Assembly (NCBI RefSeq): GCF_003605405.2
Contig: NZ_QYTW02000011.1
Location: 1-64,000 of the forward strand
DNA length: 64,000 nucleotides
Direction: 5' to 3'
From: Siminovitchia terrae
GTDB lineage: Bacteria > Bacillota > Bacilli > Bacillales > Bacillaceae_C
Part shown: positions 1 to 64,000 of the stretch, piece after piece
Layout of the letters: every line of letters starts with the position of its first letter
Numbering within the stretch: the first letter of the stretch is position 1
The notes under the pieces: model-generated
Database searches by the model: none
What the model was told of the DNA's origin: nothing
The model's input: only the letters and a program-made list of their open reading frames with translations
Made by a program: the position numbers and the translations under genes

Positions 1-522
1 AGCATAGAATTTTATAATTTCCTATACCACGATGAAAGCTTCTCCTTCTGGAGCGGTTCTGCCCGTCTACTACTTCTTCCCGGAAAATCAACGATTTTCT
101 AGGAGGCCCGTAGATATATGGATCTTTGTGTTTGATTCCCCGGAAGTTTCCGTAAAGGTACTCCGTTAGGATGTTCCCCGCACCGTGGAGATCGCGGTGA
201 CATTCATAACCGCAGCGGCATTTATAAACTCGGCCTTTTGTTTTTTGCGGTTCCCGCAAGAAGGACATTCTTGCGACGTATAATGTTCTTTTCGTTTGAT
301 GATTTTTATGTCGTAAGTTTCAGCTTTATATTTGATGTAATGATTGATTTTTCCGAAACTCCAGTTGGATAGCTTTTGACGTGCGTTTTTGTTTCTTACT
401 TTTTTCTTTTTGGTATTCCTCTGGACGCCTTCGGTGTCCCCTAGCAAAATAGTTTTTGTATTATTTTCTACGCACCACTCTACAAAGTGCTTCGTTGTTT
501 TGTGCAGGTGATATTTTAGTTC
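1..522 (-). pseudogene. tnpB: Broken IS200/IS605-type TnpB (C-terminal part)
   Basis: C-terminal part of an RNA-guided TnpB nuclease. Residues such as [11 protein letters not shown] and [10 protein letters not shown] followed by the zinc-finger start CPSCGNRKK are typical of the family. The frame opens only at 522, where an in-frame TAA (523-525) cuts off the N-terminal half. A one-base deletion near 234-240 then shifts the frame: the expected finger half ([22 protein letters not shown]) continues in another frame down to base 1, with an intact-looking tail. Truncation plus frameshift make it non-functional. The true 3' end lies outside the window. Confidence 0.85.
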
Positions 523-617
523 TTATCCAAAAACCTTTTGGCTTCGTCAAACTAAAATTCATCCCCCACTTATCGGCTATCGCCGATTAAAGTAGGGACT
601 TCTTTAGAAGATCGTTA
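514..617. mobile_element. Hairpin-rich IS200/IS605-type element end
   Basis: Two imperfect hairpins follow each other: 514-557 (arms TTTTAGTT and AACTAAAA around CCAAAAA/TTTTGG) and 563-597 (arms CCCACTT/AAGTAGGG around ATCGGC/GCCGAT). The part from 557 to 617 reads ATTCATC, hairpin, GACTTCT, then GTTAA, which parallels the right end of the 192-bp interspersed repeat. Subterminal hairpins without inverted termini are typical of IS200/IS605 ends. It abuts the truncated side of tnpB, so it may be the end of the same element after an internal deletion, or of a second element. Confidence 0.5.
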
Positions 618-704
618 AATATAAGGATTAATCGGAAAATAGTGCGGAAATGTACTTTTGTCAACATGTATTGAACTAACGCAAACCGATCAGAATCAGT
701 CACA

Positions 705-1454
705 TTAACCCAAATGATGTCTCATCCAAACGTTCGGTTCAACGTAAACACCTTTATTAGCCGCCTTATCTACCTCCAATGGCACTAATCCCTCATTTAT
801 AATATAACTTCCTGAAGAGGGTAACTTCATACCAGCCCACTCTTCCCACATTTCAACTGATGCTGGAATTATCATAGATCTTTCTGCCACTTTAATAATC
901 GAAGCACCAGTCTTATAATGTGTTCTAATCCAGGGATCAAAAGGGAAACCATCTTCCCTTACCCAACTAATATATTCTTCCATAGGAATAAGTGGGTACT
1001 TGTATTTTAATGAAGGACGAACAGGAGCTACCATATTTTTAATTCTATTTTTAATAGCCAATCCTTTCATTTCCTTAACCATTAACTCACTTAGACCCTT
1101 CCCTCTAAATTCAGGATGAATGACAATAGCTAAGGCTGACAGTGAATTAGGGGATATATTATCTTGATAATCTAATATTCCTTTTTCAAAGACTCCATCC
1201 CATCCTGGTGGTAAGCTATCTTCATTACCGTCCCAATCAAAAGGGATTGAATTACCACAAGCCATAGGTGTTAATTCTTCATTCAACAGAATATATTGAA
1301 ATTCAGGAAACCAAGAATATAAATTATCCCAATATTTCGCTCCTATTGGATCCTCTCTCATAAATTTTGCCCATCCTATACTATGCAGCTCGTCAAATTC
1401 GTCTTCTAAATCCGGACGCTCTTTTAATGTTACTATAGTGCGTTTCTTATCCAT
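705..1454 (-). CDS. GNAT-family N-acetyltransferase
   Basis: Probable acetyl-CoA-dependent N-acetyltransferase of 249 residues, substrate unknown. The acetyl-CoA binding motif A is visible as VIHPEFRGKGLSELMVKEM near residues 112-130 (pattern R/Q-x-x-G-x-G/A). The C-terminal part with several Trp and Pro residues is longer than a minimal GNAT domain and resembles uncharacterised Bacillus homologues. It stands alone, with a ribosome binding site GAAAGGAT just upstream and repeat copy 1 behind its start. The family call is firm; a specific substrate cannot be read from the sequence. Confidence 0.8.
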   Translation of the reverse strand: MDKKRTIVTLKERPDLEDEFDELHSIGWAKFMREDPIGAKYWDNLYSWFPEFQYILLNEELTPMACGNSIPFDWDGNEDSLPPGWDGVFEKGILDYQDNISPNSLSALAIVIHPEFRGKGLSELMVKEMKGLAIKNRIKNMVAPVRPSLKYKYPLIPMEEYISWVREDGFPFDPWIRTHYKTGASIIKVAERSMIIPASVEMWEEWAGMKLPSSGSYIINEGLVPLEVDKAANKGVYVEPNVWMRHHLG

Positions 1455-1499
1455 CTTATATCCTTTCTTCAGATTGATCTTTTTAATAAACTAATCAAT

Positions 1500-1692
1500 C
1501 AAATACGCCTTGGCGTATTTGCGCCCAGATTTTATCGAGCTTAAGCTCGATAAATTCCCTCTGAAAATCTGTGGCATCCTCCGGAGGCTTTAACTTTATT
1601 CAGCCGGGGTTTGACCCGCTACTGAATGGAATACCAATATGCTTTCATCTCACCACTTACAGAAGTGGAAGATTTCTGCTGAATGAAGTTAA
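1500..1692 (+). repeat. Interspersed repeat, copy 1
   Basis: 193-bp copy of the family described in the findings. Here the first stem is perfect (AAATACGCC/GGCGTATTT), followed by stems at TTATCGAGCTTAAGCTCGATAA and ACCACTT/AAGTGG. It lies in the intergenic region between the GNAT gene and the serine hydrolase. An apparent 61-residue reading frame over it is a by-product of the repeat. Confidence 0.9.
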
Positions 1693-1797
1693 TATTTTCC
1701 ACACGATAATCCGAATATCCCCAAAATTTTCTTATTTAAAATTGCCGATTAATTAGTCTTTCCATTGTAAGATACATATTTTAAGACCCGTTTTTCT

Positions 1798-3159
1798 TTA
1801 GTTACTTATTGTCTCTGCTATTTGTACTTCGGTACCATCGATAATTTTTACTAGTTCCTTACTTCCTTCTGTCGTAAAATCAACATCTATTGTTAGTCCT
1901 CTTATGAAGAAATTATTCTCTGTTTTAGCGTGCAGTTCGAGTTTCATTGAACCAGGCATCTTGATAAATAGTCTGTTGTTTTCTAAAAAAACATTAATGA
2001 TTAAATCTGGATGGTCTATTAGGGCATAATTACCGACGTGACGTTTTAAAATATCTTCTGGTAAAACTTGAGCATGTTCTAATCGAGGTCTTTCCTTAGC
2101 AATTTCATAAGGCAGATCAAAAGCAGCTTGCTCAATCGCATGTAAGATATGTTGATCAAAATCGAAATCTTGTTCCTTGTTTCTTAGCACGATAATAACA
2201 ATTTCATGGTCCATGAAGCGTTTAAGAATAGTTACGTACCCTGGCCAACCTCCACTATGCCAAATAATTTGACCTTTTTCTTCATTATCCTCTATAATCC
2301 AACCCAACCCATATTTATATGGTGTATCAATTCCTGTTTTTGGTGGTGTATAAGCTTCTCTTAGTAACACATCATTGATAAGAGCACCCGTGCTTAGTGC
2401 ACGCTCATAAAGGTATAGATCACCAACAGTTGATTGAATACCACCATCACCAAGCATTCCATCCAGATAGGTAACCATTTTTGACTCCTCAAAATCATCT
2501 GCTAAAACATACTCGCCTTCATATACGTCGTAGACATACCCGAATGCATAATCGTCAATTTCTATATTTTCTTTTCTAACGCCAATAGCTTGAGTACGAG
2601 TCATTTTAAGTGGTTTAAAAATATTCTCTTGTAAAAAATCAGCAAAATCCATGTCGGTTATACGTTCAACGATGAGTGCGAGTAAAATATAGCCAGTATT
2701 GCTATATTCAACACGCTCATTTGGTGCAAATAGACGCTCAGGTTTGTATTTGATTAAATACCTAAGTAAGTCGTCATTGTCAGCGATTTTCGCTTTATCC
2801 CAGTACACCTCAAATAGATCTAAATAATCAGGGAGTCCGCTCGTGTGGTTAAGTAAATGTCGAATCGTAATGCCTCCATAAGGGAGATCTGGTATCCATT
2901 TATTCAGGTAATCATCAAGACTCAGCTTACCTTCTTGAACAAGTAGTAAAATTGCGGTTGCTGTAATCGGCTTTGAAACAGATGCAAGATTAAAAACAGA
3001 TCGAGATGTTAATGGACGATTTGTTGACATGTCAGCATCACCGAAAGCACCTTCGTAAAGAATCTCGCCTTTTTTAGCGACAAGAACTGTACCATTTAAT
3101 AATTGTTTTTCTTTAATATATTGGAATAAGTTTTCTAAGTTAGCTTTTATGTCTGCCAT
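1798..3159 (-). CDS. Serine hydrolase, class C beta-lactamase/DD-peptidase fold
   Basis: 453-residue member of the beta-lactamase-related serine hydrolases (Pfam Beta-lactamase; esterases, DD-peptidases). The catalytic SxxK motif is SVSK near residue 60, the YxN motif is YSN near residue 150, and the third box is HSGG near residue 301. There is no signal peptide (MADIKANLENLFQYI), so it is probably cytoplasmic and more likely an esterase or peptidase than a secreted beta-lactamase. A C-terminal domain of about 110 residues resembles the lipocalin-like tails of this family. It overlaps the upstream MarR gene by 20 bases, so the two are co-transcribed and translationally coupled. Confidence 0.85.
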   Translation of the reverse strand: MADIKANLENLFQYIKEKQLLNGTVLVAKKGEILYEGAFGDADMSTNRPLTSRSVFNLASVSKPITATAILLLVQEGKLSLDDYLNKWIPDLPYGGITIRHLLNHTSGLPDYLDLFEVYWDKAKIADNDDLLRYLIKYKPERLFAPNERVEYSNTGYILLALIVERITDMDFADFLQENIFKPLKMTRTQAIGVRKENIEIDDYAFGYVYDVYEGEYVLADDFEESKMVTYLDGMLGDGGIQSTVGDLYLYERALSTGALINDVLLREAYTPPKTGIDTPYKYGLGWIIEDNEEKGQIIWHSGGWPGYVTILKRFMDHEIVIIVLRNKEQDFDFDQHILHAIEQAAFDLPYEIAKERPRLEHAQVLPEDILKRHVGNYALIDHPDLIINVFLENNRLFIKMPGSMKLELHAKTENNFFIRGLTIDVDFTTEGSKELVKIIDGTEVQIAETISN

Positions 3160-3637
3160 GATTAGTTTCCTCCCAATCTTGTTTTGTACATTTTTTTTCT
3201 ACAATCTTACTTAGTTTTGTAAGGATTTTTTTAAGTTCTTCTATTTCACTCAAGTCCATTTCCGAGTAAAAACGATTAATAATTTCACGATTTATTTTTT
3301 CTTCCTTTTCAAAATGTCGAATTCCTTTATCTGCTAGTTGCACAAGTATTTCACGTCTATTTTTGGGATTAATCGTCCTCATTAAATAATTTTCATCTTC
3401 GAGCTTATTAACGATCTGTCCAACAGCACTCGATGTTATTTTCATTAGTCGAGCAATTTCTCCAATAGAAATTTTTTCATGATCTTTAACAATATCCATT
3501 AGAATCGTTTGATTATTAGAAAAATCATCATCAAGTAAAGATTGATATTCTTTAATGATGATTTTATTCATTGTATAATGCATCTCACTAATTTCAGTAA
3601 CGAGTTCAAATAATTTATCTCCATCATCACTTTTCAT
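3140..3637 (-). CDS. MarR-family transcriptional regulator
   Basis: 165-residue winged-helix regulator. The HTH region is visible as ISIGEIARLMKITSSAVGQIV (residues about 57-77), followed by the wing with RTINPKNRREILVQLADKG, the usual MarR pattern. The ATG has GGGAG 8-9 bases upstream. It is the first gene of a two-gene unit with the serine hydrolase, so it probably regulates that gene and itself; the direct repeats upstream are candidate operators. Ligand unknown. Confidence 0.85.
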   Translation of the reverse strand: MKSDDGDKLFELVTEISEMHYTMNKIIIKEYQSLLDDDFSNNQTILMDIVKDHEKISIGEIARLMKITSSAVGQIVNKLEDENYLMRTINPKNRREILVQLADKGIRHFEKEEKINREIINRFYSEMDLSEIEELKKILTKLSKIVEKKCTKQDWEETNHGRHKS

Positions 3638-3656
3638 GTATTAACACTCCCTTAAT

Positions 3657-3712
3657 TATAAATTCAACTTTAATATAAACATAAATTTATTATAAATACA
3701 ACTTTAATATAA
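3657..3712 (-). promoter_or_regulatory. Direct-repeat operator/promoter of marR operon
   Basis: Two 22-bp near-identical direct repeats (3657-3678 and 3691-3712, one mismatch) of the form TATAAATwCAACTTTAATAT, spaced 34 bp start to start. On the minus strand they overlap a plausible promoter, TTGTAT, 17 bp, TTATAT. This placement suggests binding sites for the MarR protein encoded just downstream, which is inference. Confidence 0.55.
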
Positions 3713-3833
3713 TGCAAGGTTAAGTAATTAAAAACAAGAAATTAATCCCAACCAACTTACCAACTAAAACCTTTTATAATCCGTTTTATCTTCCTCCTTA
3801 ACTACCTCTTAATTTTAGGCGAGCGATTCTCAT

Positions 3834-4026
3834 CAAATGCGCCTTGGCGTATTTGCGCCCAGATTTTATCGAGCTTAAGCTCGATAAATTTCCTCTGAAA
3901 ATCTGTGGCATCCGCCGGAGGCTTTAACTTTATTCAGCTGGGGTTTGACCCCCCACTGAATGGAATACCAATAGGCATTCATCTCACCACTTACAGAAGT
4001 GGGAGACTTCTGCTGAATGAAGTTAA
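3834..4026 (+). repeat. Interspersed repeat, copy 2
   Basis: 193-bp copy with all stems present. It sits in the 460-bp gap between marR and mnmH. The 75 bases after it have a short open frame (TISWFSGETVAHIFDRIIKK) that may be the tail of a lost gene. Confidence 0.9.
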
Positions 4027-4101
4027 ATTCTTATAAAAATATCGACAAACTATTAGCTGGTTTAGTGGAGAAACAGTAGCTCATATATTCGATCGTATTA
4101 T

Positions 4102-4148
4102 AAAAAAAGAAGATCATCCAAAGTTGTCTGGACGATCTTCTTTTTTTG
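4102..4148. terminator. Bidirectional rho-independent terminator
   Basis: Strong stem AGAAGATCATCCA/TGGACGATCTTCT (one mismatch) flanked by A-run and T-run, so it works in both directions. It ends the selD-mnmH transcript immediately after the mnmH stop. Confidence 0.85.
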
Positions 4149-4149
4149 T

Positions 4150-5193
4150 TTAGGCTCCCATTTTGCTTTGCTGTATGCCTTCAAGCAGCTTATTGAATGC
4201 ATCATCAACAGAATCCGCTTGAACCGTAATTTTTTGGGATTCAGGATAATGGGAGGCGGAATATTCATATCTTGGATCATAATAATATTCCAGCAGCAGC
4301 CGGACAGCCTGTGTGAATTCTCCTTCTTCTAGATGCGCTTCTATTTGCTTTGCGACAGGGGTATGGATCTTCTTTTTAATGTAACGGAATGCCTCTTGAA
4401 ACCGTTCCGGATGGCCCCAAGGTTCATATTCTTCAATGATGTTTTTCACCCGCTCTTCTAGCGGCAAGTCTATAAAAATTTGCAGACCCTTTTCTTTTTT
4501 ATCATAAATGATATCTGGCAAATAAACTCTACCAATCCGTTTGCTCTCTCCCTCTATAAAAACAAACTGCTCATTTTCATATTCCAGCATTTCTGTCACA
4601 AGTGCAGAATCGAACTTCTTTTGATTGCTCGGCGTCAGCCCGATCTGACCGAAGATTGATCCACGATGTCCCGCCATTTTTTCAAGGTCTATTACTGGAT
4701 ACCCTTTTTCTTTCAATTTCTGTAAAATATATGTCTTGCCTGTCCCAGTATATCCATTTAAAACAAGCAACTTCGGACGGAATTTCCCTGTTTCCAGGTA
4801 ATTGACAATCCAGCGTCGATAAGACCGGATACCTCCGCCTAGCCGATTTGCACGAATTCCCATCAAATCAAGGACAGTTGCCGCGGTTTTGCTCCGCATT
4901 CCTCCGCGCCAGCAAAATACCGTCATAGGCGTTTCAATCTTTTTGAATTCACCAATGAATTCGGGGAGCTTTTTTGAAAAGATAGCCAAGCCTCTCTCCA
5001 TCGCAGCTTCTTTTCCCACTTTTTTATAAATCGTTCCAACTTCAGCACGCTCTTCATCGTTGAAGACAGGGATATTGATACTGCTTGGAATCGTCGCCTC
5101 TTTGAATTCTTTGGGTGAGCGGACATCGATTATTGTATGCGGTTCTGTATCTTTTTTTGAGAGTAAATCAGATACAGTAATATCATGAAACAT
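4150..5193 (-). CDS. mnmH: tRNA 2-selenouridine synthase MnmH (SelU/YbbB)
   Basis: Replaces sulfur by selenium in 2-thiouridine at the wobble position of certain tRNAs, using selenophosphate. The N-terminal rhodanese domain (about residues 1-130) carries IIDVRSPKEF and the catalytic Cys in FCWRGGMRS. A P-loop domain follows with GYTGTGKT near residue 147. Length 347 is normal. It lies 16 bases after selD, which makes the selenophosphate donor, so the two form one operon. No selA or selB is visible here, which fits use of selenium for tRNA only. Confidence 0.95.
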   Translation of the reverse strand: MFHDITVSDLLSKKDTEPHTIIDVRSPKEFKEATIPSSINIPVFNDEERAEVGTIYKKVGKEAAMERGLAIFSKKLPEFIGEFKKIETPMTVFCWRGGMRSKTAATVLDLMGIRANRLGGGIRSYRRWIVNYLETGKFRPKLLVLNGYTGTGKTYILQKLKEKGYPVIDLEKMAGHRGSIFGQIGLTPSNQKKFDSALVTEMLEYENEQFVFIEGESKRIGRVYLPDIIYDKKEKGLQIFIDLPLEERVKNIIEEYEPWGHPERFQEAFRYIKKKIHTPVAKQIEAHLEEGEFTQAVRLLLEYYYDPRYEYSASHYPESQKITVQADSVDDAFNKLLEGIQQSKMGA

Positions 5194-5209
5194 TATTTTT
5201 CACTCCAAG

Positions 5210-6259
5210 CTACTGGACCGTAATCCTTCCTTTATTTTCCCCAAGCACCTCTCCGATTACCTGTGCTTCAACCCCATTGTCTCGCAATTCCTCTGCAAGC
5301 CGTTTGGCTTCTTCCGAATCAACAGATAAAAGTAATCCGCCAGATGTGACGGCATCACATAAGATCCATTTCTCAACTTGGCTCATGGACTCGGGATAGG
5401 TCACTACATCTTCCAAGTGGGCAAAATTATTTTTTGTTCCTCCTGGTACAGCCCCAGACTTAGCCAATTCTTGAACACGTTCCAGTATTGGTACCTGTTT
5501 ATAAAAAATCCGGATTCCAACATTGCTTCCTTTCGCCATTTCGGACGCATGTCCCAGAAGTCCGAATCCTGTTACGTCTGTTGAAGCATGAACCGTGTAC
5601 TTCTCGCTGATTTCAGCAGCTTTCCGATTCAATGTTGTCATCACCTTTGTAACACGTTCAATTTCCTTTTCTGACAGCAGTCCTTTTTTCAATGACGTTG
5701 TCATGATTCCAACACCGATAGGCTTTGTCAACACAAGACTGTCCCCAGGCTGGGCACCCGCATTCGTTCTCACTTTATCAGGATGGATAAGTCCAGTGAC
5801 AGCCATGCCGAATTTCGGTTCCTGATCATCAATGGAATGCCCTCCAACTAGAACAGCATCTGCCTCTTTCAGTTTATCGCCCGCCCCTCTTAAAATGTCT
5901 GCCAGAATGCTTTTATCGAGGGCAGCAATCGGGAAAGCAACAACATTCAAGGCTGTGATCGGCTTTCCTCCCATAGCGTAAACATCACTAATCGCATTCG
6001 CAGCAGCAATCTGGCCAAAATCATAAGGATCATCTACAATCGGAGTAAAAAAATCAACGGTCTGAACAATAGCTGTCGTATCATTTAAACGATACACACC
6101 AGCATCATCGCTTGTATCCAACCCCACAAGTAAGTTCGGATCGGAAATGCCCTGCGGGAGTTCTTGCAAAACCTTTGCCAAATCCGCAGGCCCGATTTTG
6201 CATCCACAGCCTCCTTTGGAAGACAAGGAGGTCAATTTTACAGGTGAAGAACTTGTCAT
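5210..6259 (-). CDS. selD: Selenide, water dikinase SelD
   Basis: Makes selenophosphate from selenide and ATP. The catalytic segment GGCGCKIGPADL has Cys at the position that is Cys or Sec in the family and the essential Lys. The glycine-rich and Asp-rich nucleotide/Mg sites are present (VGLDTSDDAG, ASTDVTGFGLLGHA). I place the start at ATG 6259 (MTSSSPVK), with AAGGG about 10-15 bases upstream; a TTG at 6271 is also in frame. Partner of mnmH downstream. No selenocysteine codon is needed for this copy. Confidence 0.95.
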   Translation of the reverse strand: MTSSSPVKLTSLSSKGGCGCKIGPADLAKVLQELPQGISDPNLLVGLDTSDDAGVYRLNDTTAIVQTVDFFTPIVDDPYDFGQIAAANAISDVYAMGGKPITALNVVAFPIAALDKSILADILRGAGDKLKEADAVLVGGHSIDDQEPKFGMAVTGLIHPDKVRTNAGAQPGDSLVLTKPIGVGIMTTSLKKGLLSEKEIERVTKVMTTLNRKAAEISEKYTVHASTDVTGFGLLGHASEMAKGSNVGIRIFYKQVPILERVQELAKSGAVPGGTKNNFAHLEDVVTYPESMSQVEKWILCDAVTSGGLLLSVDSEEAKRLAEELRDNGVEAQVIGEVLGENKGRITVQ

Positions 6260-6304
6260 GATTATATCCAACCCTTCAATATGTAGTTTAATTATTTTAA
6301 CATA

Positions 6305-6406
6305 CTATGGAGCCATAGGTTGTTGGGCTGATTTTTTCAAGTCAGAAACAGCTTCTTCCTTCTCCCTATCTTTATACACAAAAAAGAGCGATCCTAACAA
6401 TAACAT
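6305..6406 (-). CDS. Possible small membrane protein upstream of selD
   Basis: 33-codon frame, MLLLGSLFFVYKDREKEEAV and onward, ending KKSAQQPMAP. A short hydrophobic N-terminus is followed by a charged stretch, as in single-pass small proteins. AAGGG lies about 11 bases upstream, and it sits 46 bases before selD on the same strand. I do not recognise it, and its size makes a chance frame possible. Confidence 0.3.
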   Translation of the reverse strand: MLLLGSLFFVYKDREKEEAVSDLKKSAQQPMAP

Positions 6407-6709
6407 AATCACCAGCCCTTTATTCAAACTGAATGAACTTACGTCTGTAAAAAACCTGCCCTAATGATCGATCGCAGGCTGCCAGTCAACTATCCAATAA
6501 TATGTTACTGTCGTTGCCGTCACTTCGATTTTCGGGACAACATAGACCATAATCGAAATAAAATATTTACCTCCCATCCTAAAAGGAAAGTTATCCGAGT
6601 TTTGTTTCTTTCATTTTACAAATAAATCCTATGGTTTTCTATGCACTGTATGGATTCGACGGAGATGTGAAAGGATAAGTTCATATATTTCGATTAGGAG
6701 TTGTTTAAA

Positions 6710-6901
6710 ATGGGAGCAATTGAAAGAAACGGATATAGATTTGAACCGGAATACAGTGTTATCGAACAAAATGGAGCCATACACGTTTATCATGAAGGTG
6801 AGTTCATTGAGGAACTGCAATTTTCTTTCTCAGGCAAGTACCCGGGATTAGAACAGATAGAAATATTGGTCGATGAGTATTGTGAACAAAAGGGGATATG
6901 A
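6710..6901 (+). CDS. YbxH-like small conserved protein
   Basis: 63-residue protein beginning MGAIERNGYRFEPEYSVIEQ. It closely resembles the small Bacillus YbxH family of unknown function, recognised from memory of the pattern MGAIERNGY-x-FEPE-SVI. The ATG at 6710 has TAGGAG at 6695-6700. A TTG nine bases upstream in the same frame is less likely. It is rich in Glu and aromatic residues, with no membrane segment. Monocistronic as far as seen. Confidence 0.75.
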   Translation: MGAIERNGYRFEPEYSVIEQNGAIHVYHEGEFIEELQFSFSGKYPGLEQIEILVDEYCEQKGI

Positions 6902-7281
6902 TTTTTTTCTCTGGTTATCATCTATTGTTTCTTTGGTTTTATTGCCGATCTATAAAGAGAGGCAAGTGAGCAACAGCAGGTTTTCCTGTATTTTCAAAGA
7001 GAAATGGACACTTCACCCATGAAGAAAATGAAAAAAGCCAATGGTTTACTATATTTGAACTTATTGACACCCCAAAATTAGGTAAAAAATGGATGAATCG
7101 TCCCGGGAAGAACAAGCACTCCTGAATACAGCAACGCCGCAGATGCCGTGAAAAATATGGCGTTTTAGGAAGTGCTCAACAAAAAGACAGATATTTTGCA
7201 GTTAATCCGGATTGTCCTTATTTATTCAGCTTTCCCTCTTCGAAATGCGAACGAAAATAAGCACTTCTTTCCCTTTTTACT
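6902..7281 (+). other. Gene debris upstream of erm
   Basis: No intact gene. Short coding-like fragments are visible on the plus strand, for example HEENEKSQWFTIFELIDTPK near 7015-7075 and EYSNAADAVKNMAF near 7126-7165, in different frames and broken by stops. They look like remnants of one decayed gene, which I cannot identify. Confidence 0.4.
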
Positions 7282-7310
7282 TTGACTTATTCAAGAGGGA
7301 AACATATAAT
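7282..7310 (+). promoter_or_regulatory. Sigma-A promoter of the erm operon
   Basis: TTGACT (7282-7287), exactly 17 bases, TATAAT (7305-7310): near-consensus vegetative promoter. It lies 38 bases before the leader peptide start. Confidence 0.85.
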
Positions 7311-7347
7311 GAAAATGTATTCAAAATTCTAGGAGGATTATTAAAAA

Positions 7348-7392
7348 ATGACGCATTCTATGAGACTTCGTTTCCCAACTTTGAACCAGTAA
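7348..7392 (+). CDS. ErmD-type macrolide leader peptide
   Basis: 14-residue peptide MTHSMRLRFPTLNQ, identical to the leader I know for ermD. RBS AGGAGG at 7331-7336. In that family, macrolide-bound ribosomes stall at the Arg-Leu-Arg (+x+) motif, which is present here as MRLR. Stalling changes folding of the leader RNA and permits erm expression. It lies 282 bases before erm, with two terminator-like hairpins between. Confidence 0.92.
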   Translation: MTHSMRLRFPTLNQ

Positions 7393-7491
7393 TTAAATAC
7401 GTTCAAAGGCTCTGTTTTGTGTTCACAGAGTAAATGGGATAAGTCTGTCCTTTTTTAATAATCTTCATTTCATGCAAAATATATGACATGT

Positions 7492-7523
7492 AGAAAGGCG
7501 GATTGTTCTGCCTTTCTTTATTT
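7492..7523 (+). terminator. First attenuator hairpin in erm leader
   Basis: Stem AGAAAGGC/GCCTTTCT followed by TTATTT. It lies between leader peptide and erm, so it can act as a transcription attenuator, as described for ermK/ermD leaders. Confidence 0.7.
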
Positions 7524-7624
7524 GTGTCTCCATTTATTTCCTTTTTTTATCAAAGAAGGTTTATTTGCTGGCTGCTTTTTATAGTTCACATCTAAAAAAG
7601 TTCGGGCTTCTTCCCCTTACTCTG

Positions 7625-7655
7625 AATCACAGGCAGATGCATGTGATTTTTTATT
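7625..7655 (+). terminator. Second attenuator hairpin in erm leader
   Basis: Stem AATCACA/TGTGATT followed by a run of T. It ends about 20 bases before the erm start and just before its RBS, so it fits a second conditional terminator. Confidence 0.65.
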
Positions 7656-7674
7656 TAAGGAAGGAAGATGAAAC

Positions 7675-8523
7675 ATGACCACAAATAAATATAAGAGTAC
7701 GAAGAAAATAACCCGTGGAGCCCCCCGTAATTTTTCTGGACAACATTTAATGCACAGCAACAAATTGATTCATGAGATTGTGGATCAGGTAAAAATAAGT
7801 AGACACGATACAGTTTTAGATTTAGGTGCTGGAAAAGGAGCTTTAACTTCAGTTTTGAGTCAAAGAGCTGGAAAAGTTTTGGCGGTAGAATATGATATTG
7901 AGTTTGTTGAGGTTTTGAAGCGAAAATTTTTTCAACAAAAGAATACTAAAATCATTCATGAAGATATTTTGCAATTTCGTTTGCCAAAGGAGCCATTTAT
8001 TGTTGTCTCCAATATTCCGTATTCCATTACAACACCCATTATGAAAATGCTTCTTAATAATCCTTCAATTGGATTTCAAAGAGGAGTCATTGTGATGGAA
8101 AAAGGTGCAGCTAAAAGGTTTACTTCAAATATGGTAAAAGATCCATATGTGATCGCTTGGAGAATGTGGTTTGATATTCGATACTCTAAAGAGATTTCAC
8201 GAAAAAACTTCTCTCCACCGCCAAGGGTGGATTCAGCTATGATCTCGATAAATAGAAAAGCAAGACCAATTGTCCCGACTTCGGACTATTTAATCTTTTG
8301 GGGAATGGTCAATTATTTGTTTAAAAGCCCACGGTCATCTATTGATTTAGCATTCAAAGGGATATTTACGCCACCTCAAATAAAGCAATTAAAAAGAAAT
8401 CTTGGAGTAAAAAATGATAGGCCAGTAGCATCTTTATCAGAACAACAATGGGGTATCATCTTTAAAACAATGGTAAAGCATGTTCCAAAATTTAGATGGC
8501 CAAAGATAAAAAAGCGAAATTAG
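7675..8523 (+). CDS. erm: 23S rRNA (adenine-N6) methyltransferase, Erm(D)-like
   Basis: Dimethylates A2058 of 23S rRNA, giving macrolide-lincosamide-streptogramin B resistance. 282 residues. Motifs: NFSGQHLMH at the N-terminus; SAM-binding LDLGAGKGALTSVLSQ (about 50-65); AVEYD; HEDIL; and catalytic NIPYSITTPI (motif IV). It follows the Erm(D)/Erm(34) Bacillus subgroup, with a basic C-terminal tail RWPKIKKRN. The start has AAGGAAGG 10 bases upstream. Expression is probably inducible through the leader peptide. Repeat copy 3 begins 20 bases behind the stop. The exact Erm class needs an identity calculation. Confidence 0.95.
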   Translation: MTTNKYKSTKKITRGAPRNFSGQHLMHSNKLIHEIVDQVKISRHDTVLDLGAGKGALTSVLSQRAGKVLAVEYDIEFVEVLKRKFFQQKNTKIIHEDILQFRLPKEPFIVVSNIPYSITTPIMKMLLNNPSIGFQRGVIVMEKGAAKRFTSNMVKDPYVIAWRMWFDIRYSKEISRKNFSPPPRVDSAMISINRKARPIVPTSDYLIFWGMVNYLFKSPRSSIDLAFKGIFTPPQIKQLKRNLGVKNDRPVASLSEQQWGIIFKTMVKHVPKFRWPKIKKRN

Positions 8524-8543
8524 ACCATATTTGATATGTATGT

Positions 8544-8735
8544 CAAATGCGCCTTGGCGTATTTGCGCCCAGATTTTATCGAGCTCCGCTCGATAAATTT
8601 CCCCTGAAAATCTGTGGCATCCGCCGGAGGCTTTAACTTTATTCAGCCGGGGTTTGAACCCCAGCTGAATGGAATACCAACATGCATTCATCTCACCACT
8701 TACAGAAGTGGGAGACTTCTGCTGAATGAAGTTAA
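8544..8735 (+). repeat. Interspersed repeat, copy 3
   Basis: 192-bp full-length copy, close to the apparent consensus. Stems: 8545-8563, 8571-8600, 8640-8672 (TTCAGC, GGGGTTTGAACCCC, GCTGAA) and 8695-8713. Inverted segments TTAACTTTATTCAGC and GCTGAATGAAGTTAA bracket the right half. Confidence 0.9.
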
Positions 8736-8780
8736 ACTGGCATCTTTTTGAAATAAAGCTAGTTAAAGAAGCCAGTTTGA

Positions 8781-8808
8781 TAATAGGTGGAGCTAACTGC
8801 TCCACCTT
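8781..8808 (+). terminator. Terminator-like hairpin behind erm
   Basis: Stem AGGTGGAGC/GCTCCACCT with weak following T-rich DNA (TATTAT). The only strong hairpin after erm apart from those of the repeat. Confidence 0.45.
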
Positions 8809-8849
8809 ATTATCCGATTACCGAAAACATTGCGATTCTGTACTTTGGA

Positions 8850-8998
8850 TTGACAAAAACAAAACATACGTATATATTTAAGATGACTACTTTGCATAAC
8901 CAAGTAGTCATGTTTTCACCAAACTACCTTGTATAACCAAATACTTAATCTGAGAAAGTTTTGTTTTTTCGTTTTGCTATCTTGTATAACATAATAGC
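8850..8998 (+). promoter_or_regulatory. padR promoter with three dyad operators
   Basis: Promoter TTGACA (8850), 17 bases, TATATT (8873-8878). Downstream lie three related dyads: 8885-8909 (GACTACTT...AAGTAGTC), 8923-8946 (CTACCTTGTATAACC...) and 8976-8998 (GCTAT...ATAGC), sharing the core TTGyATAACC/A. Their position between promoter and padR suggests PadR autorepression. Confidence 0.6.
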
Positions 8999-9017
8999 AA
9001 TAGAATGGATGGTGCAT

Positions 9018-9341
9018 ATGTCTGTACGAAGTCAGTTATTGAAAGGAATATTAGATGGCTGTGTATTGGCCGTCATTGAAAAAGAAGCTGTTTATGGATA
9101 CGAATTGTCCAAAAAATTGCAAGACATCGGCTTACAAGATGTCAGCGAAGGCACCATTTATCCGGTTTTATTAAGGCTTCAAAAAAATGGATGGATACGG
9201 GGAGAAATGAGGCCGTCCGATTCCGGGCCGAACCGGAAATATTATTTTTTAACAGATACGGGGCAGGAAACTTTGGCAACCATTATTGAGGAATGGAATC
9301 AAATATCTGTTCCTGTCAATGAATTATTAAAAAGAAGGTGA
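9018..9341 (+). CDS. PadR-family transcriptional regulator
   Basis: 107-residue winged-helix regulator, beginning MSVRSQLLKGILDGCVLAVI. PadR signature: YGYELSKKLQ, SEGTIYPVLLRLQKNGWI, and GPNRKYYFLTDTG in the wing. I chose ATG 9018 by family length; the longer frame from 8961 has no RBS. It is four bases before the next gene, so it is co-transcribed with two HAAS-type membrane proteins, the usual partner arrangement. Likely a repressor of its own operon. Confidence 0.9.
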   Translation: MSVRSQLLKGILDGCVLAVIEKEAVYGYELSKKLQDIGLQDVSEGTIYPVLLRLQKNGWIRGEMRPSDSGPNRKYYFLTDTGQETLATIIEEWNQISVPVNELLKRR

Positions 9342-9345
9342 AACC

Positions 9346-10008
9346 ATGGATGCAGAAAAACTAATTGAAGAAAACAATCGAAAAAGAGAGTTATTGACAC
9401 CAGGAAATGAGGCCTATTACAGTGATTTGTTGATCTATATCCGTCTACAATTCACCCTTTCGGAACAACAGTCGGAAGAAATACTGATGGAAATACTGGA
9501 TCATTTGCTCGATGGACAGGAAGAAGGAAAAACAGCCAAAGATATTTTTGGCGATGATCCGAAAGGCTTTGCCGATGAAATTATCGAGCAGCTCCCAAAA
9601 GAGAAAAAACGGGCTGCTATACCTTTCGTTGCAGGGATCGTAGGTAATATAGTTAGTTGGGTTCTTATCATACGAGGGATTCTTATTTTGGTCCTTTCAC
9701 AATTTCTTGAGGTTAAAACGGAGGTCAACTTATTTGTAACTGGCGTTGTCTCTTTTGGCATCGCATGTTTCGTCAGTCTTACGATCTGGCTCATTTTAAG
9801 GCTAATAAATAATTCCTTGTTTAAAGAAAAGCGAAACACAAAGAGGAATATGCTGAAAGCTGGGATAACGGGAGCGGCGGGCATGGGGGCCGTATTGCTT
9901 CTGGCAAAATTCACTCCGGAAATCGGACCATCCCTCGATTTTCCATGGTGGGCTTCATTAATAGGAGGGGCAATCCTCTGGCTTATTATTTATGTAGAAA
10001 AGAAATAG
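9346..10008 (+). CDS. Membrane protein partner of PadR (HAAS/DUF1129-like)
   Basis: 220 residues. The N-terminal soluble part (1-90) is helical and resembles the HAAS signalling domain found next to PadR regulators: EEILMEILDHLLDGQEEGKT then DPKGFADEIIEQLPKE. Four hydrophobic segments follow at about 91-115, 124-148, 170-188 and 198-217. Likely senses or modulates an envelope signal. No enzyme motif is seen. Confidence 0.7.
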   Translation: MDAEKLIEENNRKRELLTPGNEAYYSDLLIYIRLQFTLSEQQSEEILMEILDHLLDGQEEGKTAKDIFGDDPKGFADEIIEQLPKEKKRAAIPFVAGIVGNIVSWVLIIRGILILVLSQFLEVKTEVNLFVTGVVSFGIACFVSLTIWLILRLINNSLFKEKRNTKRNMLKAGITGAAGMGAVLLLAKFTPEIGPSLDFPWWASLIGGAILWLIIYVEKK

Positions 10009-10027
10009 ACCTATAGGAGGGGAAAAA

Positions 10028-10768
10028 TTGCTATCCGCCAAAAGCGAAACCTTTATTGAAAACCTTCGGCTTTACTTAGTGACCTCAGGTAAAAAAGAAA
10101 AAGAGATAAATGATCTAACCGGGGAATTAAAGATACATTTAATAGAAGCTGAAAAAGACGGGAAAAACATCGATGAAATTATTGATTGCACACCAGAACA
10201 GTATATGAATTCATTAAAAAGAGAGATGGATACAGACTTTAAAAGCCTTGCAAAATATTTGCCCATTTTCTTTGCCGGTGTCACAGCATACTTTATCATG
10301 GGACCTGCCATTAGAGGAGAGTTAACCTTAAATATCGTGCAAGTCATAGGCTTTCCCCTAACCGCCATTGCTGCTTTGCTTATTTATGTTTTCTTTTTGC
10401 AGCAGGCGGGAAAAAAACAATTTTCAACAAAAAGGCTTTTTCTCATTGGAATGATTGCCAGCGCCTGTGTGACAATCCTATTTTTACTTTTATTGTTGGG
10501 AAGCGGGCTTTTCGTTCAACCTTTTTATACTGGGAGCGCCACTGTAAATTGGATCATTGTGGGAATTTGTTCAGCTATTTTTATCCTGCTTGCCGTATGG
10601 AGTAAAACATGGCTGACCATTTGGCTACCTGGCATATTGTTCATACCAGATGTTCTGTTTCGATTTTCTAATTTTTCGGATACCACAATCCTAATAATCG
10701 GTATAGTAACATTTGTTTGTACGTTTGTCATAATTATATTAAGTTTATTCCTAAAAACAAAAAACTGA
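10028..10768 (+). CDS. Second HAAS-type membrane protein
   Basis: 246 residues from a TTG start with AGGAGGGG seven bases upstream. The N-terminal soluble domain resembles the preceding protein in layout: EKEINDLTGELKIHLIEAEK, CTPEQYMNSLKREM. About six membrane segments follow between residues 78 and 243. The third gene of the padR operon, 19 bases after the second. The pair look like diverged paralogues. Role unknown. Confidence 0.7.
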   Translation: MLSAKSETFIENLRLYLVTSGKKEKEINDLTGELKIHLIEAEKDGKNIDEIIDCTPEQYMNSLKREMDTDFKSLAKYLPIFFAGVTAYFIMGPAIRGELTLNIVQVIGFPLTAIAALLIYVFFLQQAGKKQFSTKRLFLIGMIASACVTILFLLLLLGSGLFVQPFYTGSATVNWIIVGICSAIFILLAVWSKTWLTIWLPGILFIPDVLFRFSNFSDTTILIIGIVTFVCTFVIIILSLFLKTKN

Positions 10769-10775
10769 GCGTCTA

Positions 10776-10823
10776 AAAACGTGAAGCGAGCCTTCTTAGG
10801 GAGACTCGCTTCACGTTTTAAAT
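10776..10823 (+). terminator. Terminator of padR operon
   Basis: Long stem AAACGTGAAGCGAG/CTCGCTTCACGTTT followed by TAAATTTT. It lies just after the operon's last stop codon. Confidence 0.85.
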
Positions 10824-10826
10824 TTT

Positions 10827-10955
10827 CGCTAAAAATTCTTTAACGAAAATTCGGCCATCTAAGCCAAATTTTCGGCAAAATGAAACAATAAAATGGCAGA
10901 GAAAGCTCTCATTCTCCCAATTTATGCACAATCTCAAGTTGGCATTATTTTTGCA
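10827..10955 (+). promoter_or_regulatory. Sigma-54 promoter and candidate enhancer of adh
   Basis: TTGGCATTATTTTTGCA at 10939-10955 has the -24 GG and -12 GC elements separated by exactly 10 bases. Upstream, repeated ATTTTCG/CGAAAAT half-sites occur at about 10822-10856, and GCCAAATTTTCGGC at 10863-10876 is a near-dyad. These are candidates for enhancer sites of an NtrC-type activator, such as the one encoded at 12185-13633. Confidence 0.75.
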
Positions 10956-11001
10956 ATATTAAATTTATAAGCAAGCCATCATACACAAGGAGGAATCAGT
11001 A

Positions 11002-12012
11002 ATGAGAGCAGCTGTCGTCAATGAGTTTCAAGAAAAGCTTGAAATCAAGGAGGTGGAAATTCCTCAACCGAAGCTTGGTGAAGTATTGATCAGAATGGAA
11101 GCCTGCGGAGTTTGTCACACTGACCTGCATGCCGCACATGGAGACTGGCCGGTCAAACCAAAGCTTCCAGTCATTCCTGGTCATGAAGGTGTTGGTATTG
11201 TTGAACAAATTGGACAAGGTGTCACTTCTTTGAAAAAAGGAGACCGCGTTGGGGTTCCATGGCTCTTTAGAGCTTGCGGAGAGTGTGAATACTGTCTATC
11301 TGGAAATGAAACGCTCTGCCCCAATCAATTGAACGGCGGCTATTCCGCTGATGGTGCCTTTGCAGAATATTGCGTGGCGCCCGCCGATTACGTCGCAAGA
11401 ATTCCAGATGGCGTCGATCCAGTAGAAATTGCCCCGATTTTATGTGCAGGAGTAACCACTTATAAAGCTTTAAAAGTGTCAGGTGCCAAGGCTGGTGATT
11501 GGGTGGCCGTATATGGTATCGGCGGGTTAGGTCATATTGCACTTCAATATGCAAAAGCCATGGGCTTCAATGTAGTGGCTGTTGATATCAACGACGATAA
11601 GCTTCAGCTTGCTAAAGACTTAGGTGCTGATTTGGCTGTCAACGGAAAAACTTCCGATCCAGCCCAGGTCATTAAAGATCAAGTAGGCGGTGTGCAGGCT
11701 GCTATCAGCGTTGCCGTAAACAAAACCGCGTTTGAACAAGCTTACCATTCCGTCAAACGAGGCGGATCGGTAGTACTTGTTGGGTTGCCTAACGATGAAA
11801 TCCCTGTTCCAATTTTCGATACAGTTTTAAACGGTGTCACTGTCAAAGGCTCGATTGTTGGTACGAGGAAAGACATGCAAGAGGCCCTTCAATTTGCTGC
11901 AGACGGGAAAGTGAAAGCCATCGTTTCTACTGCAGAGCTTGATGAAATTAACCAAGTATTTGATCGAATGGAAAAAGGACAAATCAATGGACGTGTTGTG
12001 TTAACATTTTAA
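11002..12012 (+). CDS. adh: Zinc-dependent alcohol dehydrogenase
   Basis: 336-residue medium-chain dehydrogenase that oxidises primary alcohols to aldehydes with NAD, or the reverse. Catalytic zinc ligands are in [10 protein letters not shown] and PGHEGVG. The structural zinc site is [16 protein letters not shown] (four Cys). The cofactor fold has [17 protein letters not shown]. Strongly like the AdhP/ADH-T class of Bacillus and Geobacillus. RBS AAGGAGG precedes ATG. It is the only gene of the window with a clear sigma-54 promoter, so it is probably switched on by the convergent two-component system and RpoN. Confidence 0.93.
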
Positions 12013-12173
12013 AACTAGGCAGCTTCTCCAGTAAAGTTTAACAAAAAAAATTTAGCTGGAACACATTCTTGCAAGGAAACTCTGGTCATCCGCTTCCAAC
12101 AGATGACCCGGATATGCAATCCCAGGTGCATCATCCGGTTCGGAGCTAGTTACAGCATATTTACCCATAAATA

Positions 12174-12210
12174 GGGACAGCCGGTCATTTAATCGACGGC
12201 TGCCCCTTTT
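12174..12210. terminator. Terminator of adh overlapping the regulator's end
   Basis: Stem GGGACAGCCG/CGGCTGCCCC followed by TTTT on the plus strand. It contains the stop codon and last codons of the convergent response regulator gene, so one sequence serves two jobs. Confidence 0.75.
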
Positions 12211-13633
12211 CATTCAATAAATATCGAAGCTTTCGCATACTTATGTTCAATCTTCTAGCGGCATCCTGACGATCCCCCACCGTTTCTTTTAAAACCTTCA
12301 TGACAAATGCCTTACCAATTTCACGCTCCAGCAACTTCACCTTGTTGAGGACCATCTCCATCTCCACTTTCCCTTCATCATTCCAAGCTCCCAACATATC
12401 ATCAGTCCAATGTCTTAAAAATTCCTCAAAACTCTGTTCTGATGATTTTGCTTTTTCCATCAACAGAGGCTTTCCCGACAGAATTTTTTTCGGTAAATGC
12501 TTTGTTGTTATTACTCCAGTTCCCTCGTCCATAATCGATATGGCTCGTTTAATGACATTGGACAACTCCCTTACATTCCCAGGCCACTCATACTGTTCAA
12601 GGAGAATCGCAGCGGCCTCACTCAACTGGATGACTAATCCTGTTTTTTTCAACAGATGTTCGGCAATCAACCGGATGTCTTCCCGCCTCTCCCGCAATGG
12701 AGGAATAACTAGTTTTACGACATCCAACCGATACAGGAGATCCTCACGGAACGTTTTACTGGCAACTGCTTCAGCCAGGTCGACATGAGTGGCAGAGACA
12801 ATACGAGTATTGGTCTTTTGTACATTTTCACCGCCCACACGCATATACTCTCCGGTCTCCAAAACCCGCAGTAGCTTCACCTGCGTGGACATCGACGCCT
12901 CTCCGATTTCATCCAAAAACAAAGTCCCTTTTTCCGCAATTTCAAACACGCCTTTCCTTTCCTTCGCGGCTCCGGTGAAAGCTCCCTTTTCATGACCGAA
13001 CAATTCGCTTTCCAACAGCGTCTCTGATAAAGCGCCGCAGTTGATCCCGATAAATGGCTGACCAATTCTCTGGCTCGCTTGGTGAATGAATTGTGCAAAA
13101 AGCTCCTTTCCTGTTCCTGTCTCTCCCTGGATAAGAACGTTTATATTTTTCGGAGCGATTTTATAAGCAAGCGTCAGTAAGCGATTCATCGCTTCGCTTT
13201 TTTCTGTCACGATACCGCTCTGCCTTGCCAGTTCATCGATGTTGATTTCCGCCGTTGTCGCCTTATTCGCCAGTAGATGATCGATTGTTCTTTCCAAAGC
13301 ATCCAAGTCATCAAACGGTTTTTCAATAAAATCATTGGCGCCAAGCTTTATTGCTTCAACTGCCACTTTAACCGTACTATAACCAGTCATAACGATTGTT
13401 TGACACGAAGGCATTTGTTCCTTCAAATCCTTTAAAATGTCCAATCCGCTTGTATCAGGAAGCTTCACATCGATTAATGCCAAGTGATAGGCCCGCTGCA
13501 CAAATAGCTGTCTGAAGTCCTTGCCGCTATACGCTATGTACACCTCTAAGCCTTTTTCCATTAAAAAATATCGTAAAAAATTTCCTACCTCCTGATCATC
13601 ATCAACTATCAAAATGTTGGCCACACTTTTCAC
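12185..13633 (-). CDS. NtrC-family sigma-54 response regulator
   Basis: 482 residues: receiver domain (1-120) with DDD acidic pocket and phospho-acceptor Asp in ALIDVKLPD; AAA+ domain with Walker A GETGTGKE, the sigma-54-contacting loop GAFTGA and Walker B GTLFLDEIG; C-terminal Fis-type HTH (RQDAARRLNISMRKLRYLL). It activates RpoN-dependent promoters by ATP hydrolysis. It lies five bases after the sensor kinase gene and two genes after an iron alcohol dehydrogenase. The only sigma-54 promoter I see nearby is that of the convergent adh, its likely target. Confidence 0.93.
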   Translation of the reverse strand: MKSVANILIVDDDQEVGNFLRYFLMEKGLEVYIAYSGKDFRQLFVQRAYHLALIDVKLPDTSGLDILKDLKEQMPSCQTIVMTGYSTVKVAVEAIKLGANDFIEKPFDDLDALERTIDHLLANKATTAEINIDELARQSGIVTEKSEAMNRLLTLAYKIAPKNINVLIQGETGTGKELFAQFIHQASQRIGQPFIGINCGALSETLLESELFGHEKGAFTGAAKERKGVFEIAEKGTLFLDEIGEASMSTQVKLLRVLETGEYMRVGGENVQKTNTRIVSATHVDLAEAVASKTFREDLLYRLDVVKLVIPPLRERREDIRLIAEHLLKKTGLVIQLSEAAAILLEQYEWPGNVRELSNVIKRAISIMDEGTGVITTKHLPKKILSGKPLLMEKAKSSEQSFEEFLRHWTDDMLGAWNDEGKVEMEMVLNKVKLLEREIGKAFVMKVLKETVGDRQDAARRLNISMRKLRYLLNEKGQPSIK

Positions 13634-13638
13634 CGCCT

Positions 13639-15297
13639 TTACACCGAATCTTTTTTGACTGGCAAACGAAGGATAAATTCACTTCCTTTTCCTAGTTCGC
13701 TTTTTACATCAATCGTTCCGCCGTGAGCTTCAGCAATACCAAGACTGACTGATAAACCGAGCCCTGTCCCCTTTACCGCTTCTTTCGTTGTATAAAAGGG
13801 ATGGAATATTTCTTTTAATCCGCCCGAATCGATCCCCGTTCCATTATCAATGACCGAAAGAGTGACTTCCTCCTTACTAGCTGCTGTCTGGAGAAAGATT
13901 TTTTTACTGGTCCTATTCACATCATCCAGCGCGTCTTTTGCATTTAAAAGTAAATTGATGATGATTTGCTCCAATTGTTGAATGCTCCCATCAATAAGAG
14001 AGACATCTGGATCCAGGCTGACCTCCAGTTCGATATGGCTTTGACGAATTTGATACCCAATCAAGCTCAGCACTTGTTCAACCGCCTCATTGATTGAGCA
14101 GGTCTGAAAAAGATATTCGTCCTGTCGGGAAAAAGTGAGCAAGTTTCGAATGATGTCCTGGCACCGTTTACTGCATTTAAAAATATCTGCCAGCAACACA
14201 TGGGAAGGCTCGTTTTCATTCATTTTCCTCATCAGCAACTGGGTATTTCCGAGGATCGCCGTCAAAGGATTATTTAATTCATGGGCGACTCCTGCAGCCA
14301 TTTCTCCCAGTGCAGCCAATTTTCCTGACTGCATCATACGCGCTTCGAAGTGACGTTTTTCAGTTACATCTTTTATATAGGCGATGACTCCATACATCTC
14401 TTCCTTTTCGTTCATAATCGGATATGTATGTACTTCGCAAATCGTTTGGTCATCTAAGGTAATTTCCCGGTAGGCCATCTCCTTCGTATTCCTAGTTTCT
14501 TGAAACGGACTGTCAGACTCTACTTGTTGACCGTATAATAAATCATCCAATGTTATGTATGAGACATTTTTTCCGCTTAGCTGAAAAAATGAATAGGCGG
14601 ATCCATTACACCTCAGGATATGACCATTCAAATCGACTAACATGATGGGATCAGCAACCCCAAGAAATGTTTGTTCCCATTCTTTTTTACTGTTCAGTAC
14701 TTCATTATATAAACGGACATTTTCAATACAGACCGCCAATTGGTCCGAAAGCTGCTGCAAAAAAGAGAGATCTTCTCCGTCGTACTCTTTTTTCCAGGTG
14801 CTTCCAAGACTTAAGACACCCAGAATCCGTCCTTTTCCAAATAGTGGGAAGACAAGCACCTGACGCAATTCTAGTTTTTCAAAAGCCGAAATTTCATTGT
14901 ATTTCTTCCTATTATCCTGATCGACCAAATACACATAAGAGTTGCCTGAGTCCGCCACTTCCCAATAAAGAGACCCTGCCTTCTGAATCGGATTGCCGAC
15001 ATCAACATGCGCATAATCGCGGGGGTATACATTGGTCAATATGAGTTGGCCGCTCTTAAAAATAGCAAGACTTAATCTTTTAAGGGGAAAAATCTGCTGT
15101 AGCTTTTCTAATATATTTTTCAGCATGTCGTCCATCGACATATCGATATTAAAACTTCTCATCACTTCATTGATGATCTCAAGTTGCGTATTTTTCTTTT
15201 TCATTTCTTCGATCGTTTTTTTGAGTTCCGTATAATAATTGATTTTTGACGACGAAACTCCGACTAGCCGCTCAATCATCTGTAGTCTGTCTGACAT
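13639..15297 (-). CDS. Soluble sensor histidine kinase (GAF-PAS-HisKA)
   Basis: 552 residues. N-terminal coiled coil (about 10-50), GAF-like domain (about 50-200), PAS domain (about 205-320), dimerisation/phospho-acceptor helix AAGVAHELNNPLTAILGNTQLL with the His near 340, then ATPase boxes N (LLLNAKDALDD), G1 (VIDNGTGID) and G2 (GTGLGLSVSLGIAEAHGG). No membrane segment, so it senses an intracellular signal, perhaps an alcohol, aldehyde or redox state. Eleven bases behind the iron alcohol dehydrogenase and five before the regulator: one operon. Confidence 0.92.
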   Translation of the reverse strand: MSDRLQMIERLVGVSSSKINYYTELKKTIEEMKKKNTQLEIINEVMRSFNIDMSMDDMLKNILEKLQQIFPLKRLSLAIFKSGQLILTNVYPRDYAHVDVGNPIQKAGSLYWEVADSGNSYVYLVDQDNRKKYNEISAFEKLELRQVLVFPLFGKGRILGVLSLGSTWKKEYDGEDLSFLQQLSDQLAVCIENVRLYNEVLNSKKEWEQTFLGVADPIMLVDLNGHILRCNGSAYSFFQLSGKNVSYITLDDLLYGQQVESDSPFQETRNTKEMAYREITLDDQTICEVHTYPIMNEKEEMYGVIAYIKDVTEKRHFEARMMQSGKLAALGEMAAGVAHELNNPLTAILGNTQLLMRKMNENEPSHVLLADIFKCSKRCQDIIRNLLTFSRQDEYLFQTCSINEAVEQVLSLIGYQIRQSHIELEVSLDPDVSLIDGSIQQLEQIIINLLLNAKDALDDVNRTSKKIFLQTAASKEEVTLSVIDNGTGIDSGGLKEIFHPFYTTKEAVKGTGLGLSVSLGIAEAHGGTIDVKSELGKGSEFILRLPVKKDSV

Positions 15298-15308
15298 AAG
15301 GTGCCCTC

Positions 15309-16457
15309 CTATAGTCCGAGTTTAAATAGCCGTTCAACGTCCGCTGCGGTAATATCACGCGGGTTCGTAATCATACAGGCATCTTCAATGGCCACCTGGC
15401 CAATGATAGCTGCATCAGATTCAGACAACCCCATTTCGGATAGCCTCTGGGGAGCTCCAATGTCCACCGAAAGCTTTCTAACATATTCAATCGCCCTTTG
15501 CCCTAAATCAATCGTAGATCGGCTGCTGACCTCTTCTCCAAACAACTCCGCAATTTGTAAAAACTTTTCAGGACAGGCCAAATAATTAAATTCCATTACA
15601 TGAGGAAGTAAAATGGCGTTCACATCCCCATGCGGTAGGAGAAATCGGCCGCCAATTGCATGGCTCATGGCATGGACCGCTCCAAGAATCGCGTTTGAGA
15701 AAGCCAGACCTGCCTGTACACTCGCCATCGCCATCTTTTCCTTTGCCTCTTTATTCATTCGGGAAGCGACAGATGGCCGCAAATATTTGGCAACGAGTGA
15801 AATAGCGCTTTTTGCCTGCACATCTGTCAGAGGTGTCGCTGCAATACTGACAAATGACTCAATTGCATGAGTGAGAACATCCAATCCCGTCGTTGCTGTC
15901 AAATGGGGGCTTTTTGTCATCAAAGTTTGCGGATCAACAATTGCAATATCAGGGACGAGAGATTTCGAGATAATCGTCAGCTTCTTCTTTTTCTCTGAAT
16001 CTGTAATAATTGAAAATTGAGAAACCTCTGACCCCGATCCGGCAGTGGTTGCCACCATCACCTGCGGAGGCAGGGGCAGATTGATTTTATCGACGCCCTC
16101 ATACTCTTGAATGGTTCCACCGTTCGTTGCCAGTACAGCGATTGCTTTCGCCACATCAATAGCGCTGCCACCTCCTACACCGACAATCGCATCACACTCT
16201 TCTTGCAAATATTTTTGTACCCCTTTATCTACCTCATAATCTTTCGGGTTCGTCGTAATATCAGAATAAATTACATAGGAGAGCTTGGCGTTATGACAGC
16301 TTTCCGTCACCTGCTCAAACCAATCTGAAGACAGTACTCCTGAATCAGTGGTGATAAAAACTTTCCTTGCCCCAAGCCTTGCACAGCTTTCACCTACCAG
16401 ATTGATGGAACCGTTTCCAAATATAAGCTCTGGCATGACAAATTTATTAATCTTCAT
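15309..16457 (-). CDS. Iron-containing alcohol dehydrogenase
   Basis: 382-residue group III dehydrogenase. Signatures: GVGGGSAIDVAKAIA (nucleotide binding), TTAGSGSEVSQF, DVLTHAIESFVS and GAVHAMSHAIGGRFLLPHG containing the metal-binding His residues. It oxidises short alcohols or reduces aldehydes. First gene of the kinase/regulator operon. A plausible promoter upstream is TTGAAA, 19 bases, TATAAT (about 16493-16523). I see no sigma-54 site in front of this gene, unlike adh. Confidence 0.92.
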   Translation of the reverse strand: MKINKFVMPELIFGNGSINLVGESCARLGARKVFITTDSGVLSSDWFEQVTESCHNAKLSYVIYSDITTNPKDYEVDKGVQKYLQEECDAIVGVGGGSAIDVAKAIAVLATNGGTIQEYEGVDKINLPLPPQVMVATTAGSGSEVSQFSIITDSEKKKKLTIISKSLVPDIAIVDPQTLMTKSPHLTATTGLDVLTHAIESFVSIAATPLTDVQAKSAISLVAKYLRPSVASRMNKEAKEKMAMASVQAGLAFSNAILGAVHAMSHAIGGRFLLPHGDVNAILLPHVMEFNYLACPEKFLQIAELFGEEVSSRSTIDLGQRAIEYVRKLSVDIGAPQRLSEMGLSESDAAIIGQVAIEDACMITNPRDITAADVERLFKLGL

Positions 16458-16592
16458 AAAACGGACGGTCCCCTTCCTGGAAATCTTTTATTCTATTATA
16501 TCATTAATTTTCTGTCAGATTTCAAGAAAATATGAAGAAAACAGCAGTCCAAAAGGAGTGGTTACCTATTTGACTGCTTGTTTCTTCATCTG

Positions 16593-16742
16593 CTAACCGG
16601 TCAGACTTTCCCAAATCCAACCGAAGGTATTTTTTATAAAATAAGTAATAACAGTACCTCCCGTAAATTTAAAAGCCGTGATGGTGATGACTATAGCCAA
16701 ACTTATAACGAATGATATTACCCGCTGTTTTGTATTTTCCAT
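16593..16742 (-). CDS. Small single-pass membrane protein
   Basis: 49 residues from ATG 16742: MENTKQRVISFVISLAIVIT, then a hydrophobic segment and IKNTFGWIWESLTG. It follows the AraC-type gene by 22 bases on the same strand, so it may be co-transcribed. AGGAG lies about 15 bases upstream, a little far, and a TTG 12 bases earlier is too close to it. Function unknown. Confidence 0.5.
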   Translation of the reverse strand: MENTKQRVISFVISLAIVITITAFKFTGGTVITYFIKNTFGWIWESLTG

Positions 16743-16764
16743 TTCGGGTTCCAATACTCCTCTC

Positions 16765-17646
16765 TCATTCATCAAACGACAAGTTGATCGGTTCATCCAA
16801 AAGATCACTAGAGTAGTCTATATTTGTTGTTGGAGTATTGCGATCCACTTCTTCAAACGTAATTTCGTCAGCCCATACCTTCCCTCTCCCTGAAAGAAGT
16901 ATACCGAAAGCAATCACCGCACTATTTTCGGGTACATCCAAGACAATGGAGTAATGGTTCCACCCATTATCTCCTTTTATGGGACGATCACTCATATTGT
17001 CAAATTGCAGAACATCATGAAGATGATCATCAACCCGCATCCAAAATCCGCAAAATCCCTCCACTGCTTCTGTCTTGATAAAACCAGAGAGTTTTAACCT
17101 TTTTCCAAGATATTTATCGGCTTTGAACTGCTGCATCATTGTCGCAAATTCTCCTTGTTCTTCAACAGTGACCGATTTTAAAAAACCAGATGCCTTCCCT
17201 TTATGAAACACCTCGCGGTCAATACCCATTTGATAATTAAATGGGTGGCTTCCACTCATTTGCCATCCTTTTAACAATTGATCGTTTTTCACTTTCACTT
17301 CCTCCTTTTGAATAATCAATTTGCCCATGAATCGGCGGTATTGTCCAGGGGGCAGGTTATAATATTTCTTAAAGGCTCGAGAATAGGATTCTTGCGATTC
17401 AAAACGGTAAAAAAGAGCAATATCAATGATCTTTTCATCAGTATAAAGCAACAGATTAGCTGAGTTTGCAATCCTTCGATATCGTATGTATTCTGATATG
17501 GACACCCCTACCTCTTTTTGAAAAACCCGGTGATAATGATATTTGGAAAACCCTGCAAAGTGAGCAATGCTCTCCAAAGTTAAATCTGCTGATAAATGAT
17601 TTTCTATATATTGTATGGTTTCTTGAATATAAGAGCTGTAACTCAT
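16765..17646 (-). CDS. AraC-family regulator with C-terminal jelly-roll-like domain
   Basis: 293 residues from ATG 17646, which has AAGGAGG seven bases upstream. Two HTH motifs are at the N-terminus: LTLESIAHFAGFSKYHYHRVFQ, and the second around ESQESYSRAFKKYYNLPPGQYR, the AraC/XylS signature. The remaining 170 residues resemble carbohydrate-binding-like or unknown effector domains: LKLSGFIKTEAVEGFCGFWM, then GWNHYSIVLDVPENSAVIAF. DNA-binding at the N-terminus is the Rob/SoxS-with-tail layout. Target unknown. Confidence 0.85.
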   Translation of the reverse strand: MSYSSYIQETIQYIENHLSADLTLESIAHFAGFSKYHYHRVFQKEVGVSISEYIRYRRIANSANLLLYTDEKIIDIALFYRFESQESYSRAFKKYYNLPPGQYRRFMGKLIIQKEEVKVKNDQLLKGWQMSGSHPFNYQMGIDREVFHKGKASGFLKSVTVEEQGEFATMMQQFKADKYLGKRLKLSGFIKTEAVEGFCGFWMRVDDHLHDVLQFDNMSDRPIKGDNGWNHYSIVLDVPENSAVIAFGILLSGRGKVWADEITFEEVDRNTPTTNIDYSSDLLDEPINLSFDE

Positions 17647-17822
17647 CTCCAAGCCTCCTTGACTATAAGATAACAAAATGAAAAAGGGACTTTTTGATTT
17701 AAATTGCTATCTTTTAAGAAATGCAAAAAAGGCCTGTCCTCCCTACGAACCATGCAGATCTCCAATCGCAAGAGGGAAGCGACTTTGATTCTTGGATTCT
17801 GGACAGCTTATTCCATATAAAC

Positions 17823-17851
17823 GCAAAAAAACCCGAAATCGGGCTTTTTGC
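17823..17851 (-). terminator. Terminator of ubiB gene
   Basis: Stem AAAGCCCGAT/ATCGGGTTTTTTT on the minus strand, touching the stop codon of the UbiB-like kinase. Confidence 0.8.
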
Positions 17852-19518
17852 TACATCCTTCCGGATCTAAAAATGGAAAAAATCATAAATAAAAACATGA
17901 GTGTTGCAATAATTGAGCCTATCTCAATGACAGGGAGCCTAAATAATAGTGATTGCTTGTCAGCGATGGCGGTTCCGATGATCAAGCCGACCATTAAGAT
18001 GCTGAAGGAGAGCAGGATGATACTGAAAGAAAGACGGTTGCTGATTTTATCAAGCCTTTGTAGAAATGTCTGCAGGTCTTTCACATTGATATCGAAACGC
18101 AATCTGCCTCTTTTGACTGTTGTCGCAATTTCCTTTAAATCCTTTGGTAAATCCCGGACGACTTCAATGTTTTCAAGGAACTCGTCCCACGATCTGCTTA
18201 GTATATTTTTGGGATTTAATCTTTGTTTGAACAATTTCTCAGCAAAAGGCTCGACCGCTTTCATCACACTGAAACCGGGATCCAATTTTTTAATGATCTC
18301 CTCCATTGTAAGAATCGCTTTGCCTAAAATGGCAATTTCAGTTGGAATACTCACCCGGTGCTGATAAGCGATGGCAAATACATCTGTGAGCGCAGCTCCC
18401 ATACTGATTTCGTTTAAGGAAGTGTCATAGTATTTGGTGATCAAACCATCCAAATCATATTTCAGCTCCGTCACATCCGTGTGCTCATTAAGAAGATCCA
18501 TTGCGGAGAATGTCTTGATCATTCCCTTAGAACTCCCTTGCTGCAGGTTAATCAAAAGAGAGGAGAAATGATACTTCAAATCCTCCCTTAACTGGCCTAC
18601 CATTCCAAAATCCAAATAAGCAATCACATTATCAGGTAAAATATAAATATTGCCCGGATGCGGATCACCATGGAAAAATCCATATTCCAGAATCTGGGTG
18701 AACATTGAATCGGCAAGCCGGGCAGCAATCAATTCCCGATCATAGCCTTTTTCATCCAGTGTATCTATATGCGTTACTTTGATCCCCTTGATCATTTCCA
18801 TTGTCAGGACTTTCTTTGATATAAAGTCCCAATAAACCTTCGGTATATGGATGGTTGGTACATTTTCAAATTGCTTCGCAATCCTTTCTCCATTATGGCC
18901 CTCCACTTCGTAATCCAGCTCATTGCGCAAAGAAAAGGAAAACTCTTCAATCATTTCCCGAATACGGTACCTTCTTGCCCATTCCACCCTTTTTTCGGCT
19001 ACTCTGGCCAAATCGTGCAATATCTCCAAGTCCGTTTCAATAATTGACCGAATATCTGGCCGCTGGACTTTTACAGCTACTTCCTCTCCTGTGAAAAGCT
19101 GTGCCACATGAACCTGACCAATAGAAGCCGTCGCTAGCGGCTCTTGGTTAAAAGTCTGAAAAAGTTTTTCGATCGGCTCTCCAAGCTCGACCTCTACAAT
19201 TTCATGAACCTCCTCATAGGAAAAAGGCTGAACATCATCCTGTAGCTTTTCCAATTCAGAAGCAATTTCTTCCGGAATCAGATCACGGCGTGAGCTTGCA
19301 ATCTGGCCAAGCTTAATAAAAGTCGGCCCTAAGCCCTGCAAGGTAGAGCGTAGCCTGATCCCTATGTCTTTCAGGTGTATGTTCTCCTCTGAATTTTGCG
19401 TTTTTTTTGAACGGTCAATCAAACCCATGCGAAACAAAAAGTGGCTTAGCCCGTTTTTTAAAAAAGCATTAGTGATTTCCTGATAGCGCTGGGTATGTTT
19501 GATTCTTCTCCTAATCAT
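17851..19518 (-). CDS. UbiB/ABC1 (AarF) family atypical kinase
   Basis: Protein-kinase-like ATPase linked in other organisms to isoprenoid lipid (quinone) metabolism. About 555 residues. The family motif KLGQIASSRRDLIPEEIASEL is near residue 70, with ASIGQVHVA (A-rich loop), VAVKVQRPDI (catalytic Lys), GFFHGDPHPGNI and AYLDFGMVG. Two C-terminal membrane helices (about 495-515 and 525-550) anchor it. GGAGGGG touches the first ATG (19524), so the second ATG at 19518 is the better start. Single gene with its own terminator. Confidence 0.92.
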   Translation of the reverse strand: MIRRRIKHTQRYQEITNAFLKNGLSHFLFRMGLIDRSKKTQNSEENIHLKDIGIRLRSTLQGLGPTFIKLGQIASSRRDLIPEEIASELEKLQDDVQPFSYEEVHEIVEVELGEPIEKLFQTFNQEPLATASIGQVHVAQLFTGEEVAVKVQRPDIRSIIETDLEILHDLARVAEKRVEWARRYRIREMIEEFSFSLRNELDYEVEGHNGERIAKQFENVPTIHIPKVYWDFISKKVLTMEMIKGIKVTHIDTLDEKGYDRELIAARLADSMFTQILEYGFFHGDPHPGNIYILPDNVIAYLDFGMVGQLREDLKYHFSSLLINLQQGSSKGMIKTFSAMDLLNEHTDVTELKYDLDGLITKYYDTSLNEISMGAALTDVFAIAYQHRVSIPTEIAILGKAILTMEEIIKKLDPGFSVMKAVEPFAEKLFKQRLNPKNILSRSWDEFLENIEVVRDLPKDLKEIATTVKRGRLRFDINVKDLQTFLQRLDKISNRLSFSIILLSFSILMVGLIIGTAIADKQSLLFRLPVIEIGSIIATLMFLFMIFSIFRSGRM

Positions 19519-19720
19519 CTTCATCCCCTCCGGCGGCTTATGTAATTAATTTTTAAAGGTTTCTTTCACGATAAAAAACGCAGATGTTATTGAAAGAAAT
19601 GGATTCAACTAGAGCAGCAAAAACACTCCCCATAATTGAATTTTGTCTTGTTGCCGATTTCTATCGTAATAGAATATAATGATGTCAAATGGCAAACAAG
19701 GGTGAAAGGAGTCACTTGAA

Positions 19721-20647
19721 TTGGAACAAAAGCTTGATTTTATTATCAGCGAACTGCAAAATTTGAATCAAAAATTCTCCAATTTGGAAGAGAAAACAGC
19801 CACTAAACAAGACCTTAAAGCCGTTGAAGGCAAAATGTCCTCCCTTGGGGAAAGACTGACTACCCGTATTAATAAAGTTGAAGGTAAGCTTTCCGACAAA
19901 ATGATTAATCTCGAAACCAATATTGGTGACGTCGAAGATAAACTATCTGACAAAATGATTAATCTTGAAACCAATATGAATAACGTCGAAGATAGACTCT
20001 CTGACAAGATTATTAATCTCGAAACCAATATGAATAACGTCGAAGGTAAGCTCTCCGACAAAATGATTAATCTCGAAACCAATATGAGTAACGTCGAAGG
20101 TAAGCTCTCCGACAAAATGATTAATCTCGAAACCAATATGAGTAACGTCGAAGATAGACTCTCTGACAAGATTATTAGTCTCGAAACCAATATGAATAAC
20201 GTCGAAGGTAAGCTCTCCGACAAAATGATTAATCTCGAAACCAATATGAGTAACGTCGAAGGTAAGCTCTCCGACAAAATGATTAATCTCGAAACCAATA
20301 TGAGTAACGTCGAAGATAGGCTCTCTGACAAGATTATTAGTCTCGAAACCAATATGAATAACGTCGAAGATAGGCTCTCCGACAAAATGATTAATCTCGA
20401 AACCAATATGAGTAACGTCGAAGGTAAGCTCTCTGACAAAATGATTAATCTTGAAACCAATATGAGTAACGTCGAAGGTAAGCTGGACCGATTAATCAAA
20501 AAGGTTGATGATTATCATATTGAAAACATAAATGCTGAAAACATCCTTATACATGAAATAAGGACAATGCGTGAAAATGTTATCTTTGTAAATCGTAGAG
20601 TTGCGGATGCAGAGCTTGAACTGAACGCTTTAAAGCAACATAAATGA
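19721..20647 (+). CDS. Coiled-coil protein with eleven 18-residue repeats
   Basis: 308 residues from TTG, with AAAGGAG nine bases upstream. After a short N-terminal coil (MEQKLDFIISELQNLNQKF) come 11 almost identical units of the type KLSDKMINLETNMSNVEG, residues about 55-253. A tail without repeats follows (LIKKVDDYHIENINAENILI, then ELELNALKQHK). Highly charged, no membrane or signal segment, all helix-favouring: a rod, probably oligomeric. 18 residues equal five helical turns (heptad plus hendecad). I cannot assign a role; the tail resembles small Bacillus coiled-coil proteins of unknown function. Confidence 0.8.
   Translation: MEQKLDFIISELQNLNQKFSNLEEKTATKQDLKAVEGKMSSLGERLTTRINKVEGKLSDKMINLETNIGDVEDKLSDKMINLETNMNNVEDRLSDKIINLETNMNNVEGKLSDKMINLETNMSNVEGKLSDKMINLETNMSNVEDRLSDKIISLETNMNNVEGKLSDKMINLETNMSNVEGKLSDKMINLETNMSNVEDRLSDKIISLETNMNNVEDRLSDKMINLETNMSNVEGKLSDKMINLETNMSNVEGKLDRLIKKVDDYHIENINAENILIHEIRTMRENVIFVNRRVADAELELNALKQHK
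19884..20481 (+). repeat. 54-bp coding tandem repeat array
   Basis: Eleven 54-bp units with very few base changes. A 162-bp higher-order block (three units) is itself duplicated: the pattern of N/S and G/D changes repeats at units 3-5 and 6-8. The near-identity at DNA level indicates recent expansion, so copy number should vary between strains. Confidence 0.9.
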
Positions 20648-20692
20648 ACTATAGACTTTAAAGTTCCATCAGTTCAAGTTTTTTTATGTTTA
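20646..20692. terminator. Possible bidirectional terminator
   Basis: TGAACT...AGTTCA arms with an inner ACTTTAAAGT dyad, followed by TTTTTTT on the plus strand. It separates the coiled-coil gene and the convergent protease gene. The stem is short. Confidence 0.45.
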
Positions 20693-21492
20693 AGAAATAA
20701 CCTAATCGGTATAAAGAGACCGACTTTCCCATATCCCTCATACTTCATAGTCGCAAAAACCACTCCTATGACCTGGCCATTTTCATCAATCACTGGACTC
20801 CCGCTGTTTCCATGATATACTGGAGCTTTCATCATTACGACGTCATGATCCCAGTCACGTAAACGGATGGAATCAATAATCACTCCTTCGTTCACAATGC
20901 CGTGGAAATAAAGGGGATTCCCGATGAACATTATCTGCTCATCCACGGGAAAGTCCGGATGTTCCGCCAACTCCAAATAAGGCAAATTTTCTCCATCAAC
21001 ATTAAGGAGAGCCAAATCGACTACTTCATACGTCTCAACAACTTCAGCCTGAAAGACCCCGGCTTCCGGAAAGTCCACCGTCACGTGCTCATGGCCTTCA
21101 ATAACATGATAATTTGTTAAAATTGTTCCATCACTTGAGATGGAAAACCCCGTTCCTTTACTTTCACCAGCGGCAATTGTAACAACTGATTTTTTATGTT
21201 CTTTAACCTTTTCATCCGTTGACAGCCGGGCCGATGCTGCCAAGAATTCAATCGCAGGTATCGAATAAATTTGAAAAACAAAGGAAAAGGTACTGAATAA
21301 AAACACACTGGAGATCAGCCAAAACAACCATCTAGGAAAACGCCGTGATGTTTTTTCAGGCTGTTTTTCAAGAGCAGCTTTAAACAAGGCATCTTCCTGG
21401 GCTTGACGGACAAGCTCCTGCATTTCTTCTTCGTCGATTCTTTCAATTAAGTCGCTGTCGTCATATTTCTGCTCTTTCTCCTCCATATCCAT
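20674..21492 (-). CDS. Membrane-anchored trypsin-like (HtrA-type) serine protease
   Basis: About 272 residues. An acidic cytoplasmic N-terminus (EEKEQKYDDSDLIERIDEEE) precedes a membrane segment (WLFWLISSVFLFSTFSFVF) and an outside trypsin-like domain. Catalytic triad: His in TNYHVI, Asp in VVDLALLNV, Ser in HGNSGSPVI. No PDZ domain follows, unlike HtrA proper. I take one of the ATGs at 21492/21486 behind AGGGTG; the longer frame to 21531 lacks an RBS. Likely an envelope quality-control or processing protease. Confidence 0.85.
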   Translation of the reverse strand: MDMEEKEQKYDDSDLIERIDEEEMQELVRQAQEDALFKAALEKQPEKTSRRFPRWLFWLISSVFLFSTFSFVFQIYSIPAIEFLAASARLSTDEKVKEHKKSVVTIAAGESKGTGFSISSDGTILTNYHVIEGHEHVTVDFPEAGVFQAEVVETYEVVDLALLNVDGENLPYLELAEHPDFPVDEQIMFIGNPLYFHGIVNEGVIIDSIRLRDWDHDVVMMKAPVYHGNSGSPVIDENGQVIGVVFATMKYEGYGKVGLFIPIRLFLKHKKT

Positions 21493-21558
21493 CACACCCT
21501 GATATAACTTGTCCATTTCATTGTAGCACAAGGATAGGGCACGCGAGACATGCCCTCA

Positions 21559-23136
21559 TCATGATTTTTCCTTTTCCACCACCCTCATCGGTCGCATCAT
21601 ATCATAATCTTCATGTTCCAGTATATGGCAATGCCATACATATTCACCGGGATTTTCCGTAAATTTCATGATGACACTTGTAACCATCCCCGGCTCGGCT
21701 TTCACTGTGTCTTTCCATCCCCTCTCATGTATTTCAGGTTTAATCGGGGGACCTGTATATTGAATATGGCCATCCTGGTTAAAGCGCTCCAAGTCAAAAG
21801 GTGTCCTATGCAAAATTTTAAATTGAATCAAATGGACATGCATAGGATGAGCAAAATTTGTGACGTTAACAAACTTCCAAACCTCCGTATCGCCAATAAC
21901 GGGCTTCTCTGTGACAGGATCATGCCACATTCGGTCATCCAGCAACAGCACTGGTCTTTTATATTCATCTTCGATTGCATCAAGCTTCAATAGTCTGGTT
22001 TTATCAGCCTGTTTTTCATCCAATATTTCCTCATCCGAAATAAGCTTGCGCGGTATTTCGCCTGAGTCCATTCCTTTTAAAGGAAGAAGCACATCAAAAC
22101 GCATAATCACCCCCATATTCCCGTCATCATTTGTATTTTGCAATATCATTTTCTTTCCTTTATGCTTTGAGAAATCAATGATCAATTCTGAACGCTCGGC
22201 AGGTTCTAAAGGAAGGTCTGTTAGCTCGACAGGTCTTTCCATCAATCCTCCATCTGTCGCGATTTGATAGAAAACCCTCTCATCTCCCAATCTTAATGTA
22301 TAGGCGGTTGTATTAGATGCGTTTAATATCCGAAAACGGTATTTGCGAGGTTCGACTGTTAACTTGGGCCAGATTTTCCCATTAACCGCTATCGTATTTC
22401 CGGCAAAAAACGGTTGGACAGAAGGATTTACTGGTGCTGGAGGAGTGGTGTTTTCAGGGTATTGCAGCGAACCGTCAGAACGAAACGATCGATCCTGAAT
22501 CATTAAAGGAATATCATAATCGCCTCTGGGTAATTTCAAGTGCTTTTCCACCGGATCCTCAATCAGATAAAAGCCTGCTAAACCAGCGTATACATTCAAT
22601 CTTGTAATACCAATCGCATGATCGTGATACCAGAGAGTTGCTCCCATTTGCCTGTTTGTATATTCATATACTTGGCGCTTGAAGGTCGATCCCGTTTCAG
22701 CAAAATCTCTTGAAAACCAAGCCTCAGGATGACCATCGCTTTCCCAGGCGACATTCGCACCATGCAAATGGACAACGGTCCGAACATCAGGGGGACCGGC
22801 TGATTCATGTAGCGTTCGGTCAATTGGCAAAAGATGTTTTCTTGGCAGTTTATTTTTCCACCGCACATAGATCTTTTCATTTTTCCGGACTTTTATCGTT
22901 GGACCAGGCTGCAGTCCGTCATATCCCCAGACCGTTGTCAGAGGAAAAAATGAATGATACTGGTGCTGAATTTGTTTCATCGCAATTTCATAATACGGAC
23001 TTCCTTTCACGACTTCTCTTGGCTTGGCAACCGAAGGAATTGGAAGCTCATCTACGAACTTCGGGACGGTATCTGGATTGGACGGATCAACCTTCTTTCC
23101 GATTTTATGTTTAGTATACATTTTTTCACTTCCCAA
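21559..23136 (-). CDS. cotA: CotA-like multicopper oxidase (spore-coat laccase type)
   Basis: About 525 residues, closely similar along its length to CotA laccase of Bacillus, which oxidises phenols and bilirubin in the outer spore coat. Copper motifs: VVHLHG, WYHDHAIGITRLNVYAGLAGFY, HPMHVHLIQF and HCHILEHEDYDMM. No signal peptide, as for CotA. A TTG at 23136 has AAAGGAG eight bases upstream; ATG 23121 (MYTKHK) is the alternative. A sigma-K-like promoter lies upstream. Single gene. Confidence 0.92.
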   Translation of the reverse strand: MGSEKMYTKHKIGKKVDPSNPDTVPKFVDELPIPSVAKPREVVKGSPYYEIAMKQIQHQYHSFFPLTTVWGYDGLQPGPTIKVRKNEKIYVRWKNKLPRKHLLPIDRTLHESAGPPDVRTVVHLHGANVAWESDGHPEAWFSRDFAETGSTFKRQVYEYTNRQMGATLWYHDHAIGITRLNVYAGLAGFYLIEDPVEKHLKLPRGDYDIPLMIQDRSFRSDGSLQYPENTTPPAPVNPSVQPFFAGNTIAVNGKIWPKLTVEPRKYRFRILNASNTTAYTLRLGDERVFYQIATDGGLMERPVELTDLPLEPAERSELIIDFSKHKGKKMILQNTNDDGNMGVIMRFDVLLPLKGMDSGEIPRKLISDEEILDEKQADKTRLLKLDAIEDEYKRPVLLLDDRMWHDPVTEKPVIGDTEVWKFVNVTNFAHPMHVHLIQFKILHRTPFDLERFNQDGHIQYTGPPIKPEIHERGWKDTVKAEPGMVTSVIMKFTENPGEYVWHCHILEHEDYDMMRPMRVVEKEKS

Positions 23137-23150
23137 CCTATAATCTCCTT

Positions 23151-23177
23151 TATTGTATGTGAGTAAATCGTTGATGT
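23151..23177 (-). promoter_or_regulatory. Candidate sigma-K promoter of cotA
   Basis: On the minus strand, GTAC then 16 bases then CATACAATA, matching the sigma-K -10 pattern CATAnnnTA and -35 AC. CotA is a sigma-K target in B. subtilis. The predicted transcript start would fall in the RBS of the TTG start, so if this promoter is real, ATG 23121 is the likelier start. Confidence 0.4.
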
Positions 23178-23227
23178 ACGGGACAGATGTGGAGAAGCAA
23201 GGCACTTTTCATTCTCTACACCGAGGC

Positions 23228-23272
23228 AAAAAAATAAGGGATGGTGAGCTAGGCTCAAATCCATCCCTTATG
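23228..23272 (-). terminator. Terminator of DHA2 pump gene
   Basis: Stem ATAAGGGATGG/CCATCCCTTAT followed on the minus strand by TTTTTTT. 16 bases beyond the pump gene's stop. Confidence 0.85.
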
Positions 23273-23287
23273 GTGTAAAACAATATT

Positions 23288-24787
23288 TTATTCCGTTTGA
23301 GCTTTTAACTCTTTAGCACCTGCCCTCTCAGCCTTGGGCGGAGTGACGCGCTTCATGAACAAGGCCAAAATGAGAGCTACTGCTGCAATAAAAGTTGAAA
23401 CAAGAAATGCGTAAGTAATTCCACCAAGTGTTGCCTGCTGCGCTAGTTCTTTCATTACAACCGGGTCTTGCAGTGACTTGCCGGCTGCTGCAGCTGCCTC
23501 AGCAAGCTCAGTACCTTTTGTTTCCAATTTATTATTCATTACCGTAACAAGGACCGCAGTTCCAATTGCTCCGGATATTTGCTGCAAAGTGTTATTCATA
23601 GCAGTTCCATGAGGGTTGGCAGACATCGGAAGTTGGTTCAATCCATTCGTCATAACAGGCATCATAACAAGCGACATTCCCATCATACGAACCGTATAGA
23701 GGAGCATAATATGATAAAATCCAGTGTCTACATCAAGCAGATGGAAAAGATAAGTTGTCACCACTGTAATCGTAAGACCGATTGTTGCCAGGACCCTTGC
23801 TCCATATTTGTCGAACAATCTTCCTGTAATCGGCGACATGATCGCCATCAAGATGGCACCAGGAAGCATCAATAGCCCCGCATGGAACGGTGAAATTCCC
23901 CTTACTGTCTGAACATAGATTGGGGTTAAAATCATTCCAGAAAACATGGAGGCAGAAACCACAACCATAATGACAGAAGACAAAGCGAACATCGGGTATT
24001 TATAAATCCTAAACTCCAACATTGGATCTTTCATTCGAAGCTGGCGAAGTATGAAGATGACAATCGCCACTACCCCAATGATGATTGTTCCATACACTTC
24101 CAGAGCGCCCCAGCCCTTATCTCCAGCTGTACTGAACCCATACAGGAGAGCGCCAAAGCCAATGGTTGACAAAATAAGTGAAAAGACATCCACTTTAATA
24201 TCGCGATTTGGAGTAATGTTTTTCAATTTAAAAAATCCAAGAATCAAAGCCAGCGCAGCAAACGGGAGGATAATTTCAAAAAGTGTTCTCCAGTTGTAAT
24301 GCTCAACGATCCAGCCCGAAAGTGTTGGCCCTATGGCCGGGGCAGCCATGATCACAAGTCCGAACATCCCCATCGCAGCTCCTCTCCGCTCAACAGGAAA
24401 TGCAGCAAGCATCACATTCATCAAAAGCGGCATCATGATTCCGGCTCCAGAAGCCTGGATCATTCTTCCTGCTACAAGGACACCAAAATGGGGAGCATAT
24501 GCAGCAAGTGCAGTTCCTAATGTAAACAACGACATGGCCGTCAAAAACAATCTCCGGTTAGTAAACTTCTGAATAAAAAATGCACTTGCCGGAATCAAAA
24601 TCCCATTAACAAGCATATATCCATTCGTAAGCCACTGAACAACAGCCGGCTTCACCTCAAATTCAGCCATAATGGTCGGGAGCGCCACGTTCAGCAATGT
24701 ATTGTTCAAAAAAGCTACAAACGCGCCAAAAAACAGGATAGCAATGATGCCATACGGCGGTTTCTTATGCAGTGTTTCCATATCCAT
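23288..24787 (-). CDS. DHA2-family (EmrB/QacA) drug efflux MFS transporter
   Basis: 499 residues, 14 predicted membrane helices, proton-driven multidrug export. Helix 1 LFFGAFVAFLNNTLLNVALP and motif A-like GRMIQASGAGIMMPLLMNV plus the motif C-like GPTLSGWIVEHYNWRTLFEI are characteristic. Divergent from a TetR regulator with 169 bases between and a dyad in that gap, so it is probably induced when the regulator binds a drug or lipid-like ligand. Close to the LmrB/MdtP group of Bacillus. Confidence 0.9.
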   Translation of the reverse strand: MDMETLHKKPPYGIIAILFFGAFVAFLNNTLLNVALPTIMAEFEVKPAVVQWLTNGYMLVNGILIPASAFFIQKFTNRRLFLTAMSLFTLGTALAAYAPHFGVLVAGRMIQASGAGIMMPLLMNVMLAAFPVERRGAAMGMFGLVIMAAPAIGPTLSGWIVEHYNWRTLFEIILPFAALALILGFFKLKNITPNRDIKVDVFSLILSTIGFGALLYGFSTAGDKGWGALEVYGTIIIGVVAIVIFILRQLRMKDPMLEFRIYKYPMFALSSVIMVVVSASMFSGMILTPIYVQTVRGISPFHAGLLMLPGAILMAIMSPITGRLFDKYGARVLATIGLTITVVTTYLFHLLDVDTGFYHIMLLYTVRMMGMSLVMMPVMTNGLNQLPMSANPHGTAMNNTLQQISGAIGTAVLVTVMNNKLETKGTELAEAAAAAGKSLQDPVVMKELAQQATLGGITYAFLVSTFIAAVALILALFMKRVTPPKAERAGAKELKAQTE

Positions 24788-24876
24788 TTTGTTCCCCTTC
24801 TTTCACCTTGAAATCGCTCATTCATAATTCACTTTTCACATTTTATACTCTGCGTTCAATTTTTGCAATAAAAAAA

Positions 24877-24911
24877 TTCCTATATTCTTCAAACCATTGA
24901 TAAATATAGAA
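24877..24911. promoter_or_regulatory. Dyad operator between pump and tetR
   Basis: TTCCTATATT and AATATAGAA arms 16 bases apart, overlapping a tetR promoter TTGATA (24897), 17 bases, TACTAT. Probable binding site for the TetR protein controlling both directions. Confidence 0.5.
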
Positions 24912-24956
24912 ATAACCGCTACTATAAAAGTATACTAAATGTCTAAAGGTGATTGA

Positions 24957-25847
24957 ATGAATGAGCGGAAACATCGAGTTTTATTAATTGCTCAGCGGCT
25001 TTTTATCAAAAAAGGCTTCGCTGCTACTTCTGTACAGGATATATTAAATGAATCCCATATTTCCAAGGGAACATTTTATAATTATTTTTCATCAAAAAAT
25101 GAGTGTCTCATGACAATCCTAAGTCACGCACAAGAAATTACGGATGCGAGAAGAAAAGAACTAATGATAGGAAAAGACCCAGCAGACAGGGAGATTTTCG
25201 CCAAACAAATTGCAGTTCGGATGGAAATCAATCGCGAACATCAATTGGTTCCTCTTTTCGAGGCGATATTTCACTCCAAAGACCCTGAATTAAGGGACTT
25301 TATTAAGAAACACCATATGGTGGAGCTGACTTGGCTTTCCCGAAGACTCGTTGATCTGTATGGACGAGAAGCAGAGCCGTATGCATTGGATGGTGCCATC
25401 ATGGTAGTAGGCATGTTCAAGCATTTCATAAATGTTTGGGTTTCTTCCTTGAAAGAGGAGATCAACCTATTCAAGCTAATTAACTTTATCCTTTGCAGAA
25501 CAGATTCCATTATTCTCAATATGATTCAAACGAAAGATAAACTGCTGGGGGACCGTATTTATTTGCCTGATAACGAAGTTTCATATGATGACTTTTGTAC
25601 AAAGGAAAAAATACTTGAAAGATTATCTTTTTTTTCAGACTCACTTGAAGAAGAGCAAAAAGGAAAACAATATGTTGATTTTTTGATGGATGAAATTCAA
25701 TCCGACCAACCCAGAGTTCATTTAATAGAAACTGTACTCCAAGCTTTCGGAGGATCGTTTACGAACACCCCTTTGGAAATAGAGGCAAAAGAATTGGCAT
25801 TTTCTATATCCAACTTCATGAGTGCATTACAAAAACACCCCCAATGA
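24957..25847 (+). CDS. TetR-family transcriptional regulator
   Basis: 296 residues, long for TetR (about 200) because of an extended ligand/dimer region. The N-terminal HTH is clear: LLIAQRLFIKKGFAATSVQD then ISKGTFYNYFSSKNECL. It divergently neighbours the DHA2 pump and is probably its repressor. The start ATG has AAAGGTGAT just upstream. The C-terminal 90 residues (KEKILERLSFFSDSLEEEQK onward) are not of the standard TetR_C type I know. Confidence 0.88.
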   Translation: MNERKHRVLLIAQRLFIKKGFAATSVQDILNESHISKGTFYNYFSSKNECLMTILSHAQEITDARRKELMIGKDPADREIFAKQIAVRMEINREHQLVPLFEAIFHSKDPELRDFIKKHHMVELTWLSRRLVDLYGREAEPYALDGAIMVVGMFKHFINVWVSSLKEEINLFKLINFILCRTDSIILNMIQTKDKLLGDRIYLPDNEVSYDDFCTKEKILERLSFFSDSLEEEQKGKQYVDFLMDEIQSDQPRVHLIETVLQAFGGSFTNTPLEIEAKELAFSISNFMSALQKHPQ

Positions 25848-25875
25848 ACGAAAGCTTGGTTCATTGGGGGTGTTT
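25832..25875. terminator. Bidirectional terminator between tetR and pbp
   Basis: Perfect long stem AAACACCCCCAATGAAC/GTTCATTGGGGGTGTTT. It includes the last codons and stop of tetR. Confidence 0.85.
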
Positions 25876-25907
25876 GATAGGTCTGGTTTCTGAGCTACCG
25901 AAATTCT

Positions 25908-28361
25908 TTATTTCTTATTTTCGTCTTCTCTATTCGGGGGTGGACTCTGCCCCGATGGTTTACCTTTATTTGGGTCGGAGCCAGTAGCTCCTTCTTCTCC
26001 TTTCGGTGGAGTATCCTTATTTCCCGGATTTTCTTTATCTTTTTCCCCTTTATCCCCATCAGAATGACCATTATTGCCCCCATCTTGATCTTTGTTTCCT
26101 TCAGGAGGCTGAGTATTTTCATGGTTTGGATTTTCTTCTTCCGGATTTTTCGTCTTACTGTTATCAGGCTCTTCCTTTTCTACATTCTGTTCAGGCTTTT
26201 TTTCCTGCTCCTTTGAATTCTCGTCTTCCTCTTTCTTTTCCTGCTCCTCTACTTCTTCCTCTTCTTCCTCTTCTTCTTCAGTATCCTCATCAACCACTTC
26301 TTCCTCCTCAGTAACCTCTGGCTTGCTTTCCACTTCATTCTTCTTTGCCGGCGGCTTATTAATGATGACGGGCTTTCTTTCCGGTACAGTTCCTTTTATA
26401 AACAGTTCCATCCGATTTCCAATTGTCACTTTTTCAACGGATGACGGCATGGTAAAATCCGGTGTTTCAATCCCTTCAGAAACCTCTGACATAATATGCT
26501 TGAAAATCAATTTGGCATTGTGGGAGTCTTCCATACGCACAAAGCTATCCTGCCCAATCTTATCGTACCCTGTCCATACAGCTGCGGTATATTGGGTCGT
26601 ATATCCCGCAAACCAGGCATCCGTTACGCCGTATCCATAGATGTCATCCGGCAATTCGTTTGTTCCTGTTTTACCTGCTAAAGGAAGTCCAGGTATATTT
26701 GCCATATCCCCAGTACCTTCTGTAACAACTGTCTTAAGCATATCTGTGATCATATAAGCTGTATAATCACTCATCGCCTGAACTGATTTTGGCTGAAGAT
26801 TCTTTTCCTTGCCATCCATATACACAATCTTACGAACGGTATGCGGCTCATTAAACACTCCTTCATTCCCAAATGCCGAATAAGCTCCAGCAAGCTCAAG
26901 CGGAGATACACCATATTCAAATCCGCCAATGGCGTAAGACGGAAATACTTCATCCAAGTGAATGCCAAGCTTTCCGGCAAATTCCTTGGCTTCTTCAGCA
27001 CCTGCCTCCTGCATTGCTTTGATGGCAGGAATATTGTACGACCATTGCAAGGCGGTTCTCATAGAGACATTACCATGGAACTGGTTATCCCAGTTTTTAA
27101 AGACCTTGCCATTCAATTCAATTTCTTCATCTTTTATTTGTTCATATGTGGACCATTTCAGATTTTCTATTACGGGTCCATAGGCCATAATCGGTTTTGC
27201 TGTCGAACCGGGCTGCCGTTTCATTTGAGTAGCATAGTTGAAACCTCTTTGAACCTCTGTATTTGACTCACGGCTGCCACCAATTGCCCGTACTTCCCCT
27301 GTCTTTGTATCTAAAAGTACAACCCCCGCTCTGAACTGATCATCAGGATAAGCAATATAATCATCTGTCTTTAATACTTTATCGGTTATCTTCTGGGCCT
27401 TTGGATCAAATGTTGTATAAATTTTGAGACCCTCTGTATAAAGCTGGTCCTCCTTAATCCCTTTTTCCTTCAACTCCTCTATAACCCTGTCCGTGAAGCT
27501 GTTATATGTATTTTTCTTTCTTTGTTTCTTAAGCATATCTTTTACTGGAATCGATTGCGCTTCCTTTTTTTCCTTTTCCGTAATGAATTCATGCTCTTTC
27601 ATTAAAGAAAGAACGAGATTCCTCCTATCCTCAGCAAGCTTTGGATGTTCGTAAGGATTATACCCACTCGGTCTTTGGGGCAATCCCGCCAGCAGCGCTG
27701 CCTCGCTTATATTTAAATCCTTAACGGACTTTCCGAAATACACATCTGCTGCAGTTGCAACACCGTATGCACCTTGACCGAAATATACCTTATTCAAATA
27801 CATCTCCAATATTTCTTCTTTTGTATATTTTTTTTCTAATTTTAAAGCGAGATAGGCTTCCTGCACTTTCCTCTCAAGGGTTTTTTCCGGGGATAAAAAA
27901 GACATTTTTACGAGCTGCTGTGTGATCGTGCTGCCTCCCTCAACCCCAAATCCTTCTTTAATATTTGCAAGCGCTGCGCCGGCTATCCGCTTGAAATCAA
28001 TGCCATGGTGCTCCCAGAACCGCACATCTTCGACAGATACAAATGCATTCTGTACGCTTTTTGGCACTTGATCCAAGGAAGCCTTTTTTCGGTACTCCTC
28101 TCCGGCCACATCCATAATCTTTTTATTATTCATATCGTAGATAGTGGACGACAATGGCGAATTTAGCTGTTCGGGATTTAATTTGGGCGCTTCCTTTACA
28201 TATGCAAAAGCAGTGTAGGCAAAGCCCCCGGTAATCAAAGTCGCGCAAATGAAGAATACCAACATGGTACGAATGGCCAGGCTTCGGAATTTCCCTTTTA
28301 CTTTTGGTTGTTTTCCTTTCTCTTCTTTATATTGTCTTCGGCTAGGATGACTCTCCCCCAT
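25908..28361 (-). CDS. Class A penicillin-binding protein (PBP1A-type)
   Basis: 817 residues: short basic cytoplasmic part, one membrane anchor (about 29-52), glycosyltransferase domain with EDVRFWEHHGID, GGSTITQQLVK and KYTKEEILEMYLNKVYFG, then transpeptidase domain with SxxK (GSTAKP), SxN (SYN) and KTGT. It polymerises and cross-links peptidoglycan outside the membrane. The last 150 residues are a low-complexity tail rich in Glu, Lys, Pro, Asn and Gly, including about 12 consecutive acidic residues. ATG 28361 has AGGGGG nine bases upstream. Confidence 0.92.
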   Translation of the reverse strand: MGESHPSRRQYKEEKGKQPKVKGKFRSLAIRTMLVFFICATLITGGFAYTAFAYVKEAPKLNPEQLNSPLSSTIYDMNNKKIMDVAGEEYRKKASLDQVPKSVQNAFVSVEDVRFWEHHGIDFKRIAGAALANIKEGFGVEGGSTITQQLVKMSFLSPEKTLERKVQEAYLALKLEKKYTKEEILEMYLNKVYFGQGAYGVATAADVYFGKSVKDLNISEAALLAGLPQRPSGYNPYEHPKLAEDRRNLVLSLMKEHEFITEKEKKEAQSIPVKDMLKKQRKKNTYNSFTDRVIEELKEKGIKEDQLYTEGLKIYTTFDPKAQKITDKVLKTDDYIAYPDDQFRAGVVLLDTKTGEVRAIGGSRESNTEVQRGFNYATQMKRQPGSTAKPIMAYGPVIENLKWSTYEQIKDEEIELNGKVFKNWDNQFHGNVSMRTALQWSYNIPAIKAMQEAGAEEAKEFAGKLGIHLDEVFPSYAIGGFEYGVSPLELAGAYSAFGNEGVFNEPHTVRKIVYMDGKEKNLQPKSVQAMSDYTAYMITDMLKTVVTEGTGDMANIPGLPLAGKTGTNELPDDIYGYGVTDAWFAGYTTQYTAAVWTGYDKIGQDSFVRMEDSHNAKLIFKHIMSEVSEGIETPDFTMPSSVEKVTIGNRMELFIKGTVPERKPVIINKPPAKKNEVESKPEVTEEEEVVDEDTEEEEEEEEEVEEQEKKEEDENSKEQEKKPEQNVEKEEPDNSKTKNPEEENPNHENTQPPEGNKDQDGGNNGHSDGDKGEKDKENPGNKDTPPKGEEGATGSDPNKGKPSGQSPPPNREDENKK

Positions 28362-28604
28362 GACCACATTCCCCCTAATATGTAATCATAACAATGAATG
28401 AATACCCGAAAATCATTTTGTCAAACCTCTAAAAGAAAAAGGATTTTGAAAAAGCGATTGCGAATAGAACAAAAGTATAACATCCTTATCTGTACAGAAA
28501 CTCCTCGCGAATCCCTATTTTACTCACTTTCAGATGAAATTCTTGTCGGATTAAGGGGTATTTTTCGAGATATTTTTCAACTTTTTTCGAAACAGTGCTC
28601 CAAT
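28362..28604. other. Intergenic stretch before repeat copy 4
   Basis: No gene supported. A plus-strand frame (28398-28600) has no RBS and owes part of its length to the repeat that follows. Confidence 0.4.
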
Positions 28605-28796
28605 CAAATGCGCCTTGGCGTATTTGCACCCAGATTTTATCGAGCTCCGATCGATAAATTTCCTCTGAAAATCTGCGGCATCCGCCAAAGGCTTAAACTT
28701 TATTCAGCCGGGGATTGAACCACCGCTGAATGGAATACCAACATGCATTCATCCTACCACTTACAGAAGTGGGAGATTTCTGCTGAATGAAGTTAA
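28605..28796 (+). repeat. Interspersed repeat, copy 4
   Basis: 192-bp copy with several substitutions (TTTGCACCC, GCGGCATCCGCCAAAGG), so somewhat diverged. It lies between the penicillin-binding protein and deacetylase genes. Confidence 0.9.
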
Positions 28797-29092
28797 ATCT
28801 TCCCTGAGTGAAAAAAGAGATAAAAAAGCATATAAAAACCCTGATTTCAAGAATGAATTTTCACGAGATCAGAGTAGTAAATATCTGTATCCAAAAGGCT
28901 TCAAAACGAAGATAACTTCTGGTGACCCTCCTGTAACCCTGTTCAGTGCTGTTCCTTTTGAATCAGTTGGATAAACAAAATCATCATTAATCTCCCTCCA
29001 ATCTAACACAATTTCTCAGACATGTATAATCCCCGCTGTTTTACAAATTCTACCCATATAAACCTTCTTAAGAAAAGGATGAAGAATTCCAA
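28797..29092 (+). other. Remnant 3' coding end, then deacetylase promoter region
   Basis: A stop-free plus-strand stretch of about 58 codons (28798-28974) starts right at the repeat boundary and ends at TAA. It reads SSLSEKRDKKAYKNPDF and later YLYPKGFKTKITSGDPPVTL. It looks like the C-terminus of a real protein whose front is missing; I do not recognise it. The rest is AT-rich upstream DNA of the deacetylase. Confidence 0.35.
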
Positions 29093-29830
29093 ATGAGATA
29101 TGTTTGGCTATTAGCCTGTATGTTTTTGATATCCATCAACTTTCTTTACTGCCCTTTTCAAGAGAAAGCCCTGGCTTTGGAACAGCCTATATTCAACATG
29201 AAAAATAAATCCGAGAGAGCATTGATCATGAAAGGCCCTTCAACAAAGCGCGAAATTGCTTTAACTTTCGATGATGCACCGGATGATATTTTTACCCCTA
29301 AGATTTTGGATATCCTTAAGGAGAAAAAAGTAAAAGCCACCTTTTTTCTTGTGGGGCATCGAATTGAAAAGTATCCTGACATCGCAAAACGAATTGTGCA
29401 AGAAGGCCATGCAGTAGGAAATCACTCGTATAATCACCCTAACTTCCTACAAATGAAAGAAGCAGATTTCAAAAGGCAAATTAACAGAACCGACAAATTA
29501 ATCTCCTCTTTGACAGGCTCCGTCCCCACGATCGTGAGGCCTCCTTATGGAGAAATCAATGATAAACAGATAGAGTGGCTGACAAAATACAAAAGAGTCG
29601 TCGTGGAATGGGACGTTGACTCCCTTGATTGGAAAGGATTAAAGTCTGAAGAGATTGTCAACAATATTCTCTCTGGTGTGAATCCTGGATCCATTGTTTT
29701 ACTTCATTCTGGAACCGGAGAAGGAGGGGATTTATCGGGAACTGTGGAAGCATTGTCGATGGTAATCGATGATTTGCGAAAAAAAGGATTTAAAATGGTG
29801 ACCATCCCAGATTTGCTTGATATTCCGTAA
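29093..29830 (+). CDS. Secreted polysaccharide deacetylase (NodB domain)
   Basis: 245 residues. Signal peptide-like N-terminus (MRYVWLLACMFLISINFLYC). NodB/CE4 motifs: LTFDDAPDD (catalytic Asp), HSYNHPNF (metal His residues), RPPYGEIN and the final LLHSG. It probably removes acetyl groups from peptidoglycan or another cell-surface glycan. Motif 1 has TFDDAP instead of the commoner TFDDGP. AAGGATG precedes the ATG by about 12 bases. Single gene. Confidence 0.9.
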   Translation: MRYVWLLACMFLISINFLYCPFQEKALALEQPIFNMKNKSERALIMKGPSTKREIALTFDDAPDDIFTPKILDILKEKKVKATFFLVGHRIEKYPDIAKRIVQEGHAVGNHSYNHPNFLQMKEADFKRQINRTDKLISSLTGSVPTIVRPPYGEINDKQIEWLTKYKRVVVEWDVDSLDWKGLKSEEIVNNILSGVNPGSIVLLHSGTGEGGDLSGTVEALSMVIDDLRKKGFKMVTIPDLLDIP

Positions 29831-29840
29831 TAGAGTTAAG

Positions 29841-29876
29841 AGACTCCTCCGGTTATATACCTTGAGGAGTCTTTAG
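29841..29876 (+). terminator. Terminator behind deacetylase
   Basis: Stem AGACTCCTC/GAGGAGTCT followed by TTAGTGT, a weak T-tract. Confidence 0.6.
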
Positions 29877-30141
29877 TGTACTAACAATGAAGAAAGGCGG
29901 CATTCAGAAAAGGTGTGGAGAGATGGTTAGAAAGTTCCCCTCTTCCATAGCCTTTATCAGAGTGGAAAAGTCAGCACGATAGTTCTTCACACCTCATTCA
30001 TAACGACTAACAATATGATTCATTGTATAATAAACGATTCAGGGCGCTTGTAAAATAGTTGAATTTCATTGACTTAATCAGATCTTCAAAATAACAGTCT
30101 TTTGATTCACCATAAAAAACTTCGCTACATAGGTTGTTTTG
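29877..30141. other. Intergenic stretch without a gene
   Basis: I see no supported gene, RNA or regulatory element in this AT-rich 265-bp stretch. Confidence 0.5.
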
Positions 30142-30920
30142 TTAATTAATTTTATTTTCTTCATTTAATCCACTGGTTTGAAAGGCGTCCTCTTTATTAT
30201 CATACCGCGCAATCAAGGCTACTTTTCCTTCGGTTTTTCATAAAAGTATAGACTGTGGCTTGTCCTCTAACATCACCATTTTCTTCATACCATGTACCAT
30301 CTTGTTCAAGAACAATATGATGCTCCTTAGCAAAACGAGTAAGCTTTTCTAAATGAAGCCTCGCTCGTTCCAACCAATCAGCTAAATGTTGGCTTCCAAT
30401 AAACGAACCTTTTGGTCCAAAAATTTTGACATTCGTATGCGTCAATTCAAGTAGTGAGGGTATATCTTTTTTATATTCGACTTTTCCATCCATTGTTCAG
30501 CCGTTTCAATTGCTGATGGTAGTATTACTCTTTCAGATTTATGTTTATGGAAAGAAGAAGAACGTTCAATAAGTTCTTCTTCTTTGATGATAAAAGCGTA
30601 AAACAAATGCGCCTTGGCGTATTTGCGCACAGATTTTATCGAGCTCCACTCGATAAAATCTATGGCATCCGCGGAGGCTTTAACTTTATTCGGCCAGGGT
30701 TTGAACCCCCACTGAATGGAATACCAATATGCTTTCATCTCACCACTTACAGAAGTGGGAGACTTCTGCTGAATGAAGGTAAAAGTTCCTTGACCACTTG
30801 TTTGCTAGGTTCATCTATAAATAGATATGACTGAAGTAAAGATTCCTTTAGAGTATAAAAATGTTCTTCCGAAATAACTTCTTCAACGGTCTTTGTTTTA
30901 ATGTCTGCGTAACTCATCAT
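30142..30920 (-). pseudogene. NTF2-like domain gene broken by repeat copy 5
   Basis: Start ATG 30920 has AAGGAG seven bases upstream and reads MMSYADIKTKTVEEVISEEH to KQVVKEL. Then repeat copy 5 interrupts. Excising 30604-30782 rejoins the frame as KELFYAFIIKEEELIERSS and onward to PSAIETAEQWM. Two more frameshifts follow: near 30490 (continuing as YKKDIPSLLELTHTN) and near 30222 (continuing as EGKVALIARYD). The C-terminal half resembles SnoaL/NTF2-like proteins with WLERARL and TWYEENGDVRGQATVYTFM. Three lesions make it dead. Confidence 0.75.
30604..30782 (+). repeat. Interspersed repeat, copy 5 (inside a gene)
   Basis: 179-bp copy, shorter because part of the second stem region (TTTCCTCTGAAAATC) is lost. 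Flanks GCGTAAAA and AAGTTCC join to restore a coding frame on the minus strand. There is no target-site duplication. This copy defines the ends: CAAATGCGCC at left, (G)TTAA-type at right (GGTAA here). Confidence 0.92.
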
Positions 30921-31014
30921 TCTTTATCTCCTTCACATTTAAGAACTATTATTTGAGCGTCGAGGTTTTCCACTTGATAATCCAAATACCAAGAATCCCT
31001 TAAAAATCTATGCA

Positions 31015-31060
31015 AAATAAAAAAGCTCGTAGAGAAAAACACCTATTTTCTCTACAAGCT
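31015..31060 (-). terminator. Terminator of dtpT
   Basis: Minus-strand stem AGCTTGTAGAGAAAA/TTTTCTCTACGAGCT followed by TTTTTTATT. Confidence 0.85.
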
Positions 31061-31098
31061 GACTCTTTTGAAAGGAGTTCTTTTCAAAAGAGAGACCT

Positions 31099-32589
31099 TT
31101 AACGCACACCTTTCATCTGTCTTTGAATCAAAGGAGTAACAAAGAATAGAATGATCCCCAGCAATATAGCACTCAAACCAATGATTCCAAAATATAACAT
31201 TTCCGTTTCAGGGCGATAAAATTTTACAATCTGTGCGTTCAAGCCTTGGGCAGCTGCATTGGAAAGAAACCATAGGCTCATTGTTTGAGCTGAGAATGCA
31301 GCAGGAGCCAATTTCGTAGTTGCAGATAATCCAACAGGTGATAAGCATAATTCACCGATCACAACAACCAAATAACTAAGCACGAGCCAGATTGGATGCA
31401 CTAACGAATTTGTTCCACCCAAGTATGCTGGTATTAAAATGAGGAGAAAAGAAAGGCCGGCAAATAATAACCCCAAAGAAAACTTTTGTGGAATGGAGGG
31501 CTGACGTTTTCCTAATCTCACCCATAACCAGGCAAATACCGGTGCCAACAGAATAATAAATAACGGATTCAATGATTGAAACCATGCAGGAGATAGATGA
31601 ATCCCCGCGATGTCCAATTGTGTCCGCTTATCCGCAAAGTTAGCAAGAATGGTTGAACCCTGTTCTTGAATGGACCAAAACATGACGGATGCAAGAAATA
31701 ACGGAATATAGGCAAGAACGCGGGAGCGCTCCACCTCAGTTGTTTTTGGACTCCGATACATCACAATAAAGTAAATAGTTGGAATAAGGAAACCCAAAAT
31801 CCCCACAAGAGCAATAAATAACTTGATCGTAAGCAATCCTGTTGGAATTGTGACAGCTAAAATAATTCCCAGTAAAACCACGGCTCCTGCCATCACGAGA
31901 TAGACCTTTTTCTTCTCAGCAGGAGATAAAGGATTGGCAACGTAAGTACCTGCAAGTCCCAAGTTTTTCTTCTTTGTAATGAGAAACATTATAAGTCCAA
32001 AGAACATTCCAATCGCAGCGAAGCCAAATCCCAAGTGAAAGCTATATCCCATGACAGATCCAACAATCAACGGTGAGAGAAACCCTCCCAAATTTATACC
32101 CATGTAAAAAATACTGAATCCCGCATCACGGCGATCATCTTGTTCAGCATACATATCGCCAACCATTGAGGAGACATTCGGCTTAAGCAACCCCGTCCCA
32201 ATTACAATTAGAACCATGGAAACAAAGAAAGCTGTCAAGCCTCCTGGCAAAGCCAGGGCAATATGGCCCAACATGATCAATACCCCGCCATAAAAGACAG
32301 ATTTCGAAGTACCGAAAACCCGGTCAGCTAACCAACCTCCGATAACCCCCGACATATAAACGAGTGAACCATAGATAGACATAATCGAAAGAGCCGTTTG
32401 CTCATCAAGCCCCAAACCACCTTTTGATACTTCATAATACATATAAAAAACGAGAATGGCCCTCATCCCATAATACGAAAAGCGCTCCCAAAACTCCGTA
32501 AAGAAAAGAGTAAAAAGACCTCTAGGGTGTCCGAAAAATCCTTTTTGGGGAACACTAGATACGATTTTTTCCTTGTCTATAGCAGACAT
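31099..32589 (-). CDS. dtpT: POT-family di-/tripeptide:H+ symporter
   Basis: 496 residues, about 14 membrane helices. The POT signature ExxERFSYYG is present as EFWERFSYYGMRAIL in helix 1; the second family motif is DAGFSIFYMGINLGGFLSPL. Imports small peptides with protons for nitrogen and carbon supply. A cre-like box lies in the promoter, suggesting catabolite repression. Single gene. Confidence 0.92.
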   Translation of the reverse strand: MSAIDKEKIVSSVPQKGFFGHPRGLFTLFFTEFWERFSYYGMRAILVFYMYYEVSKGGLGLDEQTALSIMSIYGSLVYMSGVIGGWLADRVFGTSKSVFYGGVLIMLGHIALALPGGLTAFFVSMVLIVIGTGLLKPNVSSMVGDMYAEQDDRRDAGFSIFYMGINLGGFLSPLIVGSVMGYSFHLGFGFAAIGMFFGLIMFLITKKKNLGLAGTYVANPLSPAEKKKVYLVMAGAVVLLGIILAVTIPTGLLTIKLFIALVGILGFLIPTIYFIVMYRSPKTTEVERSRVLAYIPLFLASVMFWSIQEQGSTILANFADKRTQLDIAGIHLSPAWFQSLNPLFIILLAPVFAWLWVRLGKRQPSIPQKFSLGLLFAGLSFLLILIPAYLGGTNSLVHPIWLVLSYLVVVIGELCLSPVGLSATTKLAPAAFSAQTMSLWFLSNAAAQGLNAQIVKFYRPETEMLYFGIIGLSAILLGIILFFVTPLIQRQMKGVR

Positions 32590-32618
32590 TCTACTCCCTC
32601 CAACATTTTATGTGAATA

Positions 32619-32658
32619 ATAATACCAAATAAGTATATCATATATGATAACGTTTACA
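32619..32658 (-). promoter_or_regulatory. dtpT promoter with cre-like box
   Basis: TGATAACGTTTACA (32645-32658) matches the CcpA cre consensus TGWAANCGNTNWCA with one mismatch. On the minus strand it overlaps the -35 of TTGTAA, 16 bases, TATACT. Probable CcpA repression. Confidence 0.55.
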
Positions 32659-32738
32659 AGGTAAATAAAGCTATTTCAGAAAATCAATATACCTTTATTT
32701 CTCTATCTTTTGTCAATTACCCTAATTCTTTCTACAAT

Positions 32739-32867
32739 CAAATGCGCCTTGGCGTATTTGCGCCCAGATTTTATTCAGCTGGGGTTTGAACCCCAACTGA
32801 ATGGAATAACAATATGCATTCATCTCACCACTTACAAAAGTGGGAGACTTCTGCTGAATGAAGTTAA
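32739..32867 (+). repeat. Interspersed repeat, copy 6 (internal deletion)
   Basis: 129-bp copy. The segment between CCAGATTTTAT and TTCAGC is missing; the junction lies at a short shared TTTAT word, so the deletion probably arose by microhomology. Confidence 0.9.
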
Positions 32868-32896
32868 CATAATCCAATCACTTTTTCCTTTACATC

Positions 32897-32930
32897 AAAA
32901 AGTCCCAAGGCCTAAAAGCAGCCTTGGGAT
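32897..32930 (-). terminator. Terminator of 33028 gene
   Basis: Stem CCCAAGGC/GCCTTGGG followed on the minus strand by ACTTTTTG. Confidence 0.7.
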
Positions 32931-33027
32931 TGTTCGTTATTAAGGATATGGCGTTCTTTACTTTAACTCCTTCTTATTTATCCTTAACTAATCGTCTTCC
33001 TTCATTACAATACAGCAAAAAATGATC

Positions 33028-33762
33028 CTATAATCCGTCACTAAAAAGATAAGCTCCCTTTCCTAGGTCCTCGTATTGTATCGCTCCATCAAAAAATCTG
33101 GATCTCAATGTTTCATCTGAAGATGGATCTTTATCATTACGGCAGATAGCAATTCCGCTGATGGACTGGAAAACAGCCCCATAGCTAAAATAGATGACAT
33201 CTTTATCTGCAACAATATAAGTGTGGACACCAGCCGACTTGTTTAACCTATCCATTGTTTGGATAATATTTCCTGGGAAAAGTGATTCAAGTTCCTCCAG
33301 ATCATTTGTGCTGTATGACGGTGAATGGTACTGATTTCCAATAGATACTTTTCCCTCATCGTAAGCTTCGAAAATAGCATTAGCCACAGCATAGAAATCA
33401 TTTCTATAGGGTTCGAATTGATTTTCTTTTTTTATTGCAGGAATGAAAAATAGACTGAAAGTTATCACAAGGGAAAATGCGATGGCAAGCAGCTTTCTAT
33501 TGCTGACTTTTTCTTTCATACTTTTAATAAAAATAATGAGCAGCCAAGATACAGGAAATATAAGCATCACCATTATCAAGAAAGAAAGCAGCATGGCTAG
33601 GAAAGGATCACCTGTCGAAAACTTTGCAAGCAAAAGCAAAAAGTCCCCTGTCAACAAAATAGGCAAGGGAACCTTGAGCCACCCAATATCCTCGCGGCCA
33701 TAGATGAATAACACAATGGCTCCGATAAAGAGTGTAATTAAAAGGGAAATAACCAAAGTCAT
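33028..33762 (-). CDS. Membrane protein of unknown function
   Basis: 244 residues. Four hydrophobic segments (about 2-20, 29-45, 53-79 and 91-108) precede a 135-residue soluble domain with VSIGNQYHSPSYSTNDLEEL and AGVHTYIVADKDVIYFSYGA. I do not recognise a named family. It overlaps the upstream DUF4259 gene by four bases (ATGA), so the two are translationally coupled. Confidence 0.6.
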   Translation of the reverse strand: MTLVISLLITLFIGAIVLFIYGREDIGWLKVPLPILLTGDFLLLLAKFSTGDPFLAMLLSFLIMVMLIFPVSWLLIIFIKSMKEKVSNRKLLAIAFSLVITFSLFFIPAIKKENQFEPYRNDFYAVANAIFEAYDEGKVSIGNQYHSPSYSTNDLEELESLFPGNIIQTMDRLNKSAGVHTYIVADKDVIYFSYGAVFQSISGIAICRNDKDPSSDETLRSRFFDGAIQYEDLGKGAYLFSDGL

Positions 33763-34130
33763 TTTTTCAGCTTGAAGGTTATTAGCTTTTGCTTCAGTTC
33801 ATTTAAGATTTTTTTCCGTTCTTCATACCCTTCAGCATCATCTGCTTCTTCCCATAATTCAAGGTCAGCACCTCTATTAATCAGATCAATTGCTTGAGTA
33901 CGGATATGCTCTTGAAGGCAATTTTTATCCAATTGAACAGCTGCAAGCCCAATGAACACCAGAGACATTACCTCTAAATCGTCCTCAATATTAAACTCAT
34001 CCAAATAGCCTTCCAAGATAGCGCGGCCTGCTTCTTCGGCAGATTGTCCTTCATCCAAATAATCAAGAAAATCATCTCTTACATCACACGTAGTATCATC
34101 ATCAAATATCCCTGTTCCCCAGGTTCCCAT
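33759..34130 (-). CDS. DUF4259 domain protein
   Basis: 123 residues from ATG 34130, with GGAGTGGGG just upstream. The start MGTWGTGIFDDDTTCDVRDD is the signature of DUF4259, often found beside immunity or toxin-response genes in Bacillus; its role is unknown. Acidic, helical, soluble. Coupled to the membrane protein gene downstream. A longer frame to 34190 lacks an RBS. Confidence 0.8.
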   Translation of the reverse strand: MGTWGTGIFDDDTTCDVRDDFLDYLDEGQSAEEAGRAILEGYLDEFNIEDDLEVMSLVFIGLAAVQLDKNCLQEHIRTQAIDLINRGADLELWEEADDAEGYEERKKILNELKQKLITFKLKK

Positions 34131-34325
34131 ATTCCCCACTCCCAAGTGTTTATTTTGAATCAAGGGCGCTCCCCCTTCAGAAGCGTTCATGCTTATGATT
34201 CCTCATTTCTAAATAACCGTAAACATGTACCAATAATACTATAATATTCTATTCTTATCTCAAATCGTTTTAAAAATTTATTTTGTTTTTAAGAAAATAT
34301 GTTATAATAATGAAGTTGGTTTTTA

Positions 34326-34408
34326 GCCGTGGTGGCGGAAAGGCAGACGCGCTAGATTCAGGTTCTAGTGTCCGAGAGGGCGTGTGGGTTCGACTCCCAC
34401 TCACGGCA
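34326..34408 (+). tRNA. tRNA-Leu (anticodon CAG)
   Basis: Full cloverleaf: acceptor GCCGUGG/UCACGGC with discriminator A, anticodon stem CUAGA/UCUAG around UUCAGGU (anticodon CAG), long variable arm UGUCCGAGAGGGCGU as in class II tRNAs, and T-arm GUGGG-UUCGACU-CCCAC. CCA is not encoded. A terminator follows. Confidence 0.95.
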
Positions 34409-34427
34409 TCATTAATTCTATCATTTC

Positions 34428-34458
34428 AAGGCTTCTACAATGCTAGAAGCCTTTTTTG
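34428..34458 (+). terminator. Terminator of tRNA-Leu
   Basis: Stem AAGGCTTCTA/TAGAAGCCTT with TTTT behind. Confidence 0.85.
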
Positions 34459-34509
34459 TTGTTTAAAATGTTGATAGATTTTTTTGAAAAGATGAGATTT
34501 GCTTCTTAA

Positions 34510-34701
34510 GAAAAAATCATAAATCACTCTGCCAAAATTGATGATGAGGCTAGCCAAGAATTCATCAAAGGGAGAAGACTAAAGTGTGTTAGAGTGCCGC
34601 CAATCAAATATTGCTATGATATTTTCCATGAGCAAACGAAATTGGGCCTCAACAAGAAATTAATAGATCTGACTGAAAAAGATTTTTTCCAGACACTGTA
34701 A
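34510..34701 (+). other. Coding remnant of unknown protein
   Basis: Stop-free 63-codon stretch without start codon or RBS, reading KIDDEASQEFIKGRRLKCVR and later IFHEQTKLGLNKKLIDLTEK, ending at TAA. It looks like decayed coding DNA. It is not in frame with the hydrolase fragment that follows. Confidence 0.3.
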
Positions 34702-35140
34702 GGGAAATATCCTTAATAAGATACATTTAATTAAATGGTTGGGCGCTACTTATGTTCCCTATTCAATTGGAACCTCTTTACCGCTTGCCATTTATAAAAT
34801 GTTCCCCAGTGACAAAAACTTATACAAAGCTTGCCAAGGAATGTTTGATACAGAAATAGATCCTGAGCTGCTTCTGCAAATAAAGTATGTTTATGATTAT
34901 GTTAAACTAGAGACCACATTCCCAAGTTATGCCACCAAGGAAGAGATGGAAAACTACAAAGCTCCCACTCTACTCTTTGCGGCTGAGAACGATGTGTTTT
35001 TCCCCGCTAAAAAAGTAGTACCAAGGGCAAGGAACATTTTCCTTTCATTATCTAAAACCGTCACCTTAAACAATGCAAGCCATTTTCAAAATGACAAGAA
35101 CTTAAAGATAATCATAGAAGAAATTGAGAAATTTTTTTAG
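34692..35140 (+). pseudogene. 5'-truncated alpha/beta hydrolase
   Basis: Only the C-terminal half of an alpha/beta hydrolase remains: Asp region LLFAAENDVFFPAKKV and the catalytic His in NASHFQNDKN. The nucleophile elbow (GxSxG) and the front half are missing, and there is no RBS before the first start (TTG 34739). It is probably inactive. Confidence 0.7.
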
Positions 35141-35146
35141 AGTTCC

Positions 35147-35177
35147 AAAAGCCTTACTATAGCGGTGGGCTTTTTTT
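35147..35177 (+). terminator. Terminator-like hairpin
   Basis: Short stem AAGCC/GGGCTT around TTACTATAGCGGT, followed by TTTTTT. Behind the truncated hydrolase. Confidence 0.6.
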
Positions 35178-35268
35178 GTACATCAAAAACGCCTACATTT
35201 TCTCAGAATATTAAGATATCAAAACTTGAATATAACTGTTATGATTATTCAAAAAGGAGCAGATGAAG

Positions 35269-36132
35269 ATGAAATTTTATATTGTGGATGTATTTGCAAA
35301 AAACAAATATGAAGGAAACCAATTAGCCGTTTGTCTCCCTGATGAAAATATAGAGCAAGAAGAGATGCAGGCGATTGCAAAAGAAACCAATTTTTCGGAG
35401 ACGACTTTCATCATGTCTGGATTGCAAGAGAACGGTGGGTATGATGTAAAAATCTTTACCCCCGACTCAGAAATACCGTTTGCAGGGCATCCTACAATTG
35501 GAACTGCATTTATCATTCAACAATTGTTTGAAGATCATAAAGCTGCTGAGATTAAACTAAATCTTAAAGTGGGACAAGTTCCTGTAGTATTTGAAAATCA
35601 ATATGCCTGGATGACACAAAATCAACCTGTTTTTGGCACTGAAATTGATGTTGAAACAATTGCCAAATCTTTACAAATTGATATAGAGGATATAAATAAC
35701 GACTATCCAGTTCAAGTAGTTTCAACAGGTTTACCGAGCATTATTGTGAATCTGAAGACCTTGGATGCGGTGAATAGATGTAAAGTAAATCATCAAGTAT
35801 ATGATGAAATGTTAGAAAAAATCGGAGATGCTAACCTTTTCGTTTTTACAGAAGAAACGATACATCCTGAAAACGACCTGCACGCAAGAGTTTTTATGTT
35901 TACTTCCGGTCACTTAGAAGACCCTGCAACTGGCAGTGCCAATGGAAACTTAGCTGGTTACTTATTAAAGCATAACTTTTTTAATAAAAATAACATCAGC
36001 TATAGTGTTGAACAAGGTTATTCCATTGGAAGACCATCACTATTGAAAATAAAAGCTAAAAAGAACGATGACAACTTTCTAATACAAGTAGGGGGCAGTA
36101 TTTTTGTTATAGCAGAAGGCAAATGGTTATAA
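35269..36132 (+). CDS. PhzF-family isomerase-like protein
   Basis: 287 residues. PhzF fold: opening MKFYIVDVFAKNKYEGNQLA, catalytic Glu region NFSETTFI, then PFAGHPTIGTA and DPATGSANGNLAGYL, all conserved in the diaminopimelate-epimerase-like PhzF group. The phenazine role is known only for PhzF proper; this protein is likely a related isomerase with unknown substrate, since no other phenazine gene is near. ATG 35269 lies nine bases after AAGGAG. Single gene. Confidence 0.9.
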   Translation: MKFYIVDVFAKNKYEGNQLAVCLPDENIEQEEMQAIAKETNFSETTFIMSGLQENGGYDVKIFTPDSEIPFAGHPTIGTAFIIQQLFEDHKAAEIKLNLKVGQVPVVFENQYAWMTQNQPVFGTEIDVETIAKSLQIDIEDINNDYPVQVVSTGLPSIIVNLKTLDAVNRCKVNHQVYDEMLEKIGDANLFVFTEETIHPENDLHARVFMFTSGHLEDPATGSANGNLAGYLLKHNFFNKNNISYSVEQGYSIGRPSLLKIKAKKNDDNFLIQVGGSIFVIAEGKWL

Positions 36133-36205
36133 TGATCTTTTAGATATACGTGTCAAACAGTAGAAATGCCAGTGGAGTCCACCAAGTCTGTAAACTAATA
36201 TAAGC

Positions 36206-36236
36206 AAAGAAAGGCAAAAGATTTGGCCTTTCTTTA
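36206..36236. terminator. Bidirectional terminator phzF/yjbR
   Basis: Stem AAAGAAAGGC/GGCCTTTCTTT with a TTACTTATTTT tail; it overlaps the convergent yjbR stop codon. Confidence 0.75.
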
Positions 36237-36617
36237 CTTATTTTGCAACTCCATCCATTGTTTCACCAAACGCTTCGGTGCCGCGCGTAAATAGGCTTCT
36301 TGAATAAGATCTATCAAGTCAATCCAGTCTTCCTCAACTGGATTTTGGATAGACACCCAGCCATGCCGCCCAATATACGGCGTTTTAAAAAATTTCTCTT
36401 TCTGCAGCAATAATGCTTGGGTTTCCCGATCTGACTTGAAGGATATACCGAATCCGTTCTTGTTTTCACCTGAAATCACAAATGATTTTCCATTGATTTT
36501 AAATGTATTGTGACCAAAACCGTCGATATGCTCAACAGCTTCAGGCAGTGCAAGACAGGTATTGCGCAAATTTTCAAGTATTCCTGCCGTATCTAAGGAT
36601 TTCATATTTTTATTCAC
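36234..36617 (-). CDS. MmcQ/YjbR-family protein
   Basis: 127 residues of the YjbR fold (CyaY-like, double-wing): LPEAVEHIDGFGHNTFKING, GISFKSDRETQALLL, then YIGRHGWVSI. The family is small and soluble, sometimes called DNA-binding, with unproven function. It lies 12 bases after the VOC protein gene, likely one transcript. Confidence 0.85.
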   Translation of the reverse strand: MNKNMKSLDTAGILENLRNTCLALPEAVEHIDGFGHNTFKINGKSFVISGENKNGFGISFKSDRETQALLLQKEKFFKTPYIGRHGWVSIQNPVEEDWIDLIDLIQEAYLRAAPKRLVKQWMELQNK

Positions 36618-36629
36618 CTATTAAGAGTT

Positions 36630-37028
36630 TCATTTTGCATTTTCATCAGGTTGATGAATTCCAAAAACATTTCCTTCGGTATCCATATAGTATCCCTGCC
36701 ATGCCATTCCGGGAAGAGCATATTTGGGCATAGCGACCTTGCCGCCATACTCAATAATTTTTGCTTCCGTTAAATCGTAATGTTCCACTCCCATTGTACA
36801 AGCAAATCCATTTAAAGGTTGATTTGTTTCCGGCGGAGCACTCTGCCGCTGCATCAATGCACCATTGATCCCAGGTTCACTTTCATCACCCGTCACTGCA
36901 CCAAAGTAAGGCATTCCTGCATAATCACTCCAGTCTTGAAATGACCATCCAAATACCTCACCATAAAACTTCTTTGCCCGCTCCATGTCATCAACATGAA
37001 TTTCAAAATGAACTAATCTTCCCATCAT
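36630..37028 (-). CDS. VOC-family (glyoxalase-like) protein
   Basis: About 132 residues. Two beta-alpha-beta-beta-beta modules: MGRLVHFEIHVDDMERAKKF with FYGEVFGWSF, and the second with AWQGYYMDTEGNVFGIHQPD. Probable metal ligands are His and Glu at the usual positions. Glyoxalase/bleomycin-resistance/dioxygenase superfamily, substrate unknown. ATG 37028 or 37025 with GGGAGGG close upstream. Confidence 0.88.
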   Translation of the reverse strand: MMGRLVHFEIHVDDMERAKKFYGEVFGWSFQDWSDYAGMPYFGAVTGDESEPGINGALMQRQSAPPETNQPLNGFACTMGVEHYDLTEAKIIEYGGKVAMPKYALPGMAWQGYYMDTEGNVFGIHQPDENAK

Positions 37029-37150
37029 TTCCCTCCCATTTTTCAAAATGAATCATTAGCTATCATGCCAGCAAATTCTTAATTTTATTATAATTATTTT
37101 GGGGAAAAATTCAATTCTATAGTGAAGGGCACTTTTTTCCCCATTGCCCT

Positions 37151-37765
37151 TTAACCTGAAAATGCAGTTATCCCAATAGTTACTGCAAAAATAATTAAAA
37201 GGACACCAAGACCACGGTCAAACCAATGCATATATTTTCTATAAATGTCTCTGAAATAATCATTTGAAATAAGTATCGCAAGTAGAATAAACCAAAGTCC
37301 AACTGCTACTATAATTTCGCCGCCATATATCCAACGCATCCATTCAGGAGTGCCATGTCCAATAAATTGCGAAAATACGCTAAGAAAGAATAAAGCCGAC
37401 TTAGGATTCAAGACATTACATAAAAAACCTTCACGAAAACTCTGCCCTGCAGACCGACTAAGTAGTTGCCCTACATGCAATTTGTTCAAATGGGCTTTCG
37501 AACGGATCCCCTGTAATCCCAACCATAGTAAATAGACAGCTCCAAATAGTTTGATCATATTAAAGACAACCGGCCATTTTTCCAATAGAATCGTAAAGCC
37601 CAAAACGGTATAGGTAACATGAACAATTAGTGCACTGGCAATTCCTAGTGCCGTAGCCATACCATTTTTTCTACCCATCCCCAGACTATTTTTCATAACA
37701 ACTACAAAATCAGGCCCCGGCGACAAAGCCGCCAAAATACCTATCAGAAAAATTTCCATATACAT
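37151..37765 (-). CDS. LysE-family amino-acid exporter
   Basis: 204 residues, about six membrane helices. LysE/RhtB signature: GILAALSPGPDFVVVMKNSL near the N-terminus. Exports amino acids or their derivatives. It follows a TrmB-like regulator by 17 bases, its probable controller. Confidence 0.88.
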   Translation of the reverse strand: MYMEIFLIGILAALSPGPDFVVVMKNSLGMGRKNGMATALGIASALIVHVTYTVLGFTILLEKWPVVFNMIKLFGAVYLLWLGLQGIRSKAHLNKLHVGQLLSRSAGQSFREGFLCNVLNPKSALFFLSVFSQFIGHGTPEWMRWIYGGEIIVAVGLWFILLAILISNDYFRDIYRKYMHWFDRGLGVLLIIFAVTIGITAFSG

Positions 37766-37782
37766 AAAATATCCTCATCTCT

Positions 37783-38589
37783 TTACTTTATATTATGGAC
37801 AATGTAGGTGATTAATTCGTTCCCGCGCCATAGTGAATCAAGCTCGTCACTCCCCCATTTTTCAGTCACAACCTTCATCATCATATCGTGCCGGATATAT
37901 TCTTTTGCCAATATAACCAGCATTGGATCAGTTGTTTGGATAGCTTGCGGAGTCTGACCATCAATAAAGCCTGAAATCAACACTTCCTGATGATCCTGAA
38001 TAACAATCGTTAATCTTTGCCCCATTCTCTGTTTTTCAATGGAAGATGTATCCGGACGATGATAGAATGCTTTTCCGAAAGACGCTGTCTCTTGATGCGT
38101 AAATAGCAGCGAGTACATATTAATCCCTTTTTCACATTGTATTTCAGCTGAACTGCGCAGTTCTTCGAGTTCTTCCTCCCATGCAGAAAGCCAGATTTCC
38201 TTATTTGCGTTTAATATCAGTTTTTTCATAGCACCGATGATCTGGGAACGTTCCTCAATATGCTTAATTACATTTACCATTGCTGGCTTTTCAACCGATT
38301 GCAATTCTCTCTCAAGAAAATCGAGTGTATTCTCTGCTTTCCTTCTTCTATTTGCTATCAGTTCTTTTACAGATAGTGGGATATAGGTTGGCGTTTCAGT
38401 ACGCAACTCTATGATTGCTCCCTTCGCCACTAATTTATCGATAACAGCATAGACCATGGACCGTGGTACACCACTTTTTTTACTAATTTCGTAACCATTC
38501 ATCCCCGGCTCCTTTAGTAATGCCATGTAAGTCTTCGCTTCATTTTTTGAAAAGCCAATTTCTTCGAACCTTCCGATTAAATGCTCCAT
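37783..38589 (-). CDS. TrmB-family transcriptional regulator
   Basis: About 268 residues from ATG 38589, ten bases after GGGGGAA. N-terminal winged helix: LIGRFEEIGFSKNEAKTYMA and YEISKKSGVPRSMVYAVIDKL. The C-terminal effector domain of the TrmB/PLD-like type includes NANKEIWLSAWEEELEELRS. TrmB proteins sense sugars or other metabolites; here the neighbour is a LysE exporter, so the ligand may be an amino-acid-like compound. Confidence 0.85.
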   Translation of the reverse strand: MEHLIGRFEEIGFSKNEAKTYMALLKEPGMNGYEISKKSGVPRSMVYAVIDKLVAKGAIIELRTETPTYIPLSVKELIANRRRKAENTLDFLERELQSVEKPAMVNVIKHIEERSQIIGAMKKLILNANKEIWLSAWEEELEELRSSAEIQCEKGINMYSLLFTHQETASFGKAFYHRPDTSSIEKQRMGQRLTIVIQDHQEVLISGFIDGQTPQAIQTTDPMLVILAKEYIRHDMMMKVVTEKWGSDELDSLWRGNELITYIVHNIK

Positions 38590-39062
38590 CTCTAGCACTT
38601 CCCCCTAGTTGTTATCAGTATCACTACTATAATAAAATGAATGGTTCAGGTCAATAAGAAATCCTGAGTACTTTTAACTGCTCGGTACAAAATGAAGCTG
38701 GCAAACGATTATCGCTACCAGCTTTAAATTACGGTAATTTTGAATTGTTGTTAGGTTTCTACAATGTTGAACTTTGAAACTTTTCCTTCGGGAGGAGTTC
38801 CTCCAACAGATAGTCCTAGTATCTATAAGTAATAACAAAATTAGCGTAAATTCCTATTTTGGATTCATGAGTTATTGAACGATCTACTTATCCCTGATGT
38901 AGGCAAAATTATAATTTGATTGAAGCAGCTTAAAAAATTTAGTGTAGTAGTATTATATAAAAAATATTTCAATATAATTCCACCGCTGCCAAAACCCCCA
39001 TATTGAAGATGATAAAAGGATGAATTATATTATGGTACTGTCCAAAATTAAGGAGGTGCCAT
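38590..39062. other. 470-bp intergenic stretch
   Basis: No gene supported. A hairpin AAGCTGG/CCAGCTT at 38692-38726 stands alone and may be a relict terminator. The last 60 bases hold the RBS AAGGAGG of the acyltransferase. Confidence 0.5.
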
Positions 39063-40103
39063 ATGATCAAAGAATGGAATTTATTGCGGGCATTAGCCTG
39101 TTTAAGTATAGTTTTTCTTCATAGCACAACGCAGATGTCAAAGATAATGGACCATCCTGAAATTGATCTCTATTACTATGGCAGAATCTTTTTATGTATG
39201 GCGACGCCAGCCTTTATCGTTTTATCTATAGTGATTTTAGCAAATCGCTATCCACATCGGCTGCCGGATAATTTCTGGAGAAAACGAATAAACTTTATAT
39301 TTATTCCGTTTTTATTTTTCGCTGTAGTTGATGCCTTCGTGACTCATTATTTGAATAACAATGTTGTGATTAAGGAAAAAATCACAGAAAATATACTCAC
39401 CGGAAATTTTGTCGGGTGGTTCATTCTTGTCATCTTTCAGTTTTACGCACTCCATTACTTCGTTACTAAATTTAGATTGTCGATGAAGTGGATGTTACCA
39501 TTAAGTCTAATATCAATGTTCAGTTATTTATTCCTGATCAACGAGGAACTCATTAAGCTTGATGGCTATTCACATGTTCTAAGACTCCCGTTCCTTGCAT
39601 GGTTTGGCTATTTTACCGCTGCATATCTAATTGGGAAGTATTACAAGACACTTTCAAAAACATTATTGAAATACCGTTGGCTTACTTTAGTATTATTTGT
39701 ACTATCCGCTGCTTTTCTATATTTTTCATATAGTTCTGGTCTTGTAACTGGGACGCATTCCAGAAGGATGGATTTATTTCCAGTGGTCATTTCCTTCTGC
39801 TTAGCAGTATTTGCTTGGGGACAAAAAATTCCAGCAAGTAAGCTAGTTAATCTTATCAGTAATTACTCATTTGGCATTTATTTATTGCATTGGCAATTCC
39901 AGCGGCTTCTCGCCCCACATTTTGTTGGATTGTTTTCCAGCTACTTTGCCAGTGTTTTATTATTATTTGTCGTTTCACTGACTGCATCCATTTTAACGAT
40001 AAAATTGATTGCATATTTGCCTTTCGGCGCTTTCATTGTAGGTAAGGTAAGAAAAGTAAAAAAAGAATCTGTCCGATCCGAGCTCGTGGAGCAAACAGCT
40101 TAA
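39063..40103 (+). CDS. Membrane acyltransferase (acyltransferase-3 type)
   Basis: 346 residues, about ten membrane helices. N-terminus WNLLRALACLSIVFLHSTTQ carries the R...H pattern of the family; the end has SFGIYLLHWQFQRLL, its typical last motif. Such enzymes transfer acyl groups to surface sugars or lipids. AAGGAGG lies eight bases before ATG. Substrate unknown; monocistronic with a strong terminator. Confidence 0.85.
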   Translation: MIKEWNLLRALACLSIVFLHSTTQMSKIMDHPEIDLYYYGRIFLCMATPAFIVLSIVILANRYPHRLPDNFWRKRINFIFIPFLFFAVVDAFVTHYLNNNVVIKEKITENILTGNFVGWFILVIFQFYALHYFVTKFRLSMKWMLPLSLISMFSYLFLINEELIKLDGYSHVLRLPFLAWFGYFTAAYLIGKYYKTLSKTLLKYRWLTLVLFVLSAAFLYFSYSSGLVTGTHSRRMDLFPVVISFCLAVFAWGQKIPASKLVNLISNYSFGIYLLHWQFQRLLAPHFVGLFSSYFASVLLLFVVSLTASILTIKLIAYLPFGAFIVGKVRKVKKESVRSELVEQTA

Positions 40104-40113
40104 TATTTAGGGG

Positions 40114-40156
40114 ACTGCATTAATCCAGTTCTTAAAGGATTAATGCAGTTTATTTT
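40114..40156 (+). terminator. Terminator of acyltransferase
   Basis: Stem ACTGCATTAATCC/GGATTAATGCAGT followed by TTATTTTC. Confidence 0.85.
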
Positions 40157-40300
40157 CATTTATCCAAGTTTAATGATGACACAGCTTTAAAAGAAGTATT
40201 TAGAGCATACGCACTTGTTTGTACTAACGGTCCTGTGATGTAACCAAATCCTAAATCAGATTCCTGCACGTATTACAAACGCGAACCCTATGTTTGGTTC

Positions 40301-40892
40301 GAGATCCGGGAATCGTGCGATTTTCTGGTTTATTGTGCGAAAAACAAGATTATCGTGCGATATTTCTATTTATCGAGCGAAATCCAGGTTTATCGTGCGA
40401 AAATCATATTTATCGTGCGAGTTCCGGGTTTCGTGTGAAATTCACAGTTATCGTGCGAAAAACAAGATTATCGTGCGACATTTCTATTTATTATGCGAAA
40501 TCTGGGTTTATCGTGCGAAATCTGGGTTTATCGTGCGAAAATCATATTTATTGTGCGAGTTCCGGGTTTCGTGTGAAATTCACAGTTATCGTGCGAAAAA
40601 CAAGATTATCGTGCGACATTTCTATTTATTGTGCGAAATCCAGGTTTATCGTGCGAAAATCATATTTATTGTGCGAGTTCTGGGTTTCGTGTGAAATTCA
40701 CAGTTATCGTGCGAAAAACAAGATTATCGTGCGACATTTCTATTTATTGTGCGAAATCTGGGTTTATCGTGCGAAAATCATATTTATTGTGCGAGTTCCG
40801 GGTTTCGTGTGAAATTCACAGTTATCGTGCGAAAAACAAGATTATCGTGCGAAAATCATATTTATCGTGCGAAATCCAGGTTTATCGTGCGA
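40301..40892 (+). repeat. 30-unit minisatellite with TTATCGTGCGA core
   Basis: About 30 tandem units of 18-20 bp; the constant end is TTATCGTGCGA (variants TTATTGTGCGA, TTTCGTGTGA) and the front nine bases vary among six types: A AAAACAAGA, B CATTTCTAT, C AATCCAGGT or AATCTGGGT, D AAATCATAT, E GTTCCGGGT, F AATTCACAG. The order A-B-C-D-E-F repeats four times as a higher-order unit of about 118 bp. All three plus frames are open in long stretches, but no start has an RBS, so I read it as non-coding. Confidence 0.9.
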
Positions 40893-41022
40893 AAGTCAGT
40901 TTTCACACATGTGAGCTCGTTCCTGCTTAAAACCGAAGGTGTAACTATGTAAAGTTGATATTTTTTACGTTCAATACTTACCTCGGTCGTGGATGATCAC
41001 TTAAAACCAATTGCATTATCGA

Positions 41023-41808
41023 TCACGTTGCCATATTCATGGCAGAAGGCGGATAAAAACTTCCGAGATCCCTTAATTTTTCTATTAAGGTGTTCTCTAT
41101 ATGATTATTCATTGGCAATAGTTCTGTCGAAAAGGGTCTTAGTTGAGAGTTTTCACCAATCATAATGGAATGTTTCGCATGTTGAAACATTGTAATATCA
41201 TTTGCATCATTACCGAACGCTAAGTATTCTCCATCAATGACACCAAGCTGTTGTAATCCTGCCCATTTATCTATTCCTTTTGGACTTATGTCTAATACTC
41301 CTTCATTTCCATGAACGTTCACTACTACATCCAGGGTATCAAGCTCTTGTTTTACTTTTTCCATATTATTTGAAGTCAGCATTAATATTTTTATTATCGG
41401 GTGCAACTCGCCCAGCGGAACATTTTTAGCCAATTTGTGTGGATCAAGATTACGAATAATAGAATGCTCAGTTGTCCCCGTATATGCATAGTTCCAAGAA
41501 CCATCAATTAAATAAGTAACATCATACATATTGATTAAAGCTTTCAGTTTGGAAAGTGTCGTTTCATCAAAACCTGTAGTGGAGATGATTTTCCCTTGAT
41601 TTGCAACAATCGCTCCATTTCCACCTATCATTGAATAATGATGAAAACGTTCATGCAAAACTGGAAGCAAATCTCGGATTGGCCTTGCAGAAGCGAAAAG
41701 TACTTCATGCCCCTGTTCTACCAATTGCTCCAACTTGTTAAGAATCTTATCTGAAACAGGTATCCCTCTAAAACAAATAGTCCCATCTAAATCAAAAACA
41801 AATTTCAT
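41023..41808 (-). CDS. Cof-type HAD phosphatase
   Basis: 261 residues, HAD subclass IIB. Motif I FDLDGTICF at the N-terminus, motif II FASARP, catalytic Lys in KGIDKWAGL, and motif IV FGNDANDITMF. It dephosphorylates small sugar phosphates or cofactors. Divergent from a Crp/Fnr regulator with 89 bases between, in which a palindromic operator lies, so both are probably controlled by that regulator. Confidence 0.9.
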   Translation of the reverse strand: MKFVFDLDGTICFRGIPVSDKILNKLEQLVEQGHEVLFASARPIRDLLPVLHERFHHYSMIGGNGAIVANQGKIISTTGFDETTLSKLKALINMYDVTYLIDGSWNYAYTGTTEHSIIRNLDPHKLAKNVPLGELHPIIKILMLTSNNMEKVKQELDTLDVVVNVHGNEGVLDISPKGIDKWAGLQQLGVIDGEYLAFGNDANDITMFQHAKHSIMIGENSQLRPFSTELLPMNNHIENTLIEKLRDLGSFYPPSAMNMAT

Positions 41809-41856
41809 TTATTCCACTCCAACAAATTTTAATTGTTCTTATCATAACAGTTTATT

Positions 41857-41880
41857 TTATAATGAAAAGGACAATTGTCC
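41857..41880 (+). promoter_or_regulatory. Operator GGACAATTGTCC at crp-like gene 1
   Basis: Perfect 12-bp palindrome at 41869-41880, just behind a TATAAT at 41858-41863, that is at the expected transcription start. A near-identical palindrome precedes the second Crp-like gene (44056-44067). Confidence 0.65.
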
Positions 41881-41897
41881 AGGTAGGGGGTTTTTAA

Positions 41898-42593
41898 ATG
41901 AAGCTTATTAGTGATTCAGATCTCATGAAGTTAATGCTTAATAAATTTCAATTAGGTCATATCTTTGACTTAAGTAAACAAATCCCATTTACTTTATACC
42001 AATACAAATCAGGTGAAGTTATTTTATATGAAGGAGCTAAGGCACAAACTTTATTATTTTTGGTAAAAGGAAAAATAAAAGTCACTTCAAGTATAGAAAC
42101 TGGAAAGTCACTATTGCTCCGCTTTAGCGAACCCTTATCCATTGTGGGAGATTTAGAGTGGATTCGAAACATTCCTGTCCAATCTCAAATTGAAGCTGTG
42201 AATGATTGCTTATTCATTGGACTGCCATTTGACTATATTGATAAGCACGAAAAAGACAACTCCGAATTCTTACACATGCTTTTAGATCATATTAGCTATA
42301 AACTTCAAACTTGTACGACGGCTTCTCGTGTTAATTTACTAGCCTCAGTTGAGAATAGATTTGCAAGTTATCTTTTATCTACGATGTCTCATGAACCTGA
42401 GAATGAATTCGGCAAAGAGTTAAAAACGTCCAATATTGTAGAAATTGCGAACTTGCTTGGTACGACACACCGTCACCTTAATCGAGTGATTCACTCTCTG
42501 ACTGAAAGGAAAGTGATCGAAAGAAGAGACAATGCGATTTGTATATTGGATACGAAAACATTGGAAATAATTTCCAACGGGATTAGTTATTAA
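41898..42593 (+). CDS. Crp/Fnr-family regulator 1 (YeiL-like)
   Basis: 231 residues. cNMP-binding-like beta roll at about 15-130 (YKSGEVILYEGAKAQTLLFL, VKGKIKV) and C-terminal HTH (TSNIVEIANLLGTTHRHLNR). The cAMP-contacting residues of Crp are not conserved, and there is no Fnr Cys cluster. Resembles the YeiL branch. The protein encoded at 43308-44009 is a clear paralogue, with the same VENRFASYLLSTMSH/NEADARFASYLFSISH segment. Likely autoregulated and controlling the divergent HAD gene. Confidence 0.85.
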   Translation: MKLISDSDLMKLMLNKFQLGHIFDLSKQIPFTLYQYKSGEVILYEGAKAQTLLFLVKGKIKVTSSIETGKSLLLRFSEPLSIVGDLEWIRNIPVQSQIEAVNDCLFIGLPFDYIDKHEKDNSEFLHMLLDHISYKLQTCTTASRVNLLASVENRFASYLLSTMSHEPENEFGKELKTSNIVEIANLLGTTHRHLNRVIHSLTERKVIERRDNAICILDTKTLEIISNGISY

Positions 42594-42640
42594 GTATTCA
42601 ACAAATTCAACAATCTTTATCTTCTGTTGAATACTTATTT
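42592..42640. terminator. Bidirectional terminator between the two cassettes
   Basis: Stem AAGTATTCAACA/TGTTGAATACTT followed by ATTTAA. Confidence 0.8.
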
Positions 42641-42644
42641 AACA

Positions 42645-43298
42645 TCACAATTTCTTTTCTAATAGGTTCACCAACATCGAAACCTCGTCGATACAATAGT
42701 CAGGCTCCTCTTGCAACAGTTGTTCCTTCGTATGACTGCCCCATGTAACAGCACAGGTTTTACAACCGGCCGCCTTCCCCATTTGAATATCAAATATCGC
42801 ATCACCAATTACTATACATGTTGAAACATCCAAATCACATCGTTCCACTATTGATAAAACGCCATCAGGGTGCGGCTTATATAGTTTGACTTGATCTGAC
42901 CCAATCCAGTCTTTGAAGAATCCAGTAATATCCAGTGATGTTAAATTCCTGAATAATACATCTGTTTTTTTACTTGATACAATAAAACAATCAACATCGT
43001 TTTGAGTTAAAATCTTTAATACTTCTTTTATTTGTGGAAAAAGCATTAATGAGTCATTTTCAAATTCTTTATACGCTTGACGGAACACTACTAGCAATTG
43101 CTCAAATTCGTCATTAGTTAACTCTCTATTAGCCATCTCTTTAAACGATGTTTCGATCGGAATTCCCATATAATATTCAATCACTTCTTGAGCAGGCAGC
43201 GTAAGCCCCATTGCTTGAAAAGCCGATTTTGTAGCCAGTAAACTGCATTGTTTTGAATCTGCTAACGTACCATCGAAATCAAAAATAAATGTGTCCAT
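42645..43298 (-). CDS. HAD hydrolase, phosphoglycolate-phosphatase-like
   Basis: 217 residues, HAD subclass IA. Motif I FDFDGTLADS, motif II IVSSKKTDV, Lys in KLYKPHPDGV and motif IV VIGDAIFDIQMGKAAG. A cap domain lies between motifs I and II. It follows the second Crp-like gene by nine bases, one operon. The window thus has two Crp-plus-HAD pairs with HADs of different subclasses. Confidence 0.9.
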   Translation of the reverse strand: MDTFIFDFDGTLADSKQCSLLATKSAFQAMGLTLPAQEVIEYYMGIPIETSFKEMANRELTNDEFEQLLVVFRQAYKEFENDSLMLFPQIKEVLKILTQNDVDCFIVSSKKTDVLFRNLTSLDITGFFKDWIGSDQVKLYKPHPDGVLSIVERCDLDVSTCIVIGDAIFDIQMGKAAGCKTCAVTWGSHTKEQLLQEEPDYCIDEVSMLVNLLEKKL

Positions 43299-43307
43299 TT
43301 TCTCTCC

Positions 43308-44009
43308 TTACTGCATTTCATATAAATTATCTTTTGCTTTTTCTTTTAATAAATTGGGGTCGGAAATCTTGATGCCATCGGGAGCTCGTTCAAGAATACC
43401 TTCTTGTTGAAAAATTTGTATAATCCGGTTTTGATGCCGTACTGTTGTTCCAATAAATTCAGCTATTTCTTTCAGGTCTTTTTTAGCAATAAATGGTTGA
43501 TAAAACTGCCCATTTTCATTATGTGAAATAGAAAATAAATAACTAGCAAAACGCGCATCTGCCTCATTCAACAGGTGAAATGAAAGAGTCATTGATTTTG
43601 TCAAAAACTTACGTCCAACTACCTCAAGTAAGTATTGATTAAATGCTGCTTCCATACATAATTTATTAGCTGTTTCTACTGGGATAGCAAATGCGTGTAC
43701 CGTTGAAACAGCTTCAATTGTATTTAGTACATTCACCTTTTGGATGAGTTCAATATCTCCAAAAATCTGAACTGGACGGTTAAATGTAACAATTAATCGC
43801 TTACCTTCCGAAGAGGTAACATAAATCTTCACCTTTCCCTTTACAAGAAAAAACAGATAGTCCAATGCATATCCTTGCTCACATAAACACTCTCCCGGCT
43901 CAAATTCAATCAACTTTACCTGGATTTGATCGAGCGATACTCGGGGATCGATTTTCTTTAAATAATCTCCCCACAAGTTTCTATCAACTATTCCCTTCAC
44001 CTGGTGCAC
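43308..44009 (-). CDS. Crp/Fnr-family regulator 2 (YeiL-like)
   Basis: 233 residues with the same domain plan as the regulator at 41898-42593: beta roll (FEPGECLCEQGYALDYLFFL, VKGKVKI), long dimer helix and HTH (KKDLKEIAEFIGTTVRHQNR). It lacks cAMP-binding residues and a clustered Cys motif. The upstream palindrome at 44056-44067 overlaps the -35 region of TATAAT-type promoter DNA, so autoregulation is likely. Confidence 0.85.
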   Translation of the reverse strand: MHQVKGIVDRNLWGDYLKKIDPRVSLDQIQVKLIEFEPGECLCEQGYALDYLFFLVKGKVKIYVTSSEGKRLIVTFNRPVQIFGDIELIQKVNVLNTIEAVSTVHAFAIPVETANKLCMEAAFNQYLLEVVGRKFLTKSMTLSFHLLNEADARFASYLFSISHNENGQFYQPFIAKKDLKEIAEFIGTTVRHQNRIIQIFQQEGILERAPDGIKISDPNLLKEKAKDNLYEMQ

Positions 44010-44029
44010 CTCATTATTCTGTTTTCAGC

Positions 44030-44067
44030 ATATATAAATTATAGCTTTCATTAAAGGACATATGTCC
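44030..44067 (-). promoter_or_regulatory. Operator GGACATATGTCC at crp-like gene 2
   Basis: Perfect 12-bp palindrome at 44056-44067, followed on the minus strand by GCTATAAT at -10 distance. Same arms GGACA/TGTCC as the operator of gene 1. Confidence 0.65.
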
Positions 44068-44382
44068 CAAACATGAAGATTATCCATTTTTGCCCATCCC
44101 TTCTTAAGAGAGGTAAGTCACTAGCTTCTTCTCCATTTCACTAAAATTTTATGATCAGTATTCGTTTAGATCATCATCATTCCAATGGCTATTTGATCGC
44201 CCAAGCATCACATGGAAATGGTTATTACTTCAATAAAAAATAGGCACTTTACTCATCTTCCGATGAGATAAAGCACCGCTTCCTTATGGTAGATTGTTTT
44301 CTAGCTGTAAAACGACTTTCGGTTTCAGGGAGAAAGAATTATAGGTAGTCGTAGCTAGGCCAGATCCATGCCCCAAATAAAT
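44068..44382. other. Gene-free stretch with a short remnant
   Basis: No intact gene. A 30-codon plus frame at about 44151-44243 (MISIRLDHHHSNGYLIAQAS onward) has no RBS and may be debris. Confidence 0.4.
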
Positions 44383-44435
44383 AAACCGAGTGAAATCAAA
44401 TTAAAAAAACTCGATTTCACCCGGTTTAAATCCAT
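44383..44435 (-). terminator. Terminator of ywnB-like gene
   Basis: Stem AAACCGGGTGAAATC/GATTTCACTCGGTTT with a TATTTATTT tail on the minus strand. Confidence 0.8.
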
Positions 44436-44469
44436 TAGTTGTCAATTTATGTTCCGGCATTCCAAGACC

Positions 44470-45111
44470 TTATTCAGCTTCACCAACAACAGAGAATCGC
44501 TGATTTATATGTTCGGCACTTTCAACTTCATCTAAAACGGCAATGGCATAATCGGCATAGCTAATGTAGCTTTCACCTTTTGAATTTAGAGTGAGTATCT
44601 CCCGAGCTTTTGTGTATGAACCAGTTCGTTTACCTTCTGGATTAAAAAATCCTGCCGGGCTAATATAAGTCCATTTTATGCCGCTTGTATCTTTAAGTTC
44701 TTGTAAATTTGCAGCCATGTTTGAAGCTGTTGGTAGATATGCTTCAGGAAAATCAGGCGTTTCCATCACTCGAACTTTTTTTGCTTCATCTACATAAAGG
44801 CTTCCCGCTCCTCCCACGACTACCAATCGTGTATCTTGAGTACCTTTTAATGCTTCGATTAAAACTCTCCCTGCTTCAACATGTTGTTGCTCTTGTCCAG
44901 GTGCAGCATTAAATGCATTCACTACGACATCAAAAGCCTCTATATCTCGTGATTTTATGTCAAAGATGTTCTTTTCCACTACTGTCACTTGTTTGTTTGT
45001 AACTTTAGATGCATTCCTAACAATTGCTGTGACGTCATGCCCTCTTTCAACAGCTTCTTGTAAAATAAGACTTCCGGCTTTACCACTTGCCCCAATAATA
45101 CCTATCTTCAT
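44470..45111 (-). CDS. ywnB: NAD(P)-dependent epimerase-like protein, YwnB-like
   Basis: 213 residues from ATG 45111, seven bases after GGAGGG. Rossmann start MKIGIIGASGKAGSLILQEA (GxSGKxG variant), then LVVVGGAGSLYVDE and a C-terminal half of the atypical short-chain/NmrA-like type. Probably a quinone- or flavin-type NAD(P)H reductase or redox sensor. Divergent from the Rrf2 regulator, the same pairing as ywnB/ywnA in B. subtilis, with two dyads between. Confidence 0.88.
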   Translation of the reverse strand: MKIGIIGASGKAGSLILQEAVERGHDVTAIVRNASKVTNKQVTVVEKNIFDIKSRDIEAFDVVVNAFNAAPGQEQQHVEAGRVLIEALKGTQDTRLVVVGGAGSLYVDEAKKVRVMETPDFPEAYLPTASNMAANLQELKDTSGIKWTYISPAGFFNPEGKRTGSYTKAREILTLNSKGESYISYADYAIAVLDEVESAEHINQRFSVVGEAE

Positions 45112-45146
45112 TTTAAATCCCTCCAATACCTGTAACCAATATAATT

Positions 45147-45249
45147 ACATGTAACTATTATAGTTACATGTTTTCTTCCTGTCAACATTCACTATTTCTA
45201 TTTACGTTCTTTTTTACGCTATAATAAGCTTGTAATCAAATTAATTACA
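45147..45249. promoter_or_regulatory. Rrf2 dyad operators between ywnB and ywnA
   Basis: A perfect 25-bp dyad at 45147-45171 with arms ACATGTAACTA/TAGTTACATGT lies on the ywnB side; TGTAAT-N7-ATTACA at 45231-45249 lies on the ywnA side. The shared TGTAA/TTACA half-sites suggest one regulator, probably the Rrf2 protein. Confidence 0.65.
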
Positions 45250-45297
45250 TGAATGATAAAGATCGAGTTGAGATAATTATAAAGAAGGTGACTAAGG

Positions 45298-45720
45298 TTG
45301 GCTATCAGTAGCAGATTTGCAGTGAGCATTCACATATTAACTTTAATTGAATTAAATAAAGAAGGAACGAGCTCCTCTGAATTTTTATCTTCGAGTGTTA
45401 ACACGAACCCTGCCGTGATAAGGAAGATTATGAGCATGCTTAAAAAAGCAGGCTTAATAGAAGTATCCCCTGGTATTGCAGGAGCTAAACTTACTAAGGA
45501 ACTATCGGATATTACCCTGTTTGATGTTTATAAGGCTGTAAATGTCGTTCATGAGAACGGGTTATTTAGTATACATGACAATCCAAACCCAGACTGTCTG
45601 GTAGGAAAGAATATCCAACAAACAATAGAACCAATATTTCTTGCAGCTCAATCGGCCATGGAAGAGATTTTTAAAAATGTAACCCTTAATGATGTGGTGA
45701 AGGATATTGCGGATAAATAG
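45298..45720 (+). CDS. ywnA: Rrf2-family regulator, YwnA-like
   Basis: 140 residues from TTG with AGAAGGTGA upstream. Rrf2 winged helix: MAISSRFAVSIHILTLIELN, then SVNTNPAVIRKIMSMLKKAG. The family's iron-sulfur Cys cluster is absent; only one Cys (PDCLVGK) is present near residue 100. Probable repressor of itself and the divergent ywnB-like gene, perhaps by thiol or ligand sensing. Confidence 0.88.
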   Translation: MAISSRFAVSIHILTLIELNKEGTSSSEFLSSSVNTNPAVIRKIMSMLKKAGLIEVSPGIAGAKLTKELSDITLFDVYKAVNVVHENGLFSIHDNPNPDCLVGKNIQQTIEPIFLAAQSAMEEIFKNVTLNDVVKDIADK

Positions 45721-45913
45721 AATACAGCGGGGTGCAAGTTAAAAGAAAAAATTTTCTCGCCAATACGGAACAATGGAAGTTTACCTTCAGTTGAAGGAAA
45801 AAAGAGAAGGATATACGTAGTTTTCTGCTTGATGAACATTTAAAATAGGGGCCTCGGCCAGTAGCAAAATATAGAGAGACAGAACGCCCCTCCTTTTTTA
45901 TCGAAAACGGGGT

Positions 45914-46104
45914 TTAACTTCATTCAGCAGGAACCTCCCACTTCTGTAAGTGGAGAGATGAATGTATATTGGTATTCCATTCAGTGGGGGTTCAAACCCC
46001 GGCTGAATAAAGTTAAAGCCCCGGCGGATGCCACAGATTTTCAGAGGAAATTTATCGAGCGAAGCTCGATAAAATCTGGGCGCAAATACGCCAAGGCGCA
46101 TTTG
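45914..46104 (-). repeat. Interspersed repeat, copy 7 (only inverted copy)
   Basis: 191-bp full copy in minus orientation, the only one of 11. It lies between ywnA and the kinase gene, in convergent-gene DNA. Confidence 0.9.
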
Positions 46105-46123
46105 ATATAAAAACTAAAGAACC

Positions 46124-46169
46124 AGGGGCGCAAGTACTATATACGAACCAGTAATAGCTTACACCCCTA
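46124..46169 (-). terminator. Terminator-like hairpin of kinase gene
   Basis: Stem AGGGGTGTAAG/CTTGCGCCCCT (with one mismatch), then GGTTCTTTAGTTTTT on the minus strand. Confidence 0.5.
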
Positions 46170-46189
46170 TTATAATCATTGTTAACATT

Positions 46190-47038
46190 CTATAATAACA
46201 TTCTCAAATATTTTTCGAAGTTGACTCCTGCTACTTCTGGAGTCTGCTCCAAGCAGGTATCACTAATTGCTGCTGACAGGAACTCTTCTGCAAGTTGAAT
46301 CGATTTTTTAAGATCCTCTCCACGCATCATGCTTCCCATCATCACAGATGCAAATAAGTCACCAGTACCAGAATAACTTTTACCATTATAGGGCGTAGCC
46401 CTATAAAAAGTTCGATCTCCGTCCAAATACATGTTTCCAATAAACTGATTATCTGTATCTGTTGTTTGTGGATTCACACCAGTGATAATAACCTGAGCAT
46501 CAGTTTCTTGCTGCATAATATTACCAACTTCTTCTAACGCTTTCAGAAAATCCCTTTCATTTGTATAATTATATAATTTTTCATAGGATAATCCTGTTAA
46601 TAGACAGCACTCCGTAACATTTGGTGTAATTACGTCTGCACACTTCACAAGTTCTTTCATTCGTACCAGCATTCCACCTGTAAAAAGCTTATAGGCTTCA
46701 CCCCTATCTCCCATTATAGGGTCAACAAGTAAAAGCGTTTCTTTTTTATAAAACTTATCTAAAAAACGAAAAATATTATCGATTTGCTCTCTCCCGGTAA
46801 CGAAACCGGTATAGATTCCGTCAAAAGCTACATTCAGTTTGCTCCATTCCTCTTCAAAATATTGCATTTTAGAAGTTAGATCTTCACAAAAAAAACTTGG
46901 ATAATCGGTTTGCGCAGATAATATTGCTGTCGGCAAAGGACAAGCCTGCACTCCCATTACCGAAAGAACCGGAATTGCAGCTGTTAATGAACATTTACCA
47001 AAAGATGACAAATCCTGTATTACAGCGACTTTTTTCAT
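46190..47038 (-). CDS. Pyridoxal kinase (PdxY/PdxK family)
   Basis: 282 residues from ATG 47038, with GGAGG seven bases upstream. Ribokinase-like fold: KVAVIQDLSSFGKCSLTAAI at the start, DPIMGDRGEAYKLF, PNVTECCLLTGL and the catalytic YSGTGDLFASVM. Phosphorylates pyridoxal or pyridoxamine for vitamin B6 salvage. The group with NCSSFGKCSLT-type starts is common in Firmicutes. Single gene. Confidence 0.9.
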   Translation of the reverse strand: MKKVAVIQDLSSFGKCSLTAAIPVLSVMGVQACPLPTAILSAQTDYPSFFCEDLTSKMQYFEEEWSKLNVAFDGIYTGFVTGREQIDNIFRFLDKFYKKETLLLVDPIMGDRGEAYKLFTGGMLVRMKELVKCADVITPNVTECCLLTGLSYEKLYNYTNERDFLKALEEVGNIMQQETDAQVIITGVNPQTTDTDNQFIGNMYLDGDRTFYRATPYNGKSYSGTGDLFASVMMGSMMRGEDLKKSIQLAEEFLSAAISDTCLEQTPEVAGVNFEKYLRMLL

Positions 47039-47269
47039 AAATACCTCCAAAAGACGTATCCAAATTGAACTTTATCTATATTATCATAAAAAAAGTAAAG
47101 GAAATCCACAATAGAAGTAGTCATGATGACTCAAGATCGCTTATCAATACAAAGGGTTAACATCTGATTGGTGGTTTGTGAACAAACCGGAAAATCTATC
47201 TGTCAGGTATTGGAATCCAGCTGTCTGAATTTATTTCACACTAGAAAATTGACTGCTTGATATAAAACT

Positions 47270-47443
47270 CTAACTTTTAGGGGGCACCACATCAGCACCG
47301 GGCCTGCTTTTTACGTGTATATATATATGTATGCCCCTGCATCTGCATTCGAATTTACGCTCGTGCCTCACTTCACGACATTCATTAATCCATCTTACCC
47401 GCCGTCTTAACCGCTCGTCCTTAAACTCCTCTTCAAACCACAT
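47270..47443 (-). CDS. Possible small basic Cys-containing protein
   Basis: 57-codon frame with AGGAGAG about eight bases before ATG 47443. It reads MWFEEEFKDERLRRRVRWIN, then CREVRHERKFECRCRGIHIY. Very rich in Arg and Glu, with three Cys residues. I do not recognise it. It fills much of an otherwise empty 600-bp gap on the same strand as the kinase gene downstream. Confidence 0.4.
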   Translation of the reverse strand: MWFEEEFKDERLRRRVRWINECREVRHERKFECRCRGIHIYIHVKSRPGADVVPPKS

Positions 47444-47563
47444 TTACATCTCTCCTATTGTTTATCGAGCGACTCATTAATAGTGTATTAGAAATTATTC
47501 AATTTGATGGATAGACCGTTTAGTAGAAACGAAGGTTTTTATTGAGTAAAAATAAGCTGTTAA

Positions 47564-47770
47564 CCTATTGTAGTATCTCTATTATCCCAGAAAACTCTAA
47601 TTAATCTTGCTCATGAGAATTCCCCTTTTAATAGGACAGTTCATAATCACAAACAGGGCATTTTGGAACAAGTTCAGAAGGAATTTTACAATCAACCGTT
47701 TGGACTTTGGAAGTGGCTAAAATCCGACGGCATTATTAATGTTTTCTATTACACTGTAGAGAAAGTATAT
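47564..47770 (+). pseudogene. Gene fragment cut by repeat copy 8
   Basis: Stop-free 69-codon stretch with coding-like composition: TLINLAHENSPFNRTVHNHK, ILEQVQKEFYNQPFGLWKWL, IINVFYYTVEKVY. It runs straight into repeat copy 8. No RBS-supported start. After the repeat, short frames end near 48016. The family is not recognised. Confidence 0.4.
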
Positions 47771-47961
47771 CAAATGCGCCTTGGCGTATTTGCGCCTAGA
47801 TTTTATCGAGCTTCGCTCGATAAATTTCCTTTGAAAATCTGTGGCATCCGCCGGGGCTTTAACTTTATTCAGCCGGGGTTTGAACCCCCACTGAATGGAA
47901 TACCAATAGGCTTTCATCTCACCTCTTACAGATGTGGGAGACTTCTGCTGAATGAAGGTAA
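47771..47961 (+). repeat. Interspersed repeat, copy 8
   Basis: 191-bp full copy, ending GGTAA. It continues the reading frame of the upstream fragment, but that frame is common to all copies (MRLGVFAPRFYRA... in plus). Confidence 0.9.
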
Positions 47962-48005
47962 ATGGATCAAGGGCTCTTTCATTCAACTTATATCCTCTCT
48001 AAACA

Positions 48006-49481
48006 TCAATTTTTAATATTTGTTTCAAAATAATAAAACTCATCTGCTTTTTTCTCTTTCAGAAGTATAGGATCGGTTTTTTCACCTTTCACATATTGAT
48101 TGAAGAAAGCCAAAATGTATTGATTCATCACTTGATGGAATTGATCGACATCGATACCCCTTGACAATAAAGGTGAAAGATAGGGGAAATCCGTAAAAGT
48201 ATAATGATCTCCAGCTATAAAAGTGAGCCTATATGTGTCATCTTTTATTCCTTCTTCATAGTGAAAATCTGCAAGTTCTGTAATTTTATTATGATATTCA
48301 TGGAATTCCTCTGGTGTAACATTTGTATACTTTATTTCTTCATCCGTTATATAGAGATAATCATCATCTAATATGAACATAAAAGGCTTTTCAAGCTCTG
48401 AGCTTGCTACTGGTTCATGCAAAGGCCCGTCTATATTGATTCCTGATGAAAATCTGGAATCATCTAACAATACTTGAGCAGCTGTTGATCCCCCATAGGA
48501 GTGTCCAAAAATTCCAATCCTATCTATGTCCATCTTTCCAGTGAACAACCCTTGAGGGTCCTGTTTATTTATTTTTGTTAATTGATCGACTACAAAGCTC
48601 ACATCTTTTGATCTCGTTTTGACATCTTTCTCATCTTCAATATTAAAGGAATAAGAATAAGCATCCGCGCGATTCATTACTTCCCGTCCATCAGGAAATT
48701 TCGTATATCCTGCATCATTCGTATGATCAATACTGACAACGAAGTATCCATGGCTTGCTAGTTCCTCCATTTGGGAATAACTCTGCATTCTGGTACTGCC
48801 AAATCCATGAGAAAATACTAGAATCGGGTATTTGTTTCCCCGATCGGAGACTGCAATATCTTTTATACTGTTAGATTCGGAATATTTTAGATACTCAAAG
48901 AAAGAACGCGGAACAGAAAAAATGAACTCCATCGTTCCCGACCATTCTTCATAAGGAAATGCTTCATATTGAATGTCTTGATTATCATCTGTCACCTCTC
49001 CCGGATACCATATTTGTATCATGATTTCTCGGGCTTCTTGTTTTGATAAACTACTTTCACTTCTGGATTCATCTATTAAATGCATTGAAGTCATGCCTAC
49101 TTCAAAAGGTCCTGTAGGCTTTGGAAATTGAAATACAGGCATCGCAATGACTAAACCAAAGCTGCTAATCGAATAGATAAGGGTAAACAAAATGCACGAA
49201 ATTTTTTTGACCTTCTTTTTATTCTCACTTTCCAATTTAACTTTTTTACTATTCCTCTGAATGAACGGTTTCAGTGTGAATACAGTCAAAAAAATAAATA
49301 ATACGTAGGTTAATCCCATTTGCCACCGCTGACCCTCTACCCCAAAATGAATAATAATAAATATGAGCGCTACTAAATTAGTACTTATTTTTACTTTTGA
49401 GTCGAACCTGAACAGAAAAGAAAAAAGCCAAAATATATGAACAGCGATTAAAACTCCTTCAAATAATCTCAATAATCTCAT
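48006..49481 (-). CDS. Alpha/beta hydrolase, PAF-acetylhydrolase-like, membrane-anchored
   Basis: 491 residues. About four membrane segments in the first 130 residues (MRLLRLFEGVLIAVHIFWLF; LVALIFIIIHFGVEG; MGLTYVLFIFLTVF; CILFTLIYSISSFGLVIAM). An outside lipase domain follows: oxyanion region VFSHGFGSTRM, nucleophile GHSYGGS, His in AGDHYTFTDFPYL. Matches the platelet-activating-factor acetylhydrolase isoform II-like family; probably hydrolyses phospholipid or ester substrates. Confidence 0.85.
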   Translation of the reverse strand: MRLLRLFEGVLIAVHIFWLFSFLFRFDSKVKISTNLVALIFIIIHFGVEGQRWQMGLTYVLFIFLTVFTLKPFIQRNSKKVKLESENKKKVKKISCILFTLIYSISSFGLVIAMPVFQFPKPTGPFEVGMTSMHLIDESRSESSLSKQEAREIMIQIWYPGEVTDDNQDIQYEAFPYEEWSGTMEFIFSVPRSFFEYLKYSESNSIKDIAVSDRGNKYPILVFSHGFGSTRMQSYSQMEELASHGYFVVSIDHTNDAGYTKFPDGREVMNRADAYSYSFNIEDEKDVKTRSKDVSFVVDQLTKINKQDPQGLFTGKMDIDRIGIFGHSYGGSTAAQVLLDDSRFSSGINIDGPLHEPVASSELEKPFMFILDDDYLYITDEEIKYTNVTPEEFHEYHNKITELADFHYEEGIKDDTYRLTFIAGDHYTFTDFPYLSPLLSRGIDVDQFHQVMNQYILAFFNQYVKGEKTDPILLKEKKADEFYYFETNIKN

Positions 49482-49671
49482 CTCCTATTAATATAGTTAA
49501 GTTAATTAAACTAAACTATAATCCATAAGAGTTTAAATGTCAAAGCTTATGAAATAGAGTTAAGAAGTGAAGTTTTTATCTTATTAACCTGAACGAATAC
49601 CCTATCACATTTGTAAAATGACAAACCTGAATCAAGGTGGACACAGTCCATTTAGAAAAATATGTAATAAT
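49482..49671. other. Intergenic stretch before repeat copy 9
   Basis: AT-rich promoter DNA of the hydrolase; no gene seen. Confidence 0.5.
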
Positions 49672-49844
49672 CAAATGCGCCTTGACGTATTTGCGCCCAG
49701 ATTTTATCGAGCTCCGCTCGATAAATTTCCTCTGAAAATCTGTGGCATCCGCCGGAGGCTTTAACTTTATTCAGCTGGGGTAATACCAATAGGCATTCAT
49801 CTCACCACTTACAGAAGTGGGAGACTTCTGCTGAATAAAGTGAA
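49672..49844 (+). repeat. Interspersed repeat, copy 9 (small deletion)
   Basis: 173-bp copy. The hairpin half TTTGAACCCC...CTGAATGGA is lost between GGGG and TAATACC; the end reads GTGAA. After it, a remnant frame (SLLRGKPEEIIHAKMIYNQP) ends at TAA near 49937. Confidence 0.9.
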
Positions 49845-49983
49845 AACCCGCGACCGAAATCCTTGCTCCGGGGAAAGCCGGAAGAGATCATCCATGCCAA
49901 AATGATCTACAACCAGCCAGATCCCGAAGCTGCGTAAAAAATGAGAAAGGCAGTAAATTTGTCAATCATTCTTCCAATCCCTT

Positions 49984-50355
49984 TTATGTTTTCTCAATAT
50001 TGATTGAAGGGCAGCGCTTTAAAATATCATTTACGAGTTGTTCATTATTTCCACTTTCAAATACAACATAATCAAATTCATGTTCTTTCAAACGAAGCAT
50101 AACGATTTCATTTGCGCTATGATAGGCTAAAAAGTATTTCTTGCCTTCAATCATAAATATTCCAGCTTTATGGCCAGATGTCGTAATGCCTGTTCGCTTA
50201 ACGGCAGTTTTCCATGGAAATTTATATGAACCCACCCGAATCTCTTCAATCATAGTGTAAGGAATTTTGATTTCCTTCCTCATAGTCAACGCCGCTGTCC
50301 AACCCGAAATTTTCAGTAATAACTCATTATCATTCGATACAACTTGAAAGCTCAT
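49984..50355 (-). CDS. Bacterial PH-like domain protein
   Basis: 123 residues, all-beta then a terminal helix, no membrane segment: MSFQVVSNDNELLLKISGWT, IPYTMIEEIRVGSYKF, AGIFMIEGKKYFLAYHSANE. It resembles the PH-like domain proteins of unknown function in Bacillus. It lies 66 bases after the ABC permease gene on the same strand and may belong to that operon. Confidence 0.6.
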   Translation of the reverse strand: MSFQVVSNDNELLLKISGWTAALTMRKEIKIPYTMIEEIRVGSYKFPWKTAVKRTGITTSGHKAGIFMIEGKKYFLAYHSANEIVMLRLKEHEFDYVVFESGNNEQLVNDILKRCPSINIEKT

Positions 50356-50421
50356 CAGTTAACTCCTCCAATTCACACGGTTTTCCCCTGTTTTTTCCAA
50401 CCCTAGACATGATGAAACAAG

Positions 50422-51207
50422 TCACATAGAAGGCAATTCCTTTCGCGATAAGCACAATGTTGCAAATATTAAGCAGAAAACAATAAGTAATATGGTTACA
50501 ATGATTGTTGTTAACAAGTGAGGTAACGTATTACCAGACGTAATAATGCTCACAGCTTGATTTGTTAAATGCGCCGGATTCAAAATCTGAAATCCTCCGC
50601 CCAACAAGGTAACAGTTTTCATTAGTATTAAAACAAAAACAGACAGCAGTGCAATGGCGGATGTTCTAACCAATAAAGCGCCTATTGCTATTACGAAAGT
50701 CAACATAAACAAGCACCAAATATAGTAAACTCCTAGTCCTGCTGCAATCCTAACAAGGGAAACAGCTTGATATAAATAAAAAGTATAAAATAGAGCCGTC
50801 AAATATCCGATGAAGACCGAACCAGCAATCATAGCTGCATGCCCAAATAACTTACTTAGCAAATACTCAGTGAGTGTCGTATCTCGGGTAAGAATAAACG
50901 CCAGCATCCCGTTAGTTTTATCCGATACGATGACCCCCATTGTTGCAATAACAATAACGATTAATCCCATTTGGTCAAATTGATTGGTTAAAACACCAGC
51001 TAATACTTCATCAGCCGTTAACTCGGGCAAGGTAATAGCCAATCCATCAGGCAATCCACCGGCTATTTTCAATATTTCGGGTAAATAAAAGGACGATAAA
51101 GGTTGAAGGATTCCTAAAAAGATAAAAACGACAGGCAGCCATAATATTTTGTAACTTCTTTTAGCATCCAGCCATTCTTTCTTCATCAGAACTGTGAAGC
51201 GGTTCAT
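50422..51207 (-). CDS. yxlG: ABC-2 type permease, YxlG-like
   Basis: 261 residues, six membrane helices. N-terminal segment MKKEWLDAKRSYKILWLPVV, then IVIVIATMGVIVSDKTNGML, typical of ABC-2 exporters. It overlaps the ATPase gene by four bases. With the ATPase and the PLDc_N protein it forms the YxlE-F-G set known from the sigY operon in B. subtilis; here no sigY is adjacent. Confidence 0.82.
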   Translation of the reverse strand: MNRFTVLMKKEWLDAKRSYKILWLPVVFIFLGILQPLSSFYLPEILKIAGGLPDGLAITLPELTADEVLAGVLTNQFDQMGLIVIVIATMGVIVSDKTNGMLAFILTRDTTLTEYLLSKLFGHAAMIAGSVFIGYLTALFYTFYLYQAVSLVRIAAGLGVYYIWCLFMLTFVIAIGALLVRTSAIALLSVFVLILMKTVTLLGGGFQILNPAHLTNQAVSIITSGNTLPHLLTTIIVTILLIVFCLIFATLCLSRKELPSM

Positions 51208-52109
51208 GACGACTTCACCATCCTTATAAAGATCTCTTCCAAGCTTTCCTGTACCAATTCAAATTTTTGAATAGGAAGATGTAAATTTGTAATATTACGT
51301 AACAGCCAGTCTCTCCCTTGCTCGATATTTTTAACTCGCACTTTGGCAGCATTTCCTGTCAGTTCAATAGATTCAACAATGTCTTCATTAACTAACTGGT
51401 TTGACCACTCGCTTATTCGCGGCGCCTGAATGATAAACATATGTTTTTGAGTCTGTTGAATGATTTGATTAATCGATCCGTTCACAAGTAACTTCCCTTT
51501 ATTTATGATCAGCATCTTATCGCAAAGCTCTTCAGCATCATGTAAAATATGCGTAGAAAAAAGAATGGTCGATTTCTGTTTGATCACTTTGAGCAAATCC
51601 AATATATCCCTGCGCCCTAATGGATCCAATGCAGAGACCGGCTCATCCATTATCAGTAATTTCGGTTGATGGATGAGTGCTTGTGCGATTCCTAATCTTT
51701 GCTTCATACCTCCTGAATAAGTGCCAATAGGCTGATTTTCCATCCCATTCAGTCCCACCAGCTCCAGCAGCTCATGGATTCTTTGTTCCAAAACCTCCTT
51801 CTCTATATTTGAAAGGCCCCCCATAAATTTAAGCAGTTCCTTCCCTGTCATCCACGGATAAAAAGTGGGGTGCTGCGGTAAATATCCAATATATTTGCGC
51901 ATTTCGCCATGGTTATTTCTATTAATCAAGATTTGACCACCAGTAAGTTTGTTTATATCTAGGATCATTTTAATAATCGTTGTTTTACCTGCCCCATTGG
52001 GACCGAGAAGAGCGACACATTCTCCCTGATTAATATGGAAATCAATCTGTTGAACAACCTCATGATTTCCATACTTTTTTTGAAGCTGGCTTACTTGAAG
52101 TAGGGGCAT
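51204..52109 (-). CDS. yxlF: ABC transporter ATPase, YxlF-like
   Basis: 301 residues. Walker A GPNGAGKTT, Q-loop YLPQHPTFYPWMTGKEL, signature YSGGMKQRLGIAQAL, Walker B LLIMDEPVSALDP and switch His in STHILHD. The C-terminal 80 residues resemble the regulatory tail of ABC-2 exporters. Partner of the permease downstream. ATG 52109 has GGAGG ten bases upstream and lies inside the 3' end of the preceding gene, so translation is coupled. Confidence 0.92.
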   Translation of the reverse strand: MPLLQVSQLQKKYGNHEVVQQIDFHINQGECVALLGPNGAGKTTIIKMILDINKLTGGQILINRNNHGEMRKYIGYLPQHPTFYPWMTGKELLKFMGGLSNIEKEVLEQRIHELLELVGLNGMENQPIGTYSGGMKQRLGIAQALIHQPKLLIMDEPVSALDPLGRRDILDLLKVIKQKSTILFSTHILHDAEELCDKMLIINKGKLLVNGSINQIIQQTQKHMFIIQAPRISEWSNQLVNEDIVESIELTGNAAKVRVKNIEQGRDWLLRNITNLHLPIQKFELVQESLEEIFIRMVKSS

Positions 52110-52332
52110 CTATGCTGTGCCTCCTTCCGAAGATAAAGTACAAGATGGGGCCGATCATATTAATCAAAACAATAATCATTCCCCACATCCATTTATATTC
52201 TCTGCTTTGATTTCTTTTTAATAGATCCCATAATGCCACAGAAAATAAAATGAGATGTAAGATCACGATGGGTAAAATCAACGGTAACCAATTACCAATT
52301 TCGTCAATCCCAATGTGATAGCCATAATGCAT
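52060..52332 (-). CDS. yxlE: PLDc_N-type small membrane protein, YxlE-like
   Basis: 90 residues with two membrane helices: LPLILPIVILHLILFSVALW, then the hallmark RNQSREYKWMWGMIIVLINM and GPILYFIFGRR. PLDc_N proteins resemble the N-terminus of cardiolipin synthases without the catalytic part; YxlE acts in the sigY system. It overlaps the ATPase start by 50 bases and begins 12 bases after the regulator gene's stop. Confidence 0.85.
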   Translation of the reverse strand: MHYGYHIGIDEIGNWLPLILPIVILHLILFSVALWDLLKRNQSREYKWMWGMIIVLINMIGPILYFIFGRRHSIDAPTSSKPASKKVWKS

Positions 52333-52344
52333 GTCAAAACCTCC

Positions 52345-52887
52345 TTACGATTCCTGTGAGTCTTGCGGGATAAACATGCTAGCAAAAATTCGGGTAGTTC
52401 GTGCAGACGTCGGATGGTTGTGGACCACTTTTTCAAGGGCTTGCTGGATGGTCTGTGTAAGCTCTTGAAATTCTTCATCCGATAGATGCAAAGGTATATA
52501 CGCGTAACTGAATCCTTCTTTTTCATATTGTTCAGGGGACGTCTCCGCCAAATAAGAGGTGGCTAATTGAAATAAATTGCCATGATAGACGGAAAAATGC
52601 TGGATGTGGTCTTCGCGTGAAGTCTTTTCAACTTCGCTTTCGGGAATGTGCAGGTTATCTCTTTTTACTGAGAACATGCGTTCTTCAGTCCCCTTCACCT
52701 TTTTCGTTTCAATGACTTCAACAAGGTTTGCTTCAAGTAAAAGATTCATATGGCGGTATAGCGTAGCTTGAGGAATATCACCAAGTATCTCTACAAGTTG
52801 TGCGATTGTGAGTGGTTTACCTAGTAACAATTGTTGAATGATTCGCATTCGTACAGGATGAAGAAGTAAATCAGCCTTTCCTTTCAT
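52345..52887 (-). CDS. ArsR-like HTH regulator of the yxlEFG-like operon
   Basis: About 180 residues from ATG 52887 with AGAGGTG upstream. N-terminal winged helix: KADLLLHPVRMRIIQQLLLG, TIAQLVEILGDIPQATLYRHMNLLLEANL. A C-terminal effector domain of 110 residues follows. First gene of the operon with PLDc_N protein, ATPase and permease. A perfect palindrome covers its promoter, so it is likely an autorepressor. Confidence 0.85.
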   Translation of the reverse strand: MKGKADLLLHPVRMRIIQQLLLGKPLTIAQLVEILGDIPQATLYRHMNLLLEANLVEVIETKKVKGTEERMFSVKRDNLHIPESEVEKTSREDHIQHFSVYHGNLFQLATSYLAETSPEQYEKEGFSYAYIPLHLSDEEFQELTQTIQQALEKVVHNHPTSARTTRIFASMFIPQDSQES

Positions 52888-52903
52888 TTGAACACCTCTA
52901 ACC

Positions 52904-52927
52904 ATTATCATTTTATAAAATGATAAT
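52904..52927. promoter_or_regulatory. Perfect 24-bp palindrome before HTH gene
   Basis: ATTATCATTTTA/TAAAATGATAAT, no mismatch, 17 bases before the regulator's ATG. Probable operator of that regulator; it includes TATAAAAT-like promoter DNA. Confidence 0.6.
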
Positions 52928-53020
52928 ATAATTTCAAAATCGTATTGTCAACTTATTTTCTAATATTTGTTGGCCCATTAATCGTTCTCCTACATTTTTG
53001 TATCTTTTTTCAAAAAGGTT

Positions 53021-53046
53021 TTGTATAATATATCTAAATGATATAT
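53021..53046 (+). promoter_or_regulatory. padR2 promoter with dyad operator
   Basis: ATATATC-N5-GATATAT (53028-53046) overlaps TATAAT (53024-53029) upstream of the padR gene at 53071. Probable PadR autoregulatory site. Confidence 0.5.
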
Positions 53047-53070
53047 ATCTTTTAGTTAGGGTGGACTACT

Positions 53071-53625
53071 TTGAAAAATTATAATTATACAACATATGCC
53101 ATTCTAGGAATTTTAACCACGGGATGTAGATCCGGCTATGACATTAAGCAGCTAATTGATCATAGCTTAAATCATTTCTGGAAAGTTAGTTATGGCCAAA
53201 TATATCCGACATTAAAAACATTGGTCGAAGATGGCTTAGCAGAAGTCCAAACTTCTTCACAAAAAGGAAAACCTGATCGAAATGAGTACTTCCTCACTTC
53301 GAAGGGAATCGAAACGTTAAAAAGCTGGCTGGAGGAGCCCATTCACCAGATTCCCGTTGAACGAAATGAAATTTTGCTTAAATTATTTTTTGGGCGCTAT
53401 CAATCCAAAGAAAGCACCGTATCCCTCCTCAAAGAATATAAGCACAAGCTAGAGGATCGTTACCTAACGTATGTAAGTATTGAACAAGCAATTTCCAAAT
53501 CCAAAGACAAAGAAAAGGACTCGTTGTTTTGGTTGTTTACATTAGATTATGGAAAAAGAGTGACAAAGGCTGCAATTGAGTGGTGTACCTCTACCCTTGA
53601 ACAAATTTCAGATCAGGAGGCATGA
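53071..53625 (+). CDS. PadR-family regulator (long form)
   Basis: 184 residues from TTG, with AGGGTGG six bases upstream. N-terminal winged helix: YTTYAILGILTTGCRSGYDI and FWKVSYGQIYPTLKTLVEDGL; C-terminal PadR helical domain (Vir_act_alpha_C) with YKHKLEDRYLTYVSIEQAIS. Coupled to the DUF4188 gene, which starts three bases behind its stop region; it probably controls that gene. Confidence 0.9.
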   Translation: MKNYNYTTYAILGILTTGCRSGYDIKQLIDHSLNHFWKVSYGQIYPTLKTLVEDGLAEVQTSSQKGKPDRNEYFLTSKGIETLKSWLEEPIHQIPVERNEILLKLFFGRYQSKESTVSLLKEYKHKLEDRYLTYVSIEQAISKSKDKEKDSLFWLFTLDYGKRVTKAAIEWCTSTLEQISDQEA

Positions 53626-53627
53626 AA

Positions 53628-54143
53628 ATGAGCAAACAAATCTATACTGGGCGTTACACGACTGAGAATCAAGAGGACATCGTCGTCTTCATTATTGGTA
53701 TGAGGGTGAACAGGCGGTTAGCACTACATAAATGGCTTCCAGTATTTCAAAGCATGCCGGGGATGATTAAAGAGTTGTATACAAACAAAGATGAATTAGG
53801 TTTTTTATCAATGGAAAGCTATTTTGGCCTTAGAACGACGGTTATGATTCAATATTGGCGTTCAACTGAGGACCTACTCTCTTATGCCAAAAATGAGAAA
53901 CACTTGAAAGCATGGGCAAACTTCAATAAAAAAATAGGCAACAACGACGCTGTGGGAATATATCACGAAACCTATAAGATCAATAGCGGGAATTATGAAT
54001 CCATTTATGGAAATATGCCACTTTATGGTCTTGGAAAAGCGTTAAAACATATCCCAGTAACTAAAAATCAGAATTCTGCTCGTAAACGGCTTAATGATAC
54101 AGCGAGCAAGACTAATCCCCCGGAAACTATATCGAACCAATAA
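53628..54143 (+). CDS. DUF4188 protein
   Basis: 171 residues from ATG 53628, seven bases after AGGAGG; an ATG at 53622 is too close. DUF4188 pattern: VVFIIGMRVNRRLALHKWLP, GFLSMESYFGLRTTVMIQYW and GIYHETYKI. The fold is ferredoxin-like, as in monooxygenase-like or aldoxime dehydratase-like proteins, but function is unproven. The extended C-terminus (from about residue 155) is low complexity. Confidence 0.82.
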   Translation: MSKQIYTGRYTTENQEDIVVFIIGMRVNRRLALHKWLPVFQSMPGMIKELYTNKDELGFLSMESYFGLRTTVMIQYWRSTEDLLSYAKNEKHLKAWANFNKKIGNNDAVGIYHETYKINSGNYESIYGNMPLYGLGKALKHIPVTKNQNSARKRLNDTASKTNPPETISNQ

Positions 54144-54145
54144 AG

Positions 54146-54290
54146 TGGTCGAAGACGGGGATGATGAAGAGAAGCAGTGGATGATTCAAAAAATAGAAAA
54201 TCCCTTTTTAAAAAATGCAAAGGCGAAAAAGACATCAGAAAGCACTTTAAACATCTTCGCATCGTATTAGTTTATGGACATACGTAATCA
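54146..54290 (+). other. Coding-like tail after DUF4188 gene
   Basis: A 42-codon frame (54146-54271) follows the stop: VVEDGDDEEKQWMIQKIENP then AKKTSESTLNIFASY. No RBS. Probably the 3' end of a lost neighbour, not a gene. Confidence 0.3.
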
Positions 54291-54359
54291 GGCATTGAAG
54301 AAAGAAAACATACTGGTTGTTTGAACTTATCCACTGACTAACTTTTCTAATCATCAAAT

Positions 54360-54411
54360 ATGGAGTCATCCAATTGCCGTAAATCGACTTATTGGATGAC
54401 TCCATCATTTG
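54360..54411 (+). terminator. Terminator of padR2 operon
   Basis: Stem ATGGAGTCATCCAA/TTGGATGACTCCAT followed by CATTTGTTT. Confidence 0.8.
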
Positions 54412-54614
54412 TTTCCCCATTGATATACACTTTACACAAAACTATTTTGTTTTATAAAACAGAATATAAAATCAATCTGTTTGCTATCTTAGGAAAAACT
54501 ATTATAGCTTAGTGTTGTTATTCAAATATCATAAGAAGAAGGCTTTTATTAGCCAAAAGCTATAAAGGAACATAAGCCTCTAGCCCAAATCATTTTCTAT
54601 CTGTCTGATGTCCA
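54412..54614. other. Intergenic stretch without a gene
   Basis: 200 bp of AT-rich DNA; I see nothing supported. Confidence 0.4.
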
Positions 54615-54641
54615 GAAAAAACTAATATTGACTACATTAGT
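54615..54641 (-). terminator. Terminator of tet(L)-like gene
   Basis: Minus-strand stem ACTAAT/ATTAGT with TTTTTTC behind it, ten bases after the stop. Confidence 0.65.
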
Positions 54642-54651
54642 TAGACTGTCT

Positions 54652-56016
54652 TCATAATCGCTTATATACAGTCATTGTCAACAACCAACTGCTGACTATG
54701 ACTCCAGTAAAAAGCAATAACATATTACTATATAAATAAGTGGATGGATCACTAATTATCGGCAAAAACTTTTGATCCAATAGCCGTATCGATAATAGGC
54801 CTCCAACAATGGCAATACCTGTTCCTTCTGATAAAAAGCTTGTGAAATTAAGCAAGCTCATTCCAGCACCAGCCTCTTCTTGTTTCAAGCTACTTGAAAC
54901 GACTGTGGAGATAACGGTTTTCGCAAATGAAAGACCTCCAAAAACAAAAACGAACGTAATGGTTATAAGCCAAGGTGTCATTCCCATAAAGAAGGCAGAT
55001 ACAATAAAGCTGAAGCTAATGAACACAATACCTAGTGTTAATACAGACAAAGGTCCTTTCTTATCTACAAGTAATCCTCCAATGTAACCAAATATAAGCA
55101 CACTCATCGTTCCAGGAAAAATGACCATACTCCCAATCATCGCAGTGTTTAATTGATAAACATCTTTCATCATATAAGGAACCATGGAAACATATCCAAC
55201 TACTGTACCAAATATAAGCCCACCACAAAGGATTCCAATCATAAATGAAGCATTTTTTCCCAATGAAGGTTCAACAAAAGGATTAGATACTCTTGTAATA
55301 TGTTTTAAAAAGATTAAAAGAAAGAGAATACTAATCACAAGAAAAGTCATTTTGTAATACGTTGTAAATAGCATAAAAAACACGATACCAATGGACATAA
55401 AAATAATCCCTGCAACATCAAAGGAACCTTTTATCGTTTCTTCTTCTTTTAATAATTTCATCAAGAATGGAACAGTTATAAATGTAACAATAGGAATGAG
55501 CAGTAAGTAAGACCAATGTATATAGTGGGCAATCATTCCTCCAATAGCCGGTCCTATCCCTTCACCCATTGCTACTATAGATCCGATAAGGCCAAATGCC
55601 TTCCCTCGGTTTTCCTTTGGAATATATCTGGCAACGACAACCATTACTAGTGAAGGAAATGCAGCTGCGCCAACTCCTTGTATCAATCGAGCCAAAATAA
55701 GTATAGGAAAAAAATGATGTCCAGTAAATCCAATCAATGATCCTATACAATTCACTATAATCCCAAATAGGAGTAATTTTTTAATACCAAGCTGATCAGA
55801 CAGCTTTCCATATACAGCTGTTCCTATAGAAAAGGTTAACATAAAAGCTGTATTCACCCAGTTTGTACTTGCTGGGGCTTTATTAAAATCATGGGCTATA
55901 TCAGGTAAAGAGACATTCAGAACCATTTCATTTAATACGCTAAAAAATGAAAGAACACAAAGCCATATTAAAATTTGATTATGGCGTAAAACGGACTGTG
56001 AATAAGGTGTATACAC
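54652..56016 (-). CDS. tet(L)-like: Tetracycline efflux pump, Tet(L)-like
   Basis: 454 residues, 14 membrane helices, tetracycline-metal/proton antiporter (also Na/K exchange in the TetL group). The opening [20 protein letters not shown], the segment [20 protein letters not shown] and [20 protein letters not shown] match TetL almost residue for residue; the loops differ more. GTG start with GGAGGG five bases upstream. A leader peptide with its own RBS precedes it, so expression is probably induced by tetracycline through ribosome stalling or reinitiation. Distinct enough that identity to known Tet classes should be computed. Confidence 0.93.
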
Positions 56017-56056
56017 TTTTTCCCTCCATTAATGAGGGTTAACGTAGTTTATAGGG

Positions 56057-56110
56057 TCAATGATACGCTCCCTCTTTAAATTGCACCCAATGATATTTAC
56101 TGTACTTCAT
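56057..56110 (-). CDS. Tet(L)-type leader peptide
   Basis: 17 residues, MKYSKYHWVQFKEGAYH, with AGGAGG nine bases upstream. Same layout and similar residues (VQFKEG versus VQLKEG) as the leader of tet(L). Its stop is 41 bases before the pump start; the dyad GTTAACCCTCATTAATGGAG region lies between. Confidence 0.85.
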   Translation of the reverse strand: MKYSKYHWVQFKEGAYH

Positions 56111-56431
56111 AAAAACGCCTCCTATACATAATTTTTATACTACTTATCTAATAGAGTAAAACGGTAAAGCAAAGGCTGTATCGAAAATATGCACCAGATA
56201 AGTGTTTGCATCCAAGTGAATGAATCCTTTTGTTCTTTTCTTGCAAAACTTCCTTTGTACCACGATAGACAAATCAATCAAATATCAACTCATCAAGCCT
56301 TTAATTATAAACTCCATCAGGTATTGACCGAGCTGTGGAAAATGGCAAATCTCAATGTCTTCCCTTGTGTGTATCAATATAGATTAAAGTTGTCAATATG
56401 GCAATAAAAAACTCACTCTCTATATCTCCTC
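56111..56431. other. Leader promoter and gene-free stretch
   Basis: The first 50 bases hold AT-rich promoter DNA of the tet leader (GTATAAAAA). A plus frame at 56189-56407 has no RBS; its sequence is not recognised. No gene supported. Confidence 0.4.
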
Positions 56432-56568
56432 TTATTTAAAGTCGTGTTCAAGAAATTCTAACACCTTATCAGAAAGGAAATCGCGACACTCATTTTTAGT
56501 CGTCACCAACCAGTCGTTTATATTGAAGGGATTGATGCAGTGAATGGATATTGCGAGGTAAGGCTTAT
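56432..56568 (-). pseudogene. Gene tail abutting repeat copy 10
   Basis: 45-codon coding-like tail ending FLSDKVLEFLEHDFK at TAA 56434. It begins at the repeat boundary (KPYLAISIHCINPFNINDWL). The front is not visible on the other side of the repeat. Family not recognised. Confidence 0.4.
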
Positions 56569-56759
56569 CAAATGCGCCTTAGCGTATTTGCGCCCGGATT
56601 TTATCGAGCTTCGCTCGATAGATTTCCTCTGAAAATCTGTGGCATCCGCCAGAGGCTTTAACTTTATTCAGCCGGGGTTTGAACCCCTACTTCGTGGAAT
56701 ACAATAGACATTCATCTCACCACTTTAGAAGTCGGAGACTTTCTGCTGAATGAAGTTAA
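56569..56759 (+). repeat. Interspersed repeat, copy 10
   Basis: 191-bp copy, one of the more diverged (CTTAGCG, CTTCGTGG, GTCGGAG). Confidence 0.9.
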
Positions 56760-56874
56760 AAAAACGTTATAACATTCATTATCTATTCCGATTTACTTAT
56801 CCCAAAAGATTAAAAATGATAGTAGTAACCTCAACCATCTACGAATGACTTGTCTTCTTTATTTATGATCCCTA

Positions 56875-58044
56875 CTATGAAACTACTATTTTTTGATTCA
56901 AATGTCCTATAAACAGAAAGATAAAGCCTAGTAACAGAATAGCGGAAGCAAAAATCAATGCACCATTATAGTTGTTTGAGTGGGATGTCAAAATCCCAGC
57001 TACAACAGGCCCTATAATTTGTCCAATCCCAAAAGCAGCTGTTAAATAACCAATCGATTTATTCGTATTTGGAAAGGATAAGCTTTGCCCCTTGGAAACG
57101 ATCAATGTGGTAATCCCCATAAAGGTTCCCCCAAATAAGAAAGCACCTAGAAAAACACCAATAGCACTTTGAGTAAAAACTGGTAAAATGACTCCAATGA
57201 TCTGGACAATATAAGCAACATACAAAGTGTTGATATGACCGTGTTTTTTGGCCATTAAGGTCCAAATCAAACAGGAAGGAATGGCTGCTAATCCTACAAA
57301 CGCCCAACTTAAAGAAGCATAATCCTTTAACTGCGGGATTCCTTGCACAATAGCTACAATAAACGTGCCAGTAATGATGTAACCAATGCCTTCACATCCG
57401 TATGAGAAAAGCAACCATTTGAAAATAGGTTCTTTCTGACCTTTATGATTACTCGCAGGCTTCTCGGGACGTACCAATTGTTTGTTCAATTCATTGTCCT
57501 TTGTCCAGAGAAACGAAACAATGCTGAGCAAAGCAGAAATGATTCCCAAGCAAATCCATGAACCCTTCCAACCTAAAGTACGATTAAAGACCGGTATGAC
57601 AAGACCACACAAAAGTATCCCCAACCCTACACCGCCATAGAAGATTCCCGACCAATGTGGCCGTTTGGCTGCCTTGAGCGATTCCAGAACAATACTTGAA
57701 GATAAAACAAATACGATACCGCTGCTAAAACCAGAAACAAGTCTTAGAATCAGCCAAATCGCTACGTTTGTTGTCACCCCCATCCATATAGTCGTGATTA
57801 TATTGATGACCAGATATATTTTTAAACGCTTGGCTGCTCCTTTATTCCAGCTAAAAAAGCCAGGCATTAATGCTCCCAAAAGATAACCGATATAATTAAA
57901 AGAAGCCAAGTATCCAGCCGTTGAATGAGAAAAATGGACATCATTTTGCATGAATGGAAGAAGCGGAGTGTATGCAAACCTTCCTATCCCCATTGAAATC
58001 ATTAAAGAAGCGATACCGGCTAGCAAAACGAAAATAGGTCTCAT
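56875..58044 (-). CDS. YbfB/YjiJ-family MFS transporter
   Basis: 389 residues from ATG 58044 (GTG 58053 possible), about 12 membrane helices. Opening MRPIFVLLAGIASLMISMGI GRFAYTPLLPFM is the family's signature. Its start overlaps the nitronate monooxygenase stop by one base, so translation is coupled. Substrate unknown; probably exports or imports a product linked to that enzyme. Confidence 0.88.
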   Translation of the reverse strand: MRPIFVLLAGIASLMISMGIGRFAYTPLLPFMQNDVHFSHSTAGYLASFNYIGYLLGALMPGFFSWNKGAAKRLKIYLVINIITTIWMGVTTNVAIWLILRLVSGFSSGIVFVLSSSIVLESLKAAKRPHWSGIFYGGVGLGILLCGLVIPVFNRTLGWKGSWICLGIISALLSIVSFLWTKDNELNKQLVRPEKPASNHKGQKEPIFKWLLFSYGCEGIGYIITGTFIVAIVQGIPQLKDYASLSWAFVGLAAIPSCLIWTLMAKKHGHINTLYVAYIVQIIGVILPVFTQSAIGVFLGAFLFGGTFMGITTLIVSKGQSLSFPNTNKSIGYLTAAFGIGQIIGPVVAGILTSHSNNYNGALIFASAILLLGFIFLFIGHLNQKIVVS

Positions 58045-59129
58045 CACAACCACTTTGCTTTTTTATTTTTCACCATTTCATCCACCTGAGAACGAATATC
58101 TGAAATCGTTTCGCTTGCTGATTGATATTGGCTTGAACGTGAATTTTGACCGCACCAAAGGGACATCCATTCGGTCCGTTTTTGTTTGGACGCTTCACGT
58201 CGAATCGATGTTGTTAATGTATTTTGAATGGGGTATTTTGGAAGTTCCTTTTCATGCTTCATCATTTTCAAGATGAACTCATTTCGAATGCCCCTTGCCG
58301 GCTTTCCACTAAATGTAGAGGTCACAACCGTTTGCTCCTCATTGCTGTTCAAGATCGCTTCTTTATGCGATTTTGTTACTCCGCTTTCCAGACTGGTGAC
58401 AAAGGCTGTTCCCATTTGGACAGCTTGTGCCCCTAATACCAAAGCTGCCAAAACACCTCTACCATCCATGATTCCACCTGCTGCAATCACTGGAATCTCA
58501 ACATGATCTACAGTTTGTGGAACAAGCGCCATCGTTCCAATCATAGCGTCCTCAAAAGAGCCCATAAAGGTTCCACGATGCCCCCCGGCCTCACTTCCTT
58601 GTACAACCACCATATCCATACCGTTTTCTTCATTGGCGATTGCTTCTTGTACAGTCGTTGCGGTTCCGATCATCACAATTTTTCTCTTTTTTAATTGCTG
58701 AACTGTTTCTTTTGATGGAATTCCAAAAGTAAAACTGCATACAGGCACCTGTTCCTCCATAATGATTTCTATTTGTTTTTCAAAAATGGATTCAGTTGTT
58801 TTTTTCACTTTCGGGATTTCTGATATGTTTAATTGTTCTCGAAAAGGCCGGAGCCATTCATTCGCTTTTTCAATTTCTTCTTCAGATACATCCTGGATTT
58901 CAGGAATAAATAGATTTACGCCAAAGGGTTTATTCGTAAGTTGTTTAACCTTAAGAATGCTCGATCGCAATTGGTCAGGGGTCATATAACCGGCACCGAG
59001 GGTCCCAAGTCCACCTGCATTTGAAACAGCAGCAACAAGTTCTGGTGTTGTGATACCGCCAGCCATCCCTGCTTGTATAATTGGATATTTTATATTCAGG
59101 TTTTGGGTAACTTTATTCTCATGCCACAT
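58044..59129 (-). CDS. Nitronate monooxygenase (2-nitropropane dioxygenase type)
   Basis: 361 residues from ATG 59129 (MWHENKV), with AGGAAA nine bases upstream; a longer frame to 59189 is possible. FMN-dependent TIM barrel: IIQAGMAGGITTPELVAAVS, VVVQGSEAGGHRGTFMGSF and PVIAAGGIMDGRGVLAALVLGA (phosphate/FMN binding). Oxidises nitronates such as propionate-3-nitronate, detoxifying them. Operon with the MFS gene, divergent from a LysR regulator. Confidence 0.92.
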   Translation of the reverse strand: MWHENKVTQNLNIKYPIIQAGMAGGITTPELVAAVSNAGGLGTLGAGYMTPDQLRSSILKVKQLTNKPFGVNLFIPEIQDVSEEEIEKANEWLRPFREQLNISEIPKVKKTTESIFEKQIEIIMEEQVPVCSFTFGIPSKETVQQLKKRKIVMIGTATTVQEAIANEENGMDMVVVQGSEAGGHRGTFMGSFEDAMIGTMALVPQTVDHVEIPVIAAGGIMDGRGVLAALVLGAQAVQMGTAFVTSLESGVTKSHKEAILNSNEEQTVVTSTFSGKPARGIRNEFILKMMKHEKELPKYPIQNTLTTSIRREASKQKRTEWMSLWCGQNSRSSQYQSASETISDIRSQVDEMVKNKKAKWL

Positions 59130-59202
59130 TTCATATTTCCTCACTTTCTGTTTTAATTTTTCAAATCCTTTACTCTTTACTGTAATCATGATAAAACATT
59201 AA

Positions 59203-59228
59203 GTAAAATGATATTTTTTATCGTTTAC
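59203..59228. promoter_or_regulatory. Dyad between nitronate operon and lysR
   Basis: GTAAAATGATA-N5-TATCGTTTAC, imperfect dyad in the 141-bp divergent gap. Candidate LysR binding site. Confidence 0.4.
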
Positions 59229-59270
59229 CATCAAAAAAAGTGATGATTAGATGATGTTGGGAGGTAACTC

Positions 59271-60149
59271 ATGAATATCGAAGACCTGCGTGTTTTTAAA
59301 GAAGTAGCAAAAGAAGGTAACATCACAAAAACTGCTAATAACCTAAACTTTGTCCAATCAAATGTAACGGCAAAAATGAAACGAATCGAACAAAAATATG
59401 GAACAAAGTTATTTTATCGCCATAAGCATGGGGTCACACTTACTTCTCCAGGAAAAATCCTTTTGTCCTATACAGAACAAGTTCTGCAGCTAATGGACGA
59501 AGTTGAAAAAAAGTTAAAAAGCTCCGCCCCTTCTGGAACACTGTCAATAGGGACTATGGAAACAACCGCTGCAAGTCGTTTACCAGATATTTTATCCGTT
59601 TATCATGAGCAATATCCGGAAGTGGAGTTAGCCCTTCGAACCGGAACTACAGAAGAACTGATAGAATCATCTTTGAATCGTGAGATTGATGGAGCATTTG
59701 TTGCGGGTGAAGTCAATCATCCAGAATTGGAAGAACTGGAGGTTTTTGAGGAGGAATTGGTTTTGATTTCAAAGGAAAACATCCTTTTCAGCCTAGATTT
59801 TAACCAACTAAAAAATCAAATCATTATTGTATTTAAGTCTGGATGTTTTTACAGAGGTATTTTTGAGAAGTGGCTGAAATCAGAAGGGATTATACCAACA
59901 AAGATAATGGAACTGAACACTCTGGATGGCGTGATTGGTTGTGTTAAAGCCGGATTAGGTATAGCTCTTATAACAAAATCAGTGGCAGTTCGACTCCACC
60001 AAAGTGAGAATATCAAACAGTTCACACTGCCAAAAGAATACGGTATGATTTCCACAAAATTTATAAATCATAAAGACATCGTAAAAACAGCTGCATTCCG
60101 TGAATTTATGAAGGGCATCAGTTTCGGGGCGTGCTCGAATAAACCCTAA
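59271..60149 (+). CDS. LysR-family transcriptional regulator
   Basis: 292 residues. N-terminal HTH: MNIEDLRVFKEVAKEGNITK TANNLNFVQSNVTAKMKRIEQKYG; C-terminal substrate-binding fold (about 88-290). GGGAGG precedes ATG by seven bases. Divergent from the nitronate monooxygenase/MFS operon, its probable target; nitro compounds or related molecules could be the co-inducer (inference). Confidence 0.9.
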   Translation: MNIEDLRVFKEVAKEGNITKTANNLNFVQSNVTAKMKRIEQKYGTKLFYRHKHGVTLTSPGKILLSYTEQVLQLMDEVEKKLKSSAPSGTLSIGTMETTAASRLPDILSVYHEQYPEVELALRTGTTEELIESSLNREIDGAFVAGEVNHPELEELEVFEEELVLISKENILFSLDFNQLKNQIIIVFKSGCFYRGIFEKWLKSEGIIPTKIMELNTLDGVIGCVKAGLGIALITKSVAVRLHQSENIKQFTLPKEYGMISTKFINHKDIVKTAAFREFMKGISFGACSNKP

Positions 60150-60238
60150 TATCTGAGAAATCGCCATATTACTCATCAATAAAACCTATTTTTACAGAGT
60201 GTTCTAAGTTGGACATTTGAACTCACTAGCGCTGCAAT

Positions 60239-60429
60239 CAAATTCGCCTTGGCGTATTTGCGTCCAGATTTTATCGAGCTCCGCTCGATAAATTTCCTCT
60301 GAAAATCTGTGGCATCCGCCGGAGGCTTTGACTATATTCAGCCGGGGTTGAACCCCCACTGAATGGAGCACCAATATGCATTCATCTCACTACTTACAGA
60401 AGTGGGAGATTACTGCTGAATGAAGTTAA
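60239..60429 (+). repeat. Interspersed repeat, copy 11
   Basis: 191-bp copy with minor changes (AAATTCGCC, TTTGACTATATT). It lies between lysR and iclR. Confidence 0.9.
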
Positions 60430-60542
60430 AATGTTATCAAGAATATGCTAAACTTGAATTAAATCACAAAATGAGCAATAAAAATTAGGATAATTATTAT
60501 TCTCTGACTAATTTTATATGTGCTTTTGAAGGAGACAAATCG

Positions 60543-61295
60543 ATGAATGTAACGATTGTCCGAGCAATAGATGTTCTTGATCTTTTTATTGATCAGCCGA
60601 AATTAAGCTTACAGGAAATCATTCAGCTTTCGGGCAGACCGAAAACTTCAATATTAAGAATACTGCAATCATTTGAGGCAGTTGGTTTTTTGAAAAGAGA
60701 TAGCCACGGGGATTATTCCCTTGGATTGAAGCTTCTTCAACTAGGGCATCTGGTTTCGGAAAGGTTAGATATCAATCAGATTGCTATGCCAATAATGGAG
60801 GAGCTATATCTAAAAACAGGAAAAACTATCATGCTATCCCTTCTACAAGGGGATAAAGTGATAACAGTTGCAGCTTTGGAGACCGAGCATCCAATTAGAA
60901 TAGGTTCAAGTATCGGCAGACAGACGCCCCTTTACGCAGGTTCTCCTGCACGAACTATTTTAGCTTTCCAACCAGAGAACAAGCAAAAAACATACTTAGA
61001 CACCATCTCCCTTCAAAAGTTGGCATCCAAAACAATTACGGATAAGGATCAGTTAAGTGAAGTTTTAAACAAGAATGTCAAAGACAAATATGTCCTCAGC
61101 CATTCAGAAGTTAATGATCATACAACAGGATTGTCCGCACCCATCTTCAACCATAAAAACGAGGCATTCGCAGCCATTACCATTGCGGGAATCACTGCGG
61201 ACTTTACGGAGAAGGAAATACCGGAACTTATAAAGGATGTTCAAGCCTCAGCTCTTGCTATTTCTTCGAAGTTCGGATACCATGGCACTTTTTAA
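60543..61295 (+). CDS. IclR-family transcriptional regulator
   Basis: 250 residues. N-terminal winged helix: VTIVRAIDVLDLFIDQPKLS, IIQLSGRPKTSILRILQSFEAVGFL; C-terminal GAF-like effector domain with HPIRIGSSIGRQTPLYAGSP and GLSAPIFNHKNEAFAAITIAG. GAAGGAG seven bases before ATG. Convergent with accC; probably controls the carboxylase/transporter operon opposite. Confidence 0.9.
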   Translation: MNVTIVRAIDVLDLFIDQPKLSLQEIIQLSGRPKTSILRILQSFEAVGFLKRDSHGDYSLGLKLLQLGHLVSERLDINQIAMPIMEELYLKTGKTIMLSLLQGDKVITVAALETEHPIRIGSSIGRQTPLYAGSPARTILAFQPENKQKTYLDTISLQKLASKTITDKDQLSEVLNKNVKDKYVLSHSEVNDHTTGLSAPIFNHKNEAFAAITIAGITADFTEKEIPELIKDVQASALAISSKFGYHGTF

Positions 61296-61312
61296 AGAAC
61301 CTATCCAATGAA

Positions 61313-61353
61313 AAGACGCTTCCAACCTATCAGACAGGAAACGTCTTTTTTTC
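61313..61353. terminator. Bidirectional terminator iclR/accC
   Basis: Stem AAAAGACGCTTCC/GGAAACGTCTTTT with TTTC behind and AAAA before. Confidence 0.8.
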
Positions 61354-61358
61354 ATGGA

Positions 61359-62714
61359 TCAATCTGTATTCATCACAGGATTCAACTCGAGGAACTTCGT
61401 GTTAAAATCTCCGCCTACAAACGTTTCATTCTCAAGTAATTGTAGATGGAATGGTATAGTTGTGTAAACCCCTTCGATAATGAACTCCTCAAGTGCACGT
61501 TTCATTCTTGCTATTGCTTCTCCCCGCGTAGAACCGTAGGTAATCACTTTCGCAATCATCGAGTCATAGTAAGGGGGGATCGTATAGCCTGGGTATACAC
61601 CCGAGTCTACCCGTACTCCCATACCTCCCGGCGGCAGATACATCTCAATTTTCCCTGCTGAAGGCATGAAGCCTTTCTCCGGATTTTCTGCGTTGATACG
61701 GCATTCTATGGACCAGCCGTTAAACCCGACTTCTTCCTGTTTCACGGACAGCTCTCCGCCCGAAGCAACATAAATCTGCTCTTTAATGAGATCAATCCCT
61801 GTCACCATTTCTGTGACGGGATGCTCTACTTGGATGCGGGTATTCATCTCCATGAAGTAAAATTCCTGATTCCTATGGTCGAAAATGAATTCAACTGTGC
61901 CCGCACCGGTATAATCAACCGCTTCTGCCGCCCTTACAGCAGCCTGCCCCATTTTTTCCCGCATTTCCGGTGTCAGCGCAGGCGACGGAGTTTCTTCCAG
62001 CAGCTTTTGAAGCCTCCGCTGGATGGAACAGTCTCTCTCTCCCAAATGGATAGTGTTTCCATGGACATCAGCCAACACCTGGATTTCCACATGGCGGAAA
62101 TCATCGATATATTTTTCAATGTACACGCCTGGGTTTCCAAATGCGACGGCAGCCTCCTGCTGAGTAATTTCAATCCCTTTGATCAGATCTTCCTCCGCAT
62201 GAGCCACCCGGATTCCCCGGCCGCCGCCTCCCGCTGTCGCTTTGATGATCACAGGATATCCGATTTCTTCAGCAATTCCCTTCGCTTCCTCCATCGTTTC
62301 GACGATCCCGTCTGAGCCTGGTACAATCGGCACCCCGGCAGCTTTCATCGTGGTGCGCGCCACATCCTTGGTCCCCATTTTCGTAATGGCTTCCGGGCTC
62401 GGCCCTACAAATATGAGATTACATTCACGGCACAGTTCGGCAAAATCCGCATTCTCCGCCAGGAACCCATAGCCCGGGTGGATGGCATCGCATTCCGTCA
62501 GCTTAGCTACACTGATGACATTGGCTGAATTCAAATAGCTGTCTTTGGATGCGAGCGGTCCAATGCAGTAGGCTTCATTCGTCAATTGAACGTGCAGCGC
62601 CTCTTTATCCGCCTCGGAATGTATAGCGACTGTTTCAATGCCCAACTCCATGCATGCCCGTATGATACGGACAGCAATTTCTCCCCTGTTTGCTATTAAA
62701 AGTTTCTTTATCAT
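61359..62714 (-). CDS. accC: Biotin carboxylase (AccC-type)
   Basis: 451 residues: N-terminal [23 protein letters not shown]-grasp with glycine loop [33 protein letters not shown] and C-terminal domain. Carboxylates the biotin on BCCP with bicarbonate and ATP. It follows accB by 12 bases. The linked symporter and IclR regulator suggest an accessory carboxylase set, such as those beside 5-oxoprolinase-type genes, rather than the fatty-acid accBC pair; this cannot be settled in the window. Confidence 0.92.
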
Positions 62715-62726
62715 ATTTTACGCTCC

Positions 62727-63236
62727 TTACTTGGGCTCGACTAAAAACAGCGGCTGACCGTATTCCACAAGCTCTCCATCCTTCACAAGGATTTCCGCTA
62801 TTTCCCCATCCACTTCTGCTTCGATTTCGTTGAACAGCTTCATTGCTTCTACGATGCATACGATGGAGCCAGAAGTGACTTCAGAACCGACATTCACATA
62901 CGAGTCGCTGTCAGGGGAAGGAGCCTGATAAAAAGTGCCGACCATCGGAGATACAATTTCATATAAATTGCTTTTCTCTTCAGCCTTGGAAACTAGAGTG
63001 GACTCAGTTGCGACAGGTGCCTGTTCCGTAGCCGGCTGTTTGGATTTGCTTTCCTGTTGAGCGGCTGGCTGAAGGGCAGGCACAGGTCCTGTCACATATC
63101 GTACGGTTTCCTGTGCAGGACTTTTACCTTTCTTTTTCAATTCAATTTTTAAATCGTCTTGCCTATAAACAAATTCATCAATATCCGACTCGTCAATCAA
63201 CTTGATAATTTCTCGGATTTCCTGTACTTTTAACAT
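62727..63236 (-). CDS. accB: Biotin carboxyl carrier protein (AccB-type)
   Basis: 169 residues from ATG 63236 with AAAGGAAG ten bases upstream. N-terminal helix [20 protein letters not shown], a Pro/Ala/Gln-rich linker (about 50-90), and the C-terminal biotinyl domain with the biotin Lys in [16 protein letters not shown]. Carries CO2 from AccC to a carboxyltransferase. Upstream frames extend to 63302 without an RBS. First gene of the accBC pair. Confidence 0.92.
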
Positions 63237-63553
63237 GGAGAATACTTCCTTTCTTTCATTAACGACTTCATATGAAATGTCTCTTGCGGATTCATGAAAC
63301 AACTTTTGACAGATGATGATGTTTTACAGGTCTTGACAGCTTCATATCCTCTAAAACCTTAAGGTGTTTTTGTCTTTCGTTCTCTTCATAGTCATTCAAG
63401 AACCATGAACCGCTAACTCTCTCAGTGTCAAATAACCTCAGCTTTAGTGAAAAAATTCAAGATACCTAGCGTTTTAATGACACTTTGATTCATTTACATG
63501 CCTCTTTGTTCATTATATTTTTAAAAGAATCATCAAAACAATAAACTAATTTT
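63237..63553. other. Promoter region of accBC
   Basis: 317 bp with no gene. Contains a small hairpin AAAACCTTAAGGTGTTTT (63351-63368) that could be the symporter's terminator. Confidence 0.4.
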
Positions 63554-64000
63554 TTAGCTTACCATTTTTTCAAAAACAGCTATCATTTTTTTCGACGGCT
63601 TTGTCAGCCTGCTAATAATAATAATGACAATACATGTAACGATTAATGTCGGAATCATTGGGTCAATTCCAGCAGAAATAACGCCAACTCTCTGCGTGAG
63701 CTTCCAACTGATGGCAATGATACTGCCGGATATGATTCCGCCCCAGGCAGCCTCTTTTGTCATACTGCGGTAGTACATACTCATAATGATGATTAAGCCA
63801 CCTGTGCTTCCTGCAATTAGATAAGCAAGATTCATCATCTCCATAATATAAGCTGGGCGCCAGATCCCAATCGGCACTGAAAGGGCTCCCAAAAAAAGAA
63901 CAAGCAATTTGGTCACAACAAGAAGATTCCTTTCAGAAACATCTTTATTTAACAGTTTTTGATAAATGTCTCTTCCCAAACTTGTTGCTCCTGCCAAAAG
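63554..64000 (-). CDS. Sodium:solute symporter, C-terminal part
   Basis: Partial: the frame runs past the window's right edge. 148 residues with at least four membrane helices: LVVTKLLVLFLGALSVPIGI, MMNLAYLIAGSTGGLIIIMS and MIPTLIVTCIVIIIISRLTK. The start GATSLGRDIYQKL is typical of SSS-family transporters (pantothenate/proline-like), where it follows a conserved TM region. Likely in the same locus as accBC. Substrate unknown. Confidence 0.8.
   Translation of the reverse strand, partial: LLAGATSLGRDIYQKLLNKDVSERNLLVVTKLLVLFLGALSVPIGIWRPAYIMEMMNLAYLIAGSTGGLIIIMSMYYRSMTKEAAWGGIISGSIIAISWKLTQRVGVISAGIDPMIPTLIVTCIVIIIISRLTKPSKKMIAVFEKMVS

Follow-up and report, generated by a model that had tools for sequence, protein, structure and literature searches.

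A repeat unit carrying no gene of its own occurs in hundreds of copies in the Bacillus-like chromosome of Siminovitchia terrae. It is very probably a single-strand transposon of IS200/IS605 type that is non-autonomous (a PATE) and very successful. A preliminary description of the 64,000-nucleotide stretch analysed here (the window) had proposed a non-autonomous IS200/IS605-like element as one reading. This proposal is supported by the lack of terminal inverted repeats and target duplications, a fixed pentanucleotide on one side only, a left end of IS605 type and an orientation that follows GC skew.

Copies in the window and in the genome

Eleven copies of a 195-nt unit are found in the window, all where they had been reported and, as reported, ten of them in one orientation. 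The CAAATGCGCC strand is on plus in ten copies and on minus in one. In the copy at 1498-1692, for example, the CAAAT strand lies on plus and the IS605-type top strand on minus. Further full-length copies on plus occupy 3832-4027, 8542-8736, 28603-28797, 47769-47962 and 60237-60430; another at 56567-56760 has small indels, and the sole inverted copy, also of full length, is located at 45913-46106. Three copies, previously placed at 30604, 32739 and 49672, carry internal deletions of about 12, 64 and 19 nt and span 30602-30783, 32737-32867 and 49670-49845, all on plus. In Bacillus norwichensis (G003) a shorter copy was called at the same site as the 8542 copy, a worn copy at the place orthologous to 28603 and a copy at the site of 49670. 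The unit had been taken to be 192 bp long; it starts two bases earlier (AT-CAAAT). The common start CAAATGCGCC is shared by most copies, but not by those reported at 1500 (CAAATACGCC) and 60239 (CAAATTCGCC).

The repeat is neither a product of chance nor local to the window. A 19-mer hairpin pattern of the unit, allowing up to 3 mismatches, was detected at 549 places in the 5.30-Mb genome (240 on plus and 309 on minus, contig orientation being arbitrary), compared with 2 places for the reversed control pattern. Since the pattern fits ten of the 11 window copies and misses the one at 56567, 549 is probably a lower bound.

Boundaries, target and empty sites

On the opposite (top) strand the unit reads TTTAA followed by CTTCATTCAGC...GCATTTGAT, with TTTAACTTCATTCAGCAGAAG as the left and GGCGCATTTGAT as the right end of the element. 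Comparison with empty sites reveals that TTTAA was there beforehand and that the 190-nt element was inserted on its 3' side, with no bases duplicated or lost. A single empty site matches base for base; at the others the flanks have diverged or eroded. The exact one is the TTTAA at 57822-57826 of the window (minus strand; TTAAA on plus), inside an ORF resembling MFS transporters. B. norwichensis carries a copy there (L063:14662-14845), so that AAGCGTTTAA-element-AAATATATC stands against AAGCGTTTAAAAATATATC. At a second site, a copy of the S. terrae genome (L014:6967-7161) was compared with G001 (L161), where exactly 5 nt, TGCAA, take the place of TTTAA. Because TTAAA is already present in the empty site, the GTTAA-like end described earlier does exist, but its GTTAAA is partly target rather than wholly element. 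Tandem copies at L016:7539-7923 show the pattern predicted by re-insertion after the same TTTAA.

Inspection of the consensus by eye gave no terminal inverted repeats, as TTTAACTT... at one end is not the inverse complement of ...ATTTGAT at the other. The earlier statement that both these and target duplications are lacking is thus confirmed by the consensus ends and the empty site, and a MITE, defined by the two features, can be dismissed. The preliminary description had also held that fixation of all copies in distant relatives, or a lack of empty sites, would argue against mobility. Since empty sites exist, this objection does not apply.

Orientation relative to replication

Orientation of copies tracks GC skew and not the flanking genes. 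The top strand is on the G-rich strand in 85 of 90 copies of the S. terrae genome and in 33 of 35 copies of B. norwichensis, and it predominates there in all 21 stretches of the S. terrae genome. Blast pieces shorter than 60 nt were left out of the 90, among them a 53-nt short form in the opposite orientation (L017:3594), with which the count becomes 85 of 91. In the gene-context table, from which 6 of the 90 copies were dropped as lying at stretch ends, the top strand is still on the G-rich strand in 4 of 5 cases when both flanking genes are on the C-rich strand, in 16 of 17 when flanking genes are discordant and in 6 of 6 inside ORFs.

Judged by GC skew rather than by a mapped origin, the G-rich strand would be the lagging-strand template. 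The bias agrees with an element inserting where the replication fork exposes single-stranded DNA, in line with the earlier comparison to single-strand transposition. With 118 of 125 copies in two species pointing in the same direction relative to GC skew, the repeat offers a natural, genome-scale record of apparent single-strand transposition, so the lagging-strand model becomes testable on native insertions. Its orientation could also reveal replication direction in unfinished genomes.

Ends compared with insertion sequences of the same genome

At its left end the repeat shares layout and motif with the IS605-type elements of S. terrae that carry TnpB. The motif TTTA(A/T)C-9 nt-CAGAAG(A/T)C occurs at five places outside the called copies (463,049 bp of S. 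terrae sequence, both strands), four of which are IS605-type left ends and one the 53-nt short form. The same layout is observed at L081, L085, L088, L095, L098 and L101, and at L046 and L057 of G007. Reading of the flanks, as distinct from empty sites, shows that the left ends of L095, L101, L081 and L090 follow TTTAA and that of L093 follows ATTAA. The IS1341-like pairs L095/L101 and L090/L093 resemble the repeat in this preceding sequence and in left-end motif and spacing, but carry tnpB and end in GGTTCAT. A TnpB gene remnant in the window (29-519, minus) is 94% identical in DNA to L090, the element of a 398-aa TnpB. The top strand of the repeat coincides with the direction of TnpB genes at 12 of 12 loci, on contigs where repeat direction is known.

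Subterminal hairpins are found in IS608 and ISDra2, and likewise in the repeat. Its right end has a hairpin and is similar to no IS right end examined; the TnpB families observed here terminate in GGTTCAT or GGTTCAA, unlike GCATTTGAT. A full-length element combining both ends with tnpA or tnpB, for which the preliminary description had suggested a search, was not found in the sequence examined; TnpB elements agree with the repeat at the left end and often in the target, and differ from it at the right end.

Predicted fold and its conservation

For the copy at 45913, DNA folding gives -45.1 kcal/mol, compared with -20.9 +/- 3.2 for shuffled sequences (z -7.6). The predicted fold comprises a multi-branched domain with a 15-bp closing stem in the left half and a long hairpin in the right half. 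Since RNAalifold returned no pairs on alignment A1, the fixed structure predicted for one copy was used for pair counts. Alignment A2 (30 rows) contained 8 reverse self-matches; A3, built with a stricter limit, has 22 rows. Change on both sides was observed in 40 of 68 pairs (22 sequences from 13 genomes), as opposed to 18.6 +/- 2.8 in shuffles and 10-20 in slid versions, counts which lean towards structure because A3 was fitted to the model. The predicted fold is conserved between lineages. Within the genus, 36 copies gave 6 compensatory pairs, with 5.7 expected from shuffles. Strong covariation between lineages and none beyond chance within the genus is as expected of a transposition fold that later decays.

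In G032 most copies retain TTTAA, while the inner strand of the closing stem is mostly GTGAAA and not GTTAAA (18 loci representing 16 places, as L119 and L183 are one place and L130 and L188 another). Strict base pairing between target and guide is therefore not upheld in this genome.

Mobilization and alternative explanations

TTTAA is the target and not part of the element, the 190-nt CTTCATTCAGC...GCATTTGAT following it. In the mechanism we favour, the top strand, single-stranded on the lagging-strand template, would fold in its left and right halves. A Y1 (HUH) transposase acting in trans would cut after TTTAA and after TTGAT, and the excised strand would be circularised and inserted 3' of a TTTAA on the lagging-strand template elsewhere. 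Such capture would cause the orientation bias.

This raises the question of what enzyme mobilised the hundreds of copies, as the genome now shows no evident cognate TnpA. An intact TnpA of IS605 type was not found: the four Y1_Tnp matches of the genome are one intact IS200-type gene, one RAYT and two broken genes. The IS200-type gene (L029) was a candidate, being intact and belonging to an element that is flanked by TTGAT and, like the repeat, ends in TTGAT; it was rejected as the mover, the left end of its element being unrelated to that of the repeat. Elsewhere, intact IS200/IS605-type TnpAs occur without a match to the repeat model (for example in G015, G019, G020, G025, G029 and G031), and Y1_Tnp has no match in G030 or G023, which have 25 and one model matches, respectively.

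We consider it quite unlikely that the RAYT, encoded by a single-copy gene (P0001, C13:34510-35076), moves the 195-nt unit as an oversized REP. RAYTs at least 71% identical to P0001 do occur in G000, G001, G003, G022 and G032, all with strong repeat model matches; G001 and G003 each have one repeat copy on one side of the RAYT gene, at a distance of about 0.8 kb; and GTTAAAG precedes the hairpin both in the repeat and in the RAYT-adjacent REP. However, it is GGGGTCWGACCCC palindromes, exact or variant, that directly flank the RAYT in these five genomes, and no 195-nt copy is present within about 1.5 kb of the S. terrae RAYT locus. G008, G010 and G017 have RAYTs of 55-62% identity without 195-nt repeats, G010 and G017 also carrying the palindromes (105 and 68 places; 55 in G000), whereas G005 (15 strong copies) and G030 have repeats without a RAYT match. 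G005 and G002, which have no RAYT match, nevertheless carry the palindromes (15 and 6, respectively). The RAYT had at first seemed an attractive mover, with one in G000, G001 and G003 and none in G002 and G004; given the GGGGTCWGACCCC flanks and the family-wide tables, it lost ground. Membership in a REP/REPIN-RAYT system was likewise rejected, as copies do not flank the RAYT and their presence does not follow it. A functional role for every copy, as a structured RNA or DNA site kept by selection (as regulator, terminator or mark of strand-polar architecture), is very improbable. The strong predicted fold, its covariation across lineages and the consistent polarity relative to GC skew would suit such a role, but within-genus compensation at shuffle level speaks against functional RNA in each copy, and the structured-RNA repeat entertained earlier is for this reason not favoured. 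Copies are also absent or truncated at orthologous sites and oriented independently of flanking genes. In Rfam searches only a tRNA reaches the gathering score in the window, and region 1400-4200 gives matches only far below it. IS605 ends usually carry single hairpins, and the larger fold of the repeat, together with the G030 copies lacking any Y1_Tnp match and a cognate TnpA not found, could point to a different route with the same preference for the lagging-strand template: a structured RNA might, for example, be reverse transcribed in the manner of a group II intron RT, or the mover might be an HUH enzyme outside PF01797 that has gone unrecognised. As the left end and target are shared with IS605-type elements of S. 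terrae itself, we hold this to be extremely improbable. Somewhat less doubtful, though still speculative, is a single-strand DNA satellite that would join an IS605-type left end (TTTAA) to a TTGAT right end like that of the same-genome IS200, keep its two-domain fold across genera as a replicating unit and be moved in trans by any available Y1 or yet-unrecognised enzyme.

Relation to known systems and occurrence elsewhere

PATEs of Haloquadratum walsbyi lack a transposase, have a fixed targeting sequence and carry palindromes near their termini that are related to the ends of IS605-type elements; their homogeneous families expand with full-length similarity (PMC3119063). According to the available text of that paper, the repeat agrees with them in lacking terminal inverted repeats and transposase, in its fixed targeting sequence and in the scarcity of intact IS200-type transposases in the host. 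It differs in its bacterial host, in some 550 places for one family, and in a predicted fold that is large, has two domains and covaries across lineages. The strong orientation bias was measured here; the same text contains no PATE figure for comparison. As in IS608 and ISDra2, insertion occurs 3' of a short fixed sequence, without duplication and with apparent preference for the lagging-strand template (PMC6006769), but the repeat has neither tnpA nor tnpB, its target is TTTAA and its right end TTTGAT. It resembles REPs and REPINs with their RAYTs as a folded non-coding repeat linked to Y1 proteins; those are, in the portions consulted, short palindromes flanking the RAYT gene, a role filled here by GGGGTCWGACCCC (PMC3116915; PMC3733652). 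The latter source also names bcr1 of the Bacillus cereus group. Neither short pieces of the sequence nor topic searches of titles and abstracts retrieved a paper on such a Bacillus repeat, a weak absence since subscription journals are thinly covered.

For divergence figures, copies with at most 120 consensus positions were dropped. A pattern search also hit 20 places in G007, most reading CACATTTAGAAGTGGGAGA. They were set aside as copies, having no model match to the 195-nt repeat; some adjoin Y1_Tnp fragments, and the places were therefore taken, collectively rather than one by one, as IS605-type left ends. Phage searches gave no match and the exact left hairpin is in none of the viral contigs; the exact right end is present in one of them, and the plasmid search yielded one match of 43 nt.

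Copy number and host genomes

All 11 copies of the repeat listed for the window in the preliminary description are present at the reported positions. Their orientation split was likewise recovered, the CAAATG strand being on the plus strand in ten copies and on the minus strand in one (45913-46106). The repeat unit is 195 nt long and its final five bases are TTAAA. The S. terrae genome comprises 5.30 Mb in 68 contigs, the window belonging to contig C3. A 19-mer pattern of the conserved hairpin, which detects 10 of the 11 window copies, matched this genome at 549 places with up to 3 mismatches, versus 2 for the reversed control. The same pattern occurs at 174 places in Bacillus norwichensis Sa1BUA2 and 59 in Bacillus sp. 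HF117_J1_D, the nearest named relatives, and at 15 in genome G005; counts in G002 (1) and G004 (2) were not above controls of that search. Longer orthologous stretches of S. terrae and B. norwichensis share about 79-94% DNA identity.

Ends and target site

Comparison of filled and empty sites fixes polarity of the repeat. One B. norwichensis copy sits in the orthologue of an MFS-transporter-like ORF (window 56875-58053). On the window minus strand, the empty site reads AAGCGTTTAAAAATATATC and the filled B. norwichensis site AAGCGTTTAA[CTTCATT...GCATTTGAT]AAATATATC. No base was duplicated and none lost, TTTAA being pre-existing; absence of target duplication, proposed earlier, is thus borne out at this site. 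The same pattern was observed for S. terrae copy L014:6967 against an empty HF117_J1_D site, but the five site bases are TGCAA in the latter. In a third pair (L026:11714 and B. norwichensis L078), in the L014:3887 pair and in a pair beside the RAYT gene, one partner likewise lacks the element, but the flanks are eroded. At L016:7539-7923, two copies stand head-to-tail, and their junction is exactly that of insertion after TTTAA of the first copy. Outside the unit, 87 left and 85 right flanks showed no consensus; the only trend was towards more T and less G on the CAAAT side.

Orientation relative to GC skew

Orientation was examined in the window and 20 stretches of about 20 kb, counting only copies of at least 60 nt. 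The TTTAA (top) strand lies on the G-rich strand, presumed, as is general for Firmicute chromosomes, to be the lagging-strand template, in 85 of 90 copies (binomial p 8e-20), and such copies form the majority in all 21 stretches. These were chosen from contigs with listed matches, which biases copy density and gives no evident reason for orientation bias. In B. norwichensis, the proportion is 33/35. Gene direction does not account for this orientation. With ORFs called mechanically, the TTTAA strand is G-rich in 53/56 copies having both neighbour genes on the G-rich strand, in 16/17 with disagreeing neighbours, still in 4/5 with both on the C-rich strand, and in all six copies inside ORFs.

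Predicted fold

Folded as single-stranded DNA, one copy reached -45.1 kcal/mol (z -7.6). In the predicted structure, a 15-bp stem containing the target bases closes the left domain, while the right half forms a long hairpin with interruptions. Within the genus, pairs are broken at the rate predicted in the absence of selection, and no excess of compensatory change was detected (6 doubly changed pairs vs 5.7 in shuffles; 36 copies from S. terrae, B. norwichensis and HF117_J1_D). Between lineages, 40 of 68 pairs are doubly changed, vs 18.6 +/- 2.8, with slid controls at 10-20 (22 sequences, 13 genomes; alignment fitted to the model, four own-genus genomes contributing one sequence each). Since double changes exceed shuffles across lineages but not within the genus, the fold appears to be selected in the moving lineage and not maintained in resident copies.

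Left ends shared with TnpB-carrying elements

On its top strand the repeat starts TTTAA-C-(9 nt)-CAGAAGTCTCCCACTTCTGTAAGTGGTGAGATGAATG. In S. terrae elements that carry TnpB, the corresponding start is TTTAACAACTTAGGGCAGAAGTCCCCTTCC...GGTGGGGGATGAATGC (L095, L101) or TTTATCATTTTCCGACAGAAGACTCCCACTTC...GTAAGTGGGAGATGAATG (L098, and nearly so L088). L081 of G004 starts TTTAACATAGTTAAGCAGAAGTCCCC...GGGGGATGAATGC immediately ahead of a TnpB gene. Outside called copies, TTTA(A/T)C-9-CAGAAG(A/T)C matched five times in 463,049 bp of S. terrae sequence (both strands). Four matches are IS605-type left ends and the fifth a short form of the repeat. This 53-nt form (L017:3594-3646) retains only the outer stem and first hairpin, flanked by TTTAAC...GTTAAA; below the 60-nt limit, it lies opposite to the usual direction. 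One of the four IS605-type left ends, in L022 (contig C13), is fused directly to a right end: this element of about 70 nt consists of its termini alone, a TTTAT-type left end and its GGTTCAA right end. Short non-autonomous forms thus also arise from other IS605 families of this genome.

All three TnpB-like proteins tested (L081, L087, L090) are named RNA-guided TnpB by NCBIfam. Of 14 TnpB loci, 12 lie on contigs with known majority direction of the repeat, and all 12 follow its top strand. This common direction agrees with a shared mechanism, with the qualification that gene direction is already biased in such genomes.

Candidate transposases and classification

The search for PF01797 covered the whole family set of 34 genomes. 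S. terrae carries no intact IS605-type TnpA detectable by this search. Its IS200-type TnpA (L029) is intact, with a left end different from that of the repeat and a TTGAT flank; two further PF01797 genes are broken. The RAYT (P0001) scores 70.8 bits against NCBIfam REP_Tyr_transpos, below the cut-off of 80. Its locus (L132:1250-2400; C13:34510-35076) is flanked on both sides by REPs in inverted orientation, GGGGTCWGACCCC palindromes with a TTAA(C/A)G motif. These palindromes number 55 in S. terrae, 105 in G010 and 68 in G017, where many of the listed places are near its RAYT at 796 kb. They accompany RAYTs of at least 55% identity, with at least two places in 8/8 such genomes, although G005 and G002, where no RAYT was matched, contain them too. 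In G030, the 195-nt model matched 25 times and Y1_Tnp not at all. The mover was most likely a Y1 TnpA with TTTAA specificity, today absent, broken or unassembled; this is the weakest link.

Anatomy places the repeat with PATEs (non-autonomous IS200/IS605 elements), a known kind that it also resembles in its working; the assignment is incomplete, since neither the right end nor the enzyme could be matched. Within this kind, the repeat stands out by its copy number, orientation signal and large, apparently selected fold.

History and spread

Median divergence from the respective consensus is 3.6% in S. terrae (93 copies) and 12.3% in B. norwichensis (24 copies), and both majority consensus sequences are letter-for-letter identical. 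The later burst was that of S. terrae. Seven S. terrae copies have a called B. norwichensis copy at the same site (both flanks aligned), which indicates that part of the insertions predates the split; the B. norwichensis copies are often worn or shortened.

Strong relatives occur in another genus (28 matches in G032, 2 in Lederbergia citrea), and seven further genomes have weaker ones; of the 34 family genomes searched, the remaining 21 gave no match to the model. For S. terrae, HF117_J1_D and B. norwichensis, model matches are lower bounds, at most 74 candidates being scored per genome. A viral collection includes a contig of 29.9 kb (L219, IMGVR_UViG_2731957578_000001) with one diverged copy. 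In a Clostridiaceae plasmid (CP026602.1, L173:2501-2543), 43 nt are 91% identical to the left-end hairpin, and the stretch has no annotated transposase.

Other repeats in the window

An array of units of about 20 nt, TTATCGTGCGAAA..., at 40312-40898 is probably a second repeat family; similar pieces occur at many other places in B. norwichensis. At 19867-20484, about 11 copies of a 54-nt tandem repeat lie within a 308-aa ORF (19721-20647) whose Pfam matches are to coiled-coil-like models, mostly below cut-off.
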